Source: Bdellovibrionales bacterium GWA1_52_35
Lineage (GTDB): Bacteria > Bdellovibrionota > UBA1018
Assembly: GCA_001769805.1 (NCBI GenBank)
Contig: MEPO01000024.1
Location: 85,161-149,160, forward strand
Reading direction: 5' to 3'
Length of the DNA: 64,000 bases
The notes under the pieces are model-generated. The model was not told where the DNA came from and did not search any database. It worked only from the letters and a program-made list of their open reading frames with translations. The translations under genes were made by a program, and so were the position numbers. This document shows, piece by piece, positions 1 through 64,000 of this stretch. Every line of letters starts with the position of its first letter. Position 1 is the stretch's first letter.

Positions 1-306
1 CACCAGGGTACCGTCGGGTGCGTAACGGTATTTGCCGACGTGTTCGCGAAGGTTCAGCAGGTTATAAGTTGCGATTCGGAGCTCTTTCATTTCTTCCAGA
101 GAACGAACTTTATAGTTCGAGGAGGTGTTCCGGATGATCTTGCGAAGCGCCGATTCCAGGCATCTGGAGTTGCGTTGATCGCGGGCGAGTGACTCAGGAG
201 CGGCTGCAAGACAGAGCAATAAGGCGAGGCAGAGCACGGGTTTGCGTGCTTTGAGGATGGATCGGAGCGGTACTTCAATTGCCAATAAATCCTTATACTT
301 GAACAA
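1..306 (-). CDS. Exported endonuclease/exonuclease/phosphatase-family protein (3' part outside window)
   Basis: Only the first 102 codons are in the window; the gene continues beyond base 1. The reading frame gives a basic N-terminus, a hydrophobic stretch (VLCLALLLCLAAA, about residues 24-36) and an Ala-rich signal-peptide end. After this comes RIATYNLLNL, the typical first beta strand of the endonuclease/exonuclease/phosphatase fold, whose Asn is a metal/phosphate ligand in that family. I chose the TTG at 304-306 because AGAGGGAG lies six bases upstream; a second in-frame TTG at 283-285 is possible. The substrate (nucleic acid, inositol phosphate or lipid) cannot be told from this fragment. 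Confidence 0.6.
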   Translation of the reverse strand, partial: MFKYKDLLAIEVPLRSILKARKPVLCLALLLCLAAAPESLARDQRNSRCLESALRKIIRNTSSNYKVRSLEEMKELRIATYNLLNLREHVGKYRYAPDGTLV

Positions 307-402
307 AGAGATCTCCCTCTTCCTTATCGGCGAAATTGCAGGGAAATATTAATTGAAAAGTAAAGCCAAACGGGGAGAATCATTGAACTAGGGGAGAATC
401 CA

Positions 403-1872
403 ATGGAAAAGCGGCAAAAAAAAATAGCGATCATTGGTGCCGGTATTGCCGGGCTTTGTGCCGGAGTCCAGGCCAGGCGGGCAGGTTTTGACGTCGATAT
501 CTACGAAATGGCAAAAGTCCCCGGCGGGTTGGCAATGAGCTGGAAACGCGAAGACTATGTCTTTGAGAGTTGTATTCACTGGCTTGTGGGGTCAAATCCG
601 GAAAGCCTATATTATGCTTGGTGGAAAGAAGTGCTGGATATTGAAAAGCTCCGGTTCATCGATCCGGAAGAACACTCCCGTTTTGAAACAGAAGATGGAC
701 AGTCCCTGGTCATTTATCGCGATGTGGACCGGATGGAAACCGAACTCCTCCGTCAGGCACCGGAAGATGCCGAGGAAATCAGGAAGTTTGCCGGTGCCAT
801 CCGGAGATTTGCGCGTTTGGATATGCCTCCCAGTCCCGAGCTTAATTTCGAAAATGCAGTCCGGATGTTCAAAATGGTGCCGCATCTGGGGGAACTCAAG
901 CGCTGGTCGGGGATGACCTTGAAAGAATACTCAGCCCGCTTTAAAAACCCGCTGCTCCGGAAGTTTTTTGGCGAGAGCAGCATGTCTGAACTGTCGGCAA
1001 TCGCGCTGCTTTTCTCATTGGTATGGATGACCAAGAAAGACGGAGGTTATCCCATCGGGGGTTCTGCGCCGCTGATCGGGCTGATCGTGGAAAAGTTCAA
1101 AGAGCTCGGGGGGAGAATTCATTTTGGCAGCCCGGTCAGAAAGATCCTGGTCGAGAATGATCGCGCAGTGGGACTCGCGCTTGCTAACGGAGAAACGGTG
1201 CGGGCTGATTGGGTGATCTCGGCTGCGGATGGGCACGCAACCATTTACGACCTGCTGGAGGGCCGTTACAAGGATTCACGAATTGACGAAATCTACACAA
1301 ATTTCCAGACCTTTCCCTCTTATTTCCAGATCTCGTTTGGGATTGCTGACAAGCTGGATGATTTACCGGACTACCTGGTCAGGGTCTTGAAAGAGCCGAT
1401 TCGCTTCGATCCGCAAACCTCAGGCAATCAGCTTGCCTTCCGGGTTTTTCATTTCGATCCGACCTTGGCACCTGAGGGAAAAACCTCGGTCACCTGTTTT
1501 GTTCCGACGGACAACGCGGAATATTGGGTCAAGCTCCGGGCTGAGGACAAGGACGCCTACAAGGCCCAAAAAGCCAGAATAGCGGAAGAGGTTCTGCAGG
1601 TTCTGGAACGACGCAGACCCGGTATTCGTACAAAAGTGGAAGTCACGGATGTCGCCACTCCTGCAACTGTGTTCCGGTACACCGGTAACTGGAAGGGGAG
1701 TATGGAGGGATGGTTGCTGACGCCGAAGACGGGGTTCAGCCCACTTAAAAGCAAACTTCCCGGCCTGAAGGGCTTCCGGATGATTGGTCAATGGGTGATG
1801 CCAGGCGGTGGACTTCCATCCGGACTGATCACGGGGCGATCGGTGATTCGCGAAATCGTGAAAGAGGATTGA
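403..1872 (+). CDS. Phytoene-desaturase-like FAD/NAD(P)-dependent oxidoreductase
   Basis: 489 aa. The N-terminus IAIIGAGIAGLCAG is a GxGxxG FAD-binding Rossmann motif followed by an acidic residue at the end of strand 2 (DIYEM). The C-terminus (MPGGGLPSGLITGRSVIREI) matches the closing FAD contact of the CrtI/phytoene desaturase and retinol-saturase-like group, and the length fits. No other carotenoid genes are visible nearby, so the substrate may be another polyunsaturated or isoprenoid molecule. The start is well supported by GGGGAGAATCCA directly before the ATG; a 10-bp copy of GGGGAGAATC also lies at 372-381. Only 25 bp separate it from the next gene, which suggests one operon with the propeller protein. 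Confidence 0.8.
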   Translation: MEKRQKKIAIIGAGIAGLCAGVQARRAGFDVDIYEMAKVPGGLAMSWKREDYVFESCIHWLVGSNPESLYYAWWKEVLDIEKLRFIDPEEHSRFETEDGQSLVIYRDVDRMETELLRQAPEDAEEIRKFAGAIRRFARLDMPPSPELNFENAVRMFKMVPHLGELKRWSGMTLKEYSARFKNPLLRKFFGESSMSELSAIALLFSLVWMTKKDGGYPIGGSAPLIGLIVEKFKELGGRIHFGSPVRKILVENDRAVGLALANGETVRADWVISAADGHATIYDLLEGRYKDSRIDEIYTNFQTFPSYFQISFGIADKLDDLPDYLVRVLKEPIRFDPQTSGNQLAFRVFHFDPTLAPEGKTSVTCFVPTDNAEYWVKLRAEDKDAYKAQKARIAEEVLQVLERRRPGIRTKVEVTDVATPATVFRYTGNWKGSMEGWLLTPKTGFSPLKSKLPGLKGFRMIGQWVMPGGGLPSGLITGRSVIREIVKED

Positions 1873-1897
1873 TCGTCCGGGGGTAAAAGTTTATTAA

Positions 1898-3214
1898 ATG
1901 CGGCTCTATTTTTTTCCGGCCTTACTTCCTTTTTCGGCATTGTTGCCTGGTCTTCTCGCACTGGTCGGCGCTTTTGCCGCCTTTTACCAGAAGCTCATGA
2001 AAAGGCGAAAGCTTGCTTGGGCACTGGGAATCGGCAGTTTCCTGCTCTTGCTGTTTCTTGCGGGATCATATTTTCGACAATACTATTTGAAAACACAGCT
2101 TCCTTCGCTTCAGCTGATTGAGACGCTCCCCAGGCTGGATGCGAAAATATCCTGGAACCAGCTTCTACCCCGTGCACCGCTTTCGAATCTCGTATATACC
2201 GGGCAGTTCAAGCTCGTCCTCTTTGGGACGCGTCAGAAGACCCTGGATGCCGTTTCGACCGAAGACGGAACACTCAGGTTTTCGCTGCAAATGTCTGAAC
2301 CTGTTCTGAGTGAACCGTTGGTCCTGGACCAGGATGCTTTTGTGGGAGAAGGACTTCACGACGCACTGAAATCCAGGATGGTTGCCCTTGAGCTTCCTTC
2401 AGGGCAGCCTCGGTGGCAATATGCGGTCAATGGACACATCGAATCAACGCCGCGGGTTTCGATCGATGAGGAACGCATTTTCTTTTGCGCGGGGGATTCC
2501 GGTGTTTTTGCCCTTTCCAGGAAAACGGGTGGGTTGCTTTGGAATACTCAGCTCGGCCATTGCGATACAACGCCATTTCTGGAGCGCGGCGTGCTTTATG
2601 TTCTGGCCAGCGGCGCGAAAGTCGAGCAAAGCGCCTTGACTGCGATGGACGAAAATACCGGGAAAGCTCTCTGGACCCTTCCTCTGCCCGGACAACCCTG
2701 GGGTACGCCCATGCGGGACGAGGTTACTGGAAATCTTCTACTCTCAACTGGGGCGGGACAGCTGGATTTCCCGATCAAAGCTGAAGAACAGGGCTGGGCT
2801 CATGCGATTGATACTCAGTCCCGCCAAGTGGTTTGGACAAAAATCCTCGGAGGAATGCCGCTTTTGAAGCAGGGTCTGCTGCGGAGGAAGCAAGGAACTC
2901 TGGTAATTCAGACGCTAAAAAACGGTAAAATCAACGCTCTCGATTCCGCTTCTGGTAGGGAAGTCTGGTCAGTCGATCTCGGAGCACCGGTCCTGGCGGT
3001 GCCGGTTCTCGGGCAGGATGGTACAAGTCTGGTTGCAGTTGATTTTGCAGGACGAGTTTCGACGATCGATGGAAAAACGGGACGGCTCCGTTTCGCTCAA
3101 GATCTCGGCTTTGAAACCACGTCCAGCCCTGTCTTGGGCGCGGGAAAGGTATTTCTTGGTACCCGAGCTGCTGTTTGGGGTCTGAACTGGCCGCTGGCAG
3201 AGGTAGAACAATGA
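1898..3214 (+). CDS. Membrane-anchored PQQ-like beta-propeller protein
   Basis: 438 aa. Two hydrophobic stretches occur at the N-terminus (about residues 5-28 and 40-60), then a periplasmic-type domain made of repeated blades of the form 'DAxTGxxxWxxxL' (for example DENTGKALWTLPL, DSASGREVWSVDL, DGKTGRLRFAQDL). This is the PQQ-like/BamB-type WD repeat pattern. There is no sign of a dehydrogenase active site, so a binding or scaffold role is more likely than a quinoprotein enzyme. Its stop codon overlaps the ATG of the next gene (ATGA), which points to translational coupling. The partner of the propeller is unknown. Confidence 0.75.
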   Translation: MRLYFFPALLPFSALLPGLLALVGAFAAFYQKLMKRRKLAWALGIGSFLLLLFLAGSYFRQYYLKTQLPSLQLIETLPRLDAKISWNQLLPRAPLSNLVYTGQFKLVLFGTRQKTLDAVSTEDGTLRFSLQMSEPVLSEPLVLDQDAFVGEGLHDALKSRMVALELPSGQPRWQYAVNGHIESTPRVSIDEERIFFCAGDSGVFALSRKTGGLLWNTQLGHCDTTPFLERGVLYVLASGAKVEQSALTAMDENTGKALWTLPLPGQPWGTPMRDEVTGNLLLSTGAGQLDFPIKAEEQGWAHAIDTQSRQVVWTKILGGMPLLKQGLLRRKQGTLVIQTLKNGKINALDSASGREVWSVDLGAPVLAVPVLGQDGTSLVAVDFAGRVSTIDGKTGRLRFAQDLGFETTSSPVLGAGKVFLGTRAAVWGLNWPLAEVEQ

Positions 3215-4059
3215 CGGAAAAGGAATGGGTGATCTTCGCGGAAGATTTCCCGGAATTGTCGGAACTTCCTGAACTCGAAGCTCTCTGGCGGACCGCTCTG
3301 GGCGAATTGGGTTTCAAGAGTATTCCCGAGGTGGAATTCTTCCGACAAATGAGGGGCCAGCTCTGTTTGAATGCCCGGCTTTTTGAAAAAATTCTGGGCG
3401 CCAATCTGATTGAAAAAATGCAGACTCAGTGGAAAATCGAAAGGTTTTTGGTCCAGGCGGATTCCAAGCCAGAGGATCTGAGAATCCGGAGTCTGGCCCT
3501 CGGGATCTGCCAGCAAGTTATCGTCATGAGAATGCCGACGCATACCGATGCTCAAATGGCCGTCTGGCTTGCTGATCTCAGTGCGGCTCCTTCATGGACA
3601 AGATCGCATTTACGCAAATTGCTGCAGATTCAGAAAGTGCGAAACACAATTTCGCATTGCTGGGATGTCTACCGCCGAACCGAACCTGAGGCTTTCGAAA
3701 ATAGTTCGAACAATAATCCGCAGGAATACTTCTCTGAATGGAAGGGCCTTCCTGTTTGTGCTGGCCTGATCCTCGGAGAAATCGAAATAGTTGATAAATC
3801 CAACGAGCAAGATAGAATTCTTCTCTTTCGCCGCGCCCGCCCCGAATCGGTCGAATTTTTCGAGGGTGCACGAGCCGTTTTATTCGCTGAAGGCGGAGTT
3901 CTCAGTCATGCCTGCTCAATCGCGAGAGAGCGGGGGATCCCGTGTATCACCGGGTTGGGTCTGGATTGTTTTATGCGAATTCAGGAAATCACCTCGCAAG
4001 GAACGTTGACCGTGGAAGTCGATGCAGGGCGCGGAATCGCAAAAAGTATCTCCCGGTAA
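3211..4059 (+). CDS. Protein with a free-standing PEP-utilising swivel (phosphohistidine) domain
   Basis: 282 aa from the ATG that overlaps the upstream stop codon by 4 bp; an in-frame ATG at 3175 lies inside the previous gene and is rejected. The last 90 residues contain AEGGVLSHACSIARERGIPC, matching the GG-x2-SH-x2-I-x-ARE-x-GIP signature of the mobile domain of PEP synthase, pyruvate phosphate dikinase and enzyme I; His233 would be the phospho-carrier. The first 150 residues are acidic and Leu-rich and match nothing I know. No ATP-binding or PEP-binding domain is attached. It could be a stand-alone phosphotransfer domain like the one in rifampicin phosphotransferase relatives, or have lost catalysis and serve for binding. 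Confidence 0.7.
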   Translation: MTEKEWVIFAEDFPELSELPELEALWRTALGELGFKSIPEVEFFRQMRGQLCLNARLFEKILGANLIEKMQTQWKIERFLVQADSKPEDLRIRSLALGICQQVIVMRMPTHTDAQMAVWLADLSAAPSWTRSHLRKLLQIQKVRNTISHCWDVYRRTEPEAFENSSNNNPQEYFSEWKGLPVCAGLILGEIEIVDKSNEQDRILLFRRARPESVEFFEGARAVLFAEGGVLSHACSIARERGIPCITGLGLDCFMRIQEITSQGTLTVEVDAGRGIAKSISR

Positions 4060-4122
4060 AATCTGCCGGCTTGTTTCTCCCTCTTTCCTGAATCAAGATA
4101 GTCTCTGGGGAGAAGCGCGCCT

Positions 4123-4494
4123 ATGTCGAAACGGTGGGTATCTGTTCTTTTTCTTTTTTGGGCTCTCACAGCAAGCAGCCCAGTTGGGCATGCAATCGAA
4201 GTCAAACCCTATCAGAAGGATTCAGCCGTCACCGGCATTTTGACGAGTGATCCGGATTGCGTCGTCAAAGAAGGGCGAGGCACTGCGCAGCTCTGGGTAT
4301 CGGTGGGACAGATTCTTGTTTATCAGCTCGATGTCCCCCCCGGCGGCAGTTATGAATTCCATCTCGTCCCGGGCAAATACGATCTGGCCGTCACGAATTC
4401 CAAAGGTTGCCTTGCTCAGAAACAATTCACTCTCGCTCCCAAACAAGTGGCTAAAGTGAATCTCCATCTGACTCAAAAGCGAGGTGGATCATGA
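4123..4494 (+). CDS. Small secreted protein of unknown function
   Basis: 123 aa with a clear signal peptide (MSKRWVSVLFLFWALTASSP, probable cleavage after VGHA). The mature part is about 100 residues of beta-rich sequence with two cysteines and a PPGGSYEF..PGKYDLAV pattern, typical of small Ig/transthyretin-like folds such as carboxypeptidase regulatory-like domains, though I would not name a family. GGGGAGAAG lies 9 bases before the ATG. Its stop overlaps the start of the next gene (ATGA), so the two are probably made together. Confidence 0.65.
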   Translation: MSKRWVSVLFLFWALTASSPVGHAIEVKPYQKDSAVTGILTSDPDCVVKEGRGTAQLWVSVGQILVYQLDVPPGGSYEFHLVPGKYDLAVTNSKGCLAQKQFTLAPKQVAKVNLHLTQKRGGS

Positions 4495-5459
4495 ATCTCT
4501 TTAGAATCAAGGCATTTTTCGGATTATTATTCATTGTGGCGAGTGCGCTCCCGCTCTCATTTCAAAATGCCTACGCCTTTGGTTTCTGTGCTGGTTGCTG
4601 CGGAACCACGTGCATGGCGCAGATGAACAACTACTGCCCGACCTGCAATGCCTGGAATTATCAGCCGCAAATGACCACTCCGTGGTCAACGCCAACACCA
4701 TATTGGTGGCAGTCGGGGCCGATGAATTACTCCAATTTTTATGCGCCGGCGCCTTGGCAATACTACTCGCCTCAAATGTACAGTCCGATGATGACGCCTG
4801 GAATTATGGGAAACTATTATCCGGGACATGCGAATGTGGGAGCAGGCAAGCCCAATATTTACATCGAAGGTGCTGCCGGAACTGACTTCAAGATGAAAAT
4901 CCGGTTCCTTGAAGAAGACGCCAACTGGCTTGCGGCTATTCCAGTTCATGGTGTCGACGGGTGGAAAGGGACGTTGGGCGAAAAGAACCAGATCAAAACA
5001 GAGCAGGGGACCTATCCCTACTTCTTTTCTGATTACCGGGTTCATGACCGCGCCATGCAGGACAAGGAAGGTTTCTGCGCGACGAAAGACAAAGTCATAG
5101 GCAAGATGGCTATGTCTCTCAAAGCTGCGGGCTTCAGTAAAATGGAGATCGGCGATTTTCTGGAATACTGGACCGTGAAATTGCCTCAGTCAAAAAGCTA
5201 CTGTGTCTATCCGCAGGATGAACGGCAACTGGATCGGATTACCGCTCTGGATGTGACACCCAAGCCCAAATCAATCCGGCGTCTTTTGTTTGTCGTTCAG
5301 GTAGAAGAAGGTCTCTTTAAAAATGGAGAGAAGTTCACCTCGGCTCCGCCCAATACGTGGTCTCCGCAACCTGTACGTAACCTGGCCAGCAGTCCGGCCG
5401 AAAAGGGCGGAATCACTGTTCGCGAGTGGGGCGTGGCCTTCCTGATTGCGAAGCCTTGA
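4491..5459 (+). CDS. Secreted protein with a Cys/Tyr/Pro/Met-rich N-terminal region
   Basis: 322 aa. A signal peptide (about residues 1-29, ending FQNAYA) is followed by a cysteine cluster (FGFCAGCCGTTCMAQ, then YCPTC), then about 70 residues very rich in Tyr, Pro, Met, Trp, Asn and Gln, a low-complexity composition seen in surface or adhesive proteins. From about residue 125 a globular domain follows with two more spaced cysteines. I do not recognise the family. It is translationally coupled to the small secreted protein upstream and convergent with the DUF3943-like gene. Confidence 0.6.
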   Translation: MNLFRIKAFFGLLFIVASALPLSFQNAYAFGFCAGCCGTTCMAQMNNYCPTCNAWNYQPQMTTPWSTPTPYWWQSGPMNYSNFYAPAPWQYYSPQMYSPMMTPGIMGNYYPGHANVGAGKPNIYIEGAAGTDFKMKIRFLEEDANWLAAIPVHGVDGWKGTLGEKNQIKTEQGTYPYFFSDYRVHDRAMQDKEGFCATKDKVIGKMAMSLKAAGFSKMEIGDFLEYWTVKLPQSKSYCVYPQDERQLDRITALDVTPKPKSIRRLLFVVQVEEGLFKNGEKFTSAPPNTWSPQPVRNLASSPAEKGGITVREWGVAFLIAKP

Positions 5460-5464
5460 ATCAC

Positions 5465-5486
5465 TCTTCTGGTTACTCCCAGAAGA
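5465..5486. terminator. Weak hairpin between convergent genes
   Basis: TCTTCTGG (5465-5472) and CCAGAAGA (5479-5486) can pair around a 6-base loop. The structure lies at the 3' ends of the two convergent genes ending at 5459 and 5473 and includes the stop codon of the minus-strand gene. The stem is short, not GC-rich, and has no U-tract, so terminator function is only possible. Confidence 0.3.
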
Positions 5487-6516
5487 AATTGAGCTGCATT
5501 CCTACGTAGTAGTTTTTCAGGTTATGGTCGTGATCCGGAATCGGGTAAGCCACAAAGCTTGTGTAGGACTGAATCTTGGCTTTCTTCTCAAAACTGTCGA
5601 TCATTTTTCCAAGACCTCTGACGGCATAGCCGCCGGGATTCAGAATGACTTTCGTCACGCTGCCCAGGGTTTTGGAGCGCAGTAGTTTTCCGTCGTTCTT
5701 ATCGATTTTTTTGATCGCCTGATAAAAAAGTTCTCCGAGCAACGAACCGACTACGGGCGTGGCGATCAGGTCCTGCAAAGACGGTGTTTCAGCAAAGGCT
5801 TCAACACCGTATTCCCAGAAGAAGGTCGACATTAAAACCGAGTAGCCAAAGGATTTCATCCAGGAATAGCCCTCGTGCCTGGCGATCTGGTAATAGATGG
5901 CGCCCGAAATCGGGTGTCCGATGTAGTTGATCATGAAATCATCTTTGTCCATGATCGGACCTGCCCGAACGTTCTTGGCCCATTTTTTGGGCATGCTCGC
6001 CAGGAATTCCATTTTGTTTTCGCTATCCCACTTGGAGAAGGAAGGTGGTGCGGCGACCAGAGCGCCGAAGGTGGCTAAACCCAGAAGGAGAATCCCCTTA
6101 TTCTCCTGAAGAAACCTTTTTTCACTTTCGTTGAGCTTGGCTTTCGGAAGTGCCAGCTCGTGATACGTATAGGGGTGGCCGTCTTCATCGAATGCCTCTT
6201 CATGTGAAATATCTTTGAGGCCAAAAATTGAAATGTAAGGTTTGGCGGGATCCGGGTTTTCGCAGACTGGGGTCTCGATGCCGAGTTCATCCACGGTTCG
6301 AAGGCAAGTCTCGCGATCTCGCGTATCGATCGTGATCACATTCGCGCGAACGAGGTTGTTCCTCTGCTTGTCCGGAGCGGGACCAGAATCGTATTGGGGA
6401 AAAAGACTGCCGGGTTGGAAAAAGTTTTTTAGCGTTGTTTCTTCAGCTTTGGCGGCCCCTAAGCCGACCGAAAGAATGAGCGCAACTGCAACAATACCGG
6501 GTTTCCAACTTTTCAT
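5473..6516 (-). CDS. Exported DUF3943-like protein
   Basis: 347 aa. I chose the ATG at 6514-6516 because GGAGG is five bases upstream; the upstream ATG at 6526 has no such site. Signal peptide: MKSWKPGIVAVALILSVGLG..AKA. The core (about residues 185-275) reads NYIGHPISGAIYYQIAR, then SVLMSTFFWEYGVEAFAE, then PSLQDLIATPVVGSLLGE, the pattern of DUF3943: an 'xxGHPxxGxxYY' start, a 'WEY' centre and a 'DLxxTxxGxxxGE' helix. The family is found in envelopes of Gram-negative bacteria and has no known role. The C-terminus (VGMQLNFFWE) looks like a terminal beta strand. Confidence 0.7.
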   Translation of the reverse strand: MKSWKPGIVAVALILSVGLGAAKAEETTLKNFFQPGSLFPQYDSGPAPDKQRNNLVRANVITIDTRDRETCLRTVDELGIETPVCENPDPAKPYISIFGLKDISHEEAFDEDGHPYTYHELALPKAKLNESEKRFLQENKGILLLGLATFGALVAAPPSFSKWDSENKMEFLASMPKKWAKNVRAGPIMDKDDFMINYIGHPISGAIYYQIARHEGYSWMKSFGYSVLMSTFFWEYGVEAFAETPSLQDLIATPVVGSLLGELFYQAIKKIDKNDGKLLRSKTLGSVTKVILNPGGYAVRGLGKMIDSFEKKAKIQSYTSFVAYPIPDHDHNLKNYYVGMQLNFFWE

Positions 6517-6531
6517 TTCAACCTCCACAGG

Positions 6532-6551
6532 CCCTTCTTTGAGAAGAAGGG
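6532..6551 (-). other. Hairpin in the leader of the DUF3943-like gene
   Basis: CCCTTCTT (6532-6539) and AAGAAGGG (6544-6551) form a perfect 8-bp stem with a 4-base loop, ending about 7 bases before the GGAGG of the minus-strand gene. It has no following U-run. It could affect mRNA stability or ribosome access, or be chance. Confidence 0.35.
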
Positions 6552-6744
6552 TTGAACTAAGAACAGGAGCATCTTATCTGAAAAAATGACGCAGTGCAAT
6601 ATAGAACAGGGTGTCTTAAAAACAGTAATAACATCATATATATAAAAAAAATTGGAGGCCTACCCGCAACGCGATGCTGAAGTTGCCAATGAAGTGCTCC
6701 GATTATTGTTCAATCTTTGGACATGGCCGTCCGAAAAGTGAGTG

Positions 6745-9700
6745 ATGCTCTTTTGTCCTCACAAGTTCGCATTCTTAATTGGTTTTTCTAGCCTTCTACT
6801 CGTTGCCAGTAGTTCCCCGCTCTTTGCTGAAACCGAAGTTTATAGTTCTCGCCCGAAGATTGAGCAAGCGATACCGAGAAAGCACGCCGAGCTTGGGGCC
6901 AGTTGGGAACGTATTAAACGTGCACAACTCGAGGCGCTCGCTTTCACTATTGAAGCCTACCCGGAACATGACCTCTACTTCCTGGCACGCGACGGAGAAA
7001 TGCTCTATGACCTCGCAAGAGTGGCACTCAAGGATGATCCCCAGGCGCTCAGGCGGGTCCATCTGATCAATCTTTCACGCGTGAATATTCAAGACCCGAA
7101 CCTCCCAGAATACCTCAAGCAGGAAGGAATTTCCAAAGAGGCAATTGCCAAGGGAAAAAAGATTCTACTCGTGGACACGGGCTTTTCCGGAACCATCTCA
7201 AACAAAATCGAACGGGTTCTCGGAGCGGATGCGAAGAAGGGACTCTCCACGCACCTTTTAATATCCGAAACGAATCAGTACCCGTCCTTCAGGTCATTTC
7301 TTTCGGAAATTGTGCCCACCTCCGCCTGGTTCCAGCCGGAGCAAATGCACAGTATCATTGTAAAGTACGAACATCTGCCACGCTTCTCGGATCGTTCTCA
7401 CGGTTTTGAAAAAATCAATGGCAGGTGGGAACCGCTGAGCGAAAAAGGATCCATGACCAATGGTCAAGTCGATCCCCAAGCTGCGAGAAAGTACATGGAG
7501 GATCTCGCAGTCTTTGGTGCAGACCCGAAAACCCAAGAATTATTCAGGGCCAAACGCAAGCGCTGGCAGACTCCTGTTGAACTGTTCCGGGCGGGCAGTC
7601 GCAAGGAGACGATCGAGTATCTGTCCCGGAAACTGAAAGAGTATCCCGGAAACGCTGTTAATGAAGGCATGGTGCGGGATTTTGTTGAATGGACACGCTT
7701 TGAAAAAATGCGGAATTCAGCCCGTCAAAGTCTCGCGCTCGCTGATCTAGGTCTCAAACCTATACCGAAAAATGCATCTAGAAATAAAAACTATCTCAAA
7801 ACGCGCTTTCCCAAGTGGACGCAGGTCTTCGAGTCACCTGAAGTCGAATTGAAGAAACTCGCCGCTGCGGGTGATGTCGGTACGCTCTTGGGAATCGATT
7901 CGATCGTGCAGGACGCAAAAATCCGGAGCCGTATTCTGAAAGCGGTAGCTCAACATGAACCGAGTCGCAAATGGCTGCCGCTCTACGAGAGCTGGCTTGA
8001 CAATCCTCAGCGCGATCTTCTGGAAAGTATGCCCGGGCTGATATTCAGGAAAAAGAATTTTGTTCAGTTGCCGGAATCCTCAATGCTGATTTCAAAATTC
8101 ATCGATGCAGCCGAAGAGGAAGCACATGACGAGCTGGTGAAGCAATTTTTCTCCCGCAGTCTTGCCAAGGAACTACCCGACCTTGAGAAGCTCTGGCTGG
8201 AGCTGCTTATACGCTGCGACCAAGATACGCTGGTCGAAATCAATCGGATTCTCCACAGTGAAAGCTATTCAGAACCGCGGTGGGACCGAATCAGGAATTT
8301 CGCAGGAATTCAGAACCAGACGGAGAGATCAAAGCAGATCCTGGCGGCCGAAAAGTTGGCAAGCAGGGCTCCCGCCCAAATTCATCCCGCTCAGGCGCCA
8401 GTACCCAAAGTACGCCCTCTGAAAAAAGTGCGGCCGATCAGTCTACCGGATCTTTCCACCGCCGAAAAGCGCGTCGGATGGCTGATGAGCGTGCAGGAAA
8501 AAATCCCGGGTCTGTTCAAACAAGCTGCTACTCACGATGTGAATCTCTTGAAGCTGCTGGAAGCTCAAAGCCAGTTGCAAACCGAATTGGCAGCAGATCC
8601 GGAGTATTTGAAGATGCTGCAAGAGGCGCATCCCGGTCTCCTTGAAATCGAGATTCGGTCACGGAGTGTTCATTCACATCAGAGTTTCCGCATTAGAGAG
8701 GATGCCGTAGCGAAGTGGAAAGCGCAGCTCGCTCAAAGGCTTGATCAACTCATGCAAGTTCCCGGAAGCGGGGACCTTGGTAAAGACCTGGCCGAGATGC
8801 AAAAGACACTCCTTTCGAATCTGGCGGGTCGCAGTTCGCAGGGGATGATTACTGGGATTGGGCTGACGCTTCCGAGTGACAAGCGTGAGGCGCTATTTCG
8901 GGCTGCGACGAGCGAAGAAAAACTGCGGATTCTCTCGTCGAATCTCCCAGACAGGATCGGAGACGGTTTCAAATCAGAACAGTATCTCTTGCAGAAAAAC
9001 CCGAGCAAAGTTGATACGCTGAAAAGCCTCCGAGAAGTCTTAGCAAGTGAACAGCGGCTCCATGACGTCATCGAAATGCGTGTAGTCCTCCAAAATGGTG
9101 AGGGTGTGCTTCCCTCGGACCGAGTTACTGCCAAGCGGCGAATTGCTGCCATGGCTGCCGAGGATCTTGAATTCTTTACGGACCCGGATGCATTGAAGCC
9201 GCGACTCAAGGGAATGGGGATTTCGGGTCCAAGCGAAAAGAACATTTCCAATCTGATCCAAAAAGGTGCCCGCAAGTTCGCCGAGCAAACCGAGGAAGTG
9301 AGTGAAACTCTCAGTTCAGGAATTCGGCTGGTCGAGGTACCTCCCGCAGCAGGAATATTCCGTGGCTGCACGGGAGGAGACTGCTCAACTCGAATGTCCT
9401 TTCCATATCCGAACGCGCCGGCAGAAAAGGTCTTCTTCATCTATGATCATGCCGGCCTGAAGGGATATGCTACCGGGACGGTGGGCAAGTCCAAAGGTAA
9501 GAAGTCGTTTTACCTCATAACGATTGCCGGTCCCCGGATGTCGGGCGCCGATACCAAAATGGTCTTCGAGGGGCTCGATAGCGCAAAACAGGCGCTCGGC
9601 ATAGAGCAGATCCTTTTACCTCAGTCCCAGCAAGTGACGAGTATGATCAACTTTCTTCCTATCCGCGAGGAGTATCAGAAGGCTCTTGCAGCCGGTGAGA

Positions 9701-12012
9701 GCGTCAAATTTATTCATATCGACAAACAATTCCGAAAATCTATTCAAAACTTTGAATCAGACTTCAATACGAAGGGCTACGATCATATTGAAAATAATCT
9801 GGACGCTGTTATTTACAAACCAGACGTGGAGATGAAGAAAAACCTGGCGGTCACGGTGTCAATGCACCCCGCTGATGCGATCTCACCCAAGCCGGTTGAT
9901 AAGCCGCGACTGATATCCTTCATACTGGACCTGATTCAGTCCGGTCGAGTTGATCAAACCCAGGAGTTCCTGAGCGCGGTCCATCTGACAGGCAGGGATT
10001 TGTACGATGCTATTTATCTTGCGACGGAAGCGGGTAACCCCGAGATGAGTTCTGCGGTCCTCAATTTACTCGGCATGAACGATACGCTCGAAAGATTGTC
10101 AGAACTGGCTCCGGAGACTTCCCGGAAGGCGCAGGCAGACCTTCGACTGCTTCTGGCCCAAAATCAATTTGATGAGCCCGGCCATTTCCAAATCACGAGT
10201 GATCGGGGAAAAGCAGTATTGGCTTGGGCCAACTTCGACCAGGAGGAAAGCCAGATCATTCACGCCAATACGGGCGGGGTCAATCGGGCGGATTATCTTA
10301 AACAGCGGGAGGCGTTTCTCGTTAAATACAAGGTCCCCATGGAGAAGGCCCGCGAGAGTAAAGTTTACAGGGTTGGCGAATTATGGGTGAAGGACGCGTT
10401 TTCAGATGCGAACATCGAGAATACGCTGGCCATCCTCGATGGTGATATAAGCCTGCGTGAATACTCTCGAGGTCCCCTGGTATCGAGGCTTTCCAGTCCG
10501 ACGACCTCAACCGAATTTCTCGACACTCTGAAGAAGAAGACCTCAAAAGAAACATGGTCATTCATCTTGAATACGGCCGTCGGTACAGAGTCATTGGATT
10601 CCAAGCTCGTGCCCCAGGTTTTGGAGTTTTATAAAGAATATTTCGTCCAGGAGTACGTGAACGATATCAAGCCTGCGCTTCCATTACTGAAAAGAGTTCC
10701 GATCGAGGAATCCCTGTATTTTTACAATATCGGTGATGAATATGGAGTCATGGCGCCCATCCACGCTGCAATCTTCGAGAAGGTGCCTCTTGAATCAGAA
10801 GATCAGATGGTCAAGATCGCCAGTGCCATCAGAGCAAGGACAAATGTAATGCATAACGAGGCGATGCTCTTTATAATTCATCGCCTGAATATGGATGGAA
10901 TAAAAAACTATCCCAAGTTCATCCGCAGAGTTCTGCTGAGCGGGACTGAGCTGGAATTGGAAGATGTTCTGGGCAAATTCGGACGGCAAATCGCTCTGGC
11001 CTTTCCAGCAGAGGTTTCAGCCGCACTGCTCAAGCGCGACGATAAGGTTCGATTCAGTATTCTGCAATATATCCTGGCAGCGCCTGAAGGCGAAAAATTC
11101 AAAAATGAAATCTTACACATTATTATGACCGGCTCCGATTATGAACGCTTCTATCTCGCTCGCGTTGTTTTCAGCCAAAGCTGGCTTCAAACACCTGCCT
11201 CGGAAGATCTGATCCTAGCTTTGCTCACACATACCAAAGACTTGGATGGGATGCGGGAGATCAGAGACTCAATTCTTTCAAAACCCTACGCGCAGGGTAT
11301 GAAGCGGGCGCAAAATTTGTTTCTGAAAAGGACCGGGTTGAACTCCGTTGGCGCGGCCATGAGGTCGGAGCTTAAGATCGTTGCTGCCACCCAGTCCAAG
11401 AGAGTGGAGGTATTTGCCGGGCGTAATTTTGCTCCAGGTGAAAAATTCAAAACACCGAACGGCGATGAGTATACGGTCGTCCGGGAGGTGGAAACCGGAA
11501 AACGGGGAAGGGTGTATCAGGTGCGTAGATGGAGCGAAGATCTCTTTGCTCTTAAAATTGCGAAAGATATGGAACCCGAGACGCTGGAATCCATTGGAAA
11601 AGAATCCCGGAAAACTTTAGCGCTGAAAAAAGTAAACTTGCCGCATGCCTTCATCATGGAAAGTGGAACCGATTTTGTAGTGAAGAACTGGGTTGAGGGA
11701 ATCCGGGCCGACGAATGGCTGAGAACTTGGGAGTCCGCAGGCAAGTCCCTGGAAGGGGTAGAAGTGCGCAAACTTCATGAGCTGTTGAAGACTTCCGCGA
11801 GAGCCGGGGTATATGTGGGGGACCTGAATGCCAAGAATCTGATTTGGAACGGTAAGCAATGGATTATCGTGGATTCCGGCAGTGTGCAGGAGGGCATGAG
11901 TGTTTCAGAGGTACTCGAGCGTTACAGCGAAAAGATGACGAGACGCTGGGGCAAGGTCACCCCGGCTTCTTCCTGCATATTTGATAATCTGAAAACTCTA
12001 ATCACATTTTGA
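6745..12012 (+). CDS. Giant exported multidomain protein with C-terminal kinase-like fold
   Basis: 1755 aa from the ATG at 6745 (a GTG immediately before it is also in frame; no strong ribosome site). Residues 1-28 are a signal peptide ending SSPLFA. Residues 74-160 carry YFLARDGE, a following SR (111-112) and LLVDTGFSGT (141-150), resembling the C-terminal part of COG5610-type HAD-related proteins from surface-polysaccharide loci. The middle is mainly helical repeat-like sequence. Around residue 870 is FRGCTGGDCSTRM, with Cys875 and Cys880, starting a compact domain I cannot name. Residues 1575-1740 look like a protein-kinase fold: Lys1604 in FALKIAKD, the loop GDLNAKNLIW (Asp1693, Asn1698) and DSG (Asp1710) where kinases have DFG. 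An exported kinase fold implies action outside the cytoplasm or in another cell. Function unknown. Confidence 0.6.
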   Translation: MLFCPHKFAFLIGFSSLLLVASSSPLFAETEVYSSRPKIEQAIPRKHAELGASWERIKRAQLEALAFTIEAYPEHDLYFLARDGEMLYDLARVALKDDPQALRRVHLINLSRVNIQDPNLPEYLKQEGISKEAIAKGKKILLVDTGFSGTISNKIERVLGADAKKGLSTHLLISETNQYPSFRSFLSEIVPTSAWFQPEQMHSIIVKYEHLPRFSDRSHGFEKINGRWEPLSEKGSMTNGQVDPQAARKYMEDLAVFGADPKTQELFRAKRKRWQTPVELFRAGSRKETIEYLSRKLKEYPGNAVNEGMVRDFVEWTRFEKMRNSARQSLALADLGLKPIPKNASRNKNYLKTRFPKWTQVFESPEVELKKLAAAGDVGTLLGIDSIVQDAKIRSRILKAVAQHEPSRKWLPLYESWLDNPQRDLLESMPGLIFRKKNFVQLPESSMLISKFIDAAEEEAHDELVKQFFSRSLAKELPDLEKLWLELLIRCDQDTLVEINRILHSESYSEPRWDRIRNFAGIQNQTERSKQILAAEKLASRAPAQIHPAQAPVPKVRPLKKVRPISLPDLSTAEKRVGWLMSVQEKIPGLFKQAATHDVNLLKLLEAQSQLQTELAADPEYLKMLQEAHPGLLEIEIRSRSVHSHQSFRIREDAVAKWKAQLAQRLDQLMQVPGSGDLGKDLAEMQKTLLSNLAGRSSQGMITGIGLTLPSDKREALFRAATSEEKLRILSSNLPDRIGDGFKSEQYLLQKNPSKVDTLKSLREVLASEQRLHDVIEMRVVLQNGEGVLPSDRVTAKRRIAAMAAEDLEFFTDPDALKPRLKGMGISGPSEKNISNLIQKGARKFAEQTEEVSETLSSGIRLVEVPPAAGIFRGCTGGDCSTRMSFPYPNAPAEKVFFIYDHAGLKGYATGTVGKSKGKKSFYLITIAGPRMSGADTKMVFEGLDSAKQALGIEQILLPQSQQVTSMINFLPIREEYQKALAAGESVKFIHIDKQFRKSIQNFESDFNTKGYDHIENNLDAVIYKPDVEMKKNLAVTVSMHPADAISPKPVDKPRLISFILDLIQSGRVDQTQEFLSAVHLTGRDLYDAIYLATEAGNPEMSSAVLNLLGMNDTLERLSELAPETSRKAQADLRLLLAQNQFDEPGHFQITSDRGKAVLAWANFDQEESQIIHANTGGVNRADYLKQREAFLVKYKVPMEKARESKVYRVGELWVKDAFSDANIENTLAILDGDISLREYSRGPLVSRLSSPTTSTEFLDTLKKKTSKETWSFILNTAVGTESLDSKLVPQVLEFYKEYFVQEYVNDIKPALPLLKRVPIEESLYFYNIGDEYGVMAPIHAAIFEKVPLESEDQMVKIASAIRARTNVMHNEAMLFIIHRLNMDGIKNYPKFIRRVLLSGTELELEDVLGKFGRQIALAFPAEVSAALLKRDDKVRFSILQYILAAPEGEKFKNEILHIIMTGSDYERFYLARVVFSQSWLQTPASEDLILALLTHTKDLDGMREIRDSILSKPYAQGMKRAQNLFLKRTGLNSVGAAMRSELKIVAATQSKRVEVFAGRNFAPGEKFKTPNGDEYTVVREVETGKRGRVYQVRRWSEDLFALKIAKDMEPETLESIGKESRKTLALKKVNLPHAFIMESGTDFVVKNWVEGIRADEWLRTWESAGKSLEGVEVRKLHELLKTSARAGVYVGDLNAKNLIWNGKQWIIVDSGSVQEGMSVSEVLERYSEKMTRRWGKVTPASSCIFDNLKTLITF

Positions 12013-12022
12013 GATATCGAAT

Positions 12023-12823
12023 ATGAAAAAGCTTACGATGGGTTGCTCATCCGTTCAGAGTTCGTTTACAAAAGCAGTAGAGAGTGAATTCGCCAGACAA
12101 CCCCTCGCAAGAGAGGAGATTCTCACGCTGGCCGATATTTCGCACCTGCCTGCACCTGTTCAGAAGTACATAACTTATACGGGGGCCCTCGGGAAGAGCA
12201 GACCACAGAACTTCCGGATTGAATTTGATGCTTCCATGGTCAGGAAACCTGGTGCACAGCCCATGACCGCGACCTCCGATCAGTACAATTTTTTTGGTAA
12301 CCCGGCGCGGTTCTTCTTCATGAAGGCCAGTATGTTCCTTGTTCCATTCCGAGTGATGCATGCTTATGCGGATCAAAAAGCTACGATGCTGGTCCGGGTG
12401 GCTTCGCTATTCAATGCGGTCGATATCTCCGGCAGAGATCTCACCGCAGCAGAAACAGTGACGGTTCTGAATGACAGGTGTGTCTTTGCCCCGGGAAGTC
12501 TCGTTGACAAGCGACTGCAATGGGAGGTGCTCAATTCTCTCTCTGTCCGCGTTATTTTCGAGAACGGTTCCTACAAGGTATCTGCAGTTCTATTTTTCAA
12601 TGAAATAGGTGAATTGATCAACTTTGTATCTGAAGATCGCTCCGCGTTGCAGGATGATGGAACGCTCCGAAAAGCAAGGTGGTCGACTCCCCTCAGGGAT
12701 TATAAAGACTTTGCTGGAAGCAAAGTTCCTACTTACGGCGAGGCGATCTGGAATTATCCGGAAGGCGACTTCACCTATGGGGTCTTCACTCTGAAAAATA
12801 TCACCTATAATGTGAAGCGCTAA
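12023..12823 (+). CDS. DUF6544-like protein
   Basis: 266 aa. The pattern LPAPVQKYITYTGALGK near residue 40 and the ending KNITYNVKR match the DUF6544 family, which begins with 'LPxPVxxYLxxxGxxGK' and ends 'xxxxxYN'. The family has no known reaction. The gene starts 10 bp after the giant gene, so it is probably co-transcribed with it. No clear ribosome site precedes the ATG, so the exact start is uncertain. There is no convincing signal peptide or membrane segment. Confidence 0.65.
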   Translation: MKKLTMGCSSVQSSFTKAVESEFARQPLAREEILTLADISHLPAPVQKYITYTGALGKSRPQNFRIEFDASMVRKPGAQPMTATSDQYNFFGNPARFFFMKASMFLVPFRVMHAYADQKATMLVRVASLFNAVDISGRDLTAAETVTVLNDRCVFAPGSLVDKRLQWEVLNSLSVRVIFENGSYKVSAVLFFNEIGELINFVSEDRSALQDDGTLRKARWSTPLRDYKDFAGSKVPTYGEAIWNYPEGDFTYGVFTLKNITYNVKR

Positions 12824-12931
12824 GATCCAGGCGGCGCGATACGCAATAGCTGGTTTCTCTTATCGGCATAGGTTTGGCTAATAACGTTCGTCCTCAGTGA
12901 TTACCAAGTGGACTAAAGGGAGCAGCGCGTA

Positions 12932-15232
12932 TTGTCATTCTCAAAATTCTTCTATTTCAGTCCAATTGCCCAGGCGATCATCCGCCTTCGCGATCGAAAA
13001 TACATTGACGCAAATGAAGGCTTTCTTTCCCTTTTTGGTTATTCAAAGAACGATATAGCAGGTCATGTCTCGCCCAGTTTTGGTCTTTTTCAGGAAAACG
13101 AAAGACGCGAGGCGCTTTATCGAACTCTGCGTCAGAAAGGCCGGCTCCGGGATTTCGAAGCTGAACTGAATACCAAATCCCACGAACGGCGCTGGATCAG
13201 GATATCCGGCAATCCGATTGAATTGGATGGCGATGAATGTATTCTCTTCAGTTTCATCGATTTCACTGAGTTGAGGAAAGCGGAGCTGGAGCTGAGACGG
13301 GCTGACGAGGATTTGCGGCGTGCATTGGATCGGGCCGAAGAGGGAGATCGTATTCTCAAGGCCCTGATGGAGTATGTGCCTGAAGGTATTAGCATTGCCG
13401 ACGCGCCTGATATTCGATTGAGGATGATCAGTCGCTATGGAGAATATCTGCTGGGCGGGAGCCACTCCGGTCTCACCGCCGGCGAAGTGGCGGCCCAATG
13501 GAAAGTTTTTTATAAAGACGGAAAGACCCCGATGCCGGAGGAGGAACTTCCGCTTACTCGAGCGATCCGAAGAGGTGAGACGGTCCGGGACATGGAGATA
13601 GTTGAACTTAGTGCGACCGGCAGACAGCTCAATCTTCTGTGTAATGCCGCCCCGATTTTGGACAGTACCGGAGCCATTGCAGGCGGTGTGATCACTTGGC
13701 AGGAAATTTCGGATCGCAAGGCGGCCGAAAACGCAGTGCACGCAAGGGAGGCGATGATGAATGCCTTCTTTGATGCCTCTCCCGGTATTCTGAATTTGTT
13801 TGACGATCAGTTGCGTTTTATCAAGTCGGACCCCGTTACACCCACTTACTTCGGTTTGGACCAAAACAGCATTGTCGGAAAATCCGTATTTGATTTGAAT
13901 CCTGTTTTCGGCAGAGAGACTCTTGGGGAAATTTCCCGGCGGGTGATTCAGACAGGAAAGCCGGAGCTCAATCAGCTTGTGAGCGGCCCTGTTCCTGGCA
14001 AGGGGGGCGAGATCGGGTGGTTCCTCGCCTCATTTTTCCCAGTCCCCTTACCCGATGGCAAGAGCGGAATCGGCGCAATGGCTGTTGAAGTCACGGAGAT
14101 CAAACGCGCCGAGGAAGTTATGCGGGAAAGTGAAGAGCGCTTTAGAACCTATGCCGAGGCCATGCCCCAGGGCGCCTTCATTGCTGATCCCGAGGGAAAT
14201 ATCAACTATTTCAATCAGCGTTTTTACGACTATATCGGCATTAAAGATAAAATCGGGAGCTGGGACTGGAAGATTCTCCCAATGGTCCACCCGGATGACC
14301 TGCAGCGGACGATTGAGACCTGGGAGCACTCCCTGAAGACCGGCGATTCCTACAATATCGTTTACCGGCTGCGCCGCAGCGATGGGCAGTACCGGTGGCA
14401 TTTGGGAAGGGCGATTGCTATCCGGGACTCGAATGGAAGGGTGATTCAATGGCTCGGCACAAATACTGATATTCATGACCAGAAGGAGGCCGAACAGAAA
14501 TTGCAGGAAGCACTTAGGGTCAGAGATGAATTTCTTTCTATGGCTTCTCACGAACTCAAGACGCCTCTGACGACAATCAGCCTTCAGGTTCAGAATCAAC
14601 AGCGCATTGTGAATGAAGCCAAGCCGGAGAAGATGCCGGTGGAACAGTTGCGCAAAACGAGCTCTCTGATTGCCAAACAGATTGGACGCCTGACGGCACT
14701 GGTAAATGATCTTCTCGATATTTCGCGGATATCTGCCGGTCGCTTGACGCTAAACAGGGAGCCGCTGAGCCTCTCGGAGGTTCTCAGGCAGATAGTGGAA
14801 ATCGAGAGCCAGGGTCTTGCTTTCGCTCATATGCCTCTCTCGTTGGAAATACCCGAAAACGTGATGGTGGATGCGGACCGGCTCCGGGTCGAGCAGGTGG
14901 TTGGTAATCTGATTTCGAATGCGATCAAGTATGCCCCCGGAAAACCATTGAGCATCAGTTTGAAAATGTGCGGCAACAAAGCCCGTCTTGAAGTGAAGGA
15001 CCAGGGCCCCGGGATTTCGCTGGAGAACAGGAAACGCATTTTTGAGCGCTATGAACGAGCGGTGGCCGATCCGGCAGTGATTTCGGGTCTGGGTCTGGGG
15101 CTTCATATTTCCAAGCAAATCGTGAAGGCACATGGTGGAGATATTTGGGTCGATAGTACCCCCGGCCAAGGAGCACGGTTTGTTGTGGAACTTCCCTTGG
15201 CTCGGTCGGCAGTCAAGGACAAAGCGGCATGA
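12932..15232 (+). CDS. Cytoplasmic multi-PAS sensor histidine kinase
   Basis: 766 aa, starting at TTG (12932) with AAAGGGAG about nine bases upstream. Four PAS-type domains in series: about residues 4-115, 140-262, 270-393 and 400-522, the last with the PAS/PAC pattern FNQRFYDYIG and YRLRRSDGQYRWH. The HisKA domain has FLSMASHELKTPL with His540 as phosphoacceptor. The ATPase domain shows the N box (NLISNAIKYAP), G1 box (DQGPGIS) and G2 box (GLGLGLHISKQIV). No membrane segments and no receiver domain, so it must signal to a separate response regulator, which is not adjacent. The PAS ligand cannot be told. Confidence 0.9.
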   Translation: MSFSKFFYFSPIAQAIIRLRDRKYIDANEGFLSLFGYSKNDIAGHVSPSFGLFQENERREALYRTLRQKGRLRDFEAELNTKSHERRWIRISGNPIELDGDECILFSFIDFTELRKAELELRRADEDLRRALDRAEEGDRILKALMEYVPEGISIADAPDIRLRMISRYGEYLLGGSHSGLTAGEVAAQWKVFYKDGKTPMPEEELPLTRAIRRGETVRDMEIVELSATGRQLNLLCNAAPILDSTGAIAGGVITWQEISDRKAAENAVHAREAMMNAFFDASPGILNLFDDQLRFIKSDPVTPTYFGLDQNSIVGKSVFDLNPVFGRETLGEISRRVIQTGKPELNQLVSGPVPGKGGEIGWFLASFFPVPLPDGKSGIGAMAVEVTEIKRAEEVMRESEERFRTYAEAMPQGAFIADPEGNINYFNQRFYDYIGIKDKIGSWDWKILPMVHPDDLQRTIETWEHSLKTGDSYNIVYRLRRSDGQYRWHLGRAIAIRDSNGRVIQWLGTNTDIHDQKEAEQKLQEALRVRDEFLSMASHELKTPLTTISLQVQNQQRIVNEAKPEKMPVEQLRKTSSLIAKQIGRLTALVNDLLDISRISAGRLTLNREPLSLSEVLRQIVEIESQGLAFAHMPLSLEIPENVMVDADRLRVEQVVGNLISNAIKYAPGKPLSISLKMCGNKARLEVKDQGPGISLENRKRIFERYERAVADPAVISGLGLGLHISKQIVKAHGGDIWVDSTPGQGARFVVELPLARSAVKDKAA

Positions 15233-15237
15233 GAATC

Positions 15238-15267
15238 TTGCACGTCCTGAAAAAAATGAGCTAAACT
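15238..15267 (+). promoter_or_regulatory. Sigma70-like promoter for the CBS protein
   Basis: TTGCAC at 15238-15243, an 18-bp spacer and TAAACT at 15262-15267. A start about seven bases after the -10 box falls on the ATG at 15274, and no Shine-Dalgarno sequence lies between, so the message may be leaderless. Confidence 0.45.
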
Positions 15268-15273
15268 CATCAT

Positions 15274-15729
15274 ATGACCCAATTGCAAAAGCTGACGGAT
15301 CAGGCTGAGAGCGCAGCGGTTTCGAATATTCCGGTATCGTCATTTATGGACACCTCGCCGGTTTTCCTGAGCCCGAATTCTTCGGTAAAGCATGCTATTC
15401 AGATTTTCAGTGCCGAAAAGGTGAGTGGCGCTCCCGTTCTGGACGCGACGAACCGCCTTCTCGGCATGATCAGCGAATATGACTTGCTTCTCCAGGCCGC
15501 CACCCAGGACCTCGATTCGCCGGTGAGTTATAAGACCGAGATCATTGGTCTGAAGCCGAGTGACACTTTGAAAGAAGCCCTGGTTCTTCTCTATCGGAAC
15601 AAACTCCGGCGACTGCCTGTGGTTGACCAGAACGGAGTCCTGGTGGGAGTGGTATCCAGGATCGACGTGCTCAATCGCCTGGTGGGGCAGGCCGAAAAGC
15701 CAGAGACTGAGGAAACAGCTGAACCCTGA
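15274..15729 (+). CDS. CBS-domain pair protein
   Basis: 151 aa made of two CBS motifs. The first (about residues 25-75) has FMDTSPVFLSPNSSVKHAIQ and GAPVLDATNRLLGMISEYDL; the second (about 85-140) has GLKPSDTLKEALVLL and RLPVVDQNGVLVGVVSRID. CBS pairs bind adenine nucleotides and usually regulate a partner. The gene stands alone, downstream of the PAS kinase and with its own likely promoter. The partner is unknown. Confidence 0.85.
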   Translation: MTQLQKLTDQAESAAVSNIPVSSFMDTSPVFLSPNSSVKHAIQIFSAEKVSGAPVLDATNRLLGMISEYDLLLQAATQDLDSPVSYKTEIIGLKPSDTLKEALVLLYRNKLRRLPVVDQNGVLVGVVSRIDVLNRLVGQAEKPETEETAEP

Positions 15730-15847
15730 GGTCTTGCAAGCTGCCGGGATTACACCAATTTTATCCAACAGTGGAATCGTGGTAGAAGTCCGTTGGCTCG
15801 AGCAAGTTTTCGTTTTCCGAATCGCTTCTCAGTGGTAAAGGCAGAGC

Positions 15848-16870
15848 ATGACAAACACGAATATGCCCATGCTGGAATTCCTGCTGAAGAACTATAAAAA
15901 TTTCAATTCACGCGCAACCCGTGATGCGACGCTGTCCTACTGGCGCCATGTTGAGGGCGGCGGAAAGATGTTCTGGGCCGTGGCGGGCGCCATGTCCTCG
16001 GCGCAATTGGGAATCACTCTTGCCCCGGCGATCCGTGCAGGTCTGATCCATGGCCTTTCGGTTACGGGTGCAAATTTGGAAGAATCGCTCTTCCGGCTCG
16101 TTGCCCATCACAGCTACAAGGACTTTCCGGAGTACCGGTACTTCACCAAGGATGACGATACCAAGATCCTTGAGCAGCGCATGCGTCGCGTGACGGATAC
16201 CAGTATTCCTGAAGATGAGGCATTCCGCGCCGTCGAAAAATTCATTGTTCCGATGTGGACCGACGCGACGAAGAATCATACCCGTCGTTTCTGGCATGAG
16301 TATTTTTACGAGCTCATCCAGAAGATCGAACCGAAGGCCTACGAAGGCAATCCCGATGAATGCTGGCTGCTGGCGGCAAGTCGTGCCAAGCTCCCGGTCG
16401 TTGTACCGGGTTACGAAGATTCCACGTTCGGAAATATCTTTGCCTCCCATGTGAAGACCGGGGAGTGCGATGCCTCCATTGCCAAATCGGGCATCGAGTA
16501 CATGGCTGATTTTTATGACCGCTATAAAGAACTCTCCTCGGGCAAGGGCATCGGTTTTTTCCAGATCGGTGGCGGTATCGCAGGCGACTTCCCGATCTGT
16601 GTTGTTCCATCGATCAAATACGATCTGAGTGAACCAGTGAAGCCTTGGGCCTATTTCTGCCAGATCTCGGATTCCACGACTTCGTATGGTTCTTATTCAG
16701 GCGCCACCCCGAACGAGAAAATCACCTGGGACAAGCTGACGAGCGAAACGCCGATGTTTGTGATCGAGTCCGATGCCACGATCGTGGTGCCGCTCATGCT
16801 CAGCGCGCTTCTCGAAGCCAAACAGAATCCGGCGGCCGCCAACGCACTCATCAAAAAGTACGGAGTATAA
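15848..16870 (+). CDS. Deoxyhypusine-synthase-family protein
   Basis: 340 aa, full length for the family. The NAD-binding core shows MFWAVAGAMSSAQLGITLAP, LIHGLSVTGANLEES and, near the C-terminus, ISDSTTSYGSYSGATPNEKI, which aligns with the Ser-Gly-Ala-x-Pro-x-Glu-x-x-(S/T)-W segment of eukaryotic and archaeal deoxyhypusine synthase. In those organisms the enzyme transfers the aminobutyl group of spermidine to eIF5A. Bacteria lack eIF5A, and characterised bacterial homologues make polyamines such as homospermidine. I therefore expect a polyamine enzyme. Neighbouring genes give no extra clue. Confidence 0.85.
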   Translation: MTNTNMPMLEFLLKNYKNFNSRATRDATLSYWRHVEGGGKMFWAVAGAMSSAQLGITLAPAIRAGLIHGLSVTGANLEESLFRLVAHHSYKDFPEYRYFTKDDDTKILEQRMRRVTDTSIPEDEAFRAVEKFIVPMWTDATKNHTRRFWHEYFYELIQKIEPKAYEGNPDECWLLAASRAKLPVVVPGYEDSTFGNIFASHVKTGECDASIAKSGIEYMADFYDRYKELSSGKGIGFFQIGGGIAGDFPICVVPSIKYDLSEPVKPWAYFCQISDSTTSYGSYSGATPNEKITWDKLTSETPMFVIESDATIVVPLMLSALLEAKQNPAAANALIKKYGV

Positions 16871-16882
16871 AACCGACAGCTC

Positions 16883-17239
16883 ATGGCCGCTTTCTATAAT
16901 GCCGTCGGGTTTGTTTTTCTTGCGTTGGGGGTTGCCGGGCTCCTGCTTCCGTTGCTTCCCGCTACGCCTTTTCTGCTGTTGTCAGCGCTGTTTTTTTCAA
17001 AAGGCTCCGCGCGTTTTCACTCGTGGCTTCTTAAACATCCAGTTTTGGGGCCTCCCATTCACGATTGGAACAAGAGGGGAGTAATCCGCATTCACGCAAA
17101 AGTTCTGGTTCTGGTCATGCTTTCCGTGAGCGCTGCTTTCATGCTCCCGAAAGAGCAGGTACCATTGGCTGCAAAGATCGCTTTTGGCTGCATAGCCTTC
17201 GTGGTTCTTGGCTTTGTCTGGTCAAGACCGAGCCGGTAA
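16883..17239 (+). CDS. DUF454 (YbaN-like) inner-membrane protein
   Basis: 118 aa. It begins with a hydrophobic helix (AVGFVFLALGVAGLLLPLLP) followed by ATPFLLLSALFFSKGS and HPVLGPPIHDWNKRGVI, the DUF454 signature (LPxTPFLLLxxxxFxxxS then HPxxGxxIxxWxxxxxI). Two more hydrophobic segments follow (about residues 68-88 and 90-112). The family is small, widespread and of unknown role. It starts 12 bp after the deoxyhypusine-synthase-like gene. Confidence 0.85.
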   Translation: MAAFYNAVGFVFLALGVAGLLLPLLPATPFLLLSALFFSKGSARFHSWLLKHPVLGPPIHDWNKRGVIRIHAKVLVLVMLSVSAAFMLPKEQVPLAAKIAFGCIAFVVLGFVWSRPSR

Positions 17240-17296
17240 AAACTGTCCTTCGTTTTCAAAATACCCGCTCGGTACGAAATGTGCTTGGGACGCGGC

Positions 17297-17839
17297 ATGG
17301 CTGCGCTGAAGGAATACAGGAAAAAACGGGATTTCTCGGTCAGTCGGGAGCCGCGCGGCACGAGTCGAAAACCAAGTCCGAGATTCCAGTTTGTCGTTCA
17401 GGAACATCATGCACGGCGGCTGCACTGGGACTTCCGACTCGAAGCCGATGGCGTTCTCAAGAGCTGGGCCGTGACGCGGGAACCCAGCATGGAACTTGGT
17501 GTCAGAAGACTTGCAATAGAGACTGAAGATCATCCTCTCGAATACGGAGACTTTCACGGAGAGATTCCGAAGGGTGAATACGGCGCCGGTCAGGTGAAAA
17601 TCTGGGATCACGGGACTTTCGAACCCAAGCGCCCGGTCACCCTAAGTATGGAAGAGGGACTCGTCGAAGTCTTTCTCAAGGGAAAAAGACTCCGGGGTCG
17701 TTTTGTTCTGGTCAGAACGAGAAGCGAAGGCCCGAAGTCCCAGTGGATATTCCTCAAAGTCAAACCCAAAGTCATTAATTTGAAAATTCCAGATGCCGAT
17801 CAGCTTGCGAAAGAGAGAAAACGAAAAAAAGCCGCGTAG
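17297..17839 (+). CDS. Stand-alone LigD-type 3'-phosphoesterase domain
   Basis: 180 aa from ATG 17297 (an in-frame ATG at 17279 would add six residues; MAALKEYRKKRDF is the usual start of the family). The core has FQFVVQEHHARRLHWDFRLE, DHPLEYGDFHGEIPKGEYG and GQVKIWDHGTFEP, with the conserved His, Arg and Glu residues of the metal-dependent phosphoesterase domain that trims 3' ends in bacterial end joining by LigD. No ligase, polymerase or Ku gene is in this window, so it may act with partners encoded elsewhere. Confidence 0.9.
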   Translation: MAALKEYRKKRDFSVSREPRGTSRKPSPRFQFVVQEHHARRLHWDFRLEADGVLKSWAVTREPSMELGVRRLAIETEDHPLEYGDFHGEIPKGEYGAGQVKIWDHGTFEPKRPVTLSMEEGLVEVFLKGKRLRGRFVLVRTRSEGPKSQWIFLKVKPKVINLKIPDADQLAKERKRKKAA

Positions 17840-17859
17840 GAAGTCGCGTAGGAAATTCA

Positions 17860-19173
17860 ATGGAAAACTTGCTTTTTGCCCGTAGTCAGATGGCCATTTC
17901 CCTGATTTTTCACATTATCTTTGCCGCAATCGGAATTGGCATGCCTGCCCTCATGGTCATCACCGAAGCGCTCTGGCTCCGCACCCGTGATCCCGAGTAC
18001 CTCTCCTTGACCAAAGCATGGTCGAAGGGGACCGCTGTGTTTTTTGCTGTGGGGGCTGTGTCAGGAACCGTTCTCTCGTTTGAACTCGGGCTGCTTTTTC
18101 CTGAATTCATGCGCCAAGCAGGACCACTCATCGGTCCTGCATTTGCCCTTGAAGGGTTTGCATTCTTTGCTGAAGGGATCTTCCTGGGAATTTACCTTTA
18201 TGCCTGGAACCGGATCAGCCCCAAGCTCCATCTGGCAGCAGGAGTGATTGTTGCACTCAGCGGCTTCAGTTCGGCGATATTTGTTCTGATCTCCAATGCC
18301 TGGATGAACGCGCCCCAGGGATTTGTCTTTGCGAATGGGGAATTCACTCAGATCCAGCCGCTCGTCGCGCTTCAATCACCCTTCGTCCTGCATCTGACTG
18401 TCCACATGCTTGCAGCTGCCTATATCGCCACGGCGCTTTCAGTGGCCGCGATTCATGCCTTTGCTTTACTGAAAGGCACACCTCGCCGGAGTTTTCATCA
18501 GAAGGCCTTCACCACAGCATTTCTGTTCGCCCTGCCTTTTGTACTTATTCAGCCTCTCGTGGGGCACTTTGCGGGCCAACAAGTCGCCAAACGACAGCCT
18601 CTGAAACTTGCGGCCCTGGAGCGCCATTACCAGACCTCCAAACGAGCCCCCCTCCACATTGGGGGAATTTCTGATGATGAAAAGAAAACGATTCGAGGTG
18701 CGCTGCTCATTCCGGGGGGACTTTCGTTTCTGGCCCATACGGATTTTAATGCAGAGGTGACCGGTCTGGATGCGTTTCCCAGGGAAGACTGGCCGCACCC
18801 GATGGTGCGCTACGCATTTCAGCTGATGGTACTTTTTGGAATGATCCTGGTTGGAATCGCCGCCTGGGGCATTCTCCTCTGGCTGCGCAAGCGACCTCTC
18901 ACGACGCAGCGGCGTTTTCTCCAGGTGAACTTTCTCACTGGCCCACTCGGTTTTCTCGCGCTTGAAGCCGGATGGATTGTCACGGAGGTTGGGCGCCAGC
19001 CGTGGGTGATCTATGGATTTCTCAGAACGAAAGATGCCGTTACTCCCATGCCGGGACTCTTTATTCCCTTGATCGTCATCTCACTCGTGTACCTGGTTCT
19101 CGGTGGCACGGTCATCGCCATTCTGAGGCGTTATGTCCGCAACAGCTTTCAGGCGGAGGAGACGCATTTATGA
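17860..19173 (+). CDS. cydA: Cytochrome bd ubiquinol oxidase subunit I
   Basis: 437 aa. It has the family landmarks: His18 in ISLIFHIIFAAIGIGM (haem ligand), QMxxG-free short Q-loop region typical of the CIO (short) type, and GRQPWVIYGFLRTKDAVTP. At least eight hydrophobic segments are visible. The enzyme oxidises quinol and reduces oxygen to water in the inner membrane. The stop overlaps the start of subunit II (TTATGA), so the two are translationally coupled. There is no cydX-like small gene after cydB. Confidence 0.93.
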   Translation: MENLLFARSQMAISLIFHIIFAAIGIGMPALMVITEALWLRTRDPEYLSLTKAWSKGTAVFFAVGAVSGTVLSFELGLLFPEFMRQAGPLIGPAFALEGFAFFAEGIFLGIYLYAWNRISPKLHLAAGVIVALSGFSSAIFVLISNAWMNAPQGFVFANGEFTQIQPLVALQSPFVLHLTVHMLAAAYIATALSVAAIHAFALLKGTPRRSFHQKAFTTAFLFALPFVLIQPLVGHFAGQQVAKRQPLKLAALERHYQTSKRAPLHIGGISDDEKKTIRGALLIPGGLSFLAHTDFNAEVTGLDAFPREDWPHPMVRYAFQLMVLFGMILVGIAAWGILLWLRKRPLTTQRRFLQVNFLTGPLGFLALEAGWIVTEVGRQPWVIYGFLRTKDAVTPMPGLFIPLIVISLVYLVLGGTVIAILRRYVRNSFQAEETHL

Positions 19174-20156
19174 TCCTCGCGGAAGCAGTTGCACTGACGG
19201 TCTTGGTTGTTCTTGTTTTGTATACGTTGACCGGTGGTGCTGATTTTGGGGGTGGAATCTGGGACCTGCTTGCTACCGGACCCAGAAGGGTCGAGCAACG
19301 GCGCTTGATTGAGCAGGCGATTGCTCCCGTCTGGGAGGCAAACCATGTCTGGTTGATAGTCGCGATTGTTCTCATCTTCACCGCCTTCCCGCTGGCTTTC
19401 TCCGTGGCTTCTACAGCTCTGCACATTCCTTTGATTATTCTCCTGATTGGCATTGTCATGCGAGGTACGGCCTTCACGTTCAGACAGTATGATCTGAATC
19501 GGGAGTCGCGCGGAAAGTGGAGCCGCCTTTTTGCCGGTTCAAGTGTCCTGGTTCCGTTGTTTCTTGGAATCTGCCTCGGCTCGCTTTCAACCGAAACAAT
19601 CCGGGTTGCAAATACGGCTTCGATTTCGGGTTTTTTCAGCCCGTGGATTGGCTGGTTTCAGCTCAGTGTCGGATTTTTCACGCTGAGTCTTTTTGCTTAT
19701 ATCGCTGCAGTGTATCTCACCGTGGAAGCAAAAGAGTCCGCGATCCGTGCGGATTTCGTGAGGCGTAGTTATCTTTCGGCGATCAGTCTCGTCTTCACGG
19801 GATTTGTGACAGCACTGCTGGCCCGGAGTCAGGCTCCTCACTTATTCGAGCGGCTCACCCAGAGTTGGGGACCCTGGTTTCAAGTGTCCGGTGCGCTGTG
19901 CCTGTTCACGTGTGCTTGGAGTCTATTGCGTGAAAGGTTTCGGTTCGCACGGGTATTTGCAGCAGGAGTGGCGATTTCGATTCTGGCGGGATGGGGCTAT
20001 GCGCAGTATCCATATTCGATTATACCGGATATCCCCCTTAACCTGGGAACGGCGCCCGAAGCCACTCTGCGCCTGCTGCTCATTTTGCTGGCAGGTGGAT
20101 CAGCATTTCTGTTTCCAGCACTTTTCTGGCTTTTTAAAATATTTAAAAAATACTAG
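19170..20156 (+). CDS. cydB: Cytochrome bd ubiquinol oxidase subunit II
   Basis: 328 aa from the ATG at 19170, which overlaps the cydA stop by 4 bp; longer readings of this frame start inside cydA and are rejected. The N-terminus has TLTGGADFGGGIWDLLATGP and APVWEANHVWLIVAIV, the classical CydB motifs (GG-D-x-G-x-G-x-WDL and WE-x-NHVWL). Multiple membrane helices run to the C-terminus. Partner of CydA in oxygen reduction; followed at once by a strong hairpin. Confidence 0.93.
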   Translation: MILAEAVALTVLVVLVLYTLTGGADFGGGIWDLLATGPRRVEQRRLIEQAIAPVWEANHVWLIVAIVLIFTAFPLAFSVASTALHIPLIILLIGIVMRGTAFTFRQYDLNRESRGKWSRLFAGSSVLVPLFLGICLGSLSTETIRVANTASISGFFSPWIGWFQLSVGFFTLSLFAYIAAVYLTVEAKESAIRADFVRRSYLSAISLVFTGFVTALLARSQAPHLFERLTQSWGPWFQVSGALCLFTCAWSLLRERFRFARVFAAGVAISILAGWGYAQYPYSIIPDIPLNLGTAPEATLRLLLILLAGGSAFLFPALFWLFKIFKKY

Positions 20157-20169
20157 CAGCTGTAAATAA

Positions 20170-20203
20170 CTTGCGACCTGAACATTTCTGCGCAGGTCGC
20201 AAG
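20170..20203. terminator. Hairpin terminator between cydB and the convergent gene
   Basis: CTTGCGACCTG (20170-20180) and CAGGTCGCAAG (20193-20203) form a perfect 11-bp stem with a 12-base loop, exactly between the convergent ends at 20156 and 20231. A/T-rich sequence (AAATATTTAAAAAATA) lies to the left, giving U-rich RNA for transcripts coming from the right. Confidence 0.75.
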
Positions 20204-20230
20204 CTATAGCATTGAATCGCAAGCAGTGTG

Positions 20231-21217
20231 TTATCTGCGAGGAATGGGGCCATCACCAGGTCGAGGTCTCGGGCGGTCATCGCGTCCCGACCGAATCCGG
20301 GTTGCACTGACTTCAACGTTGGTTGTTCCGAAGAACTTCAGCGAGTTGCCCATCACTGCGATGCTTTGTATGCACCTTGGTCCGGATGGAATGATGATCT
20401 GCCTCGGATAAAGTTTATTGGAGCGGACTTTTTCGTTACCCAGGTAAATCTGTTCTCTGGATCCATTTTCATATTCTACCATAAGGTGGTTGAGATAGCA
20501 GTCATCACGCAGCACCTTGAGTTGTATTTCAGAGACAGGATGATTACCAGGATTCGAGCAGGAACCGAGGCTGACAGAGAACCGGCTCGGGTTTTGATTG
20601 TAAAGCATGTCACTCGAAAGTGGCACCACTCCCAAAGTCTCCTGATATGGCTCTGGACGAGGACGTGGTCGTTCCTGCTGAATCTGAATTCCCCAGATTT
20701 CCACTCGAGCCTCTACACGAGGCGGCATCGGGCGGCGAGGTTCAAACCGGCGTGGACTCGGGAGACCGTGTCCCGGGCCGGGTCGTTGACCCCCATCCAC
20801 GGTTCGTCCTTGAATGTAAAGTCTCTCGACGCAGAGTGCGCCTCGGGAAATTCGTATCGATTCGGAAATTTCGCCGGCCTGGAAGATCGCTCTGCGGGAG
20901 TGCCGTTTGAATTCCAGGGGAAGTTTCTCGCCATTCCCAAGTTCAAGAATGACATCGTCGATCTCAACTGGTGCATTGTAAATGCGCAATTGAATCTCCT
21001 GAACCCAAGGGGCACGCATGGAGGGGCAGCGTCCGGCGACTTCGATCGTATCGGAGTCAGGCCTGTGCGCTCGGAGTGTGGTGCTTCCCAAAAGCTCAAA
21101 ATTCTCGATAGACGCAACTTGGCGCGCACCGGAGGTGCTACTTCGGGTCGGTATATATGATCCCACCACCAGGCCGAGCACGCAGAAAATAGAAAGATAT
21201 TTCAGTTGATTCGTCAT
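20231..21217 (-). CDS. Secreted protein with two DUF2541-like repeats
   Basis: 328 aa from the ATG at 21215-21217, preceded by AAGGA five bases upstream; a longer frame to 21295 lacks a ribosome site. N-terminal hydrophobic segment LKYLSIFCVLGLVVGSYIP. Two similar domains follow. The first (about residues 38-140) has FELLGSTTL, VQEIQLRIYNAPVEIDDVILELGNG; the second (about 210-310) has VSLGSC, VSEIQLKVLRDDCYLNHLMVEYENG and PRCIQSIAVMG. The 'strand, xxIxLxVxxxxxxIxxxxVxxxNG, xRxIxxIxxxG' plan resembles DUF2541. A Pro/Arg-rich linker joins them and the C-terminus is also Pro/Arg-rich. Role unknown. Confidence 0.6.
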   Translation of the reverse strand: MTNQLKYLSIFCVLGLVVGSYIPTRSSTSGARQVASIENFELLGSTTLRAHRPDSDTIEVAGRCPSMRAPWVQEIQLRIYNAPVEIDDVILELGNGEKLPLEFKRHSRRAIFQAGEISESIRISRGALCVERLYIQGRTVDGGQRPGPGHGLPSPRRFEPRRPMPPRVEARVEIWGIQIQQERPRPRPEPYQETLGVVPLSSDMLYNQNPSRFSVSLGSCSNPGNHPVSEIQLKVLRDDCYLNHLMVEYENGSREQIYLGNEKVRSNKLYPRQIIIPSGPRCIQSIAVMGNSLKFFGTTNVEVSATRIRSGRDDRPRPRPGDGPIPRR

Positions 21218-21617
21218 ACGGATCCTTTCTTGAACAAAACAAAGCGAGTTAATCTTTACTTGGGGGTGAATTGCAAATCGAATGCCGTGCAGCATTAGAG
21301 AGTTGTTTCTGAACTTTAATGGAAATTATCTCAGTGATTCAACTCATTAGGATGATTGCGGGGTTGTGAATGAGTAACAGTTGTCCAAAAGTTGATCACC
21401 CTGAAACCGGTTCCCTTAATTTATGAAAGTTTTAGTGGTGGCATCCTGGTCTGAATGAGGCATCCCTTCTTCCTCAAAACCTCCAAGTAGTTGAACCGGC
21501 AGATGTTTCGGGCGCGGAGTATTTCGCACGATTTATGCTCTCTCCTATTGAGTATCAGCAGGATGCTGAGTCGCCGTTTGGGTACAAGTCCGGCGAGTTC
21601 ACATGGAGGTGTGCTGT
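21218..21617. other. 400-bp intergenic region between divergent genes
   Basis: No coding frame here looks real. It separates the start of the DUF2541-like gene from the protease gene, so it must hold promoters for both. A weak candidate for the plus strand is TTGATC (21392-21397), 18 bp, TTAATT (21416-21421), with the palindrome AACCGGTT inside the spacer. I see no terminator, riboswitch or repeat. Confidence 0.35.
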
Positions 21618-22841
21618 ATGGGTTTACTCAAGATCCTGTGCTCAATACTCATTGTTCTAATGCTGCCCATTCTGAGCGCCTGCGGTTTGCTGGAGCGGGA
21701 TGGCCTTGTTTCAGACGGTGTCATCGCCGTCATTGATGGCCAGCTCAAGAAAGTTTCGGAGGAAGAGCAAGATAAAATCTGCGCAACCCAGTACTGTGAG
21801 CCCAATTACGTCTACACCGTGAATTTCGGTAGACGGAGAGCTGAGCCGCGGCCAGTCCTCCCTCCAGTAATCCCGGTGCCGGCTCCTGTTCCACCAACAT
21901 TCCCGACTCCGACTGTTCAACCGAGCGGAGACTCAGTGGATTACTCTAAAGCGATTCTGGGTTTGTTCGAGGCATGGAAGCTCAGCGAGGGTAGTCGCGA
22001 AATCATTGTCGCCGTCGTGGATAGTGGTGTCGCTGTCGGGCATCCTGATCTTCAGGCGAATATCTGGATGAATATGCACGAGCTCGAAGGAAAGCCCGGG
22101 CTGGATGATGACCGCAATGGGTACGTAGATGACGTTTACGGCTGGGATTACTTTCATAATCGACCGAACGCCATCGATGACAACAATCATGGAACCCATG
22201 TTGCTGGAATTATCGGAGCCATGATGAACGGTATCGGCACCATCGGTATAAGTCCCCTGGTCAAAATCATGCCTCTTAAATTTCTAGGCCCCGACGGCTC
22301 GGGCGATACTCTGGGTGCGATCAGGGCTATCGATTACGCCACTGATCACGGAGCGAAAATTATTTCGAACTCCTGGGGCGGGGGAGGATACTCGCTGTAC
22401 ATGGATCAGGCGATTCAACGAGCGATTCAGAAAGGCGTCATCGTTGTTGCTGCGGCCGGCAACAGCACGATGAATAACGATACTTTTGCATCATTTCCAG
22501 CCAATTATGCCGGCGTCATTTCCGTGGCTTCTTCTGATGAAAAGGATGGTTTGAGCAGCTTTTCAAACTATGGAGCGAGAAGTGTGGCAATTGCCGCTCC
22601 GGGAAGTCATATCTTCAGCACTGTCCTGGAAAATCGCTGGGACTACCTTTCGGGTACTTCGATGGCAGCTCCACAGGTCTCCGGCGCTTTGGCTCTGGCG
22701 ATGAGCGTAAACGCTGATCTGAGTGCCACAGATCTCAAGAAACTGCTTTGCCAGAGTTCAAAAAAAATCCTGCTCGATCAAGTGGGTTGCGGAAGAATGG
22801 ACGTTCTTGGTTTGGTGAAAGCGTCAATTGCAGGAATGTAG
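21618..22841 (+). CDS. Subtilisin-like (S8) serine protease lipoprotein
   Basis: 407 aa from ATG 21618, with GGAGG eight bases upstream (an in-frame ATG at 21603 overlaps that site). The signal peptide ends in the lipobox LSAC, with Cys22 as lipid anchor. A Pro-rich linker (about residues 78-103) leads to the S8 domain: Asp135 in VAVVDSGV, His191 in NNHGTHVAG, Asn282 in AAAGNST and Ser348 in LSGTSMAAPQVSG. All catalytic residues are present. The domain begins almost at once after the linker, so there is no large inhibitor propeptide. It sits 77 bp before the Mur-ligase-type CphA derivative and may process a substrate of this locus. Confidence 0.9.
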   Translation: MGLLKILCSILIVLMLPILSACGLLERDGLVSDGVIAVIDGQLKKVSEEEQDKICATQYCEPNYVYTVNFGRRRAEPRPVLPPVIPVPAPVPPTFPTPTVQPSGDSVDYSKAILGLFEAWKLSEGSREIIVAVVDSGVAVGHPDLQANIWMNMHELEGKPGLDDDRNGYVDDVYGWDYFHNRPNAIDDNNHGTHVAGIIGAMMNGIGTIGISPLVKIMPLKFLGPDGSGDTLGAIRAIDYATDHGAKIISNSWGGGGYSLYMDQAIQRAIQKGVIVVAAAGNSTMNNDTFASFPANYAGVISVASSDEKDGLSSFSNYGARSVAIAAPGSHIFSTVLENRWDYLSGTSMAAPQVSGALALAMSVNADLSATDLKKLLCQSSKKILLDQVGCGRMDVLGLVKASIAGM

Positions 22842-22918
22842 GCGCAGGAAAACAGGCACAGGAAAATAACCCGCGCGAGAATGATTCAGGCGTTCTTTGT
22901 GCAAGTTCTGAATTTGCG

Positions 22919-24739
22919 ATGAATTTGAGCAGAACGAAGCACTACCTGGGCGCGAATATCCATAGCAGAAGACCCCTGATCGCAGCGACGCTTCAATTGG
23001 ACGAGCCTGCGGATCACAATCCCGACCGACTACATGCGCTACGCCAGCATTACGCTGCTTTGCTTCCTATTGAAAGTAGCGCGACTGCGATTCCTCAGCT
23101 GCTTCTCGAAGTGTTGCGTCAGCTTTCGTTGAAATCCCAGGCAACATTTCTGAATGCCTGGGTCACGCCTTCAAAAAACCCGACTATTTGTAACCTTTTT
23201 GTGGAATCTCCGCATAAAAAAGCGATCGTCTTCCTGCTGAGACAGACAGTGGAGTGGTTCAGTGCGGTGAAGGCACCCGAGGAGTCCACTGTTTCAACAG
23301 CGATCGCTCAGGCGACGGCTTTGGTTCGGAGTAGTGGAATACTGGATTCAGTTCGTGCCTTGCTCGCTAGAGAAGTCCGATCCGGTTTGCCGTGGTTTGC
23401 GACGGACAATGAGGGTGGCATTCAGCTTGGGTATGGCATCAACGGAGTTCAGTTCGGTGCGAAAGCAGCGGACATTTTGCAAAAAATCAAGCAGGAACTC
23501 GAACTCAGACCGCCGGCTTCCTTTCGCATTCCCATCGTATCGATTACCGGCACGAATGGGAAAACGACCGTTACGCGAATGATCGCTCATATTCTGTCAA
23601 GCACTGGCATTTGCGTGGGTATGAGCAGCACTGACGGCATATTTGTTGATGGAATCTGCGTCAAACCCGGCGACCTGACCGGGCCGCGGTCCGCTCGAAG
23701 GATCTTGGCTGATCCTTCAGTGGAATTTGCCGTTCTCGAGACGGCGCGCGGTGGACTTATCCGCGCGGGGCTGGGCTACGATGCTGCGGATGTGGCGGTA
23801 TTGACGAATATCCAACCTGATCATTTTGGACAGGACGGTATCGACTCTCTTCAGGATTTGATTCAGGTGAAGAAAGTAGTCGCCGATCAGATTTTACCCA
23901 GTGGTTCCCTTGTGATCAATGCGGATGATGAGCAGCTCGCCAGTCTTTTTGCCCAAGAGGCATTCAGTCATGTGCGAAAGAGAATCGTTCCGTACTCAGT
24001 CAAGCCAGATCATCGCATCATCCGGCAACAGCTTCAGGCCGGGGCGCGGGCCTATTGCCTGCAAAATGGTTTTATAACAGAGCTGTTTCAGGAAAAGCGA
24101 ACAGTTCTGCTGAGAGCAGATGAAATGAATTCCTCTCTTCCGGGGCTTGCCGGCTTTCAAATAGCCAATTCACTCGCCGTGACGGCGGCTGCCCGAGCTC
24201 TCGGGTGCAGCACCGTCGAAATCGTGAGAGGTTTGCTGACTTTCAAAAACGAGAAGCATAATCCCGGCAGAATGAATCTGTTCCGTCTCAAGAGTGGACA
24301 TCTTCTTGTTGATTACGGCCATAATCCCGAAGCCATTCGCGCGATAGGTGAGTGGGCAAGCGCCCCTAATTCAAACCCCGCCTGGAATCCGAAAGATGTG
24401 ACCTGCATTCTTGGGCTTCCTGGGGATCGTACTGACTCACTCCTGCAGAGTTCAGCCAGAATGGCTGCCCGGTATTTCAGAAAAATTATTCTTCGAGAAG
24501 ATGAGGACCTGCGCGGCAGAGCACCCGGCGAGTTAGCTGAAATCATGAGGTCGGCTATTCAAACGGAATCCGGGGGGTGCCAGGTCGAAGTCATCCTCAA
24601 CGGCGCCGAGGCGCTCAGACGGGCGCTTCAGGGAATGGGATCCCGGAGTCTGACTGTTCTTTTTTACGATGAATGGGCTCCCTTTGCGGCCACCCTCAGT
24701 GAGTTCAAGGCCGCTCCGGCTGAGGAAAACCTGCGATGA
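22919..24739 (+). CDS. Cyanophycin-synthetase-like protein: N-domain plus Mur ligase, ATP-grasp domain absent
   Basis: 606 aa from ATG 22919. This start gives HYLGANIHSRRPLI, which lines up with the first strand of CphA (xxLRGPNxWSxxxxL). Residues 1-150 resemble the CphA N-domain. At 156-184 the sequence LPWFATDNEGGIQLGYG matches the segment that opens the CphA ATP-grasp domain, but it then passes straight to the Mur ligase domain: about 240 residues of ATP-grasp are missing. The Mur domain looks complete: P-loop GTNGKTT (211-217), MSSTDGIFVDG, LETARGGLIRAGLGYD, TNIQPDHFGQDGI and, later, VDYGHNPEAI. In CphA this domain adds the second amino acid (Arg) through an acyl phosphate. The gene overlaps the ABC transporter start by 4 bp. 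Confidence 0.82.
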   Translation: MNLSRTKHYLGANIHSRRPLIAATLQLDEPADHNPDRLHALRQHYAALLPIESSATAIPQLLLEVLRQLSLKSQATFLNAWVTPSKNPTICNLFVESPHKKAIVFLLRQTVEWFSAVKAPEESTVSTAIAQATALVRSSGILDSVRALLAREVRSGLPWFATDNEGGIQLGYGINGVQFGAKAADILQKIKQELELRPPASFRIPIVSITGTNGKTTVTRMIAHILSSTGICVGMSSTDGIFVDGICVKPGDLTGPRSARRILADPSVEFAVLETARGGLIRAGLGYDAADVAVLTNIQPDHFGQDGIDSLQDLIQVKKVVADQILPSGSLVINADDEQLASLFAQEAFSHVRKRIVPYSVKPDHRIIRQQLQAGARAYCLQNGFITELFQEKRTVLLRADEMNSSLPGLAGFQIANSLAVTAAARALGCSTVEIVRGLLTFKNEKHNPGRMNLFRLKSGHLLVDYGHNPEAIRAIGEWASAPNSNPAWNPKDVTCILGLPGDRTDSLLQSSARMAARYFRKIILREDEDLRGRAPGELAEIMRSAIQTESGGCQVEVILNGAEALRRALQGMGSRSLTVLFYDEWAPFAATLSEFKAAPAEENLR

Positions 24740-26475
24740 GTGAACCGGAATATACTCTCGGTAGTTCGAAGCCGATACGAATTCTTGAAAATGGCAGGTC
24801 CTGGATTCTGGTCCGACTCATTGTGAACGGTATGATTCAAGCCGGCGCAGCGATTTTCGCGTCGAGAATGATGCATTTGGCATTTGACCGGGTGATTCAC
24901 AAGAATTCCGTCCTAGATTGGGGAGTATTTGCTCAGTTCGGCCTTGGATTGACCCTTGCGGCCCTGAGTGTGGCGTGGCTTCGAATGGTCGAGAGAATCG
25001 ACGGAGAACGCATGGGCCAGGATTTTGCCAACCAGCTCCGGATCCGGCTTTTTGATCATATCAGCATCACTTCAGTGCGATCGTTTCAGCGCCGAAGCAA
25101 GGGCAGCGTTTTGTTGCGGTTCATCGGAGATTTGAAGGTGCTCAGACAATGGATCAGCATGGGATTGGCTCGCCTGATCGTTGCCACCGCAAGTACGACA
25201 ATGGCAATTGGCGGCCTGGCTTTCATGAATGTCGCCATGGCGATCTCAGCATCTGTTGTGATCGTCATGGGCTGTCTGCTTGGATTCGGCTGGGGCAAGC
25301 ACCTTCACGGGGCAATCAAAGAGTCGCGACGAAGGCAGTCTATTTTCGCCGCTAATGTGAATGAGAAGATTTCATCCATCGCCGTGGTCCAGGCTTTCGG
25401 GCAGTCCGGTCGTGAGCGTGAAAGAATCGCCAGGCAAGGCGAAAAGCTGAAAGATGCGATGGTCATGCAAGCACGGGCGAGTGCGCAGCTCAGATCGATT
25501 GGCGATGCAACCGCTTCTCTTGCGACCGCTCTCGTTTTGCTGGTCGGAGCCCGGGAGGTTCAAGCCGGGCGGGCTACCGCCGGAACCGTTGTAGCTGCTA
25601 TGTCGCTCGTGGGATTGGTAACGCCCCTGCTCCGGGATCTGAGTTCTGCGTTTGTCCTTTGGCACGGTGCCAGTGTCTCACTTGGAAAAATCATGGAATT
25701 CATAAATACCTCGCGGAAAATCGTAGAATCGCCCTCCGCGCCGGATCTCTCCCCGGGTTCAGGAGAGGTCGAGTTTCGCTCGATCGTCCTCGGCGAAATA
25801 CTGCGCGGAGTCTCCGCCTTTGCTCATCCTGGGACCCGTATTGCCGTTATCGGTCCCAACGGTTCCGGAAAATCAACCCTTCTGAGCTTAACGGCGCGGC
25901 TTTGTGATCCCGATCAAGGCGAGATTCTGCTGGATGGCCAGAAGCTCTCGGAACACAGTCTTGCATCCCTCAGGCACAGGCTGGGAATGGTGAGTCCGGA
26001 TCTTCCGCTCCTGCGTGGGCCCATCGAAAAAAACCTGCGCTACCGATGGCCTGAGGCCCCGGAAGAGGAGCTTGAGCGCGTGCTGAAACTCTGCGGCGTG
26101 GACGAAATACTGAAAGGTCTTTCAGAGGGTATCAGAACGAAAATCACCGAAGGGGGCGCAAGCTTATCTCTCGGTCAAAGACAGCGGATTTCGCTTGCGC
26201 GCGCTCTGGTGGGATCGCCCTCACTGCTTTTACTGGACGAAGCGGATGCAAATCTGGACCCGAGGTCCGCCGCGGTTCTGGAGAAAGTGATGGCGAGCTA
26301 CTCCGGGACCGTGCTCATGGTTTCGCATAACTTCGATTTCGTCAGTACCGCCGATACCATCTGGTACATGGAGGGAGGGACGATTGTGGAGATCGGAACT
26401 CCGCAGATAGTATTCGCTGCGAATGGTCCCGCAGCGCGTTTTTTCAGAATGCGCGAAGCGTCTTCTGCTGGATAG
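24736..26475 (+). CDS. ABC exporter (fused membrane and ATPase domains)
   Basis: 579 aa. A six-helix type membrane domain occupies about residues 20-315, then an ATPase domain with Walker A GPNGSGKST (from residue 373), signature LSLGQRQR, Walker B LLLLDEADANLD and the switch His in MVSHNFDF. This is the half-transporter plan of lipid, peptide and drug exporters, which act as homodimers. Its ATG overlaps the stop of the Mur-type CphA derivative, so the exporter and ligase are made together; this suggests that it exports the ligase product. No peptidase C39 domain is present. The 3' end overlaps the convergent gene by 32 bp. Confidence 0.9.
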   Translation: MSEPEYTLGSSKPIRILENGRSWILVRLIVNGMIQAGAAIFASRMMHLAFDRVIHKNSVLDWGVFAQFGLGLTLAALSVAWLRMVERIDGERMGQDFANQLRIRLFDHISITSVRSFQRRSKGSVLLRFIGDLKVLRQWISMGLARLIVATASTTMAIGGLAFMNVAMAISASVVIVMGCLLGFGWGKHLHGAIKESRRRQSIFAANVNEKISSIAVVQAFGQSGRERERIARQGEKLKDAMVMQARASAQLRSIGDATASLATALVLLVGAREVQAGRATAGTVVAAMSLVGLVTPLLRDLSSAFVLWHGASVSLGKIMEFINTSRKIVESPSAPDLSPGSGEVEFRSIVLGEILRGVSAFAHPGTRIAVIGPNGSGKSTLLSLTARLCDPDQGEILLDGQKLSEHSLASLRHRLGMVSPDLPLLRGPIEKNLRYRWPEAPEEELERVLKLCGVDEILKGLSEGIRTKITEGGASLSLGQRQRISLARALVGSPSLLLLDEADANLDPRSAAVLEKVMASYSGTVLMVSHNFDFVSTADTIWYMEGGTIVEIGTPQIVFAANGPAARFFRMREASSAG

Positions 26476-28048
26476 CGCTGATTCTGCAAGCAGCGATGAC
26501 TGCGATGTGATTGGACGGCTCCGGACTGGAGTGCTCCGGCAAATCACAGATCACGGATTGCTGTCCAAGCCCAATCGTTTCGAGGAGCTGTCCGTTTTTG
26601 CGGAAATAGGCGGTTCCGCCCTGGTTCACGTGCTCCTGACATGAGTGCGAATTTGTTGAGAACAGGACAAGCCGCTGAGCTGATAATTTGCTGGAGCCCA
26701 GGACTTTCAAGAGCGGGTCGCAATCTGCATTGACAAGAAGCTTTCCAGAGGGCGTCAATCGGGCCGCAATTTCTGCGATGCTGCTTTCAGTATTGTTGAC
26801 CACCGCAACACTGAGCTCCAGGAACGGGTGAATGACAGGGCTGAGGGAATCAAAGACGGCGGCATCGACTGCCGGATCGCCCAGTACAAGGGAAATCGGA
26901 TCGGCCTTTTCCAGGGACGCGAGTCGAACTGAATCGACAATTACTTCTGTCTCATTTGCGCTACCGACACGAAGTCCGCTTTTGGCCAGCTCCAAAGCAA
27001 TTCCGTGCGCCACCGCCGCAGAGCCATAGACCCCAAAACACGGAATCCGGCCGTCTTCTCTGCCCGGATAAAGATATTCCAGGATCGCCGCTCCCGCGTC
27101 GCGAGCCTTTCCATGCCGGGGATAATGGTGAACCCGAATACCCGGACCGGCGTTGATCTCGATGATCCCGCCTTTCTGACCCCAAGGTGAACTCGTGGCG
27201 TTCTCGAGAATAAGATCGATTCCGCAAAGGGGCAGTCCTATGATTCTCGCCGCTCGTTCGCAAAGATTTCGCACGTCGGGATGCAATTCGTCGGTGATAT
27301 CGTCGCAGCATCCCCCTTGGGACAGGTTGGCGTTCCCTCGAAGAAAAACGGTTGTTCCTGATGCGGGGATATTGTTCAAATTGTGGCCGCCGCTTGCGAT
27401 ATAAGATGTCGCAACGCGATCAAGCCGGATCCGGGTCATCGACTTTTCGCGACCGACTCCTCGCGCGGGATTTTCGTTCTCGATCGCCACCAATTCTGAA
27501 ATCGTGTGAATTCCGTCTCCAGTGACATTCGCCGGTATGCGCTCCGCGGCTGCAAAAACTTTCCCGTTCACGACAAGAACCCGGAAATCGCGTCCGGGCA
27601 GCTGCTCTTCAAGCAGTACCGCTCGTGAGTAGCGCGCCGCCTGCCGGTAAGCTTCGATGATTTCATCCGCCGTTTTCAAGCCAACTGAAACGCCATTTCC
27701 TTTGTGGCCGTCCAGCGGTTTTACAACAACGGGACTTCGGATTTTAGTCAGCGCGTTCCTGGCTGCCTCCTCGCTGCGCACCACGCAACCGGCCGGAACC
27801 GGTATTCCGCCGGCTTTCAGAAGCATTTTCGTGACGTACTTATCCTGGGCGAGATCGACTGAAAGGTCGCTTTCGAGGCAGGTAGTCATCGCACGAATCC
27901 AACGACGGCCCGATCCATGACCGAGCTGAAGCAGATCGAGGTCTTTTCTGTACGCCCAGGGGATTCCGCGCCGCTCTGCAGCCTCGACCACCATTCGGGG
28001 GCTCGGCGCTATTTCTTCGGCTCTTCGGGCCCAGATATCTTCGTTCAT
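26444..28048 (-). CDS. Cyanophycin-synthetase-like ATP-grasp protein with a P-loop-less Mur-like domain
   Basis: 534 aa. It lacks most of the CphA N-domain and starts near GIPWAYRKDLDLLQLGHG (28-45), the entry to the ATP-grasp domain. The ATP-grasp core is well kept: SPVVVKPLDGHKGNGV (105-120), LLEEQLPGRDFRVLVVNG, IPANVTGDGIHTI and IIEINAGPGIRVHHYP (295-310). From about 335 a Mur-like domain begins (IPCFGV), but YGSAAVAHG replaces the GTNGKTT P-loop and the domain is about 200 residues, half the normal size. CphA2 proteins likewise have a non-functional Mur domain. The ATG overlaps the stop of the DUF11-like gene by 4 bp, which makes the order caspase-like, DUF11-like, ATP-grasp one operon. 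Confidence 0.82.
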   Translation of the reverse strand: MNEDIWARRAEEIAPSPRMVVEAAERRGIPWAYRKDLDLLQLGHGSGRRWIRAMTTCLESDLSVDLAQDKYVTKMLLKAGGIPVPAGCVVRSEEAARNALTKIRSPVVVKPLDGHKGNGVSVGLKTADEIIEAYRQAARYSRAVLLEEQLPGRDFRVLVVNGKVFAAAERIPANVTGDGIHTISELVAIENENPARGVGREKSMTRIRLDRVATSYIASGGHNLNNIPASGTTVFLRGNANLSQGGCCDDITDELHPDVRNLCERAARIIGLPLCGIDLILENATSSPWGQKGGIIEINAGPGIRVHHYPRHGKARDAGAAILEYLYPGREDGRIPCFGVYGSAAVAHGIALELAKSGLRVGSANETEVIVDSVRLASLEKADPISLVLGDPAVDAAVFDSLSPVIHPFLELSVAVVNNTESSIAEIAARLTPSGKLLVNADCDPLLKVLGSSKLSAQRLVLFSTNSHSCQEHVNQGGTAYFRKNGQLLETIGLGQQSVICDLPEHSSPEPSNHIAVIAACRISAIQQKTLRAF

Positions 28049-28539
28049 GGAATAATTTCGATTTTGAAGTTCTTGCAGGTTATTCCAGCCAGAAGACTCG
28101 GATGAACGACGCAGACGCGATTCAAGCCGATTCGTCCGGAGTTGCCACGGATGTACATTCCCACATCAATTAGCAATACCTCTCCGGGAGCGAATTTGGC
28201 ATTGCTCCAGGACAGCTCGGTGCCCGCAGGTGCGGGATTCTTTTGGACGAGCGTCGGAATGGGATCGGACCGTCGGAATTTCGTGCGTTTAGGGAGGATA
28301 TTCCTGATGGTCGCACTCGACAGATTGCAGGAACTCTTGTTTTCGATTCTCAGCAGGAGAGTGGTAGCAGAGCCCAAGCGGAGCACACGCGGCCCGATTT
28401 GCCTGATGCTGAGGGGACATGGATCAGGCGGTGGCGGTGAAACTGGCGCTTTGGGTGCTGCCAAACCGGTTATACTGAACAAAAATACGGGAACCGCCAA
28501 GATCCCGTAAAATTTCAAAACCGTGAACAGAGAGTTCAT
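28045..28539 (-). CDS. Secreted DUF11-like protein (copy 1)
   Basis: 164 aa with signal peptide (hydrophobic about residues 7-27, ending TGLAAP) and AAGGAGG five bases before the ATG. After a Pro-rich stretch, one beta-sandwich domain follows: LGSATTLLLRIENKSSCNLS, LPKRTKFRRSDPIP and ELSWSNAKFAPGEVLLIDVG. This is the layout of DUF11/CARDB-type 'uncoupled repeat' domains. Three spaced cysteines are shared with the second copy at 37178-37657, as is the C-terminus 'C-x2-FKI-x2-xP'. It lies between the caspase-like gene and the ATP-grasp gene. Confidence 0.7.
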   Translation of the reverse strand: MNSLFTVLKFYGILAVPVFLFSITGLAAPKAPVSPPPPDPCPLSIRQIGPRVLRLGSATTLLLRIENKSSCNLSSATIRNILPKRTKFRRSDPIPTLVQKNPAPAGTELSWSNAKFAPGEVLLIDVGMYIRGNSGRIGLNRVCVVHPSLLAGITCKNFKIEIIP

Positions 28540-28548
28540 GGAACCTCC

Positions 28549-29547
28549 TTAGTAATTTGTGAAACAGTTTTCGCAGTCTTTGGATGCATTCAGAAGCTCC
28601 AGGACCTCTCCGGAATTTTGCAGCTGCCGGACCACGGACATGATCATCAGGGCTTCGGGCTTGGTTCCGCCAAAGGCGTCTTCAAAGGTTCCAAAGACCA
28701 TCTTGTGATTGAGGTCGGGAAAAAGGCTGCGGATGGAATCCCGCCAGTATTTACGGTTTTTACACGAATAAAAATAGAAAAACTGTTTGCCTGGCAGAAA
28801 TCGTGTTCGCATGAAGTCTTTATCCATTCCGGGAATATTCTTGGTGAACGAGGTGTGAGGAAGTTTGGATTTTTTATGCTTCTGCCCTCTGTACTGATAC
28901 AGGAATGTCTGGCCCAGGAACGTCATCATGAGCGGAGGATAGCGCTTGGTCTTCAGCATCGGTTCGTTCCGAAAATAGATGTTGCGGGTATCCACTTCAA
29001 GCGAGGGATGTTTCCGCCCCATTCGGAAGTAATTTTCAAAAGCACCAAAAGCCGGGCCTTTGCCGTTTCTGGAATGTCCGTGGTACATGACGATTTCATG
29101 TGTGGCGAAAGCGTTGATAAAACGGTTTCGATCTCCTTCGATTGTGATCTCGTAGAAAAGTGCTTTCCCGGCGTCCCGGAAGGTGATGATGGATCCATCC
29201 TCGCTTCGCCTCCAGTCGGTGAGGGTGAGTCCATAATGGCCGCCTAGAATTTTCAGCATTTCAAAAATTTGAGCAGCCCGCTCCGGAAACCAGGCTTCGT
29301 GACCATACCCGATGTAGATCGAAATTTTCCCGTCCCTCGTGAACTCTTGATGATACTGACGAAGGCTGACCTCGATTGGATCCTGTGCTTCACCGGAAGA
29401 GGCGCTGCTTTCGGGCTCCCAGGCATAGGGTTGCTGATCGATTGGATCGAGGAATCCGAAGCTTCCCTGTTTTGCCGACGCACCTGTGGTTCCCAGGCAG
29501 ACGCCTGTTACCAGGAGAATAAACGCGTTTAAGACTTTCTTGGACAT
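28549..29547 (-). CDS. Secreted protein with a possible caspase-like His/Cys dyad (copy 1)
   Basis: 332 aa from ATG 29545-29547, chosen because GGAGG lies four bases upstream. Signal peptide: MSKKVLNAFILLVTGVCLG, cleavage near ASA. The core contains EIVMYHGHSRNGKGPAF (His156/His158) and, about 100 residues on, FFYFYSCKNRKYW (Cys262). A hydrophobic strand ending in 'HGH' and a later strand ending in 'C' is the arrangement of caspase-, gingipain- and clostripain-type cysteine peptidases. I know of no named family for it, so the peptidase call is inference. It is homologous over its full length to the product of 36201-37196, with both motifs kept. Confidence 0.55.
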   Translation of the reverse strand: MSKKVLNAFILLVTGVCLGTTGASAKQGSFGFLDPIDQQPYAWEPESSASSGEAQDPIEVSLRQYHQEFTRDGKISIYIGYGHEAWFPERAAQIFEMLKILGGHYGLTLTDWRRSEDGSIITFRDAGKALFYEITIEGDRNRFINAFATHEIVMYHGHSRNGKGPAFGAFENYFRMGRKHPSLEVDTRNIYFRNEPMLKTKRYPPLMMTFLGQTFLYQYRGQKHKKSKLPHTSFTKNIPGMDKDFMRTRFLPGKQFFYFYSCKNRKYWRDSIRSLFPDLNHKMVFGTFEDAFGGTKPEALMIMSVVRQLQNSGEVLELLNASKDCENCFTNY

Positions 29548-29677
29548 CAAACCTCCATGATTCACCGGGCGCAGAAGACCAGATGATGCGTTTGAAATGC
29601 AATATGCGCAGCGGCTTTTTGGCCGGTATGTGGGTTGCAATCGCTCGAGGCTTGCGAACTGATCGAGAGATACAACT

Positions 29678-30763
29678 ATGATTCATGACAGTGCCGCCGA
29701 GATCTGCAATCATACTAGATTTTCGAGTGCCAAAAAATCGTACGCAACGCGACGAGTTCCCTTGGAAATGATGGAGAGTCTCATCGCCTCAGACGTCGCG
29801 CCGAAATCCGGTGACATCGTTCTCGCTCGCGTTGACGAACTGGGTCAGCATAAAGGCATCGAATTGGAAAACGGCCGCAAAGCGAGGCTGTTTCCGGGGG
29901 ATGAAATCATTCTGGCCTATGGAAATCGATATGCTCCAGATCAATACGAAGCTTTTGTGCCGGATTCCCTGATGCCCTGCCATATGGTGGCCTCGGGCGG
30001 AATCGCGGCAAAGTCATATTGCAAGCACGCCAAGATGAGTGCGCCGACCCGGATCACCCCGCTCGCTTTGATCGGCAATTCTCGTCAGGAAGTTCTGAAT
30101 CTTGCGGAATTTGCACTTCCCTCATTCGACGCACAGCTTAAGTCCGCGCCTTACGTTCTCGGAATAGTCGGTACATCGATGAATTCGGGCAAAACCGAAT
30201 CAGCAACACAAGTGATTCGCGGATTGACGAGGGCGGGGTTCAGGGTCGCCGCGGCGAAGGTGACCGGCACCGGATCCGGTGGGGACCTTTGGTCCATGCG
30301 TGACGCGGGTGCCTCAATCGTACTCGACTTTTCTGATGTGGGCCTGTCAACCACTTACCTGGCTCCTTCGGATCGGGTGGAGCAGGCATTTGGCTCTCTT
30401 ATTGGTCATTGTCGAGCTTCTAACGTGGATGTCATCGTGTTTGAGGTGGCCGACGGCATCTTCCAGCAGGAGACGGCCGCACTGCTCAGCTCTGAAATAT
30501 TTAGGGCAAACGTCAACGGTCTTATCTTCGCAGCACTTGATTCGCTGGGTGCAGTCGCAGGTGTTCAGTGGCTGATCTCCAAAGAATTGCCGGTGCTTGG
30601 CGTTTCCGGTGTTTTGACCAGTTCGCCCCTTTCCATGCGAGAGGCCACCGTTGAAACGCAGTTACCAATCCTTCAAACGGATTCCTTGGGCACCCCCGAA
30701 ATCGCCCAAGTCCTGCAACTTCCGATCGGGAAATGTCGAATTGAGCTGGCTGCGGTTGCCTGA
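29678..30763 (+). CDS. DUF1611-like P-loop NTPase
   Basis: 361 aa. Residues 25-150 form a domain beginning VAPKSGDIVLARVDELG, probably a small beta-barrel. Residues 155-361 are a P-loop domain: VLGIVGTSMNSGKTESATQV (Walker A 165-173), a second segment AAAKVTGTGSGGDLWSM and FEVADGIFQQETAALL. This resembles DUF1611 and the dethiobiotin-synthetase/CobQ group, which use ATP to activate carboxylates. DUF1611 genes are often found near dipeptide epimerases. It is divergent from the caspase-like operon, sharing 130 bp of upstream DNA, and is followed after 7 bp by an alpha/beta hydrolase. Reaction unknown; ligase-like or regulatory roles are both possible. Confidence 0.65.
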   Translation: MIHDSAAEICNHTRFSSAKKSYATRRVPLEMMESLIASDVAPKSGDIVLARVDELGQHKGIELENGRKARLFPGDEIILAYGNRYAPDQYEAFVPDSLMPCHMVASGGIAAKSYCKHAKMSAPTRITPLALIGNSRQEVLNLAEFALPSFDAQLKSAPYVLGIVGTSMNSGKTESATQVIRGLTRAGFRVAAAKVTGTGSGGDLWSMRDAGASIVLDFSDVGLSTTYLAPSDRVEQAFGSLIGHCRASNVDVIVFEVADGIFQQETAALLSSEIFRANVNGLIFAALDSLGAVAGVQWLISKELPVLGVSGVLTSSPLSMREATVETQLPILQTDSLGTPEIAQVLQLPIGKCRIELAAVA

Positions 30764-30770
30764 GTCCCTC

Positions 30771-31619
30771 ATGTCGAACGTATGTTCCTCTCATTCAGAA
30801 GAGTTGGTTCGCGGCCAGATTCATCTCATGGAATCCCGGAATGTTGCCGGATTGGAGTACTATCTTTATCTTCCCACAAGAGGATCCTCGGGTGCGCCCG
30901 TCTTTGTTTCAGTTCACGGCATCTCAGGTAATGCCAGGGAACACGCGGAAGGCTTCGAAGCTCTGGCTGAAAGGCACGGTTTTGTCCTGGTCGCACCCAT
31001 TTTTTCGCCGCCTGATTTCAAGGACTATCAAAGACTAGGAAGAGGGACTCGGGGCAAGCGCGCCGATTTAGCCTTACGCGCGCTGGTTCGGGAGGTATTT
31101 GAAATGACCGGAGCGAATTCCACAGGACTCTATCTCTTCGGCTACTCGGGAGGGGGGCAGTTCGTGCATCGTTTTGTTATGGCCCACCCAAGGGATGTCA
31201 TCGCCTATGTCGTGGGTGCCGCCGGTTGGTACACCTTTCCTCAAGATGATCTAAAGTACCCCCGGGGGCTGCAAAAAAATGGGGAGCTTGCGGGCGTGAC
31301 CTTCGATCCCGCAGAATTTCTTCGGGTCCGGGCCGCTGTAATGGTAGGCGATCGGGACGTTCGTCAGGGGCGCTCACTGAACAAATCGCAGCGCATCTCC
31401 TTGCATCAGGGAACAAACCGCTTTGAGCGTGGACAACGATGGGTGGAGGCCATGAATGTCGCTGCGGAGCAAAATCAATTGGACGCACGTGTGGAGTTTC
31501 ATGCGCTTCCGAAATGCAGGCATTCCTTTTCCCGAAGCATGGAAAAACGCAATATGGGAAAGTACGTCATTGAATGGCTTTTTTCAGAACTCAGTCCTAA
31601 TATCCGAAAAACCACTTGA
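30771..31619 (+). CDS. Alpha/beta hydrolase, cytoplasmic paralogue
   Basis: 282 aa from ATG 30771, 7 bp after the previous stop. The fold is clear: oxyanion strand PVFVSVHGISGNAREH, nucleophile elbow FGYSGGGQF with Ser126, acid in MVGDRDV (Asp194 or Asp196) and His251 in CRHSFS. The pattern is that of esterase/feruloyl-esterase or PHB-depolymerase-like and dienelactone-hydrolase-like enzymes. No signal peptide, unlike the convergent paralogue at 31597-32646, which it overlaps by 23 bp. Its position behind the DUF1611-like gene suggests hydrolysis of an amide or ester in the pathway, but the substrate is unknown. Confidence 0.8.
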   Translation: MSNVCSSHSEELVRGQIHLMESRNVAGLEYYLYLPTRGSSGAPVFVSVHGISGNAREHAEGFEALAERHGFVLVAPIFSPPDFKDYQRLGRGTRGKRADLALRALVREVFEMTGANSTGLYLFGYSGGGQFVHRFVMAHPRDVIAYVVGAAGWYTFPQDDLKYPRGLQKNGELAGVTFDPAEFLRVRAAVMVGDRDVRQGRSLNKSQRISLHQGTNRFERGQRWVEAMNVAAEQNQLDARVEFHALPKCRHSFSRSMEKRNMGKYVIEWLFSELSPNIRKTT

Positions 31620-32646
31620 ATACGCCTTCACCCATCTTACTCTTTGTCATGCAGTTCGAGAAAGAGTGAGCACAGCCCGGAAGGCCGTGGAATTCATGAA
31701 GAGAGTTGATTCCAATGCCCTGTGCGGCAGCCGACATTGCGTCAATCCAGTTCTGCCCGCGTTCAAAACGGTTGTAGCCCTGCTGCAAGTTGATGGAGTC
31801 GGTTGAATAAAGTGAAGAGTCCTGTTGGTTATCCAGATCGCCAACAAAAACCGCACCGGGGACTCTGAGATAACGGTTCGGATCGAAGACCACATTCTGG
31901 AGGTCGCCGGAATTCAGCGTACCTTGCGGATATCGTATTTTTGAGTCAGGGAAGGTGTACCAGCCGGCAGCGCCGACAGCCAGACGCGCGACATCGTCCG
32001 GGTGCGCCATCGCGTAACGGTGGGAGAACTGCCCGCCTCCTGAGTATCCGAAGAGGTAAAATTTCCCGCTGCTCGCGCCGCTGATTTCCCGCACTTCGTG
32101 AACGATGCTTTTGAGTGCCAAATCCGCCCGAGCACCGTCTCTGCCGAGTCTTTGATAATCATCGTAGCGCGTCTGCGGAAAATGGGGCGCGATCAGTATT
32201 ACGCGGTACTTCTCCGCAAAGGACTTGTAGAGATTGGCATGTTCGACATAGTTTTCTGAAATTCCATGAACCGTGACAAAGATCGGTGCATTCTGCGAAC
32301 CCGCCGTCGGTAAATAGAGTAAGTATTCCTGTAGTACGTCCACTCGGAGTTTGAGTTTGTGAAGAACCCCAAGTGAGAGGCCGGGAGGCGCAGTGGGGGT
32401 TGGGGTCGGTGTCGGAGTGACAGTGGGTTTGGGGGTCGAGGTCGGTGTCGGAGTGATAGTGGGTTTGGGGGTCGAGGTCGGCGTTGGTGTGACAGTGGGC
32501 TTGGGGTTCGAAGTCGGCGCAGGCGTATCGGTTGGGTTTGTTGTGACATCGGCCGGCAAAACTGGATCGGTTCCGTTGCAGGCAGTCAAGATGAGCGGCT
32601 GCAGTATGAGCAGAATAGCCGCTAACGGCAATTTGCTGAAAATCAT
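31597..32646 (-). CDS. Alpha/beta hydrolase lipoprotein with Thr-Pro linker
   Basis: 349 aa. The signal peptide ends LILTAC, a lipobox with Cys23. A linker of about 60 residues built from repeated TPTPTSTPKPT units spaces the enzyme from the membrane. The catalytic domain parallels the protein encoded at 30771-31619 throughout: PIFVTVHGISENYVEH, FGYSGGGQFSHR (nucleophile Ser), FVGDLDN and CAHSFSN (His). So one paralogue is cytoplasmic and one is anchored outside. The two genes meet tail to tail, as expected from an inverted duplication. Confidence 0.82.
   Translation of the reverse strand: MIFSKLPLAAILLILQPLILTACNGTDPVLPADVTTNPTDTPAPTSNPKPTVTPTPTSTPKPTITPTPTSTPKPTVTPTPTPTPTAPPGLSLGVLHKLKLRVDVLQEYLLYLPTAGSQNAPIFVTVHGISENYVEHANLYKSFAEKYRVILIAPHFPQTRYDDYQRLGRDGARADLALKSIVHEVREISGASSGKFYLFGYSGGGQFSHRYAMAHPDDVARLAVGAAGWYTFPDSKIRYPQGTLNSGDLQNVVFDPNRYLRVPGAVFVGDLDNQQDSSLYSTDSINLQQGYNRFERGQNWIDAMSAAAQGIGINSLHEFHGLPGCAHSFSNCMTKSKMGEGVFKWFFGY
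32405..32512. repeat. Three tandem 36-bp units coding for the Thr-Pro linker
   Basis: Units at 32405-32440, 32441-32476 and 32477-32512. The first two differ at one base; the third has more changes. Each codes for 12 residues of the Thr/Pro linker of the lipoprotein hydrolase. The repeat number could change by slippage and alter the reach of the enzyme. Confidence 0.8.
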
Positions 32647-32735
32647 TGTCGTGTGTCCCTCTGCGTGAAAATACGAGAAGGGCGCGCGAAAGTAGTGGCA
32701 GTCAGCTATTATTTATTTTTAGAGTGGGCAGAGCC

Positions 32736-33995
32736 CTACTTCGAACATTCCGGGTTTGTGGTCAAAGGGGAGTCCGGCGAGGCCCGGTTCCTGTCTCCCA
32801 GAATGCTCTCGAGCAGTATTCTGGCATCATGTACCTGGTTGGACGATTCTCCTTGGGGATGCCGCTCCAGCGCTTCTGCCGTCAAATACCAGCCTTCAGC
32901 GGATCTTTCCCTTCGCATCAGGACCGGAATGTAGTTGACGCCGTTCACAAGTATTTCACCGTTGGGTCGCTTTGTCAGTCCGACGTTCAGAATGACTGTT
33001 GCGCGTTTCGGAAGTTCGCGGTGGCCACTGACAAAATTTCCCAGAGAATAGAAGACGAATGTTTCCCGTCCATCACGTGTGATCACTTTCTCCCAAGGCT
33101 GAATCGTATGTGGATGAGCGCCCATGACAACGAGCGCGCCGGCTTCGAGAAAGCGCCGGGAGATCTCGATCTGCTTCGGTTTGGGTACATGCATGTACTG
33201 GCCGCCCCAGTGTGGAGTGATGATAACGGCATCGGCCATCCCCCGGCGGACAATACGCCGAATCAGTTTTTCGATCTCAACTGTATCGTTATGGCAGTTC
33301 AGGATTTGATCTTTGGGGTAAGCCTTGTCAGGATTGATTCTTCTGGTGCAGGAAATCCAGGCCAGTCTGATTCCGCGAGTTTCAGTGATCGTGAACCATT
33401 CCCGATTGCCTTCGGAAGCCTTCCGGGTTCCGGCAAAAGGAAGCCCGGCAGCCCTGAGTGCATCAATTGTCCTTTCGAGACCCAAGGTGCCCCGGTCCAT
33501 GGCATGGTTATTGGCGGTTGATACTATATCGAAACCACTGGCGACGAGATCATCCAGCAGATACCGGTGGTAATTCAGCCGTGGCAGGCCCGAGTACACA
33601 ATATCATCGAAAACAAACCCAGGGTCCCGGACCTTGTGCTTGTCTCGATCAATACCCCAGGCAACGGTTCCCTCGAGGTTCGCGTAAGTGACGTCGGCTC
33701 TGGCCAGCAAGTCCTGGATGCGTGCCCAGAGACTCGTGAAACGTGCCGGATCGCGTACGGCCTGAATCTGCGGGTCGTCATGCAGGAGAACGTCGCCTAC
33801 CGCCGCGATCGTCATCTTTTGTCCCTGGGCGCAGGCTTTCGAAAACCGGAGGCCTTGTCTGGACTGATTAAGAATGTCTTCAGGGGAGGGCAGGTCTGGC
33901 TGAGATCCCCACACGGTCTGAGATGAGGTACACAAAGCCAGGGCTGCAAAACCCAGAACTTGAATTGAAAATAGAGTTCTTTCGAAGTGCAACAT
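32736..33995 (-). CDS. CapA-like metallophosphatase-fold protein
   Basis: 419 aa with AAGGAGG ten bases before the ATG and a signal peptide (hydrophobic about residues 10-25, ending QTVWG). The fold is that of CapA/PgsA: MTIAAVGDVLLHD, YANLEGTVAWG, STANNHAMDRG, ITPHWGGQYMHV and GAHPHTIQPWE, with the metal-site Asp, Asn and His residues kept. CapA is needed in Bacillus for export and chain formation of the gamma-glutamate polymer capsule. No CapB or CapC lies here; the CphA-derived ligases and the ABC exporter of this region could supply synthesis and export instead. Likely periplasmic. Confidence 0.85.
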   Translation of the reverse strand: MLHFERTLFSIQVLGFAALALCTSSQTVWGSQPDLPSPEDILNQSRQGLRFSKACAQGQKMTIAAVGDVLLHDDPQIQAVRDPARFTSLWARIQDLLARADVTYANLEGTVAWGIDRDKHKVRDPGFVFDDIVYSGLPRLNYHRYLLDDLVASGFDIVSTANNHAMDRGTLGLERTIDALRAAGLPFAGTRKASEGNREWFTITETRGIRLAWISCTRRINPDKAYPKDQILNCHNDTVEIEKLIRRIVRRGMADAVIITPHWGGQYMHVPKPKQIEISRRFLEAGALVVMGAHPHTIQPWEKVITRDGRETFVFYSLGNFVSGHRELPKRATVILNVGLTKRPNGEILVNGVNYIPVLMRRERSAEGWYLTAEALERHPQGESSNQVHDARILLESILGDRNRASPDSPLTTNPECSK

Positions 33996-34020
33996 CCTTG
34001 CTCCTCCTTGGTTTAGTCGC

Positions 34021-34827
34021 TCAGTTCAGATGGGACTCTTCAATCTCCAGATTCTGCAGCTGCTTATTCAATTTCCCGCGATCAGCCAGAACCGGAAAAC
34101 GCTCCCTCAGACGAGAGGTTTCTTCCAGGTCCAGGTCCACCGTAATCACAGCCTCATCGCTGCGGAAATCGTTCAGCTGCCGTCCAGCTGGATCGAAGAT
34201 CGCACTATCGCCGGAATAGCCGAGGCCATTGCCGGATCCGACGCGGTTCACGCCAATCACATAAGTTTGGGTGTCCAGGGCGCGTGCTCTGAGAAGAGTC
34301 TTCCACTGCTCTCTTCGGGCAGAAGGCCAATTGGCGATAACGACAAAAGCGCCTGTGACTCGTTCCGCCGCTTTCAGGAAAAGTTCGCTGAAACGAAGGT
34401 CGTAGCAAATGACAGGCGCCAGGCTGTGCTTGCCTTCTGAAACCAGCAACAGCTTCTTTCCGGGCCGATACACTTCGTGCTCGCCGGCAAACGAGAAGAG
34501 GTTCACCTTCTGATATACACCGACCAGTAACCCGTCTCGCATAGCCCAGCATTCGTTGTAAGGACCTTCCGGACGCCGGACGGCAGCTCCCGCAAGCACG
34601 AGGGCCTTTCGCCCGCGGGTAAGCGCGAGCAGCTCTGTAAGCAGCGGTGAATCTGGAGGGAGTGCTGCTTCGTCAGGTTTCATTGAAAATCCGGTCAGAC
34701 ACATCTCCGGAAAAATCACGAGCTCAGCGCCGAGATCGTTTGTTTCCTGCAACATCCGTTTGATCTTCAGCAGGTTGGTCGGAGCGTTCTGCCAAGCGAT
34801 ATCCATCTGGCAGAGGGTCACCTTCAT
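34021..34827 (-). CDS. Carbon-nitrogen hydrolase, probable omega-amidase
   Basis: 268 aa. The nitrilase-superfamily triad is complete: Glu41 in LVIFPEMCLTGF, Lys107 in VYQKVNLFSFAGEH and Cys141 in VICYDLRFSELF. The sequence is closest in style to YafV/NIT2 omega-amidases, which hydrolyse 2-oxoglutaramate or 2-oxosuccinamate to the keto acid and ammonia. Its ATG overlaps the stop of the upstream aminotransferase (4 bp), matching the known pairing of a glutamine transaminase with an omega-amidase, as in methionine salvage. No signal peptide. Confidence 0.85.
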   Translation of the reverse strand: MKVTLCQMDIAWQNAPTNLLKIKRMLQETNDLGAELVIFPEMCLTGFSMKPDEAALPPDSPLLTELLALTRGRKALVLAGAAVRRPEGPYNECWAMRDGLLVGVYQKVNLFSFAGEHEVYRPGKKLLLVSEGKHSLAPVICYDLRFSELFLKAAERVTGAFVVIANWPSARREQWKTLLRARALDTQTYVIGVNRVGSGNGLGYSGDSAIFDPAGRQLNDFRSDEAVITVDLDLEETSRLRERFPVLADRGKLNKQLQNLEIEESHLN

Positions 34828-36020
34828 TTTCGCAGCACCGCCGAAAGTTCCTTCGCCCCTTCTCTGACCATCGCAGTTCCACAGCTGTAAGCAAAGCGTA
34901 TGGCATGTTCGCAGTGCTGACCGAAGCTATCACCAGGCGCGCTCCCGATGCCCGCTTCCGCAAGCTTGCTGGAGAGCGCATCGGCGTCCCTGACCCCGAG
35001 TCTGTGGTACAGTGAGGGATCGATTTTGCACCAGAGATAAAAGGCTCCTTGCGGCTTGAAAATATCCAGACCGGGAATTCCGGTCAGCGCCTGAATCATG
35101 ATCTCGCGGCGCGTCCTGTACTCCTTGAGCATGCCATCCAGGTGCGATCGGTCCGTGCGCAAAGCATCGATTGCAGCCCATTGGGCTATGCTGTTCACGC
35201 CGTTGATCGTGCATCTCAAGAGTTTCGAGATCCGCTCTCGGACAAGCTGCTCGCGGGCAACGATGTATCCAACACGCAAGCCGCTCATGGCAGAGGACTT
35301 GGAGAAGGAGAAGATGCTGATGATTCGCTCCTGGAATTTTTTATCAAACCCCTCCTGCTCCGCGAGCGCCGCCAGCGAGTGGTGTTTCGCATCGTAGACG
35401 ATGTCTTCGTAGGCCTCGTCCGTCACTATATGAAGGTCGTGTTTCTCGGCGGTTTTAAGGATACCCACCAAGGTCTCTCTGGGGAGAACCGCGCCGGTTG
35501 GATTATGGGGGCTATTGACGAAAATGGCTTTGGTCTTCGTGCTGATCTTTGCCTCAATCGCTTCCGGCCTGTAAAGATATCCGTCTTCATGCTGGAGAAT
35601 GACCGGAACGGGTCTGGCTTCAGCCAGACGAATATTTTCGACCGCCTCAGTCCACATGGGGTCCGGAACAATCACCTCGTCTCCTGGTTCCAGAAGGCAG
35701 TGCCAGAGAACGTAAAGGGCATGCATCGCTCCGTTGGTGATGAAAATAGAATCCGCAGAGGGCAGATGAATTCCGTTCCGGGTTTCGAGCTTCAGCTTCA
35801 ATTCCTTTTTGAGTTCTGGAATCCCGTCATTCGGAATGTAATGGGTCTTTCCTTCCTGCGCGGCCCTGGTGATCCCCTGAAGAACCTGCTCGGAGACGCT
35901 GAAACTTGGATCTCCGGACTCAAATCGAAAAACCTTTTTTCCCGTCGCCTGGCTTTTTAAAAGCCTTTCGCGAATCTGAACTATTTTGCCGAACGATATT
36001 CCATCAAGCCGTGAACTCAT
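34824..36020 (-). CDS. PLP-dependent class I aminotransferase
   Basis: 398 aa from ATG 36018-36020 with GGAGG about nine bases upstream; a frame start at 36047 would include that site in the coding part. Fold-type I features: FESGDPSF, NSPHNPTG (Asn173), DEAYEDIVYD (Asp201, Tyr204) and the PLP lysine Lys241 in SFSKSSAMSGLRVGY. The length is normal. It is translationally coupled to the omega-amidase, so an amide donor such as glutamine is likely, with methionine or an aromatic amino acid as the product. It could feed amino acids to the ligases of this region, but a general metabolic role is equally possible. Confidence 0.88.
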   Translation of the reverse strand: MSSRLDGISFGKIVQIRERLLKSQATGKKVFRFESGDPSFSVSEQVLQGITRAAQEGKTHYIPNDGIPELKKELKLKLETRNGIHLPSADSIFITNGAMHALYVLWHCLLEPGDEVIVPDPMWTEAVENIRLAEARPVPVILQHEDGYLYRPEAIEAKISTKTKAIFVNSPHNPTGAVLPRETLVGILKTAEKHDLHIVTDEAYEDIVYDAKHHSLAALAEQEGFDKKFQERIISIFSFSKSSAMSGLRVGYIVAREQLVRERISKLLRCTINGVNSIAQWAAIDALRTDRSHLDGMLKEYRTRREIMIQALTGIPGLDIFKPQGAFYLWCKIDPSLYHRLGVRDADALSSKLAEAGIGSAPGDSFGQHCEHAIRFAYSCGTAMVREGAKELSAVLRK

Positions 36021-36073
36021 TATCTGAAATCCTCCAAAGGCGAACATACGTTTTTTTCGCAGCGAGGCACTAG

Positions 36074-36102
36074 CTTAAAAATTTGAACCCCGAATATATA
36101 AT
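36074..36102 (+). promoter_or_regulatory. Possible promoter for the second caspase-like gene
   Basis: A perfect TATAAT at 36097-36102 with a poor -35 match (CTTAAA, 36074-36079) 17 bp before it, in the 180-bp A/T-rich gap between the divergent aminotransferase and caspase-like genes. Confidence 0.3.
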
Positions 36103-36200
36103 ATTTTTTCCTGAAGGGCGTGCGGGGCGTCAATGGTGCTCGTCTCATTTTGATTGTAAACACTCCAGGTCATTTGCTTAGAGTTCTCCGCGGAGGACCG

Positions 36201-37196
36201 ATGAAATACCTACGTTTCGTATTTACTCTTGGAGTCAGCTCGCTGTTGCTCGCAACATTCGCATTTGCAGCAGGTGTGAGGGAACTGGACTTTCTGGGGC
36301 CTTTGGATGTTCAGCCCTCGTCCTTTATTCCGGAAGCACCGGTCTATACCGATGAACCAGCGGACCCGGTTCATGCTGATCTCCGGCCTTTTTATAAAGA
36401 GTTCGAAAGAGATGGACTCGTGACGATTTACCTTGGATATGGAATCGGGACATATTATCCGGCTCGAGGCTCGCAGATTTTTGAAATGCTCAAGCTCCTG
36501 GCCCTGCACTATGAACTCCCTTTGGTCGATTGGAATCTCAGCGGGGATGGCAGCCATCTTTCTTTTCTGAATTCAAAGCGGGGTATTCGTTATTCCATTA
36601 CGATCGGGTACGAGCGAAATGAATTTGCACGCGCGTTTTCCGAGTACGAGATTGTCATGTACCACGGTCACTCCCGTTATGGACAAGGGCCGGCTTTTCA
36701 ACATTACCAGAATTATTACCGGATGGGCCGGGGCTTTCCCACAATCGAGGTGGACACACGTAACAACTACTTTAAAGACGAGCCTATTTTAAAAACCGAT
36801 TTGTACCCAATTCGCTGGGTGCGTTTTGGGACCAGGTGGCTTCCGTTTCAATACCGGGGGCAGAAGAACGGAAAATCGGAACTCCCGGATACGTCTTATA
36901 CGAAAAACGTTCCGGGTCTTGATGTGGATTGGACCCGGACGCGTTTTCTGCCCGGCCGGCAACTCTTTTACTTTTATTCCTGCACCAACAAGCAGTACTG
37001 GCGCGAATCCATACGCGACCGTTTCCCGAGTCTGAGCCATAAGTTCGTTTTCGGAACTTACAAAATCAACCGCGGAAGAACCGAGCCCGATGTCTTGATG
37101 ATTGTCTCCCTTCTGAGAGGGACGACGCAAAGCTCGAAGATTCTCGATTTTCTAAACACGACAAAGGACTGCGATCAATGTTTCACTACCTATTGA
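36201..37196 (+). CDS. Secreted protein with a possible caspase-like His/Cys dyad (copy 2)
   Basis: 331 aa from ATG 36201 with GGAGG four bases upstream. Signal peptide about residues 1-23 (FTLGVSSLLLATFAFA). It parallels the product of 28549-29547 throughout: SQIFEMLKLL, EIVMYHGHSRYGQGPAF (His155/His157), IEVDTRNNYF, TSYTKNVPGLD, FYFYSCTNKQYW (Cys261) and the ending TTKDCDQCF. The two motifs fit a cysteine peptidase of the caspase fold class, which I infer and cannot confirm. It overlaps the following DUF11-like gene by 19 bp. Confidence 0.55.
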   Translation: MKYLRFVFTLGVSSLLLATFAFAAGVRELDFLGPLDVQPSSFIPEAPVYTDEPADPVHADLRPFYKEFERDGLVTIYLGYGIGTYYPARGSQIFEMLKLLALHYELPLVDWNLSGDGSHLSFLNSKRGIRYSITIGYERNEFARAFSEYEIVMYHGHSRYGQGPAFQHYQNYYRMGRGFPTIEVDTRNNYFKDEPILKTDLYPIRWVRFGTRWLPFQYRGQKNGKSELPDTSYTKNVPGLDVDWTRTRFLPGRQLFYFYSCTNKQYWRESIRDRFPSLSHKFVFGTYKINRGRTEPDVLMIVSLLRGTTQSSKILDFLNTTKDCDQCFTTY

Positions 37197-37657
37197 CGTT
37201 GGTTTTCGCCATCTCTATCGGTAAAGTCTGGGCCGGAACTTCCGGCGCAATCAGCATTCCGGATCCAAAGACGGGGGAGTGGTGTCTTTTTGGCGTGGAG
37301 CATCTCGGACCCAGGAAGTTGTCAGTGGGCGAAACCGGAAAGTACGTGGTCCGCCTGGAGAACAGAAGCGCCTGCACTTTGAAGCATCTCCGGATGCTGG
37401 ACAAGTTCCCGAAAGATACTGACTTCAAGAGAGCTGATCCGCAGCCCTCAAAAATCCGAAACCGCCGTTTTCCTCACGGTCCGATCCTGTATTGGAATCA
37501 GCTGAAGTCAAGGCCCGGAGATATCAAGACCTTTGAAGTTGAGCTCCAGGTGACGGGAGCGCGCAATCAAATCTTAAAAAACAGGATCTGCCTTTCACTT
37601 CCCCGTGACGCGGAAGAGGTGTATTGCCACTATTTCAAAATCCGTGTACTGCCCTGA
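37178..37657 (+). CDS. Secreted DUF11-like protein (copy 2)
   Basis: 159 aa, with a signal peptide (LLTLVFAISIGKVWA). The single beta-sandwich domain has VGETGKYVVRLENRSACTLK, FPKDTDFKRADPQPS and LYWNQLKSRPGDIKTFEVEL, the same plan as the product of 28045-28539, including the C-terminal 'YCHYFKIRVLP'. The gene starts inside the end of the caspase-like gene (19-bp overlap). Its 3' end overlaps the convergent ATP-grasp gene by 23 bp, so here the third member of the trio is on the opposite strand. Confidence 0.68.
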   Translation: MFHYLLTLVFAISIGKVWAGTSGAISIPDPKTGEWCLFGVEHLGPRKLSVGETGKYVVRLENRSACTLKHLRMLDKFPKDTDFKRADPQPSKIRNRRFPHGPILYWNQLKSRPGDIKTFEVELQVTGARNQILKNRICLSLPRDAEEVYCHYFKIRVLP

Positions 37658-39479
37658 GTATATCTGGCACAGCCACGGTGCTGACCTGTTCTTTTGAGAT
37701 CATTAGAATGTTTTTGTTCGGGTAGTCGCGTTTACACGATTCCAGGAAATCCAAGCTTTGGAATGCCTCGAAATTGACTGCGACAATTCCCCCGTCACGA
37801 ACTTTCTGAAAAATCAGCCGGAGTGCTGGTTCCTGCTCGCACTTGGATTCCATCAGGATAGCCAGATCACAATGATCATAAGGAAGACCGTGGGCCAGAA
37901 TCTCCGGAACTCCGAGTTGAATCACTGCGGCTTCGTGGATGGGATCCATGAGAATCGCTGCTGCTGAACTGTTTCCGTCCTGTGCCTGCCTGGCCAAACC
38001 CACGCGTATTCCCAATGAGCGCAGATTTTCTGAAATCGCCTGTGCCACGGGAAAATGCGCGTAGCCGCCGAGAATGGAAATAATGGGAATTCCGAAGGGA
38101 CTGTCAGCCGGGAAGAGCAGGTCTAAGATATTTTCCGCGACATTTCGAGCTTTCCCGTAGGTGGGATGGAGATGGGGCTGAAGCCCGGGGCGGTGATTCA
38201 CTTCAAGGATCCAGCAACGCCCACCAGGTTCAGAAATATCCGGGGCGATCATGTCAACACCGCAGATATCCAGTCCGATCACGCGTGCAGCTTTTTCACA
38301 GATTTCCCGGAAGTGGGGGTGAACTTCCTCCGTGACGTCTCGTGAGGTACCTCCGGCGGAACCGTTAGCGGATTTTCGGAGGAAGACCTTTTGACCATAT
38401 TCGGGTACATCACCCGGATCCCATCCTTGAGTTTCAAGAAAGCGAATTTCCTCCTGTTCGAATCTGATCCGGCACCAACATGAAGTATGTCCGTCTCCTC
38501 TCATGGGATTCTGATTTTCGATTTCCACAAGTTCGGCCACCGAGTGTATGCCGTTACCGGTCACGTGCGCTGGTTCACGCTCAACTGCGGCTGTGAACTT
38601 CCCACCGATCACAAGGACACGAAAGTCCCGCCCTTCAAGGTACTCCTCGACGACGACGTGTTCAGAATTTGCGGCTGCTGCCTGATATGCGTGCTTCACC
38701 GTCTCTTCGGAAGACAGGCTGAGCGCGACATTCTGCCCCTGTTTCCCGTTGGAAGGTTTTACCGCCACCGGTCCGCCGATCTTCCGGAATACTTCCAGAG
38801 CTCGCTCCTCAGTTTGAACTGACCACCCTCGCGGAACTGGGAGTGAGGCTTTCTGGAGTAGTTTCTTGGTCAGGTGTTTCTGACTGGCGATTTCAGCTGC
38901 CAGGAGTGATGTCCTGTCCGTCCAGGAAGACTGAAGGACTCGTCGGTTCTTTCCGTAGCCCAGCTGAATGGAGTTGGGCCGTGGCAAGCGAGTCCAGGGA
39001 ATTCCTCTTTTTATCGCGGCTTGAATGATGGCGATCGTATTGAAACTCATCCCGGTTTTTTTCAGGATTTGATTGGCCTCAAGAAGCGCCGGGCTCAGCG
39101 GGTAGTTCTGACCCTCGACTGCGGCCTTGACCAGATTGAAGGCGGTTTGAAGAAGAAAGCTCGCAGCTCTTTTAGAAAAGCAGGGCAGTGCGATGAAATC
39201 AGCAGGCTTGCGAGCAGGTGCTCCGCATTGCAGGGGGAGTGTTAAAGCGAGCCCCGCTATTTGGTTCAGCTGCAGAGCAACACTCTGGACTACCTCGATC
39301 AGCGTTGCGTCAGGCTTCAACTGGAGCCCTGCAAGTGCATTGGACAAAATCGGCAATGCCTGCGGAAAAGTCAAAATAGGTTGGTGGCCTGCTGTACCGG
39401 GTTCCAGGCGCATCACGAGGGCCGCTTCAGGGTGGTAGAGGCTCGGGCCGCGAAATGCCTTGAAATCAATGATTTTCAT
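37635..39479 (-). CDS. Cyanophycin-synthetase-like protein: N-domain and ATP-grasp, P-loop-less Mur-like domain
   Basis: 614 aa from ATG 39477-39479, which gives MKIIDFKAFRGPSLYHPEA, a close match to the start of CphA (MKI-x4-LRGPN-x-WS). An in-frame GTG at 39533, just after the upstream gene's stop, would add 18 residues. Residues 1-155 are the N-domain. The ATP-grasp domain has GIPWTRLPRPNSIQLGYGKN (159-178), GPVAVKPSNGKQGQNV (236-251), VVEEYLEGRDFRVLVIGG, EPAHVTGNGIHSV and WILEVNHRPGLQPHLHP (423-439). The Mur-like domain starts IPIISI, but GGYAHFPVA (471-479) replaces the P-loop, and the rest is short. It should therefore catalyse only the ATP-grasp addition, as in CphA2. Confidence 0.82.
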   Translation of the reverse strand: MKIIDFKAFRGPSLYHPEAALVMRLEPGTAGHQPILTFPQALPILSNALAGLQLKPDATLIEVVQSVALQLNQIAGLALTLPLQCGAPARKPADFIALPCFSKRAASFLLQTAFNLVKAAVEGQNYPLSPALLEANQILKKTGMSFNTIAIIQAAIKRGIPWTRLPRPNSIQLGYGKNRRVLQSSWTDRTSLLAAEIASQKHLTKKLLQKASLPVPRGWSVQTEERALEVFRKIGGPVAVKPSNGKQGQNVALSLSSEETVKHAYQAAAANSEHVVVEEYLEGRDFRVLVIGGKFTAAVEREPAHVTGNGIHSVAELVEIENQNPMRGDGHTSCWCRIRFEQEEIRFLETQGWDPGDVPEYGQKVFLRKSANGSAGGTSRDVTEEVHPHFREICEKAARVIGLDICGVDMIAPDISEPGGRCWILEVNHRPGLQPHLHPTYGKARNVAENILDLLFPADSPFGIPIISILGGYAHFPVAQAISENLRSLGIRVGLARQAQDGNSSAAAILMDPIHEAAVIQLGVPEILAHGLPYDHCDLAILMESKCEQEPALRLIFQKVRDGGIVAVNFEAFQSLDFLESCKRDYPNKNILMISKEQVSTVAVPDILRAVHGF

Positions 39480-39536
39480 CTCGGAATGCGGGATTGCGAG
39501 CAATGTGCCAGGAGTCTGTTTCAGCTGATCCACTGG

Positions 39537-42500
39537 TCAGTAGTTGGTTCTGACCTGCCGGCGACTCACGGTATAGGCATTCCCGGCCTGGTCATGACCA
39601 CTGATGACATATGAATAGAGCGTCCCAGGCAGGAGGTTTTTGATTACAACGCTGTGGGACGTCACGAGACTGGTATCCTCGGGAATTGAATTCGGCGTAG
39701 TTGTGCCCGGACCCCAATTGATCTTGCCCGTAGTGGGTTCATTCGTAGTCCAATTGATCGTGATCGTGGTGCTGGTCGTTGGCGCTGAAATCGTCAGAAC
39801 CGTCGGTGTTTTGGTGTCAACGGTCCACGCTTGGGAGGCACCCTGGAGATCCTGGCTTCCGTATTGATCCACTGCTTTCACGGTGAAAGTATGAAGGCCG
39901 TCGGCCAGAGCGGAGTAGCTGATGGGAGAGGTGCAGGCCGAGAACGAACTGTTATCGAGACTGCAGATAAAGGTTGAACCGTTCAGATTGGCAGCAAATG
40001 AAAGTTCAGCCGATTTCGAATTGGTATAATTGCTGGGAGGACTGATCAAAATAAGCGAGGTGCTCAGGCGAGGATCAACGACCCAGTGATAGCTTGCTCC
40101 CTCAGGGTCCGTGTTACCCACCCCATCAATTCCTTTGACGACCAGAGCGTGCTCCCCGACCGGCAGATCGTTGAAGTTCAGGGGCGAAGAGCAGAGTGCA
40201 AATGGGGCGTTGTCAAAAGAACAGACAAAACCGCTGACTTCCTCGTTGGCTGTGAACCTGAAGCTGATGGCAGTGTTTGAGGTTCTTGAAAAATTCAGGC
40301 TTGTGACTGGAGAGATCGAATCAACGATCCACTGCTGAGATACACCTGCAAGATCTTCGGTGCCGAAGGAATCAACCGCTTTCACTGTGAATAGATGCGG
40401 GCCGTTCGAAAGGTCTGAATAATCCATCGGAGAGGTGCATGTCTCGAATGCGCTTTCATCCAGTTGACAGACAAAGGTTGCAGTATTCAGGTTGGACGAG
40501 AAGGAGAAGCTGGCGGAAGTCGAGTTCGTGATGGGAGTCGAAGGTGTGCTGGCGTCCAGAGAAGTCTGGGGTGCTGGATCAACAGTCCACTGATGGCTCG
40601 GGCCGAGCTGATCAGTGTTTCCCGCGAGGTCTGTTGCCTGGACGACAAACGAGTGATTACCCAAGGCAAGATTGCTGCTCATAACAGGTGAGGCACAAGG
40701 AGCAAAAAGCCCTCCATCCCAGGAGCACTGAAATCCTGAGGCCGCTTCGCTGGCCGTGAAGGTGAAGGTGATTGCGGAATTGCTGGTACGGGTAGCGTTC
40801 AGAAGGGAGGAGGGAGGAGTGAAGTCGGTGGTCCACCCATGGCTTGCGACAACTGAATCCTGCCCGCCGAAGCGGTCCACTGCGCGGACGGTGAACGTAT
40901 GTACTCCCTCTGAAAGTCCGTTGTAGGTGCTGGGCGAGGAGCAGGAGACCGGGGCTTTGTTATCCAGACTGCATAAAAAAGTTGCAGTCGGCAGATTTGA
41001 GTCAAAGGTGAAAGTCACCGAGCCCTGATTGTTGAGAGTGGAAGACGGGGTGATGCTCGTCAGTCTCGTTGTGACAGGTGGCTCGATCACAAAGTTGATT
41101 ACCGCGCCTTTGAGATCAGCGTTACCCGCTGGATCCGTTGCCCAGGCGGCGAAAGAATGACTGCCAACTGAGAGGTTGCTCAAGGTGAAGGATGAACCGC
41201 AAACCGAAGGTGTCGCACCGTCCAGCGAGCAAGCCACAGTGCTGTTGGCTTCGCTTGAAATAATGCTCAAAGAAACGGTAGCCCGGGACGTCTGAGTCGA
41301 ATTCAATGTGGTAACGGGTGCTGTCAGATCGACAGTCCATTGAAGGGCTTCATGCGTGCTTGTATTTCCGGCCAGATCAATTGCCATTACTTCAAAGACA
41401 TGTGCTCCCTCCGCTAATCCGGCGAATGGAAGGGGGCTTGAACAGGCGGAGAAACCCGCGCCGTCAAGATTACAGGTGAAACTGGAAGCTTCGTTCGCGG
41501 TGAAGGCAAATGAGTTCATCGTCAGGCGTGTTGTTGTATTTGAGATATCCGCCTTCAGACTGACTGCGGGTGGCGTCAGATCAACAGTAAAAAGGTGGGA
41601 GATGATATTTGATAAGTTTCCAGCCAAATCCTGGCCCATGACAATCAGGGAGTAACTTCCCTCTGAAAGAGCACTCACGCTGATCGGCGACTGCGATTGC
41701 TGAAGGTCCAGATCATTCAACGAGCAACTCATGATCACCGCTTCCGAGGAATAGATTTCAGCGCTGAGATGAGACGAGTTGATGTGACTGGCTGCCGAGG
41801 GTGCCATGGCTCCGAAGCTGATCATTGGATCAATGAAGTCCATCATCCATTCCACATACACCGGAGAGGAAACGTTGCCGGCCAGGTCCATGGCGATGAC
41901 CGCGAGGTTGTGAGGACCGTTCGTAAAGATGGAACCGGTAAAAGGCGAGGTGCACGGGCCAAATCCTGCATTATCGATACTGCAGTTGAAGCTGGCCTGT
42001 TCATTTGCAGAGAAATTGAAGGCAATTGTGGCTTCATTGGTCGGTCCTTGCGGAGGATTGACGTTGCCCGGGAGGACTTCCGGCGCGATCGTGTCAACTG
42101 TCCAGGCGTAGGTGGCCGGCTCTCCGATGTTTCCGGCGATGTCGGTCGCACGGACTTGAAAGAAATGTTGTCCATCTGCAAGCCTCTGGAGAGAAAACGG
42201 TGATTCACAGGGCATATAATTCCCTGAATCCAGCGCACATTCGAAAGAGCCACCTTCTGTTGCCGCAAAAAGCAGCTGCATTGCCTGCGAAGAGGTGATT
42301 GCGGAAGAGGGCACGACTTGGACGATGGCAGTCACAGGCAGAGTTCGGTCAACCGCCCACTGGAATACGGCAGGAACTTCTCCGGTGTTTCCAGCCGCAT
42401 CGATTCCGACAACTGCAAACTGATGGAGACCTTCCTCGAGATTCACCCTGGAAACGGGCGAGGTACAGGTCGCGAAAGCGCCGCCGTCAGAGGCGCAGAG

Positions 42501-43511
42501 AAAGCTCACTGCATCTGCTGAAGTAAAGGAGAACACGGCGGCCGTGTCACGGGTAATGGGGGGCAGATTTTCTGCATTCAACTCGGGGGTGCTGGCGGGA
42601 ATCGTGTCGATCGTCCAAACATAGGAGGCGCCTGCGGGGTCAGTCAGGCCGGAGGCATTTCTGGCGGCAACATGAAAAGTATGCGTAACATCGCCCAATC
42701 CCGAGTAGGAATAGGGCGATGAGCAGGCTTCCTCTTGCCCGCCGTCCAGAGAGCAGAGAAAGCTGACACCTGTTTGATCACTGGAGAAACTGATTGAAAT
42801 GCTGTTTTGATTCGTGATCGGGACCGAAGGTGTGGTCGAGTCAATATAGGTTTGTGGCGCGGTCGGCGAAACGGTGGGAGAGGGGTCGGGGTCTGGAGTA
42901 TTGCAGTCGGACTCGGAAGCATAGGTGACTTCGATCGAGGCCTGTGCGATACGGACTTTTTTCCCCTGCAAGGTCAACTTGAGAAGCCCTCGGTTCTTCA
43001 CGATTTTTGCCATGAAGAAATAGAGCGGCTCGGCTCCGTTGAGTTTCATGTGATGCAGGTGGAACCGGACCTGGGATGAGTCATCGCGGTCGTCGTACTT
43101 CAGCAGGCGGTAATGTGGCCAGTCATGAGCTCCAGTGGCCTGAATTCCGTTTGCCGAAAGCTGAACTTCATCAGGGGTTCCCGTTTGTTTGCCGGCAAGA
43201 GTCACGTTCAGTTGAACGCTTTGAATCTGGATTTCAGGATTCAGGAATATCGCCAGATCATCGGTGCTGAAATAAAGGTGCTGGCCTCCGTCGATCTTGA
43301 TTGGCGTAAGAGTAATGGATTCTGAATGATCGCAGGAAATGAGTTTGCCGCCATCTGCAGCGCTGGCTTGCAGGCGGTGCCCTCCCAGCTTCTTGTCAAA
43401 ATCAACTATGACGATTCGGCAGCTCGTGGTTGCAAAAATCGCCAGAGTGGTGATCGCGCACACACGTGCGGCAGCTAAAAATCGGGAAGATCCGGTACAT
43501 ACGTGCAACAT
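39537..43511 (-). CDS. Large surface lipoprotein with 12 Ig-like repeats and a C-terminal Fn3-like domain
   Basis: 1324 aa. The signal peptide ends FATTSC, a probable lipobox (Cys31). Residues 35-215 form a unique N-terminal domain. Then, after a Pro/Thr linker, 12 repeats of about 83-87 residues follow (222-1236). Each contains 'F-x-C-SLD-x4-x-CxSP', 'L-x2-G-x-H-x-F-x-V-x-AxDxxGN' and 'W-x-VD-x-x-P'. The paired cysteines about 10 residues apart suggest one disulfide per repeat. The last 88 residues resemble a fibronectin type III domain (INWTTNEPTTGKINWG, LLPGTLYSYVISGHDQAGN). Likely an elongated adhesin or stalk. It ends four bases before the GTG of the ATP-grasp gene, so co-transcription is possible. 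Confidence 0.8.
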   Translation of the reverse strand: MLHVCTGSSRFLAAARVCAITTLAIFATTSCRIVIVDFDKKLGGHRLQASAADGGKLISCDHSESITLTPIKIDGGQHLYFSTDDLAIFLNPEIQIQSVQLNVTLAGKQTGTPDEVQLSANGIQATGAHDWPHYRLLKYDDRDDSSQVRFHLHHMKLNGAEPLYFFMAKIVKNRGLLKLTLQGKKVRIAQASIEVTYASESDCNTPDPDPSPTVSPTAPQTYIDSTTPSVPITNQNSISISFSSDQTGVSFLCSLDGGQEEACSSPYSYSGLGDVTHTFHVAARNASGLTDPAGASYVWTIDTIPASTPELNAENLPPITRDTAAVFSFTSADAVSFLCASDGGAFATCTSPVSRVNLEEGLHQFAVVGIDAAGNTGEVPAVFQWAVDRTLPVTAIVQVVPSSAITSSQAMQLLFAATEGGSFECALDSGNYMPCESPFSLQRLADGQHFFQVRATDIAGNIGEPATYAWTVDTIAPEVLPGNVNPPQGPTNEATIAFNFSANEQASFNCSIDNAGFGPCTSPFTGSIFTNGPHNLAVIAMDLAGNVSSPVYVEWMMDFIDPMISFGAMAPSAASHINSSHLSAEIYSSEAVIMSCSLNDLDLQQSQSPISVSALSEGSYSLIVMGQDLAGNLSNIISHLFTVDLTPPAVSLKADISNTTTRLTMNSFAFTANEASSFTCNLDGAGFSACSSPLPFAGLAEGAHVFEVMAIDLAGNTSTHEALQWTVDLTAPVTTLNSTQTSRATVSLSIISSEANSTVACSLDGATPSVCGSSFTLSNLSVGSHSFAAWATDPAGNADLKGAVINFVIEPPVTTRLTSITPSSTLNNQGSVTFTFDSNLPTATFLCSLDNKAPVSCSSPSTYNGLSEGVHTFTVRAVDRFGGQDSVVASHGWTTDFTPPSSLLNATRTSNSAITFTFTASEAASGFQCSWDGGLFAPCASPVMSSNLALGNHSFVVQATDLAGNTDQLGPSHQWTVDPAPQTSLDASTPSTPITNSTSASFSFSSNLNTATFVCQLDESAFETCTSPMDYSDLSNGPHLFTVKAVDSFGTEDLAGVSQQWIVDSISPVTSLNFSRTSNTAISFRFTANEEVSGFVCSFDNAPFALCSSPLNFNDLPVGEHALVVKGIDGVGNTDPEGASYHWVVDPRLSTSLILISPPSNYTNSKSAELSFAANLNGSTFICSLDNSSFSACTSPISYSALADGLHTFTVKAVDQYGSQDLQGASQAWTVDTKTPTVLTISAPTTSTTITINWTTNEPTTGKINWGPGTTTPNSIPEDTSLVTSHSVVIKNLLPGTLYSYVISGHDQAGNAYTVSRRQVRTNY
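39804..42850 (-). repeat. Coding region of 12 Ig-like repeats
   Basis: Twelve tandem units of about 250-260 bp within the lipoprotein gene. They are diverged at DNA level but regular in protein pattern. Repeats 8, 10 and 12 lack the usual GN of 'AxDxxGN' and have AVDxFG or AVDxYG instead, while the ones between (9, 11) have GN, so an alternating two-unit block (about 170 residues) seems to have been duplicated. Confidence 0.7.
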
Positions 43512-43517
43512 GTATCT

Positions 43518-43545
43518 ATTTTAACGCAATGCGTAAATATTACAA
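43518..43545 (-). promoter_or_regulatory. Possible promoter of the repeat lipoprotein gene
   Basis: Read on the minus strand: TTGTAA (43540-43545), 16 bp, TAAAAT (43518-43523). A start seven bases on falls at the ATG (43511), and no ribosome site lies between, so a leaderless message is possible. A near-perfect inverted repeat (TTA-A-CGCA / TGCGTAA, 43521-43535) lies in the spacer and -10 region and could be an operator. Confidence 0.4.
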
Positions 43546-43660
43546 ACTCGGCGCCCGGCCATGACGCTTATAACATATTGATTAATATGATAAATTCCAG
43601 ATTCCTTCCGTTCTCATAACATGTAGAAAACAATCATAAAATCCAAATCTTATGTCATTT

Positions 43661-43691
43661 TTGAAACAATTGAGGAACAATTCATTATAAA
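43661..43691 (+). promoter_or_regulatory. Possible promoter of the response regulator gene
   Basis: TTGAAA (43661-43666), 19 bp, TATAAA (43686-43691), in a very A/T-rich 183-bp gap. The ATG at 43695 has no ribosome site in front. A direct repeat AACAATT-x4-AACAATT (43664-43681) lies in the spacer. Confidence 0.4.
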
Positions 43692-43694
43692 TAT

Positions 43695-44405
43695 ATGCGA
43701 AAACAGCTAGTTCTGGCAATCGATGACGAAAGTGAAACCCTCGAACTCATCCAAGAGGTACTCGGCGGATCATATGATGTATGGGCTTTTCAAAATCCGC
43801 GAAAAGGATTGGCAAAAGCGATCTCCACCCCTCCGGATTTACTGCTGCTGGATATCGATATGCCGGGCTTGAATGGATTTCAGATCTGCGAAAAATTTCG
43901 GGCAGCCCATCCTCGCCGGCCGACACCCGTGATTTTTTTAACTTCTGATATGGAGGCTTCGAGTATGCAGCGAGCGCTCAAGGCCGGAGCCAATGACTAC
44001 CTCATCAAGCCATTCAGGATTGCAGATCTCCTGGGCCGGATTCGGTTCCGATTGGGGCAGGTGGAGCTGGCATTGGTGCTCTGCCTGGGAAATTTAACGC
44101 TCGACCCTTCATCGCAATCAGTTCTTCTTGGCAAACGGACGATCCACCTGACTCGCGGAGGCTTTCGAATTCTGCAGATTTTAGTACAGAGCCAGGGAAG
44201 AGTCGTGCCGCGCGGGGAACTTCAGAATTTCCTTCGCGGAGGAACTCGCTCAGTTGACATTCATATTTTGCGGCTCCGGCGCTTGTTGGCGGAGTGGGAC
44301 CATTCGCTCGAAGCGATCTATGGGCAAGGATATCGGGTTACACGTCGATCCGCTTTTTTAAAAATCCCCAGAACAGGAAAAACGCGGCAAACCAGAAAGC
44401 CATGA
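43695..44405 (+). CDS. OmpR-type response regulator
   Basis: 236 aa. Receiver domain residues 3-120: acidic pocket Asp10/Asp11, phospho-Asp53 in LLLLDIDMPG, the Thr/Ser in FLTSD and the Lys in YLIKPF. The C-terminal winged helix (about 130-222) has LTRGGFRILQILVQSQGRVV and SVDIHILRLRRLL, the DNA-recognition helix plan of the OmpR/PhoB class, ending IYGQGYRV. So it should bind DNA and control transcription. No kinase is directly beside it, but the kinase block starts 3.3 kb away. Its 3' end overlaps the convergent gene by 68 bp. Confidence 0.9.
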   Translation: MRKQLVLAIDDESETLELIQEVLGGSYDVWAFQNPRKGLAKAISTPPDLLLLDIDMPGLNGFQICEKFRAAHPRRPTPVIFLTSDMEASSMQRALKAGANDYLIKPFRIADLLGRIRFRLGQVELALVLCLGNLTLDPSSQSVLLGKRTIHLTRGGFRILQILVQSQGRVVPRGELQNFLRGGTRSVDIHILRLRRLLAEWDHSLEAIYGQGYRVTRRSAFLKIPRTGKTRQTRKP

Positions 44406-45873
44406 TCAAGGGGCCTGGCGAGGGCGGTCCAGATGGTTTCTGCTTGTCCGTGATCATACCGCAGCCGGGTGAAATTGAGAGATCCGTATTGGCCCAGCCC
44501 AGGTCATCATAAGGAACTGTGATTTTGGATACTGCGGGAGAGTCCCCTGGAATTCCGGCTGTGGTGAGCGTCAGCCTGAATTTGAGATAACGGATATTCT
44601 GGTTGCTCAGAGTGGTCAGCTCCGAGGTGTAGTTCGAAAATACCGCACCGTTTTCTGAACCCGCATACTCAAGCGCGATGGTGCCGCCGTTTGTCTGACT
44701 CGTGATACTTGGGTTTGTGGTGAAAGCGGCATTCATTGTGCCCAGATCGTATGGTTTGCTTTGGACGATATAGGTCTGCGAGGCTGCGGCATTTGAGACA
44801 TCAAAATAGGTGGTGACCCCGTTCAGGACCCAGGTGCCTGGCAATGCTGGACCATCCGCCCTTCGAAAGCCGATAAACCCAGGATTTCCCAAAACGATGG
44901 GGCAGGCGAGATTGGTGCCACCCTCGCCTGGCTCAATATCCGGGTTGTTGGCCGTTGTCACCCCCTTCCAACTTTGTAACCAGACACCGCCTCCGTTTCC
45001 ACCAGCACCGTGACCGCTGCAAATGCCATCACTTTTCGCGGCAGCGCCGCCGGTTCCGCCTTGTGCATAAATATTTCCCATCGTGATGAGGCCAATCGCT
45101 GAGATGCGAAGAGTTCCCGCTCCCGCGCCGCCACCGCCACCGGTGGTGAAATACTTTGTACCCAGGGCTTCATGGTATTGGCCGCCGCCGCCACCGCCGC
45201 CGGTTCCTGCAATGAAACCGGTCGTATCAAAATCGGGGCCGGGTCCGGGCCCCATGGAGTTGCCATCTACTCCGGGATTCAGATCGAGATCTCCTGGTCC
45301 GGCGCTGTTGAATGCCAGACCATCAGATTGAAGTCCGTCAGATCCGTTCAGCAGTGTGGCATCGAGTGTTTCGAACGACTTCCCTCCTGCTCCGCCGGAG
45401 GAACGAGCGGCAATCGGGTTGCCGCCTGCGGGGCCCGCAAGGTTCTCGGTGAGTGAAGCTTGCCCTGGCTCTCCCTCTCCACCACTCACTGAAAGATCGG
45501 GTGTGATGGTGACCTCGCCCAGTGAGCGGATCACAAGCGGGTTGGATCCTCTCACTGTAATTGGACCGCCGGTGATTGAGACGGAGATGAAATTGAAACC
45601 AGTCGGATGAGTGTCGGTGTCAAAAATATATCCGGATGATGAGTTCAGGATCCCGTCCGAGCCGTTGCCAAAGGGAATAACGCGAGTAGCGTCCTCGTCT
45701 GCAACAATCGCGGCCTGAGCCGCGTGATCAACCACATTCCACACGCCAGTGGATTGCGTCAGGTCCGCATGATCCAGGTTAGTGAAATCCTCTACGAGTG
45801 TTCCGGCCTGAGCCGTCGCACTGAAAATTGCAGTGACCAGCGCACCTAATGAAAAAAGCGATCTAAAATCCAT
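44338..45873 (-). CDS. Glycine-rich exported protein with C-terminal membrane anchor or sorting tail
   Basis: 511 aa from ATG 45871-45873, with GGAGG six bases upstream and inside the end of the preceding gene (11-bp overlap). Signal peptide: about residues 1-23 (LGALVTAIFSATAQA). A beta-helix-like, Gly-rich middle (about 110-330) includes runs such as AGTGGGGGGGQY and GGGGGAGAGTLRISA. The C-terminus has a Cys (SPGCGM), a Pro/Gly linker, a hydrophobic helix (PLIMAFWFAAFFLFWGFL) and KKR. This three-part end resembles GlyGly-CTERM or MYXO-CTERM type sorting tails handled by rhomboid-like sortases. Probably a surface protein. Confidence 0.6.
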   Translation of the reverse strand: MDFRSLFSLGALVTAIFSATAQAGTLVEDFTNLDHADLTQSTGVWNVVDHAAQAAIVADEDATRVIPFGNGSDGILNSSSGYIFDTDTHPTGFNFISVSITGGPITVRGSNPLVIRSLGEVTITPDLSVSGGEGEPGQASLTENLAGPAGGNPIAARSSGGAGGKSFETLDATLLNGSDGLQSDGLAFNSAGPGDLDLNPGVDGNSMGPGPGPDFDTTGFIAGTGGGGGGGQYHEALGTKYFTTGGGGGAGAGTLRISAIGLITMGNIYAQGGTGGAAAKSDGICSGHGAGGNGGGVWLQSWKGVTTANNPDIEPGEGGTNLACPIVLGNPGFIGFRRADGPALPGTWVLNGVTTYFDVSNAAASQTYIVQSKPYDLGTMNAAFTTNPSITSQTNGGTIALEYAGSENGAVFSNYTSELTTLSNQNIRYLKFRLTLTTAGIPGDSPAVSKITVPYDDLGWANTDLSISPGCGMITDKQKPSGPPSPGPLIMAFWFAAFFLFWGFLKKRIDV

Positions 45874-47680
45874 AGCCGACCTCCGCAATGCCACCGTAGG
45901 AAGTCTCCATCTTGAGCCAGCGGCCGGTCAATCCACCACGGAGGAACCAGTCTGGGGCGAGACTGAATGGAAATTTTGCCTGAAAACTGAGGTCGGCACC
46001 TTGTGCTCCGATCAAGATCGGAGCGATCTGGATGCGATACCGCCTGGTGTTCAATTGAAATAGCGCACCTGCAAGGGGCCGAAAATGAGAGGTCAAGGCT
46101 CCCTCCCTCCAACTGAACTGGCTGGAGTTGCTTAGATACGGACCCACTCCCCAAAACGATTTTTCAAAAACTCCCCAAACCTGAACGAGCGGTGCACTTG
46201 CGGTGGCTTGTACGCCGGGAGGGAGAGGGGTATTGCCACCTTTTGCGCTGACGTTTTCCAGGATAGCAGTCAATCCTAAACGGAAACGTGATTTTTCGAA
46301 TGCCGGGAAATCAACTTCTCCTCGAACTGAGCCCGGGATCCAGCCATTTCCATTGGCGTGATTGGGGTAGAGATCAGATTTGAACGAGCGACTCTGAAAA
46401 ATCAAACCCAGGGCTATTTCGGCGCGCAAAGGCATCGGCGGCTCGCTCCGACGGGGTTGCGCGATTTCAGGGGGTTTGGGCTTCGGATGGGAGAAGGGTA
46501 GGGGGTTGTCTTCGGGTTTCTTTTGGGGTTTCTTTTGGGGTTTCTCTTGGAGTTTTATTTTTTGTTGAGTGAGGGGTACACGCACAGGTGCGGGTTTAAT
46601 TTCTGGTTTGATCTCGACTTTTTCAAAGGCGCTGAACTCGCCAACGTCGTCTTGTGAATTGATTCCTGCGACTCTGAAGTAGACGATCGAATCGGCCTCT
46701 GGCGAAAGAGTGATGTAGTTGAAAAGCGGTTCTTTGACGACCTGTTCAGTGATCAACTTCTGGAATTCCGGATCCGCTGCGATTTGAATTTTATACTGCT
46801 GCGCACCCGCGGTGGCTTCCCAGGTAAAGTGGATTGAAATTTCGATCGTATTGATGTCGGTCTCAGCAGCGAACGCCATGGGAAACCAGAAGGAGCTTTG
46901 TTGCGGCAGTGTGCGTGGTTTTATTTCAATCCTGGGGCGACGCAGGCGAGGCGGCGCCATTTTTTGAAGCGGGGGCTCAGGTTGAACCTCGATCCTTCCG
47001 TTCGAGAGATCCGCGAGGACAGCCTTTTGTTTTGCCGCGATTCTTTGTGAGCCGTTGATGACAACCGCTCCGCTTTGAACAATGACTTCGACGCCGTGGC
47101 CTCGGGCAATCACGCGGAAAATCGCGTCAGATCGTTCATCATTGATTCTCAATTCTGAATGGCTGTTTCCAACCTTGAGCACCAGCGGCAATTTCCCGGC
47201 TTTACGTCTATAGAGCGAACCTTTCACAATCCTTGCGGTGATCTGAGCGGGGCCTTGGGTCGGGAGATCTTCAAAGACGATCAGGCTTTCGGGCTCGATC
47301 ACCACTTCAGATTCATCCGGGAAGATAACAACGCTTTCGGAGTCGGCCAGGGTAGCGATGGAATCTTGACGGAAAAGGGATTGGCCGGGTTGCGGAACTG
47401 CCCAGATCAGCGTTCCGGCGGCTTTATGGCGGACGCCATTTGTAACCTGTTTCAAACTGGCTTTGCTGTCGAGTGACTGCAAAACCGCAACGGGGACACC
47501 TTGAACGGGGGCGCCTTTCACCTGCTCGCTGATATCCGCCAGTAGAAAGTAGATCTCACCGGCAAGAATCAGTAAACAGATCAACGCGGGAAGCCAGAGC
47601 GTGCGGAAGGGGCCCGTAGACCAGTTTTGGCTCTCGGGACTGAAGGTTTCGGCACTTGCGGGGCAGCCTGACTGAGTCAT
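45863..47680 (-). CDS. FecR-like membrane protein with Fn3-like and C-terminal barrel-like regions
   Basis: 605 aa. One membrane helix near the N-terminus (about residues 29-48), then a FecR-like region (about 110-225: SVVIFPDESEVVIEPESLIV, ARIVKGSLYRR, HGVEVIVQSGAVVINGSQ), then a Fn3-like domain (about 280-375, FTWEATAGAQQYKIQIA). A Lys/Pro/Gln-rich segment (QEKPQKKPQKKPED) follows, and the last 180 residues have alternating beta strands ending in Phe (AEVGYGF), as in outer-membrane barrels. The long Pro/Lys segment could cross the periplasm between both membranes. No sigma factor lies nearby. Divergent from the histidine kinase, with a 33-bp gap. Confidence 0.65.
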   Translation of the reverse strand: MTQSGCPASAETFSPESQNWSTGPFRTLWLPALICLLILAGEIYFLLADISEQVKGAPVQGVPVAVLQSLDSKASLKQVTNGVRHKAAGTLIWAVPQPGQSLFRQDSIATLADSESVVIFPDESEVVIEPESLIVFEDLPTQGPAQITARIVKGSLYRRKAGKLPLVLKVGNSHSELRINDERSDAIFRVIARGHGVEVIVQSGAVVINGSQRIAAKQKAVLADLSNGRIEVQPEPPLQKMAPPRLRRPRIEIKPRTLPQQSSFWFPMAFAAETDINTIEISIHFTWEATAGAQQYKIQIAADPEFQKLITEQVVKEPLFNYITLSPEADSIVYFRVAGINSQDDVGEFSAFEKVEIKPEIKPAPVRVPLTQQKIKLQEKPQKKPQKKPEDNPLPFSHPKPKPPEIAQPRRSEPPMPLRAEIALGLIFQSRSFKSDLYPNHANGNGWIPGSVRGEVDFPAFEKSRFRLGLTAILENVSAKGGNTPLPPGVQATASAPLVQVWGVFEKSFWGVGPYLSNSSQFSWREGALTSHFRPLAGALFQLNTRRYRIQIAPILIGAQGADLSFQAKFPFSLAPDWFLRGGLTGRWLKMETSYGGIAEVGYGF

Positions 47681-47713
47681 AATATTAAGGATAATCCTGG
47701 ATCAGTATCTATT

Positions 47714-49828
47714 ATGACGAATCGCTGGCAAATATCAATTCGAACGAAAATTCTGCTGGTTTTGAGCCTCTTGGTGATCGGGGCTGTGGCTTTCTATCTT
47801 TATCTCGCGTCAAAAATTTTTTATGAGGACAAAACACTCCTCGTCTACGAACTCAACCAGACGAATGTTCAGACTTTTGGCAGTGAAATGGAAGCCCATT
47901 TGAACCGGGTGATCGACAAATTGAAAATCGTCGCGACCCTGCGAAGCACCACCGCGATTGCAGAGGCCTTGGCCGAAGAAAGTGAGCTCGTGCGTGTAGG
48001 CCTGTTGCGGAAAACCCCAGAGGGTCTGATTCAGTCTGAGATTCTGGGCGTCTGGCCAAAGTACCTGGAGACATACTCTCCAGCCGCACCCCAGGGACCG
48101 GAATATCTGGATCGCGTCCGGACCACCTTCCCTATTCCCTTTGAGAGGGTTGTATCGGAAGCGGTTTGGATCAGTAATGTCACTTTGCCTTCGGAGGCAG
48201 GCACGGAAAGTCCACCCTTGTTTACCGTAGCAATGGCGCTGCTTCGTCCCGGTTCTTCGCCCGAAGTGATCTATGCGGATCTGCGTCTGGATCGCATACT
48301 GGAGCTGTTTTCAAAACCGGGGATAGCGAAAGTCTATGTGGTCGATTCAGATACGCTTCCCTTGGCCGGAAAAACCGTGGCCAGCTCCCGGCCTGGTAAG
48401 GACGATCCTTTGATCTCGGCAGCACTGCGTTCAAAGCTTCGTTCCGGAGTCCAGCGATTCACAGAACGGACTGGCGAAGAAGAAATCTCGTATCTGGGAT
48501 CCTATTACAAGCTCGGGATCGGCAATCTGGTGGTTGCCTCTGAAATCAAGGCCGATGAAGCATTCTCGGCGGCGCGTGTTCTGATCCGCAAGTCCCTGCT
48601 CTATGCCTTGATTGTGATTACGGCTACGTTCCTGCTGGCTCTGTTTTTTTCGCATTCGTTGACGGTTCCGATCCGGCTCATGGTGGATGCCACCCGGCGC
48701 GTCGCCAAAGGGAATTTCAATGACCCGGTCGTGGTACGTTCCCGCGACGAGTTGGCCCTGCTCGCGAATTCGTTCAACCTGATGACGCAGGACCTGAGGG
48801 TTTCGCGGGAAAAAGTCGAGGAATACAGCCGCGACCTTGAAAAGAAAGTGGAGCAACGGACCGAACAACTGGCTGCGCAAAATGTCGCCATAAAAGAAGC
48901 CCAGGAAGCCCTTGTTCGAACCACGCGTCTGGCGAGTGTGGGTGAGATTGCAGGCCGTGCGGCCCATGAAGTTCTGAATCCTTTGACCAATATCAACGCG
49001 CGCGTCGAAAAAATCCGGAATCAGGCTTTGCAGAAGAACGAGACCGACCTCAAGCTTCTCAAGGAAATCAGCGAGGGTTGGGCCACCGAGTATTCTGCCA
49101 AAGGAGCGCAAGGACTGCTGGCCGCGCTTTCCGGACCGAGTACCGCTCAGGAAGGCAAAACCCTGTTCGAAGAGGATATTGAGAATATCCGGGCGATCGC
49201 GGGCGATGTTCTGGCCAGCATGACGACCTTGCAGAGTGATACGGTCTTTCTCCTTTCGGAATCAGATCGGATCAATAAAATCGTGAATGGAATGCGCCAG
49301 CTTTCGCGGGTTTCGGGGACGGCCAGGAACATAGCGGTTCATGCATTCCTGGACTCTGCTCTTTCGACGATGAGCGACCTGCTTTTGAAGAACAAGATCA
49401 GGATCGAAGTACTTTACTGTGACGGACAACCCAGAATCCTTGCTGATAGCGATGAGATGCTTCAGGTCGTGAGCAATCTCCTTCGTAATTCCCTGCAGGC
49501 GATCAACGAAGCGCGCGATCAGAATGGCAAGATCGGTGAGCCGGTCTGGATTCGCATCGCCACCGAGGTCACACCTGCGGGACGCGTGCTGATTCGGGTG
49601 GCTGATAACGGACCAGGTATTGCCGAAGAAAATTTTCAGAGGATTTTTGAACCGACGTTTACCACCAAAAATCCGGACGAGGGCACGGGGCTCGGGCTCT
49701 CGATCTGCAGACGTTTTGTCAGGGCTTATGAGGGAGAGGTCCGCGTGGAAAAGAGTATTTCTGGAGTTGAGACGGTATTCCTGATTGATCTGCCTGAAGC
49801 AGGGGAGCAAAGCAATGGCAACGCCTAA
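47714..49828 (+). CDS. Membrane sensor histidine kinase
   Basis: 704 aa. TM1 about residues 12-33, a periplasmic sensor of about 260 residues (possibly dCache-like), TM2 about 295-317, HAMP about 317-370 and a coiled coil (SRDLEKKVEQRTEQLAAQN). The HisKA motif is GEIAGRAAHEVLNPLTN with His418. An unusual extra 60 residues or so separate the H-box helix from the second dimerisation helix (after KIRNQALQ). The ATPase domain has NLLRNSLQAINEA, DNGPGIAEENF and GTGLGLSICRRFV. Its end overlaps the next gene by 14 bp; those two downstream genes, both with receivers, are the likely phosphate acceptors. Confidence 0.9.
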   Translation: MTNRWQISIRTKILLVLSLLVIGAVAFYLYLASKIFYEDKTLLVYELNQTNVQTFGSEMEAHLNRVIDKLKIVATLRSTTAIAEALAEESELVRVGLLRKTPEGLIQSEILGVWPKYLETYSPAAPQGPEYLDRVRTTFPIPFERVVSEAVWISNVTLPSEAGTESPPLFTVAMALLRPGSSPEVIYADLRLDRILELFSKPGIAKVYVVDSDTLPLAGKTVASSRPGKDDPLISAALRSKLRSGVQRFTERTGEEEISYLGSYYKLGIGNLVVASEIKADEAFSAARVLIRKSLLYALIVITATFLLALFFSHSLTVPIRLMVDATRRVAKGNFNDPVVVRSRDELALLANSFNLMTQDLRVSREKVEEYSRDLEKKVEQRTEQLAAQNVAIKEAQEALVRTTRLASVGEIAGRAAHEVLNPLTNINARVEKIRNQALQKNETDLKLLKEISEGWATEYSAKGAQGLLAALSGPSTAQEGKTLFEEDIENIRAIAGDVLASMTTLQSDTVFLLSESDRINKIVNGMRQLSRVSGTARNIAVHAFLDSALSTMSDLLLKNKIRIEVLYCDGQPRILADSDEMLQVVSNLLRNSLQAINEARDQNGKIGEPVWIRIATEVTPAGRVLIRVADNGPGIAEENFQRIFEPTFTTKNPDEGTGLGLSICRRFVRAYEGEVRVEKSISGVETVFLIDLPEAGEQSNGNA

Positions 49829-51014
49829 CAACCGGATTCTCGTTGTCGATGATGAGAAGGATATAGTTCAGGCTTATGTGGACTTCCTTGCTCCCAAAGA
49901 GATTTCTCCTGCGAGGCGTTCTTCACGAGTGCCCGGAGGAGCCGCAGAGCCTGCTTTGCTGCAAACCTGTGAAGTTCTGACAGCCACCAGTGGTGAAGCG
50001 GCTCTCGCGTTTTTCAAGGCGGAATACGCGGCCGGGCGGCGAATCGCGGGCGGTTTTTTTGATGTGAAAATGGACGGCGGCATGGATGGTCTCCAGACCA
50101 TACGTGAAATCTGGAAGATCGATCGCGACATGCATTGCACGGTGGTTACCGCATATCACGATCGCTCTGTTGATGATATCGACCGGCTTTTCGGCCCGGA
50201 CTTCAAGGATCAGTGGGATTATCTCAACAAGCCGTTCACGCTGGCTGAAATCACGCAGAAGGCCCGGCAGATGATGGCGGCGTGGAATCGCATGCGATCA
50301 CTCGAATCCGCGCATGCGCAGCTGGTGTTTTCGGAAAGAATGGCAGCGATCGGTCAGGTCGCGCGAGGAATCAGTCATGAGTTCGGAAATCTCCTTCAAG
50401 CCATCATGGGGAAAGCCGATCTCGCCCTCCAGGACCAGGATCCGGGCAAAATCAAGGAGCGTCTGAATCATATCATTCACGCAGTTGACCGGGCTTCCTT
50501 CATTGTCCGGAATCTGCAGTCTTTCTCCAAAAGTACGGCAACCCGAAGTGCGGTGGATCTGGGCAAGGCTATCAAGGATACTTTGAGTCTGGTGAACCAT
50601 GAGCTCATTAAACATTCGATTCGCGTCGTGGATCAATGCACTGTTTGTGGTCCGGTCCAAGCCAATGCCGCGGAGCTGGAACAGGTCATTCTCAATCTCG
50701 TGATCAATGCGATTCATGCCATGCCCGCAGGCGGGACAATTGAGATTGGCTGCAAGGAGCTCCCAACCACGAATCCGGCTGACTCGGTGCCAACAGTCAT
50801 GGCTTGGGTCAAGGATTCCGGGACGGGGATTTCGCCGGAAGTGCTGCCCAGAATATTCGAATATGCTTTTACGACCAAAGGCGACAAGGGAAGCGGTCTT
50901 GGGCTTTCGATCTCCAGGGAGATCGTCGAGAAACATGAGGGAAAGATGTCAGTACGGACGGAGGTCGGAAAAGGAACGGCCTTCATCCTCGAATTCAGGA
51001 GACAGCAGACATGA
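49815..51014 (+). CDS. Receiver-histidine kinase hybrid
   Basis: 399 aa from ATG 49815, with AGGGGAG seven bases upstream inside the previous gene. An N-terminal receiver (about 6-150) has LVVDDEKD and phospho-Asp83 in GGFFDVKMDGG; it carries a Ser/Arg/Pro-rich insertion after the first helix (about 25-50). The kinase part follows directly: GQVARGISHEFGNLLQAI with His188, NLVINAIHAMPAGG, DSGTGISPEV and GSGLGLSISREIV. No membrane segment. The receiver-first order suits a phosphorelay intermediate that takes phosphate from the upstream kinase and alters the activity of its own kinase domain. Confidence 0.9.
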   Translation: MATPNNRILVVDDEKDIVQAYVDFLAPKEISPARRSSRVPGGAAEPALLQTCEVLTATSGEAALAFFKAEYAAGRRIAGGFFDVKMDGGMDGLQTIREIWKIDRDMHCTVVTAYHDRSVDDIDRLFGPDFKDQWDYLNKPFTLAEITQKARQMMAAWNRMRSLESAHAQLVFSERMAAIGQVARGISHEFGNLLQAIMGKADLALQDQDPGKIKERLNHIIHAVDRASFIVRNLQSFSKSTATRSAVDLGKAIKDTLSLVNHELIKHSIRVVDQCTVCGPVQANAAELEQVILNLVINAIHAMPAGGTIEIGCKELPTTNPADSVPTVMAWVKDSGTGISPEVLPRIFEYAFTTKGDKGSGLGLSISREIVEKHEGKMSVRTEVGKGTAFILEFRRQQT

Positions 51015-52285
51015 AATTCCTTCTGGTTGATGATGATGAGACGGTCCGATCCACCGTCAAGGAGTACCTTGCGGTCCTTGGATTCCAGGACGTGATCGAA
51101 GCCGAAAATGGCGTTGCCGCTCTGACGCAGCTCCGGACTGAAGCCATTGACCTGGTCATATCCGATTGGGATATGCCGGAGATGAAGGGGATCGAGCTCC
51201 TTAAACTGATGAAGCAAAGCCCTGAATGGACGTCAATTCCATTCATTATTATCACGAGCCCCGATAGCCATGAGGAAATGAAGATCAATAATGCCGCCAT
51301 TGCTGATGTGGACGGCTATATCATCAAGCCCTTCCGGGTCGAGATTCTTCGGGAAAAAATTGAAGCCGCACGGGCCAAGAAGAGCGCAGAACGCGAGAAT
51401 GCGAAGGTCAAAGCCACTTCGTTTGCAGGCGGAGCGCTGGTCGTGGATGACGACCCCGATTCACGCGACACGGTTGCCGAAATTCTGGTTTCCATGGGTT
51501 ATGAACCGGTAATGCAAGCGGAGGACGGTGAGAAAGCCCTGCAGATTCTGTGTGGGAATGTTTCCCGAATCAAAGTTGTTGTGAGTGATTGGGAAATGCC
51601 CAATCTGAAGGGAATCGATTTATTGCGTGCCCTGCGCGCGAGCGAGGACTCGGCAGTAGCTGGTGTTCCCTTTGTTATGGTGACCGCCCCGGTTTCTGTC
51701 GAAAAGTCCAAACTGATCTCCGCGATCGACGCCGAAGTGGATCACTACGTCATCAAGCCCTTCACAATTGCAGATTTGCAAAACGCGGTCTCCCTGGTGC
51801 TGAAGAAAGCCAAGCGAAGGCAGGAACTGAATGTCTTCCTGAACGAAGCCCGCCAACTGGAGATCCAGCAGCGGTCGGAAATTGCCGAACAATTATACCG
51901 TCATGTGATCGCAACCCACCCGGCGGACATCCGGGCCTACGCCGCGCTGGCGGCTATCCGGATGCATGCGAATGGAAAGCAGGGGTTGTACATCGGGGAA
52001 CAGTTGATCCACCAGGGAATCAGTGCCAATCCGCTGAATGATCGGGGTTACCTGGAACTTGCGCGGCTTTACGAACGAATCATGTCCCTGGCGAAAGCTG
52101 TAACTGCCTTGCATCAGGGAATCGAGATCTGTCCTGAAAGTGCCGAGCTTCATTTCAATCTTGGTCGCATTCTGCTTCGGACCGGTCGCCGGGATGAGGG
52201 GATCGCGGCTCTCCAGAAGGCCCTCAAATTCGACAAAACCAACGGCGAAGCCTTCAGGCTTTTGGAACAGGCTAAAAACGGTTAA
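51011..52285 (+). CDS. Double-receiver protein with C-terminal TPR repeats
   Basis: 424 aa, start overlapping the previous stop by 4 bp. Receiver 1 (2-118) has acidic pocket Asp7-Asp9, phospho-Asp52 in VISDWDMPEM and the Lys in YIIKPFR. Receiver 2 (141-262) has VVDDDPDS, phospho-Asp193 in VVSDWEMPNL and YVIKPFT. Residues 275-424 are tetratricopeptide-like helices (AEQLYRHVIATHPADIRAYA, AELHFNLGRILLRTGRRDEG). No DNA-binding or enzymatic output, so it probably signals through protein binding by the TPR part. It is the last signalling gene before the ABCC-type transporter, 9 bp downstream. Confidence 0.9.
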   Translation: MKFLLVDDDETVRSTVKEYLAVLGFQDVIEAENGVAALTQLRTEAIDLVISDWDMPEMKGIELLKLMKQSPEWTSIPFIIITSPDSHEEMKINNAAIADVDGYIIKPFRVEILREKIEAARAKKSAERENAKVKATSFAGGALVVDDDPDSRDTVAEILVSMGYEPVMQAEDGEKALQILCGNVSRIKVVVSDWEMPNLKGIDLLRALRASEDSAVAGVPFVMVTAPVSVEKSKLISAIDAEVDHYVIKPFTIADLQNAVSLVLKKAKRRQELNVFLNEARQLEIQQRSEIAEQLYRHVIATHPADIRAYAALAAIRMHANGKQGLYIGEQLIHQGISANPLNDRGYLELARLYERIMSLAKAVTALHQGIEICPESAELHFNLGRILLRTGRRDEGIAALQKALKFDKTNGEAFRLLEQAKNG

Positions 52286-52294
52286 ATTGCTCAG

Positions 52295-55200
52295 ATGCTT
52301 TCAAAGTTATTCTTCCGCGACATGTCTGAAATGGTCCGGCTCGGAATGCACAAGGTCCTTACGGCCGAGGACCTGCCCGAACTCCCCGGACACCTTGATC
52401 CTGAAAAGGGAAGAGTCGATTTTTCAAATCTTCCGTTGGACGGTCCCTGGCTCTTTCTTTTTGGTATTGCCAAGGTTCTTCGTCGCAGGCTGATGCTGCT
52501 TCTGATTCTGGCTTTGGTACTCGTTGTTCTGGATGTATCCGCTCCCATATTGCTCCGCAAACTCCTGCAGATGGTTGCGGGGGCAGCCGCAGGCGAGCTT
52601 TCGCTGACTCTGGGGCTCGGGGTAGCCCTGATTCTTTCGCTGGTCTCGATCGGAAGTTCCGTAGTTCGCCAGCATTTTTTTAACGGATGTCTGGGCACGA
52701 TACAGATGACGGTCAACGGCTTGAATGTCCGAATCTTTCGCCATACGCTTTCACTGACTCGTTCTTCACGTCAGGCAACGCCCGTCGGTGACATCGTGAA
52801 CCGTATGAGCACAGATTCAGATTCCGTGGCCGAGTCCACCTTTGCCCTGCTTCACGGAACCCACGATATTCTTGTCATGTTCGGAGTGGTGTCTTTGCTC
52901 TTTTATTTTCTTGGCTGGGCTGGCTTGGCGGCGGCGGCGCTCTTCCTTGTTGTGGTTCCCGTTTCGCGCAGGCTCGCCATCGTCGATGTCCGCAATAATG
53001 ATGTACTCCTGACTCTGAGAGATTTGCGAATCACCTTGATGAGTCAGATTCTTCAGGGAATTCGGGTTGTGAAGTCCTTCGTCTGGGAATCGAAATTCAG
53101 GGAAGAAGTCGAGGCGATCAGACGCCAGGAGGTGGAGGCCCGTCGCAAAATCAATTTTATCGAAGGTTTATCAACTTTGATCTACAGCATGACCGGTACG
53201 CTCGTTGCAGTTTGCTCGTTCGGCCTTTACATATTCCTCGGTGGGAAGCTCGATGCACCAACTGCCTTCTCGTGTATCGCGCTATTTTCATTGCTGGAGG
53301 AACCCTTCGGGAATTTAACCCAGCTTTTATCAGTCGGATCGTCAGCCCGAGTTAGCGCCGCCCGTCTGATCGAATTCTTCAAAATGGAGACTGTCCCAGC
53401 CAACCCGGTGCCGCTTCTGGATTCAAAACAGATTCCAGCAATTGAACTGCGCGGAGTCAGTGCAGGCTACGGTACCGGCACCGAGGTGTTGAAGAATTTC
53501 GATCTCAGGATTGAAGCAGGCGAGTCGGTAGCGATTGTAGGTCCGATCGGCAGCGGCAAGACTACTTTATTGCGGATTTTGCTCGGCGAGATTCCACTGG
53601 AACGCGGAGCCTTGGAGTTTTCAGCAGGAGCGGCGCGAGGTCGTCCTCATCTGGCCTATGTCCCTCAGGAGGCATACATCCTGAACTCATCCCTGCGCGC
53701 GAATATTCTGTTCGGGATGGAGCGGGTGAGTGACTCCCAGCTCGAAGACGTGCTGCGCGCGGTTGACCTTAATTATGATATTTCACAAATGCCCGCGGGA
53801 CTTGAAACCGAAATTGGCGAGCATGGAGTTAATCTTTCGGGGGGGCAGAAGCAGAGAGTCGGTCTGGCCCGGGCTGCGATCTTTGATCCGAGTCTGATAC
53901 TTCTGGACGATCCATTTTCCGCCCTGGACGTTTCCACAGCCAAAGGAGTGATGGAACGGCTGCTCTTCGGGAAGTTCCAATCCAAGACCCGGATCGTTGT
54001 GACTCACCGGCTGGAAGATCTGGAAAGGTTTGACAAGGTTCTCTTTCTTGAGGACGGAATAATTCGCGGGTACGCGCCCTATTCGGAGCTGGGCCAGAAA
54101 AGTTCCCGTTTCCTCTCTTTCCTTGAACAGCATCGAACCGCGCAAACGGCCGCGCAGAGCGTTGCCAGTCCCGGTGAGCTGGGACGGTCTGTCGATCCGC
54201 CGAAGACCGGCAATGGGTTCTCGCGGATCACCGATGACGAGGACCGCGGCGTTGGGGCAGTACGTGGTTCGGTTTACTGGGAGTATTTCAAAGCATTCGG
54301 GGGAACCCGCCCGGTCTGGTCGCGCTGGATTCTCGCAGCTTGCATGGGAACCGTGGTTCTCTCGATGGCTCTTCCAATTCTGCGGGATACCTGGCTTGCA
54401 CATTGGACGAACCACCTGTCACCCGACCCTTGGGCAAATTATCGGAATCTCCTGATCTATGCGGCTCTAGGGCTCTTGATGGGCCTCGGGCAGTTTGGAA
54501 ATATCATTCTTTGGATGTCTCGGGGCCTGAAGGCTGCGATCGGGATTCACGACAAGGCTTTTGCCGGAATTTTACATGCGCCGACCCGCTTTTTTGACTC
54601 GAATCCGGTTGGCCGGATTTTGAACCGCTTTTCGACGGATCTGAACTCGGTGGAGCGCGAAGTGTTCTGGAGTTTCTTGCATACGGTTAACATGGTCGCA
54701 ATGCTGATCGGTCTACTCGGAGTGATCCTCTATGTTCTGCCGTGGATGATCCTTGCGGTCATTCCGGTGCTTTTGCTGTATTTTATCGTGCAAAAGGGCT
54801 ACCGGTCCTCCGCCCGCGAGACCAAAAGACTGACTTCCATCGCCCGCTCGCCGCGCTTTGCGCATTTCAAGGAGACACTCACCGGGTTGTCGGTCGTTCA
54901 TGCGTTCCGTCGGGAAGCCTGGTTCGAGGCGGAGTTTTTCCGGGCACTTCGTCATTATCAACGCATGTATTACGGGATGTCGCGCGTGAATCGCTGGTTT
55001 TCAGTTCAGGTTCCGGTGCTCAGTGGCGGCCTTGCTTTTCTGACTGCTGCGGGGGTCGTATTTTCCGCTCGTTCCCAGTGGATTGCAGTCGGAACGGCCG
55101 GACTGGTTCTCACTTACGCGAGAAATTTGTGGGGAGTCTTGAACTGGGCAATCCGCGCGTTCAGTGAGGCCGAAGCTAAAATGACCGCAGTGGAGAGACT

Positions 55201-55990
55201 GCAGCGTTACGGGGTGATTGTACCGGAAGAGTCTCCACTGCTCCGGGATCGAATGGGAATACCGGTGCTGCCGGAAAACTGGCCGGATCGCGGAGAGATC
55301 ATTTTTGAGAATATCCGTGCTCGATATGACCTGCACCTTCCGGAGATCCTTAAGGGAGTGAGTTTCCAGGTGGGAGCTGGAACGAGAACGGGAATCATCG
55401 GACGAACCGGCTCGGGAAAAAGCACGCTTTTCCAAGTCCTCTATCGTTTCATTCAGCCGTCCGACGGAAGGGTGATCATCGACGGACTGGATTCCCAGCA
55501 CGCACCGCTCGCGCGGCTCAGGCGTTCGATTGCAATGATTCCGCAGGACCCGACCCTTTTCAATGGGCCGCTGAGGATGAATCTGGACCGATTTCATGCC
55601 TGCAAAGACGAGGAGATCTGGCGTTCTCTCGAGCGCGTGGGCTTACGACGGTTTGTGGAAACTTTGCCGGGCCAGTTGAATGCGTCCGTGCTCGAGAACG
55701 GCCATAACTTCAGTCAGGGCCAAAGGCAGCTTTTCTGTCTGGCCCGTGCACTTCTCATCGGAGCCAGGGTCGTCGTATTTGATGAGGCGACTGCCAGCGT
55801 TGATGTGGAAACTGACGCCTTGATCCAGGAGACCATTCGGCAGGAACTCAAGGAGGTCACACTTCTGATCATTGCTCATCGTCGCGAGACTCTGGTGGAC
55901 TGTGACCAGATAATTGAAATCTCAGACGGCCTGGCGATCAGTCATCGTGCGAGCGAGCCGGTTGCGGCGGAAGTTCTGGAAGTGCCTTAG
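52295..55990 (+). CDS. One-chain ABC transporter of the ABCC/MRP type
   Basis: 1231 aa in the order membrane domain 1 (about 60-370), ATPase 1, membrane domain 2 (about 675-960), ATPase 2. The N-terminus (LTAEDLPELP) resembles the linker before the first membrane domain in eukaryotic ABCC proteins. ATPase 1: Walker A GPIGSGKTT (from 416), LSGGQKQR, and Walker B ILLDDPFSALD, with Asp in place of the catalytic Glu, as in ABCC proteins. ATPase 2: GRTGSGKST (from 1036), FSQGQRQLFCLARALL and VVFDEATASVDVETD, canonical and also ABCC-like. So one site is probably slow or silent and one active. The substrate is unknown. It follows the TPR receiver gene by 9 bp and its 3' end overlaps arsM by 53 bp. 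Confidence 0.88.
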   Translation: MLSKLFFRDMSEMVRLGMHKVLTAEDLPELPGHLDPEKGRVDFSNLPLDGPWLFLFGIAKVLRRRLMLLLILALVLVVLDVSAPILLRKLLQMVAGAAAGELSLTLGLGVALILSLVSIGSSVVRQHFFNGCLGTIQMTVNGLNVRIFRHTLSLTRSSRQATPVGDIVNRMSTDSDSVAESTFALLHGTHDILVMFGVVSLLFYFLGWAGLAAAALFLVVVPVSRRLAIVDVRNNDVLLTLRDLRITLMSQILQGIRVVKSFVWESKFREEVEAIRRQEVEARRKINFIEGLSTLIYSMTGTLVAVCSFGLYIFLGGKLDAPTAFSCIALFSLLEEPFGNLTQLLSVGSSARVSAARLIEFFKMETVPANPVPLLDSKQIPAIELRGVSAGYGTGTEVLKNFDLRIEAGESVAIVGPIGSGKTTLLRILLGEIPLERGALEFSAGAARGRPHLAYVPQEAYILNSSLRANILFGMERVSDSQLEDVLRAVDLNYDISQMPAGLETEIGEHGVNLSGGQKQRVGLARAAIFDPSLILLDDPFSALDVSTAKGVMERLLFGKFQSKTRIVVTHRLEDLERFDKVLFLEDGIIRGYAPYSELGQKSSRFLSFLEQHRTAQTAAQSVASPGELGRSVDPPKTGNGFSRITDDEDRGVGAVRGSVYWEYFKAFGGTRPVWSRWILAACMGTVVLSMALPILRDTWLAHWTNHLSPDPWANYRNLLIYAALGLLMGLGQFGNIILWMSRGLKAAIGIHDKAFAGILHAPTRFFDSNPVGRILNRFSTDLNSVEREVFWSFLHTVNMVAMLIGLLGVILYVLPWMILAVIPVLLLYFIVQKGYRSSARETKRLTSIARSPRFAHFKETLTGLSVVHAFRREAWFEAEFFRALRHYQRMYYGMSRVNRWFSVQVPVLSGGLAFLTAAGVVFSARSQWIAVGTAGLVLTYARNLWGVLNWAIRAFSEAEAKMTAVERLQRYGVIVPEESPLLRDRMGIPVLPENWPDRGEIIFENIRARYDLHLPEILKGVSFQVGAGTRTGIIGRTGSGKSTLFQVLYRFIQPSDGRVIIDGLDSQHAPLARLRRSIAMIPQDPTLFNGPLRMNLDRFHACKDEEIWRSLERVGLRRFVETLPGQLNASVLENGHNFSQGQRQLFCLARALLIGARVVVFDEATASVDVETDALIQETIRQELKEVTLLIIAHRRETLVDCDQIIEISDGLAISHRASEPVAAEVLEVP

Positions 55991-56786
55991 TGGCTTGAAT
56001 CGTGGCAGACACGACGTAATCGGTAACGGCGGTCCCGGGAGCCCAGTTGCGAATAAACGATTTGCTCTCATCTTTGGGCGAAATCCGGACTTTCGTAAAT
56101 CCGGAATCCACCAGCAGAGCTTCCAAATCTGAAATAAGCTCGGCACCCGCCATGCAGCCGGTGTAAAGTGCGAGATCCTTTTTAAGGTCTTCCGGAAGCA
56201 CGGCCGTCGCCACGATATCGGATATCGCAAGGCGGCCCCCGGGTTTCAGAACGCGGAGAGCTTCCATAAAAACGCGGTGCTTATCAGGCGAAAGATTGAT
56301 GACGCAATTTGAGATAATGACATCAACGGAGTTGTCCGCGACAGGGAGATATTCGATTTCGCCCAAGCGAAATTCAACATTCAGGTAGTTGCCTTTTTCG
56401 GCATTCAAACGAGCCTTAGAAACCATTTCAGGAGTCATATCGACTCCGATGACTCTGCCGGTTTCGCCTATTTGTTTTGCCGCCAGAAAACAATCAAAGC
56501 CGCCTCCGCTGCCGAGATCCAGCACCACTTCGCCCGGCTTCAATGCAGCGATCGCCTGCGGATTTCCACAACCCAAACCCATATTCGCACCCTCGGGAAT
56601 AGCATTCACTTGCTCCTCACTGTACCCCAGTTCTCGGGAGGCTCCATCGGCTGACGGGGTTGTGCAGCAGCTCGGACCACAGCCGCAGCTATTACTTTGG
56701 GCAACTTTACCGTACTGATTGCGAACGGCCTGTTTGATCTCATCCAATTGTACCGGCATTTTTTTTAATAGCTTTTTAACTTTCAC
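55938..56786 (-). CDS. arsM: Arsenite S-adenosylmethionine methyltransferase
   Basis: 282 aa, GTG start (56784-56786) with GGAGG eight bases upstream. A class I methyltransferase with SAM motif VLDLGSGGGFDCFLA and motif GVDMTPEMVSKAR. ArsM features: an N-terminal Cys cluster (SCGCGPSCC), the Cys in GLGCGNP and ISNCVINLSPDK with the central Cys. These cysteines bind As(III), which is methylated to mono-, di- or trimethyl forms. It is divergent from arsR with 72 bp between. The last 53 bp overlap the convergent transporter gene. Confidence 0.93.
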   Translation of the reverse strand: MKVKKLLKKMPVQLDEIKQAVRNQYGKVAQSNSCGCGPSCCTTPSADGASRELGYSEEQVNAIPEGANMGLGCGNPQAIAALKPGEVVLDLGSGGGFDCFLAAKQIGETGRVIGVDMTPEMVSKARLNAEKGNYLNVEFRLGEIEYLPVADNSVDVIISNCVINLSPDKHRVFMEALRVLKPGGRLAISDIVATAVLPEDLKKDLALYTGCMAGAELISDLEALLVDSGFTKVRISPKDESKSFIRNWAPGTAVTDYVVSATIQATKALPELPPQPARSHDD

Positions 56787-56809
56787 GGGCAGCCTCCGGG
56801 ATATTGTTA

Positions 56810-56842
56810 TTGCACGTATGCAGGTAGACGAGTATATGCATA
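56810..56842 (+). promoter_or_regulatory. arsR promoter with likely ArsR operator
   Basis: TTGCAC (56810-56815), 17 bp, TATATG (56833-56838). The inverted repeat TATGCA (56817-56822) / TGCATA (56837-56842) spans the spacer and -10 box, where an ArsR dimer would block both arsR and the divergent arsM. Confidence 0.5.
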
Positions 56843-56858
56843 AGAGGAGATATTTTCA

Positions 56859-57239
56859 ATGCGAAAGGAAGCCCAGGTCTTCAAGGCGCTTGCCGACGAG
56901 ACCCGGCTCAGAATGATGGCTTTGCTCTTGAGACACGGTGAGCTCTGTGTCTGTGATTTTGAGGGGGGAATGGGGATTTCCCATTCGAAATCGTCGCGCC
57001 ATTTGCGTTATCTGCAGCAGGCCGGGCTTTTGGAGGACCAGCGCGAAGCCATTTGGGTCTATTACCGGTTGAGCAGCAATCCTTCGGCTCTGCATCAGGC
57101 GGTTCTCCGGGCTGTTGAAACTCTTTTGGATCTGAAAGAGATGAAAGCCTTGGAAGCGCAGTTTGAAAAATGGCTTAAAAGCAAAAGCTGCGGGGTTCCC
57201 CCGAAACAGAATTCTAGAACAAAGGTACGGGCACGATGA
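56859..57239 (+). CDS. arsR: ArsR-family arsenic-responsive repressor
   Basis: 126 aa. Winged helix with [10 protein letters not shown]: Cys30 and Cys32 form the CxC metalloid site in the recognition-helix region, followed by [21 protein letters not shown] and the wing ([11 protein letters not shown]). As(III) binding releases DNA in this family. GAGGAG lies about ten bases before the ATG. Its stop overlaps the start of acr3 by 4 bp. Confidence 0.93.
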
Positions 57240-58294
57240 GTCAGGTCAAAGGCGATGGACTGATGGGCAAGCTATCGTTTCTGGATCGTTACCTGACGCT
57301 TTGGATATTTCTGGCGATGGCGATCGGAGTGGTGGGCGGTTATCTTTTTCCGGCTGTTGTACCTTTCATCAACAGCATGAACGTGGGCACTACATCGATC
57401 CCGATTGCAGTCGGTTTGATTCTCATGATGTATCCGCCACTGGCCAAAGTGCGTTACGAAGAGCTCTGGAGAGTGTTCCGCAACACCCGGGTCCTCGGAC
57501 TTTCGCTTCTTCAGAATTGGGTAATCGGGCCAATTCTCATGTTTGCGCTCGCGGTTTTGTTTTTACGCGGGTACCCCGAATACATGGTGGGTCTGATTCT
57601 GATCGGTTTGGCTCGCTGTATTGCCATGGTCATCGTCTGGAACGATCTGGCAAAGGGCGATCCTGAGTATTGTGCCGGCCTGGTTGCGTTGAATTCGATC
57701 TTTCAGGTGCTCCTTTATTCCGTATTTGCTTACTTTTTCATAACAGTGCTGCCCACTTGGTTCGGGATGGAGGGTTTGGCTGTAAATATCACAATGGGAC
57801 AGATCGCGGAGAGCGTTGTCATCTACCTCGGTATCCCCTTTGTTGCCGGTGTGCTCACTCGGATGATTTTGGTCAGAAAGAAAGGAAAAGAGTGGTACGA
57901 TTCGCGGTTCATTCCGAAGATCAGCCCGATTACGCTGATTGCACTGCTGTTTACGATTATTGTGATGTTCTCGCTTAAGGGCGAAACGATTATCGCGCTG
58001 CCGTTGGACGTTGTTCGTATCGCGATACCGCTTCTCGTTTATTTTGTCGTTATGTTCCTGGTCTCTTTCTTTTTGAGCAAGAAAGCCGGCGCAAATTATT
58101 CAGTATCCGCTTCTCTTTCGTTCACGGCAGCTTCCAATAATTTTGAGCTCGCAATTGCCGTCGCCATTGCAACCTTTGGTATTCATCACGGCGCCGCCTT
58201 CGCCGCGGTCATTGGACCTTTGGTTGAGGTTCCTGCTTTGATTGCGCTGGTGAATGTTTCGCTTTGGATTCGGAAGAGGTATTACCGTGCCTGA
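57236..58294 (+). CDS. arsB: ACR3-family arsenite efflux permease
   Basis: 352 aa with about ten membrane helices (for example [18 protein letters not shown] at residues 20-40). Family motifs: the helix-4 region [20 protein letters not shown] with the essential Cys, [16 protein letters not shown], and near the end [24 protein letters not shown]3 exports As(III) using the proton gradient. Some databases call this gene arsB or acr3. Translationally coupled to arsR. Confidence 0.95.
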
Positions 58295-58742
58295 ATGGAT
58301 GATTGAAGCCAACGCGCTGAGAAAGCTCAAACCAAGGCATATTCTGTTCTTATGTGTTGCCAACTCGGCGCGCAGTCAAATTGCGGAAGGCATAGCCCGT
58401 TCACTCGCGCCCTCTTCCGTGAAGGTGTCCTCGGCCGGGTCGGTTCCCACCAGAGTGAATCCGCTTTCGATCGAAGTTCTTGACGAAATTGGGATCGATA
58501 TTTCAAGCCACTCTTCAAAAAGTTTGGATAGCATTGACGCTTCAACCGTGGATGCGGTTATTACACTTTGTGCAGAAGAGGTTTGCCCCGTGTTCCTGGG
58601 CAGAGCTACCCGCCTTTACTGGGGGCTTCCGGATCCTGCCCCGCAGGGGTGCGCGGATCAGGCAGCACTGGATGGATTTCGTCGGGTTCGGGATGAATTG
58701 AGAGTGCGACTGGAGTTTCTGTTTAACGATTGGAGCGAATAG
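58287..58742 (+). CDS. arsC: Low-molecular-weight phosphatase-type arsenate reductase
   Basis: 151 aa from GTG 58287, with GAGG seven bases upstream and the acr3 stop codon inside the overlap; ATG 58299 is the alternative. The P-loop CVANSARSQ (Cys23, Arg29) fits the CX5R-S active site, and [10 protein letters not shown] carries the general-acid Asp. Within an ars operon this means arsenate reduction to arsenite through a thiol cascade, not tyrosine dephosphorylation. Two further cysteines in the [11 protein letters not shown] segment resemble the redox pair of the thioredoxin-linked ArsC class. Confidence 0.88.
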
Positions 58743-59218
58743 TGAATAGCAAGTCTGGGAAACGTGGTGTTGGAATTGTTTTGCTTTTATTTGCGGCCGT
58801 CAGCGCGATCTACGCCGGCGTAAGAGAGTATAGAGCGGACTCGGCCGCGGGCGTTGCCTCCACTCAAAAAGAGCAGGGACATAAAGTCATTGCATATTAC
58901 TTCCATACGACTGGCCGGTGCACAACCTGTAAAAGTATTGAGGCCTATTCGCTTCAGGCAATCAAGACGCAGTTTGGCGGCGCTCTGGATAAAGGCAGCC
59001 TTGTGTGGCGGGTCTTGAATGTTGATGAAGCTGAAAATGCTCATTTCATCCAGGATTTCCAGCTGACCACTAAATCCGTGGTGCTTGTGGAAATGGAAGA
59101 CGGCGTTCAGAAACGTTGGAAGAATCTGGATCGCATCTGGCATGAGATCGGAAATCCCGATCAGTTTCAGGAGTACGTGCAAAAAGAAGTGGCAGAGTTC
59201 GGCGGTAAATTATTATGA
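58742..59218 (+). CDS. ArsF-like thioredoxin-fold protein
   Basis: 158 aa from GTG 58742, with GGAG seven bases upstream; it overlaps the arsC stop by 1 bp. One N-terminal membrane helix (GVGIVLLLFAAVSAIYAGV) and then a periplasmic domain with YYFHTTGRCTTCKSIEAYS, Cys60 and Cys63. This matches the family annotated as ArsF, a part of the ArsEFG system that acts on aromatic nitro-arsenicals in Shewanella. A thioredoxin-like role in passing electrons is likely. Confidence 0.75.
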   Translation: MNSKSGKRGVGIVLLLFAAVSAIYAGVREYRADSAAGVASTQKEQGHKVIAYYFHTTGRCTTCKSIEAYSLQAIKTQFGGALDKGSLVWRVLNVDEAENAHFIQDFQLTTKSVVLVEMEDGVQKRWKNLDRIWHEIGNPDQFQEYVQKEVAEFGGKLL

Positions 59219-59892
59219 TCGCTTTGGGTACTGCACTTTGGCTTGGAATTTTGACCTCGATCAGCCCTTGCCCTTTGGCGACGAATATCGCCGCGGTTTC
59301 TTATATCAGCAAACAGTTCTCCCAGTCGCGAGCTTTATTGATCTCGGGCTTTCTTTATGCCATGGGACGAACGCTGACTTATCTCACGCTCGGGGTGGTG
59401 CTGGTCGGGGGCCTGCTTTCGATGCCGCAAGTCTCTTCTCTTTTGCAGAAATACATGAATCAGGTTTTAGGTCCGGTTCTGGTACTCGCGGGCGTTTTCC
59501 TTCTGGATTTGGTGGAGCTGCCCAGCATCGGTTTCAGTGCGGGTGAGCGTTTGAAGGAGCGGCTTTCCAGTTCTGGCGGAACAGGCGCATTTTTTTTAGG
59601 TAGTCTTTTTGCGCTCTCATTTTGCCCGGTGTCGGCGGCATTGTTTTTTGGGAGTCTCATTCCTTTGGCCCTTGCTTCTGATTCGAGCGTCCTGCTGCCT
59701 TCCATTTACGGTTTGGGTACTGCCGCCCCCGTTGTTGTTTTTGCGATACTCCTGGGTAAAGGCACCCAGGTCGTGGGAGATGCCTTCAAGAAAGTGATGC
59801 GCCTGGAAGTTTGGGTTCGCCGAATCACGGGCGGCGTATTTGTTGGGGTGGGAATGTACTACAGCCTGGTCTATATCTTTCGCGTGATCTGA
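59215..59892 (+). CDS. ArsG-family (DsbD/CcdA-like) membrane transporter
   Basis: 225 aa with six predicted helices. The motifs SPCPLATNIAAVSYIS (first helix) and SFCPVSAALFFGSL (fourth helix) each hold a Cys-Pro in the manner of CcdA/DsbD, which is the mark of the ArsG family of aromatic-arsenical permeases. The start overlaps the arsF-like stop by 4 bp. It either exports trivalent arsenicals or passes electrons across the membrane to the ArsF-like protein. Confidence 0.8.
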   Translation: MIALGTALWLGILTSISPCPLATNIAAVSYISKQFSQSRALLISGFLYAMGRTLTYLTLGVVLVGGLLSMPQVSSLLQKYMNQVLGPVLVLAGVFLLDLVELPSIGFSAGERLKERLSSSGGTGAFFLGSLFALSFCPVSAALFFGSLIPLALASDSSVLLPSIYGLGTAAPVVVFAILLGKGTQVVGDAFKKVMRLEVWVRRITGGVFVGVGMYYSLVYIFRVI

Positions 59893-59903
59893 TTGGAATA
59901 TTT

Positions 59904-60932
59904 ATGACACTGAATTTAAAAAAAATTGGTCTTGCCACTGCGGCTCTTATTTTATGGTTCGCATTTTACCGGTCCCTCGCCCCGTTTGCGGCGTGGGTCA
60001 CGTACTCGGTTTTGGGTCTGGGCCAAGGTAGCAGGCTCGGGGGTGCGGTAGAATTCTTTTTGTATGATACGCCCAAAGTACTGATGCTCTTGACGATTGT
60101 TGTCTTCGTGGTCGGCATCATCCGGTCTTTCTTTACCCCCGAACGGACGCGCCAGATTCTCGCAGGGAAAAGCGAATACATCGGCAATATTCTTGCCGCC
60201 TTGCTTGGCACAGTCACTCCGTTTTGCTCGTGTTCTGCTGTTCCGCTCTTCATTGGCTTTGTCACGGCCGGGATACCGCTGGGTGTGACCTTTTCATTTT
60301 TGATCTCGGCTCCCATGGTCAACGAAGTCGCACTCGTTTTACTTTATGGCCTCTTTGGTTGGAAGGTGGCCGCACTTTATCTTGGAACGGGCCTCTCGAT
60401 TGCCATCGTATCAGGCTGGGTGATCGGTCGACTCAAGCTTGAGAAGCATGTGGAGGCTTGGGTTTATGAGATCAAGAGCAGTGGACAGCAAGGCGATGGA
60501 GCGATCCCTCAACTCAGTTGGGAAGCGCGCCTCCAGGCCGGAAAAGACTCCGTTCGCGAGATTGTCGGCAAAGTCTGGCCCTATGTGATCGGCGGCATTG
60601 CGATAGGCGCGGCGATTCACGGGTACGTGCCAGAGGACTTCATGGCTTCAATCATGGGAAAACAAGCCTGGTGGTCCGTTCCGCTTGCTGTCTTGATCGG
60701 TGTTCCGATGTATTCCAACGCGGCCGGGATCATTCCCGTCGTTCAGGCCCTTTTAGGAAAAGGTGCTGCATTGGGCACGGTGCTGGCGTTTATGATGGCA
60801 GTGATTGCGCTGTCGCTGCCTGAGATGATTATTTTGAGAAAAGTTCTCAAACCCAGACTGATTGCGATATTCATTTCAATCGTGAGTCTGGGGATTCTGT
60901 TCGTAGGATATTTATTCAACTGGCTGCTTTAA
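59904..60932 (+). CDS. ArsP-like permease (PF03773 family)
   Basis: 342 aa from ATG 59904, 11 bp after the previous stop; frame starts inside the arsG-like gene are rejected. Eight or more membrane segments. The signature TVTPFCSCSAVPLFIGFVTAG is followed by FLISAPMVNEVALVLLYG, and repeated later as GVPMYSNAAGIIPVVQALL. Members include ArsP, which exports methylarsenite and roxarsone-type As(III), and also metal-linked permeases. With arsM in the same island, export of methylated As(III) is a good guess. Confidence 0.82.
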   Translation: MTLNLKKIGLATAALILWFAFYRSLAPFAAWVTYSVLGLGQGSRLGGAVEFFLYDTPKVLMLLTIVVFVVGIIRSFFTPERTRQILAGKSEYIGNILAALLGTVTPFCSCSAVPLFIGFVTAGIPLGVTFSFLISAPMVNEVALVLLYGLFGWKVAALYLGTGLSIAIVSGWVIGRLKLEKHVEAWVYEIKSSGQQGDGAIPQLSWEARLQAGKDSVREIVGKVWPYVIGGIAIGAAIHGYVPEDFMASIMGKQAWWSVPLAVLIGVPMYSNAAGIIPVVQALLGKGAALGTVLAFMMAVIALSLPEMIILRKVLKPRLIAIFISIVSLGILFVGYLFNWLL

Positions 60933-60954
60933 TCTTTACCAAAGGAGAATTCAA

Positions 60955-61239
60955 ATGAATGTGAAAGTACTGGGGCCGGGCTGTGCCAATTGTAAACGTC
61001 TGGCTGCAAATACGCAGGAAGCACTCAAGCAGCTCGGTCTGGAAGCCCTTGTGACGAAAATCGAGGATTATGCCGAGATAGCCAAGTACAATGTCATGAG
61101 TACGCCTGCGCTCGTCATTGACGAGAAAGTGCTCATGACGGGAAAAGTTCCGTCGGTGAGCGAGCTGGCTGAAATCATCAGCAAAGGCAAAGTGCAAAAA
61201 CCGCAGGGCGGCTGCTGCAGCGGTTCGGGTTGCTGCTGA
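60955..61239 (+). CDS. Small thioredoxin of the TM0996 type
   Basis: 94 aa, with AAAGGAGAA eight bases before the ATG. VLGPGCANCKRLAANTQEAL gives a CxxC site (Cys10, Cys13), STPALVIDEKVLM gives the cis-Pro segment, and the C-terminus adds a metal-binding-style tail (GGCCSGSGCC). Small thioredoxins of this type often lie beside PF03773 permeases. The extra cysteines could bind As(III). Last gene of the ars operon, convergent with icd. Confidence 0.85.
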   Translation: MNVKVLGPGCANCKRLAANTQEALKQLGLEALVTKIEDYAEIAKYNVMSTPALVIDEKVLMTGKVPSVSELAEIISKGKVQKPQGGCCSGSGCC

Positions 61240-61254
61240 GGAGGCGCTAGTTAC

Positions 61255-64000
<2,746 letters not shown>

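Follow-up and report, generated by a model that had tools for sequence, protein, structure and literature searches.

What does a bacterium do with three separate descendants of cyanophycin synthetase? CphA has been studied as a single-chain storage enzyme; the window considered here – the whole 64,000-nucleotide stretch of Bdellovibrionota DNA that was analysed – encodes three descendants of CphA1, one Mur-type and two ATP-grasp-type (ATPg1 and ATPg2). A sequence-only reading of the locus had proposed that the CphA activities lie on separate chains and serve a pathway for an isopeptide or poly-amino acid that is exported and processed outside the cell. All the open reading frames it named were present in their places in an ORF check of the window (Table 1), and we judge a non-storage, exported product plausible. 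Our favoured account, which we put forward tentatively, is of a divided and re-purposed cyanophycin synthetase pathway that would make an exported isopeptide with an Asp backbone.

Table 1. Features of the locus in window coordinates.
Feature	Position	Strand	Remarks
S8 subtilase, apparent lipoprotein	21618..22841	+	S8 peptidase E 1e-58
CphA-derived Mur-type ligase	22919..24739	+	ORF open from TTG 22748
ABC exporter half-transporter (TMD+NBD), 4-base overlap with Mur gene	24736..26475	+	78% identical ortholog, same place in L037
ATPg2, CphA2-like ligase: intact G, M remnant lacking P-loop and lid, N domain absent	26444..28048	-	
DUF11-like small putative secreted protein, module 2, 4-base overlap with ATPg2	28045..28539	-	alignment to module 1 relatives; signal peptide by eye
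Putative secreted caspase-like (clan CD-like) protein, module 2, His164/Cys268	28549..29565	-	
DUF1611-like P-loop protein (GTSMNSGKT)	29678..30763	+	
Alpha/beta hydrolase 1 (GYSGGG), directly 3' of DUF1611-like gene	30771..31619	+	ATG start picked by eye
Alpha/beta hydrolase 2, apparent lipoprotein, paralog of hydrolase 1	31597..32646	-	lipobox by eye
CapA/PGA_cap-like protein, apparent signal peptide	32736..33995	-	PGA_cap/CapA E 1.7e-58
Omega-amidase-like + aminotransferase pair	34021..36047	-	CN_hydrolase 1.6e-35, aminotransferase 1.7e-60
Putative secreted caspase-like protein, module 1, paralog of 28549-29565	36198..37196	+	ortholog L038:12691-13779
DUF11-like small putative secreted protein, module 1	37178..37657	+	ortholog L038:12224-12718
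ATPg1, CphA2-like ligase: HxxEH-less N domain, intact G, M remnant lacking P-loop/lid	37635..39479	-	ORF open from GTG 39533

None of the three proteins carries G and M domains together on one chain, and in this the domain anatomy agrees with the proposed division: the M protein stands apart from the G proteins. The Mur-type protein (TIGR02068 positions 475-861, E 3.7e-135; Mur_ligase_M and Mur_ligase_C above cut-off) consists of a weak N-domain-like part, a short stretch left from the beginning of an otherwise missing G domain, and a full M domain. The alignment used for the HxxEH motif placed the stretch before the P-loop elsewhere than at the G start, both here and in the Mur protein of a second genome, GWB1_55_8; a separate shuffle test supports the G-domain start. 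The M-domain P-loop, E558 and D585-H586 are found in the Mur-type protein only, and GTNGKTT, ETARGG, DH, DYGHNP, GDR and RGR are kept in both split M domains. For the ATP-grasp pair, which had been described as CphA fragments, the ancestry stands (PRK14016 profile positions 155-574, E 6.7e-129, for ATPg2; 1-573, E 6.9e-140, for ATPg1, 37635-39479/39533) but the proteins are not bare ATP-grasp fragments: an intact G domain with an M remnant is the layout of CphA2, in which the M P-loop and lid are missing according to PMC9427784. In the residue numbering of that paper, the ATP and Asp residues K220, K261, R309, R323, N394, S396, D431 and E450 are present in 5/5 split or fused G domains. His267, a residue of the G P-loop that is important in CphA1, is Q in the ATPg1 pair and K in the ATPg2 pair, against H in 22/24 and Q in 2/24 full-length CphA1s, a replacement that could signal altered or lost activity.

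A genome search returned exactly three strong CphA places, the three window genes (next match 68.9 bits). An intact cphA, of which these might have been decayed copies as the earlier reading itself had allowed, was not found in the draft genome; since the draft is 92.6% complete, one may have been missed. One could nonetheless see the three as relics of a lost cyanophycin metabolism: domains have gone, there is no S51 peptidase, His267 is replaced, and the M remnants are 21-55% identical between the window and GWB1_55_8 in 50-residue blocks. Yet in the same blocks the G cores are 54-80% and the M domain 38-88% identical, the ORFs are intact in two genera, and catalytic motifs and gene order are conserved; decay is very improbable. 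As to selection, between the two genomes dN is 0.17-0.46 across 11 gene pairs, and dS is at least 2.0 in eight and not estimable in three.

GWB1_55_8, a MAG from another genus of the same family, carries all three CphA descendants, as orthologs of the Mur-type protein (L037:13993-15417, 57.6% identity, without the N-domain part), of ATPg2 (L037:10735-12306, 57%) and of ATPg1 (L038:10353-12251, 54%). Eight cluster genes keep the same order and orientation there, in the interleaved arrangement Mur, ABC exporter, ATPg2 module, DUF1611-like protein, hydrolases, with module 1 on another contig; because this holds in a genome of a different genus, the cluster is more than a product of chance. The core set is thus conserved elsewhere, the full set being known from two Bdellovibrionota genomes, both drafts. 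Its limits are drawn more tightly than first proposed. With 29 window queries, other window proteins match a 19.9 kb stretch of GWB1_55_8 only as paralogs of cluster genes. The S8 subtilase has no match in L037 or L038, and nor does the amidase/aminotransferase pair, which has none beside the CapA ortholog of that genome either; their absence from the homologous cluster leaves their assignment to the system unsupported. Membership of the subtilase is doubtful, and it is probably rather a bystander; the pair are probably ordinary neighbours. The CapA-like protein, also assigned to the system, has an ortholog in GWB1_55_8 (72%) but one unlinked to the cluster; with its domain fused to a CphA2-like ligase in Microvirga, we regard its membership as likely, not certain. 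A RiPP with a precursor peptide was considered and rejected as improbable on gap lengths: no more than 150 bases separate neighbouring cluster genes, which leaves little room for such a peptide.

A central issue is whether the pieces simply make cyanophycin. The synthetase might be merely split, its parts assembling to produce (beta-Asp-Arg)n for ordinary storage. The Asp-recognition residues N394, S396 and R323 survive, as does every M motif, which is what one would then expect, and in Legionella, Shinella and Ruegeria G-less CphA-like Mur ligases are found next to a cyanophycinase gene or a complete cphA. However, 21/21 phylum genomes whose CphA1 is unsplit or cut by a contig end have an S51 peptidase, its coordinates falling within 2 kb of cphA in 20 of them, against an S51 cyanophycinase in 0/2 split genomes (Fisher p 0.004). 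Such absence is not rare in itself, because only 25/58 relatives carry S51 (of the 55 without any CphA piece, 24 have it and 31 lack it), and the family also includes non-cyanophycinase peptidases, with matches in 10/14 control genomes; what the absence says is that the split genomes resemble genomes without cyanophycin metabolism, and the contrast with the CphA1 carriers still stands. The N-domain primer site, taken as HxxEH without the motif's Cys, is present in 18/18 full-length phylum CphA1s examined and in 0/6 split pieces, an N domain existing in only three of the six; it is also missing from full-length CphA1s of Deinococcus and Chryseobacterium, and so belongs to most, not all, CphA1s. 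The conserved neighbours, an exporter and apparently secreted proteins, likewise fit storage poorly: the ABC, DUF1611-like, hydrolase, caspase-like and DUF11-like proteins have no match (E 1e-6) in 19 neighbourhoods of 6-20 kb from the 21 phylum CphA1 genomes (G198 and G239 excluded), some of them shortened by contig ends. Matches of other kinds did turn up in the same neighbourhoods: one to the amidase, weak at 24.6% (L078), and some to generic kinases or regulators. Because the split genomes lack the S51 peptidase found in all CphA1 carriers, and the split proteins lack the N-domain primer site and His267, an ordinary storage role appears unlikely, and a split synthetase that reassembles to make cyanophycin we consider improbable.

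The split M domain groups with the CphA1 of one phylum genome (G275), and ATPg2 with the CphA1 of another (G014) and others; ATPg2 branches within Bdellovibrionota CphA1 in trees built without CphA2 sequences. The simple idea of one gene cut in three was rejected on this difference in nearest CphA1 relatives. Placing ATPg2 and G275 in one clade gave p-AU 0.0004, and Mur and G014 p-AU 0.024, tests that are weak because the trees were quick and the groups were named after seeing them; the pieces nonetheless probably derive from something other than one cut gene. A single clade of ATPg1 and ATPg2 was not rejected (p 0.062 and 0.084). The M trees exclude the contig-cut M piece of G103 (L076), which is also absent from the HxxEH count; the M tree with clade tests excludes MurE and two cphA'-type rows, the corresponding G tree excludes Microvirga and Ngg, and the G residue set excludes the Deinococcus taeanensis row. 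G-less CphA-like 'Mur ligase family proteins' exist elsewhere, beside cphA in Shinella and Ruegeria and beside cyanophycinase in Legionella adelaidensis, and resemble the window protein in having M without G. A short G-start remnant is found in Legionella and Shinella (0/100 shuffles as high) and is not shown in Ruegeria (7/100). The Legionella protein has a separate origin (one clade with the window Mur is rejected, p-AU 9e-5) and those of Shinella and Ruegeria sit together on a deep branch of their own; all three differ also in adjoining cyanophycin genes.

Two paralogous modules, each a CphA2-like ligase with a DUF11-like and a caspase-like protein, recur in both split genomes. The module 2 DUF11-like protein has no Pfam match, and its module 1 relatives match DUF11 below cut-off (best E 0.0017). 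The caspase-like proteins had been read as possible cysteine peptidases; no Pfam family matched, but His and Cys are kept as in clan CD, where the His follows strand 3 and the Cys strand 4. Both residues are present in 18/18 aligned rows, the His in part by selection, as rows were picked by the motif GH[ST]R; the alignment uses 12 of 13 weak relatives from other genomes (L049 partial; L055, with GHAR rather than GHSR, excluded). An AF2 model (pLDDT 45 with five sequences, 75 with 18) places them after strands E158-162 and E261-266, as in that clan. Foldseek gave no match at E <= 0.001, with caspase-4 at ranks 3 and 10 (E 0.013 and 0.034), and neither a PDB sequence search with the profile nor a plasmid search with the protein gave a match; the caspase-like assignment is weak. 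A genome-contig scan with the profile found only two loci, both in GWB1_55_8, and hence no new lineage; viral contigs searched with the CphA2-like alignment gave no confirmed match.

In both genomes each ligase is in tight linkage with a DUF11-like and a caspase-like gene of its own, even though the two modules differ in orientation. This invites the idea that the ATP-grasp proteins modify proteins, each adding residues to its module's secreted partner in the manner of RimK or tyrosine ligases, the exporter being unrelated. The Cys-x-x-Cys-Phe-Thr tail in 5/5 caspase-like proteins would suit such a substrate. The partners would, however, leave the cytoplasm, because they have apparent signal peptides (assigned by eye), and a further caspase-like copy that shares the tail occurs by itself in the genome and has no ligase in its 3.9 kb locus. 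We think protein modification hardly probable.

The remaining neighbours lead outside the phylum. At E 1e-15 the DUF1611-like protein is found only in the window genome and GWB1_55_8 among 368 phylum genomes. Its family assignment is marginal (DUF1611 E 0.051; 13.4 bits against a PF07755 cut-off of 25; MobB just under cut-off), and two homologs carry DUF1611 annotation in public records; both alpha/beta hydrolases are weak matches. A DUF1611-like protein, a hydrolase and an ABC exporter are also found as a set on plasmids of Alphaproteobacteria, among them five Rhodobacterales records (Sulfitobacter, two Paracoccus, two Tritonibacter) whose fetched stretches have no CphA matches; S8 genes lie near the trio in four of the five. 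This trio without CphA, together with module 1 on its own contig in GWB1_55_8, could mean that the locus juxtaposes at least two independent systems, with the trio in one and the CphA-derived ligase modules in another. Conservation of the interleaved order in two genera speaks against it, as does Microvirga, where a CphA2-like ligase fused to CapA lies within a DUF1611/hydrolase/ABC neighbourhood. Separate systems seem to us unlikely.

Under the pathway that we favour, the Mur-type protein would keep the M reaction, ATP-dependent formation of an amide bond to the Asp side chain, and the two CphA2-like proteins the G reaction, in which ATP drives the linking of units through the backbone carboxylate. 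The M protein may act first, making a beta-aspartyl dipeptide or decorating a growing chain, and the two G proteins would link these units, much as the CphA2 of cyanobacteria does with beta-Asp-Arg dipeptides. The DUF1611-like P-loop enzyme and the alpha/beta hydrolase might alter the product while it is still intracellular, the ABC exporter carry it out, and the caspase-like, DUF11-like, CapA-like and lipoprotein hydrolase proteins, all apparently secreted, process or anchor it; that the exporter is a generic half-transporter counts against this scheme. A bolder version is possible, though we lean against it: the first non-storage pathway derived from cyanophycin synthetase, in which three trans-acting descendants, an M enzyme and two CphA2-like backbone ligases evolved separately from the cyanobacterial ones, would build an isopeptide on an Asp backbone, its units joined in two different ways, with dedicated ABC export, maturation outside by ligase-specific secreted caspase-like modules, and a related export set in Alphaproteobacteria, where one such ligase is fused to CapA.

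Comparison with known systems places the locus between several of them. All three proteins descend from CphA1 (N-G-M on one chain) and mostly keep its G and M motifs; the locus differs from it in separate chains, two G proteins, no HxxEH, a replaced His267 and no S51 found. ATPg1 (N-G-M remnant) and ATPg2 share with cyanobacterial CphA2 the lack of the M P-loop and lid, whereas the window has two copies, a separate M protein and no cyanophycinase to supply dipeptides; the PDB chains 7ta5 and 8fxh, which we take to be CphA2-like, score below CphA1 chains against the ATP-grasp proteins. PgsB/CapB-CapA pairs a Mur-superfamily ligase with a CapA-like protein for an exported poly-gamma-glutamate capsule, and the window would resemble it in all three respects, its product being presumed; the window's ligases, however, descend from CphA rather than CapB, it includes an ABC exporter, and neither CapB nor CapC is among the Pfam results for cluster genes. 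PMC11915815 names CapB and describes pseudomurein peptides as assembled by Mur and ATP-grasp ligases, a likeness in separate ligases and, presumably, in peptides for an outside structure, though with other families in other organisms. Searches of the open-licence PMC literature, at the level of titles and abstract beginnings, turned up neither a split CphA nor such a cluster, and neither is described in the portions consulted of PMC10206079, PMC9427784, PMC9262961 and PMC11915815.

The window thus has the two reactions of CphA on separate chains, G twice over, with signs of a non-storage role. If our reading is true, it would be a natural trans system for isopeptide polymers and a second origin of CphA2-like polymerases, and it would tie the chemistry of CphA to export and to CapA; what the DUF1611-like/hydrolase/ABC set does would, in turn, become testable.

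The core observation of the sequence-only reading – three CphA-derived proteins in one gene cluster – was right: all of the open reading frames that it named are present in the window, and most of its gene labels agree with family searches. Its description of 'two ATP-grasp fragments' was accurate in that ATPg1 and ATPg2 both hold a full ATP-grasp (G) domain, and incomplete in that this domain is followed in each by a remnant of the Mur (M) domain without P-loop and lid. An N domain is present in ATPg1 and missing from ATPg2 (534 aa). Passages of PMC9427784 describe the same layout, with the same loss of the M P-loop and lid, for CphA2, which joins beta-Asp-Arg dipeptides; by domain layout ATPg1 and ATPg2 are therefore better read as two CphA2-like ligases. 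In the split G domains the residues that deal with ATP, metal, the chain end and Asp are conserved (K220, K261, R309, R323, N394, S396, D431 and E450, numbered as in PMC9427784). His267 is replaced by Q in both ATPg1 proteins and by K in both ATPg2 proteins, those of the window and of GWB1_55_8, a second Bdellovibrionota genome; full-length CphA1s (cyanophycin synthetases with N, G and M domains) have H (22/24) or Q (2/24) at this position.

Positions of the genes and loci discussed (L-numbers are fetched loci, with coordinates within the locus; L060 is given by its position in the window genome, G000)
Feature	Sequence	Coordinates	Strand
1756-residue ORF	window	6742-12012	
Mur protein	window	22919-24739	+
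ABC exporter	window	24736-26475	+
ATPg2	window	26444-28048	-
ATPg1	window	37635-39479	-
Ig-like-domain protein	window	39537-43511	-
1231-residue ORF	window	52295-55990	
Third caspase-like paralog	G000:C9 (L060)	161739-162677	
Priestia megaterium plasmid locus	NZ_CP085446.1 (L086)	7758-15520	
Fecal phage scaffold, DUF1611-like/ABC pair	MT835675.1 (L102)	10001-12671	
Legionella adelaidensis plasmid locus	NZ_LR134428.1 (L089)	11575-15219	
Deinococcus taeanensis plasmid CphA-like protein	NZ_CP083456.1 (L090)	10726-13242	
Shinella Mur ligase	L098	4140-5945	
Ruegeria Mur ligase	L099	4590-6326	

The Mur-type protein matches positions 475 to 861 of the CphA model, with its motifs (GTNGKTT, ETARGG, the DH pair, DYGHNP, GDR and RGR) intact. 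Its first part is weakly but collinearly similar (20.6% across 177 residues of the query, E 5.9e-07) to the N domain and start of G in the CphA of another phylum genome, G014. Against full-length CphA1s the stretch preceding the M P-loop scores 73 in the window and 80 in GWB1_55_8, aligning best where G begins, and in neither case did any of 100 shuffles score as high. The remainder of the G domain is absent.

The sequence-only reading had named two dangers: an intact cphA in the same genome, and a neighbourhood conserved nowhere else. A search of the draft genome in which the window is G000:C24:85161-149160 (3.73 Mb, 35 contigs, 92.6% complete) revealed three strong CphA places and no intact CphA; the MAG Bdellovibrionales bacterium GWB1_55_8, of the same family and a different genus, yielded its own three places and no others at E 1e-30. 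This kinship places the window in Bdellovibrionota. The cluster order is kept there: contig 51 carries Mur, ABC, ATPg2, DUF11-like, caspase-like (two tandem copies), DUF1611-like, hydrolase 1 and hydrolase 2 in the order and relative orientation of the window, and contig 72 a second module of ATPg1, DUF11-like and caspase-like genes. The two modules are paralogous, and in both genomes their genes overlap or lie a few bases apart. Between the genomes identity is 56-59% for the three CphA-derived proteins and 66-76% for the ABC exporter, the DUF1611-like protein and the hydrolases; across 11 gene pairs dN is 0.17-0.46, with dS 2.0 or more in eight and not estimable in three. In blocks of 50 residues identity is 54-80% in the G cores and 38-88% in the M domain, 37-46% in the N domain of ATPg1 and 21-55% in the M remnants. 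The three CphA pieces are very unlikely to be relics.

The extent of the cluster is set by what matches, and where, in GWB1_55_8. On this basis we take the core to comprise Mur, ABC, both modules, the DUF1611-like gene and the two hydrolases: among 29 window proteins compared with a 19.9 kb stretch of GWB1_55_8, the only further matches were paralogs of the shared genes. CapA, with a 72% ortholog located away from the GWB1_55_8 cluster, is a probable member. The aminotransferase, amidase and S8 protease are doubtful – none matched the fetched cluster stretches, and of the three only S8-like sequence was found near the CapA ortholog – and the membership list of the sequence-only reading was to this extent too wide. 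The gene immediately upstream of ATPg1, and on its strand, encodes 1324 residues with bacterial Ig-like domains; this protein has no match in the fetched GWB1_55_8 stretch around ATPg1. Elsewhere in the window, inspection by eye indicates a 1756-residue ORF with an apparent signal peptide and a single 1231-residue ORF of apparently two fused ABC transporter halves, preceded by genes resembling sensor kinases and response regulators.

Could the cluster serve ordinary cyanophycin storage? The Mur protein finds matches at E 1e-40 in 23 of 368 phylum genomes: the split pair plus 21 more. In 20 of these 21 the reading frame is open over 875-975 residues, and in one (G103) it is cut by a contig end. 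All 21 encode an S51 peptidase, which by coordinates lies no more than 2 kb from cphA in 20; it is absent from both split genomes (Fisher p 0.004). This contrast is limited by the breadth of the family, which also covers other peptidases and has matches in 10/14 well-known control genomes, and by its base rate (25/58 relatives; 24/55 of those without any CphA piece); the split genomes thus look like genomes without cyanophycin breakdown rather than uniquely odd. The N-domain HxxEH site, which makes primers according to passages of PMC9262961, is present in every full-length CphA1 of the phylum that was examined (18/18) and in no split piece (0/6), where an N-domain part exists only in the two ATPg1 proteins and the window Mur; it is also absent from full-length Deinococcus deserti and Chryseobacterium proteins. 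Because both cyanophycinase and primer site are missing, ordinary storage is disfavoured. At E 1e-6, 19 CphA1 neighbourhoods (6-20 kb each, some shortened by contig ends) contained no match to the exporter, nor to the DUF1611-like, hydrolase, caspase-like and DUF11-like genes; among the 368 genomes the DUF1611-like gene is confined to the split pair at E 1e-15.

Beyond the phylum, DUF1611-like homologs occur on 8 of 72,556 plasmids. Five records (Sulfitobacter, Paracoccus albus, P. liaowanqingii and two of Tritonibacter mobilis) show an alpha/beta hydrolase, then DUF1611-like, then an ABC transporter gene, with S8 genes nearby in four; the P. marcusii locus has the hydrolase and no ABC match. 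In Microvirga ossetica the neighbours of the hydrolase and DUF1611-like genes include an ABC-HlyD pair and a protein of 1004 residues in which an N-G-M remnant of CphA2-like layout is joined to CapA; this fusion speaks for CapA as a partner. ABC identities in these comparisons are only 26-32%, so the linkage rests on position and not on proven orthology. A fecal phage scaffold, itself unverified, has a DUF1611-like gene followed by an ABC gene, as on the Rhodobacterales plasmids. In Priestia megaterium a distant homolog (24%) is flanked by TPP enzyme genes and an ATP-grasp gene, with another ATP-grasp gene and one of the PEP mutase family close by, perhaps a phosphonopeptide cluster.

M-domain trees (31 and 28 sequences) place the split Mur pair inside Bdellovibrionota CphA1, beside G275 (SH-aLRT 95, 91). 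In the G tree ATPg2 falls with G014 and other Bdellovibrionota CphA1s (96/91); ATPg1 takes no firm position in the full tree and, once the long Microvirga and Ngg rows are removed, adjoins this clade (SH-aLRT 79). These placements suggest that the M and G pieces descend from different CphA1 copies, as judged from mostly quick trees with groups named afterwards. Scores suggest an origin of the CphA2-like ligases separate from cyanobacterial CphA2, which the trees did not include. On a Legionella adelaidensis plasmid, genes for cyanophycinase and isoaspartyl peptidase adjoin that for a CphA-like Mur ligase, which lacks G and has HxxEH in its N domain. Its union with the split Mur pair as one clade was rejected (p-AU 9e-5): it is an independent G-domain loss, and G has therefore been lost more than once. 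In Shinella and Ruegeria the genes for G-less CphA-like Mur ligases come immediately behind a full cphA and a cyanophycinase gene, and the ligases form a deep separate lineage in the M tree; by shuffle test Shinella keeps a G-start remnant, which Ruegeria was not demonstrated to do. A CphA-like protein of Deinococcus taeanensis, annotated as a Mur ligase, has intact M motifs and an apparently degenerate G domain.

Judged by eye, each of the two caspase-like proteins seems to carry a signal peptide. His164 and Cys268 are conserved in 18/18 alignment rows chosen by a GH[ST]R motif (two from the window, three from GWB1_55_8, a third own-genome copy and 12 weak relatives from other phylum genomes, E 2e-6 to 6e-4); weak relatives occur in 13 other phylum genomes, one reading GHAR and being dropped. 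The third copy is solitary: its 3.9 kb locus contains no CphA ligase. In the predicted structure (pLDDT 75, pTM 0.74) His follows the third and Cys the fourth core strand, the order of clan CD. Foldseek gave no match at E 0.001 or better, with caspase-4 at ranks 3 and 10; we hypothesize that these proteins are peptidases.

In the simplest reading that fits, the Mur protein would form side-chain amides and the two CphA2-like proteins backbone bonds, possibly from pre-formed beta-aspartyl dipeptides; the product would leave through the ABC exporter and be processed by secreted proteins. Passages of PMC9262961 propose a slow primer-free activity of CphA1s, for example making beta-Asp-Arg, and a dipeptide-first route is therefore chemically sensible. 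That there are two G enzymes points to two types of joint or to two donors. Two systems side by side, and modification of protein tails by the ligases, are live alternatives. The pathway for an exported isopeptide or poly-amino acid envisaged from sequence is plausible. With moderate confidence, and good prospects for testing, we regard the cluster as a new variant among CphA-type systems.
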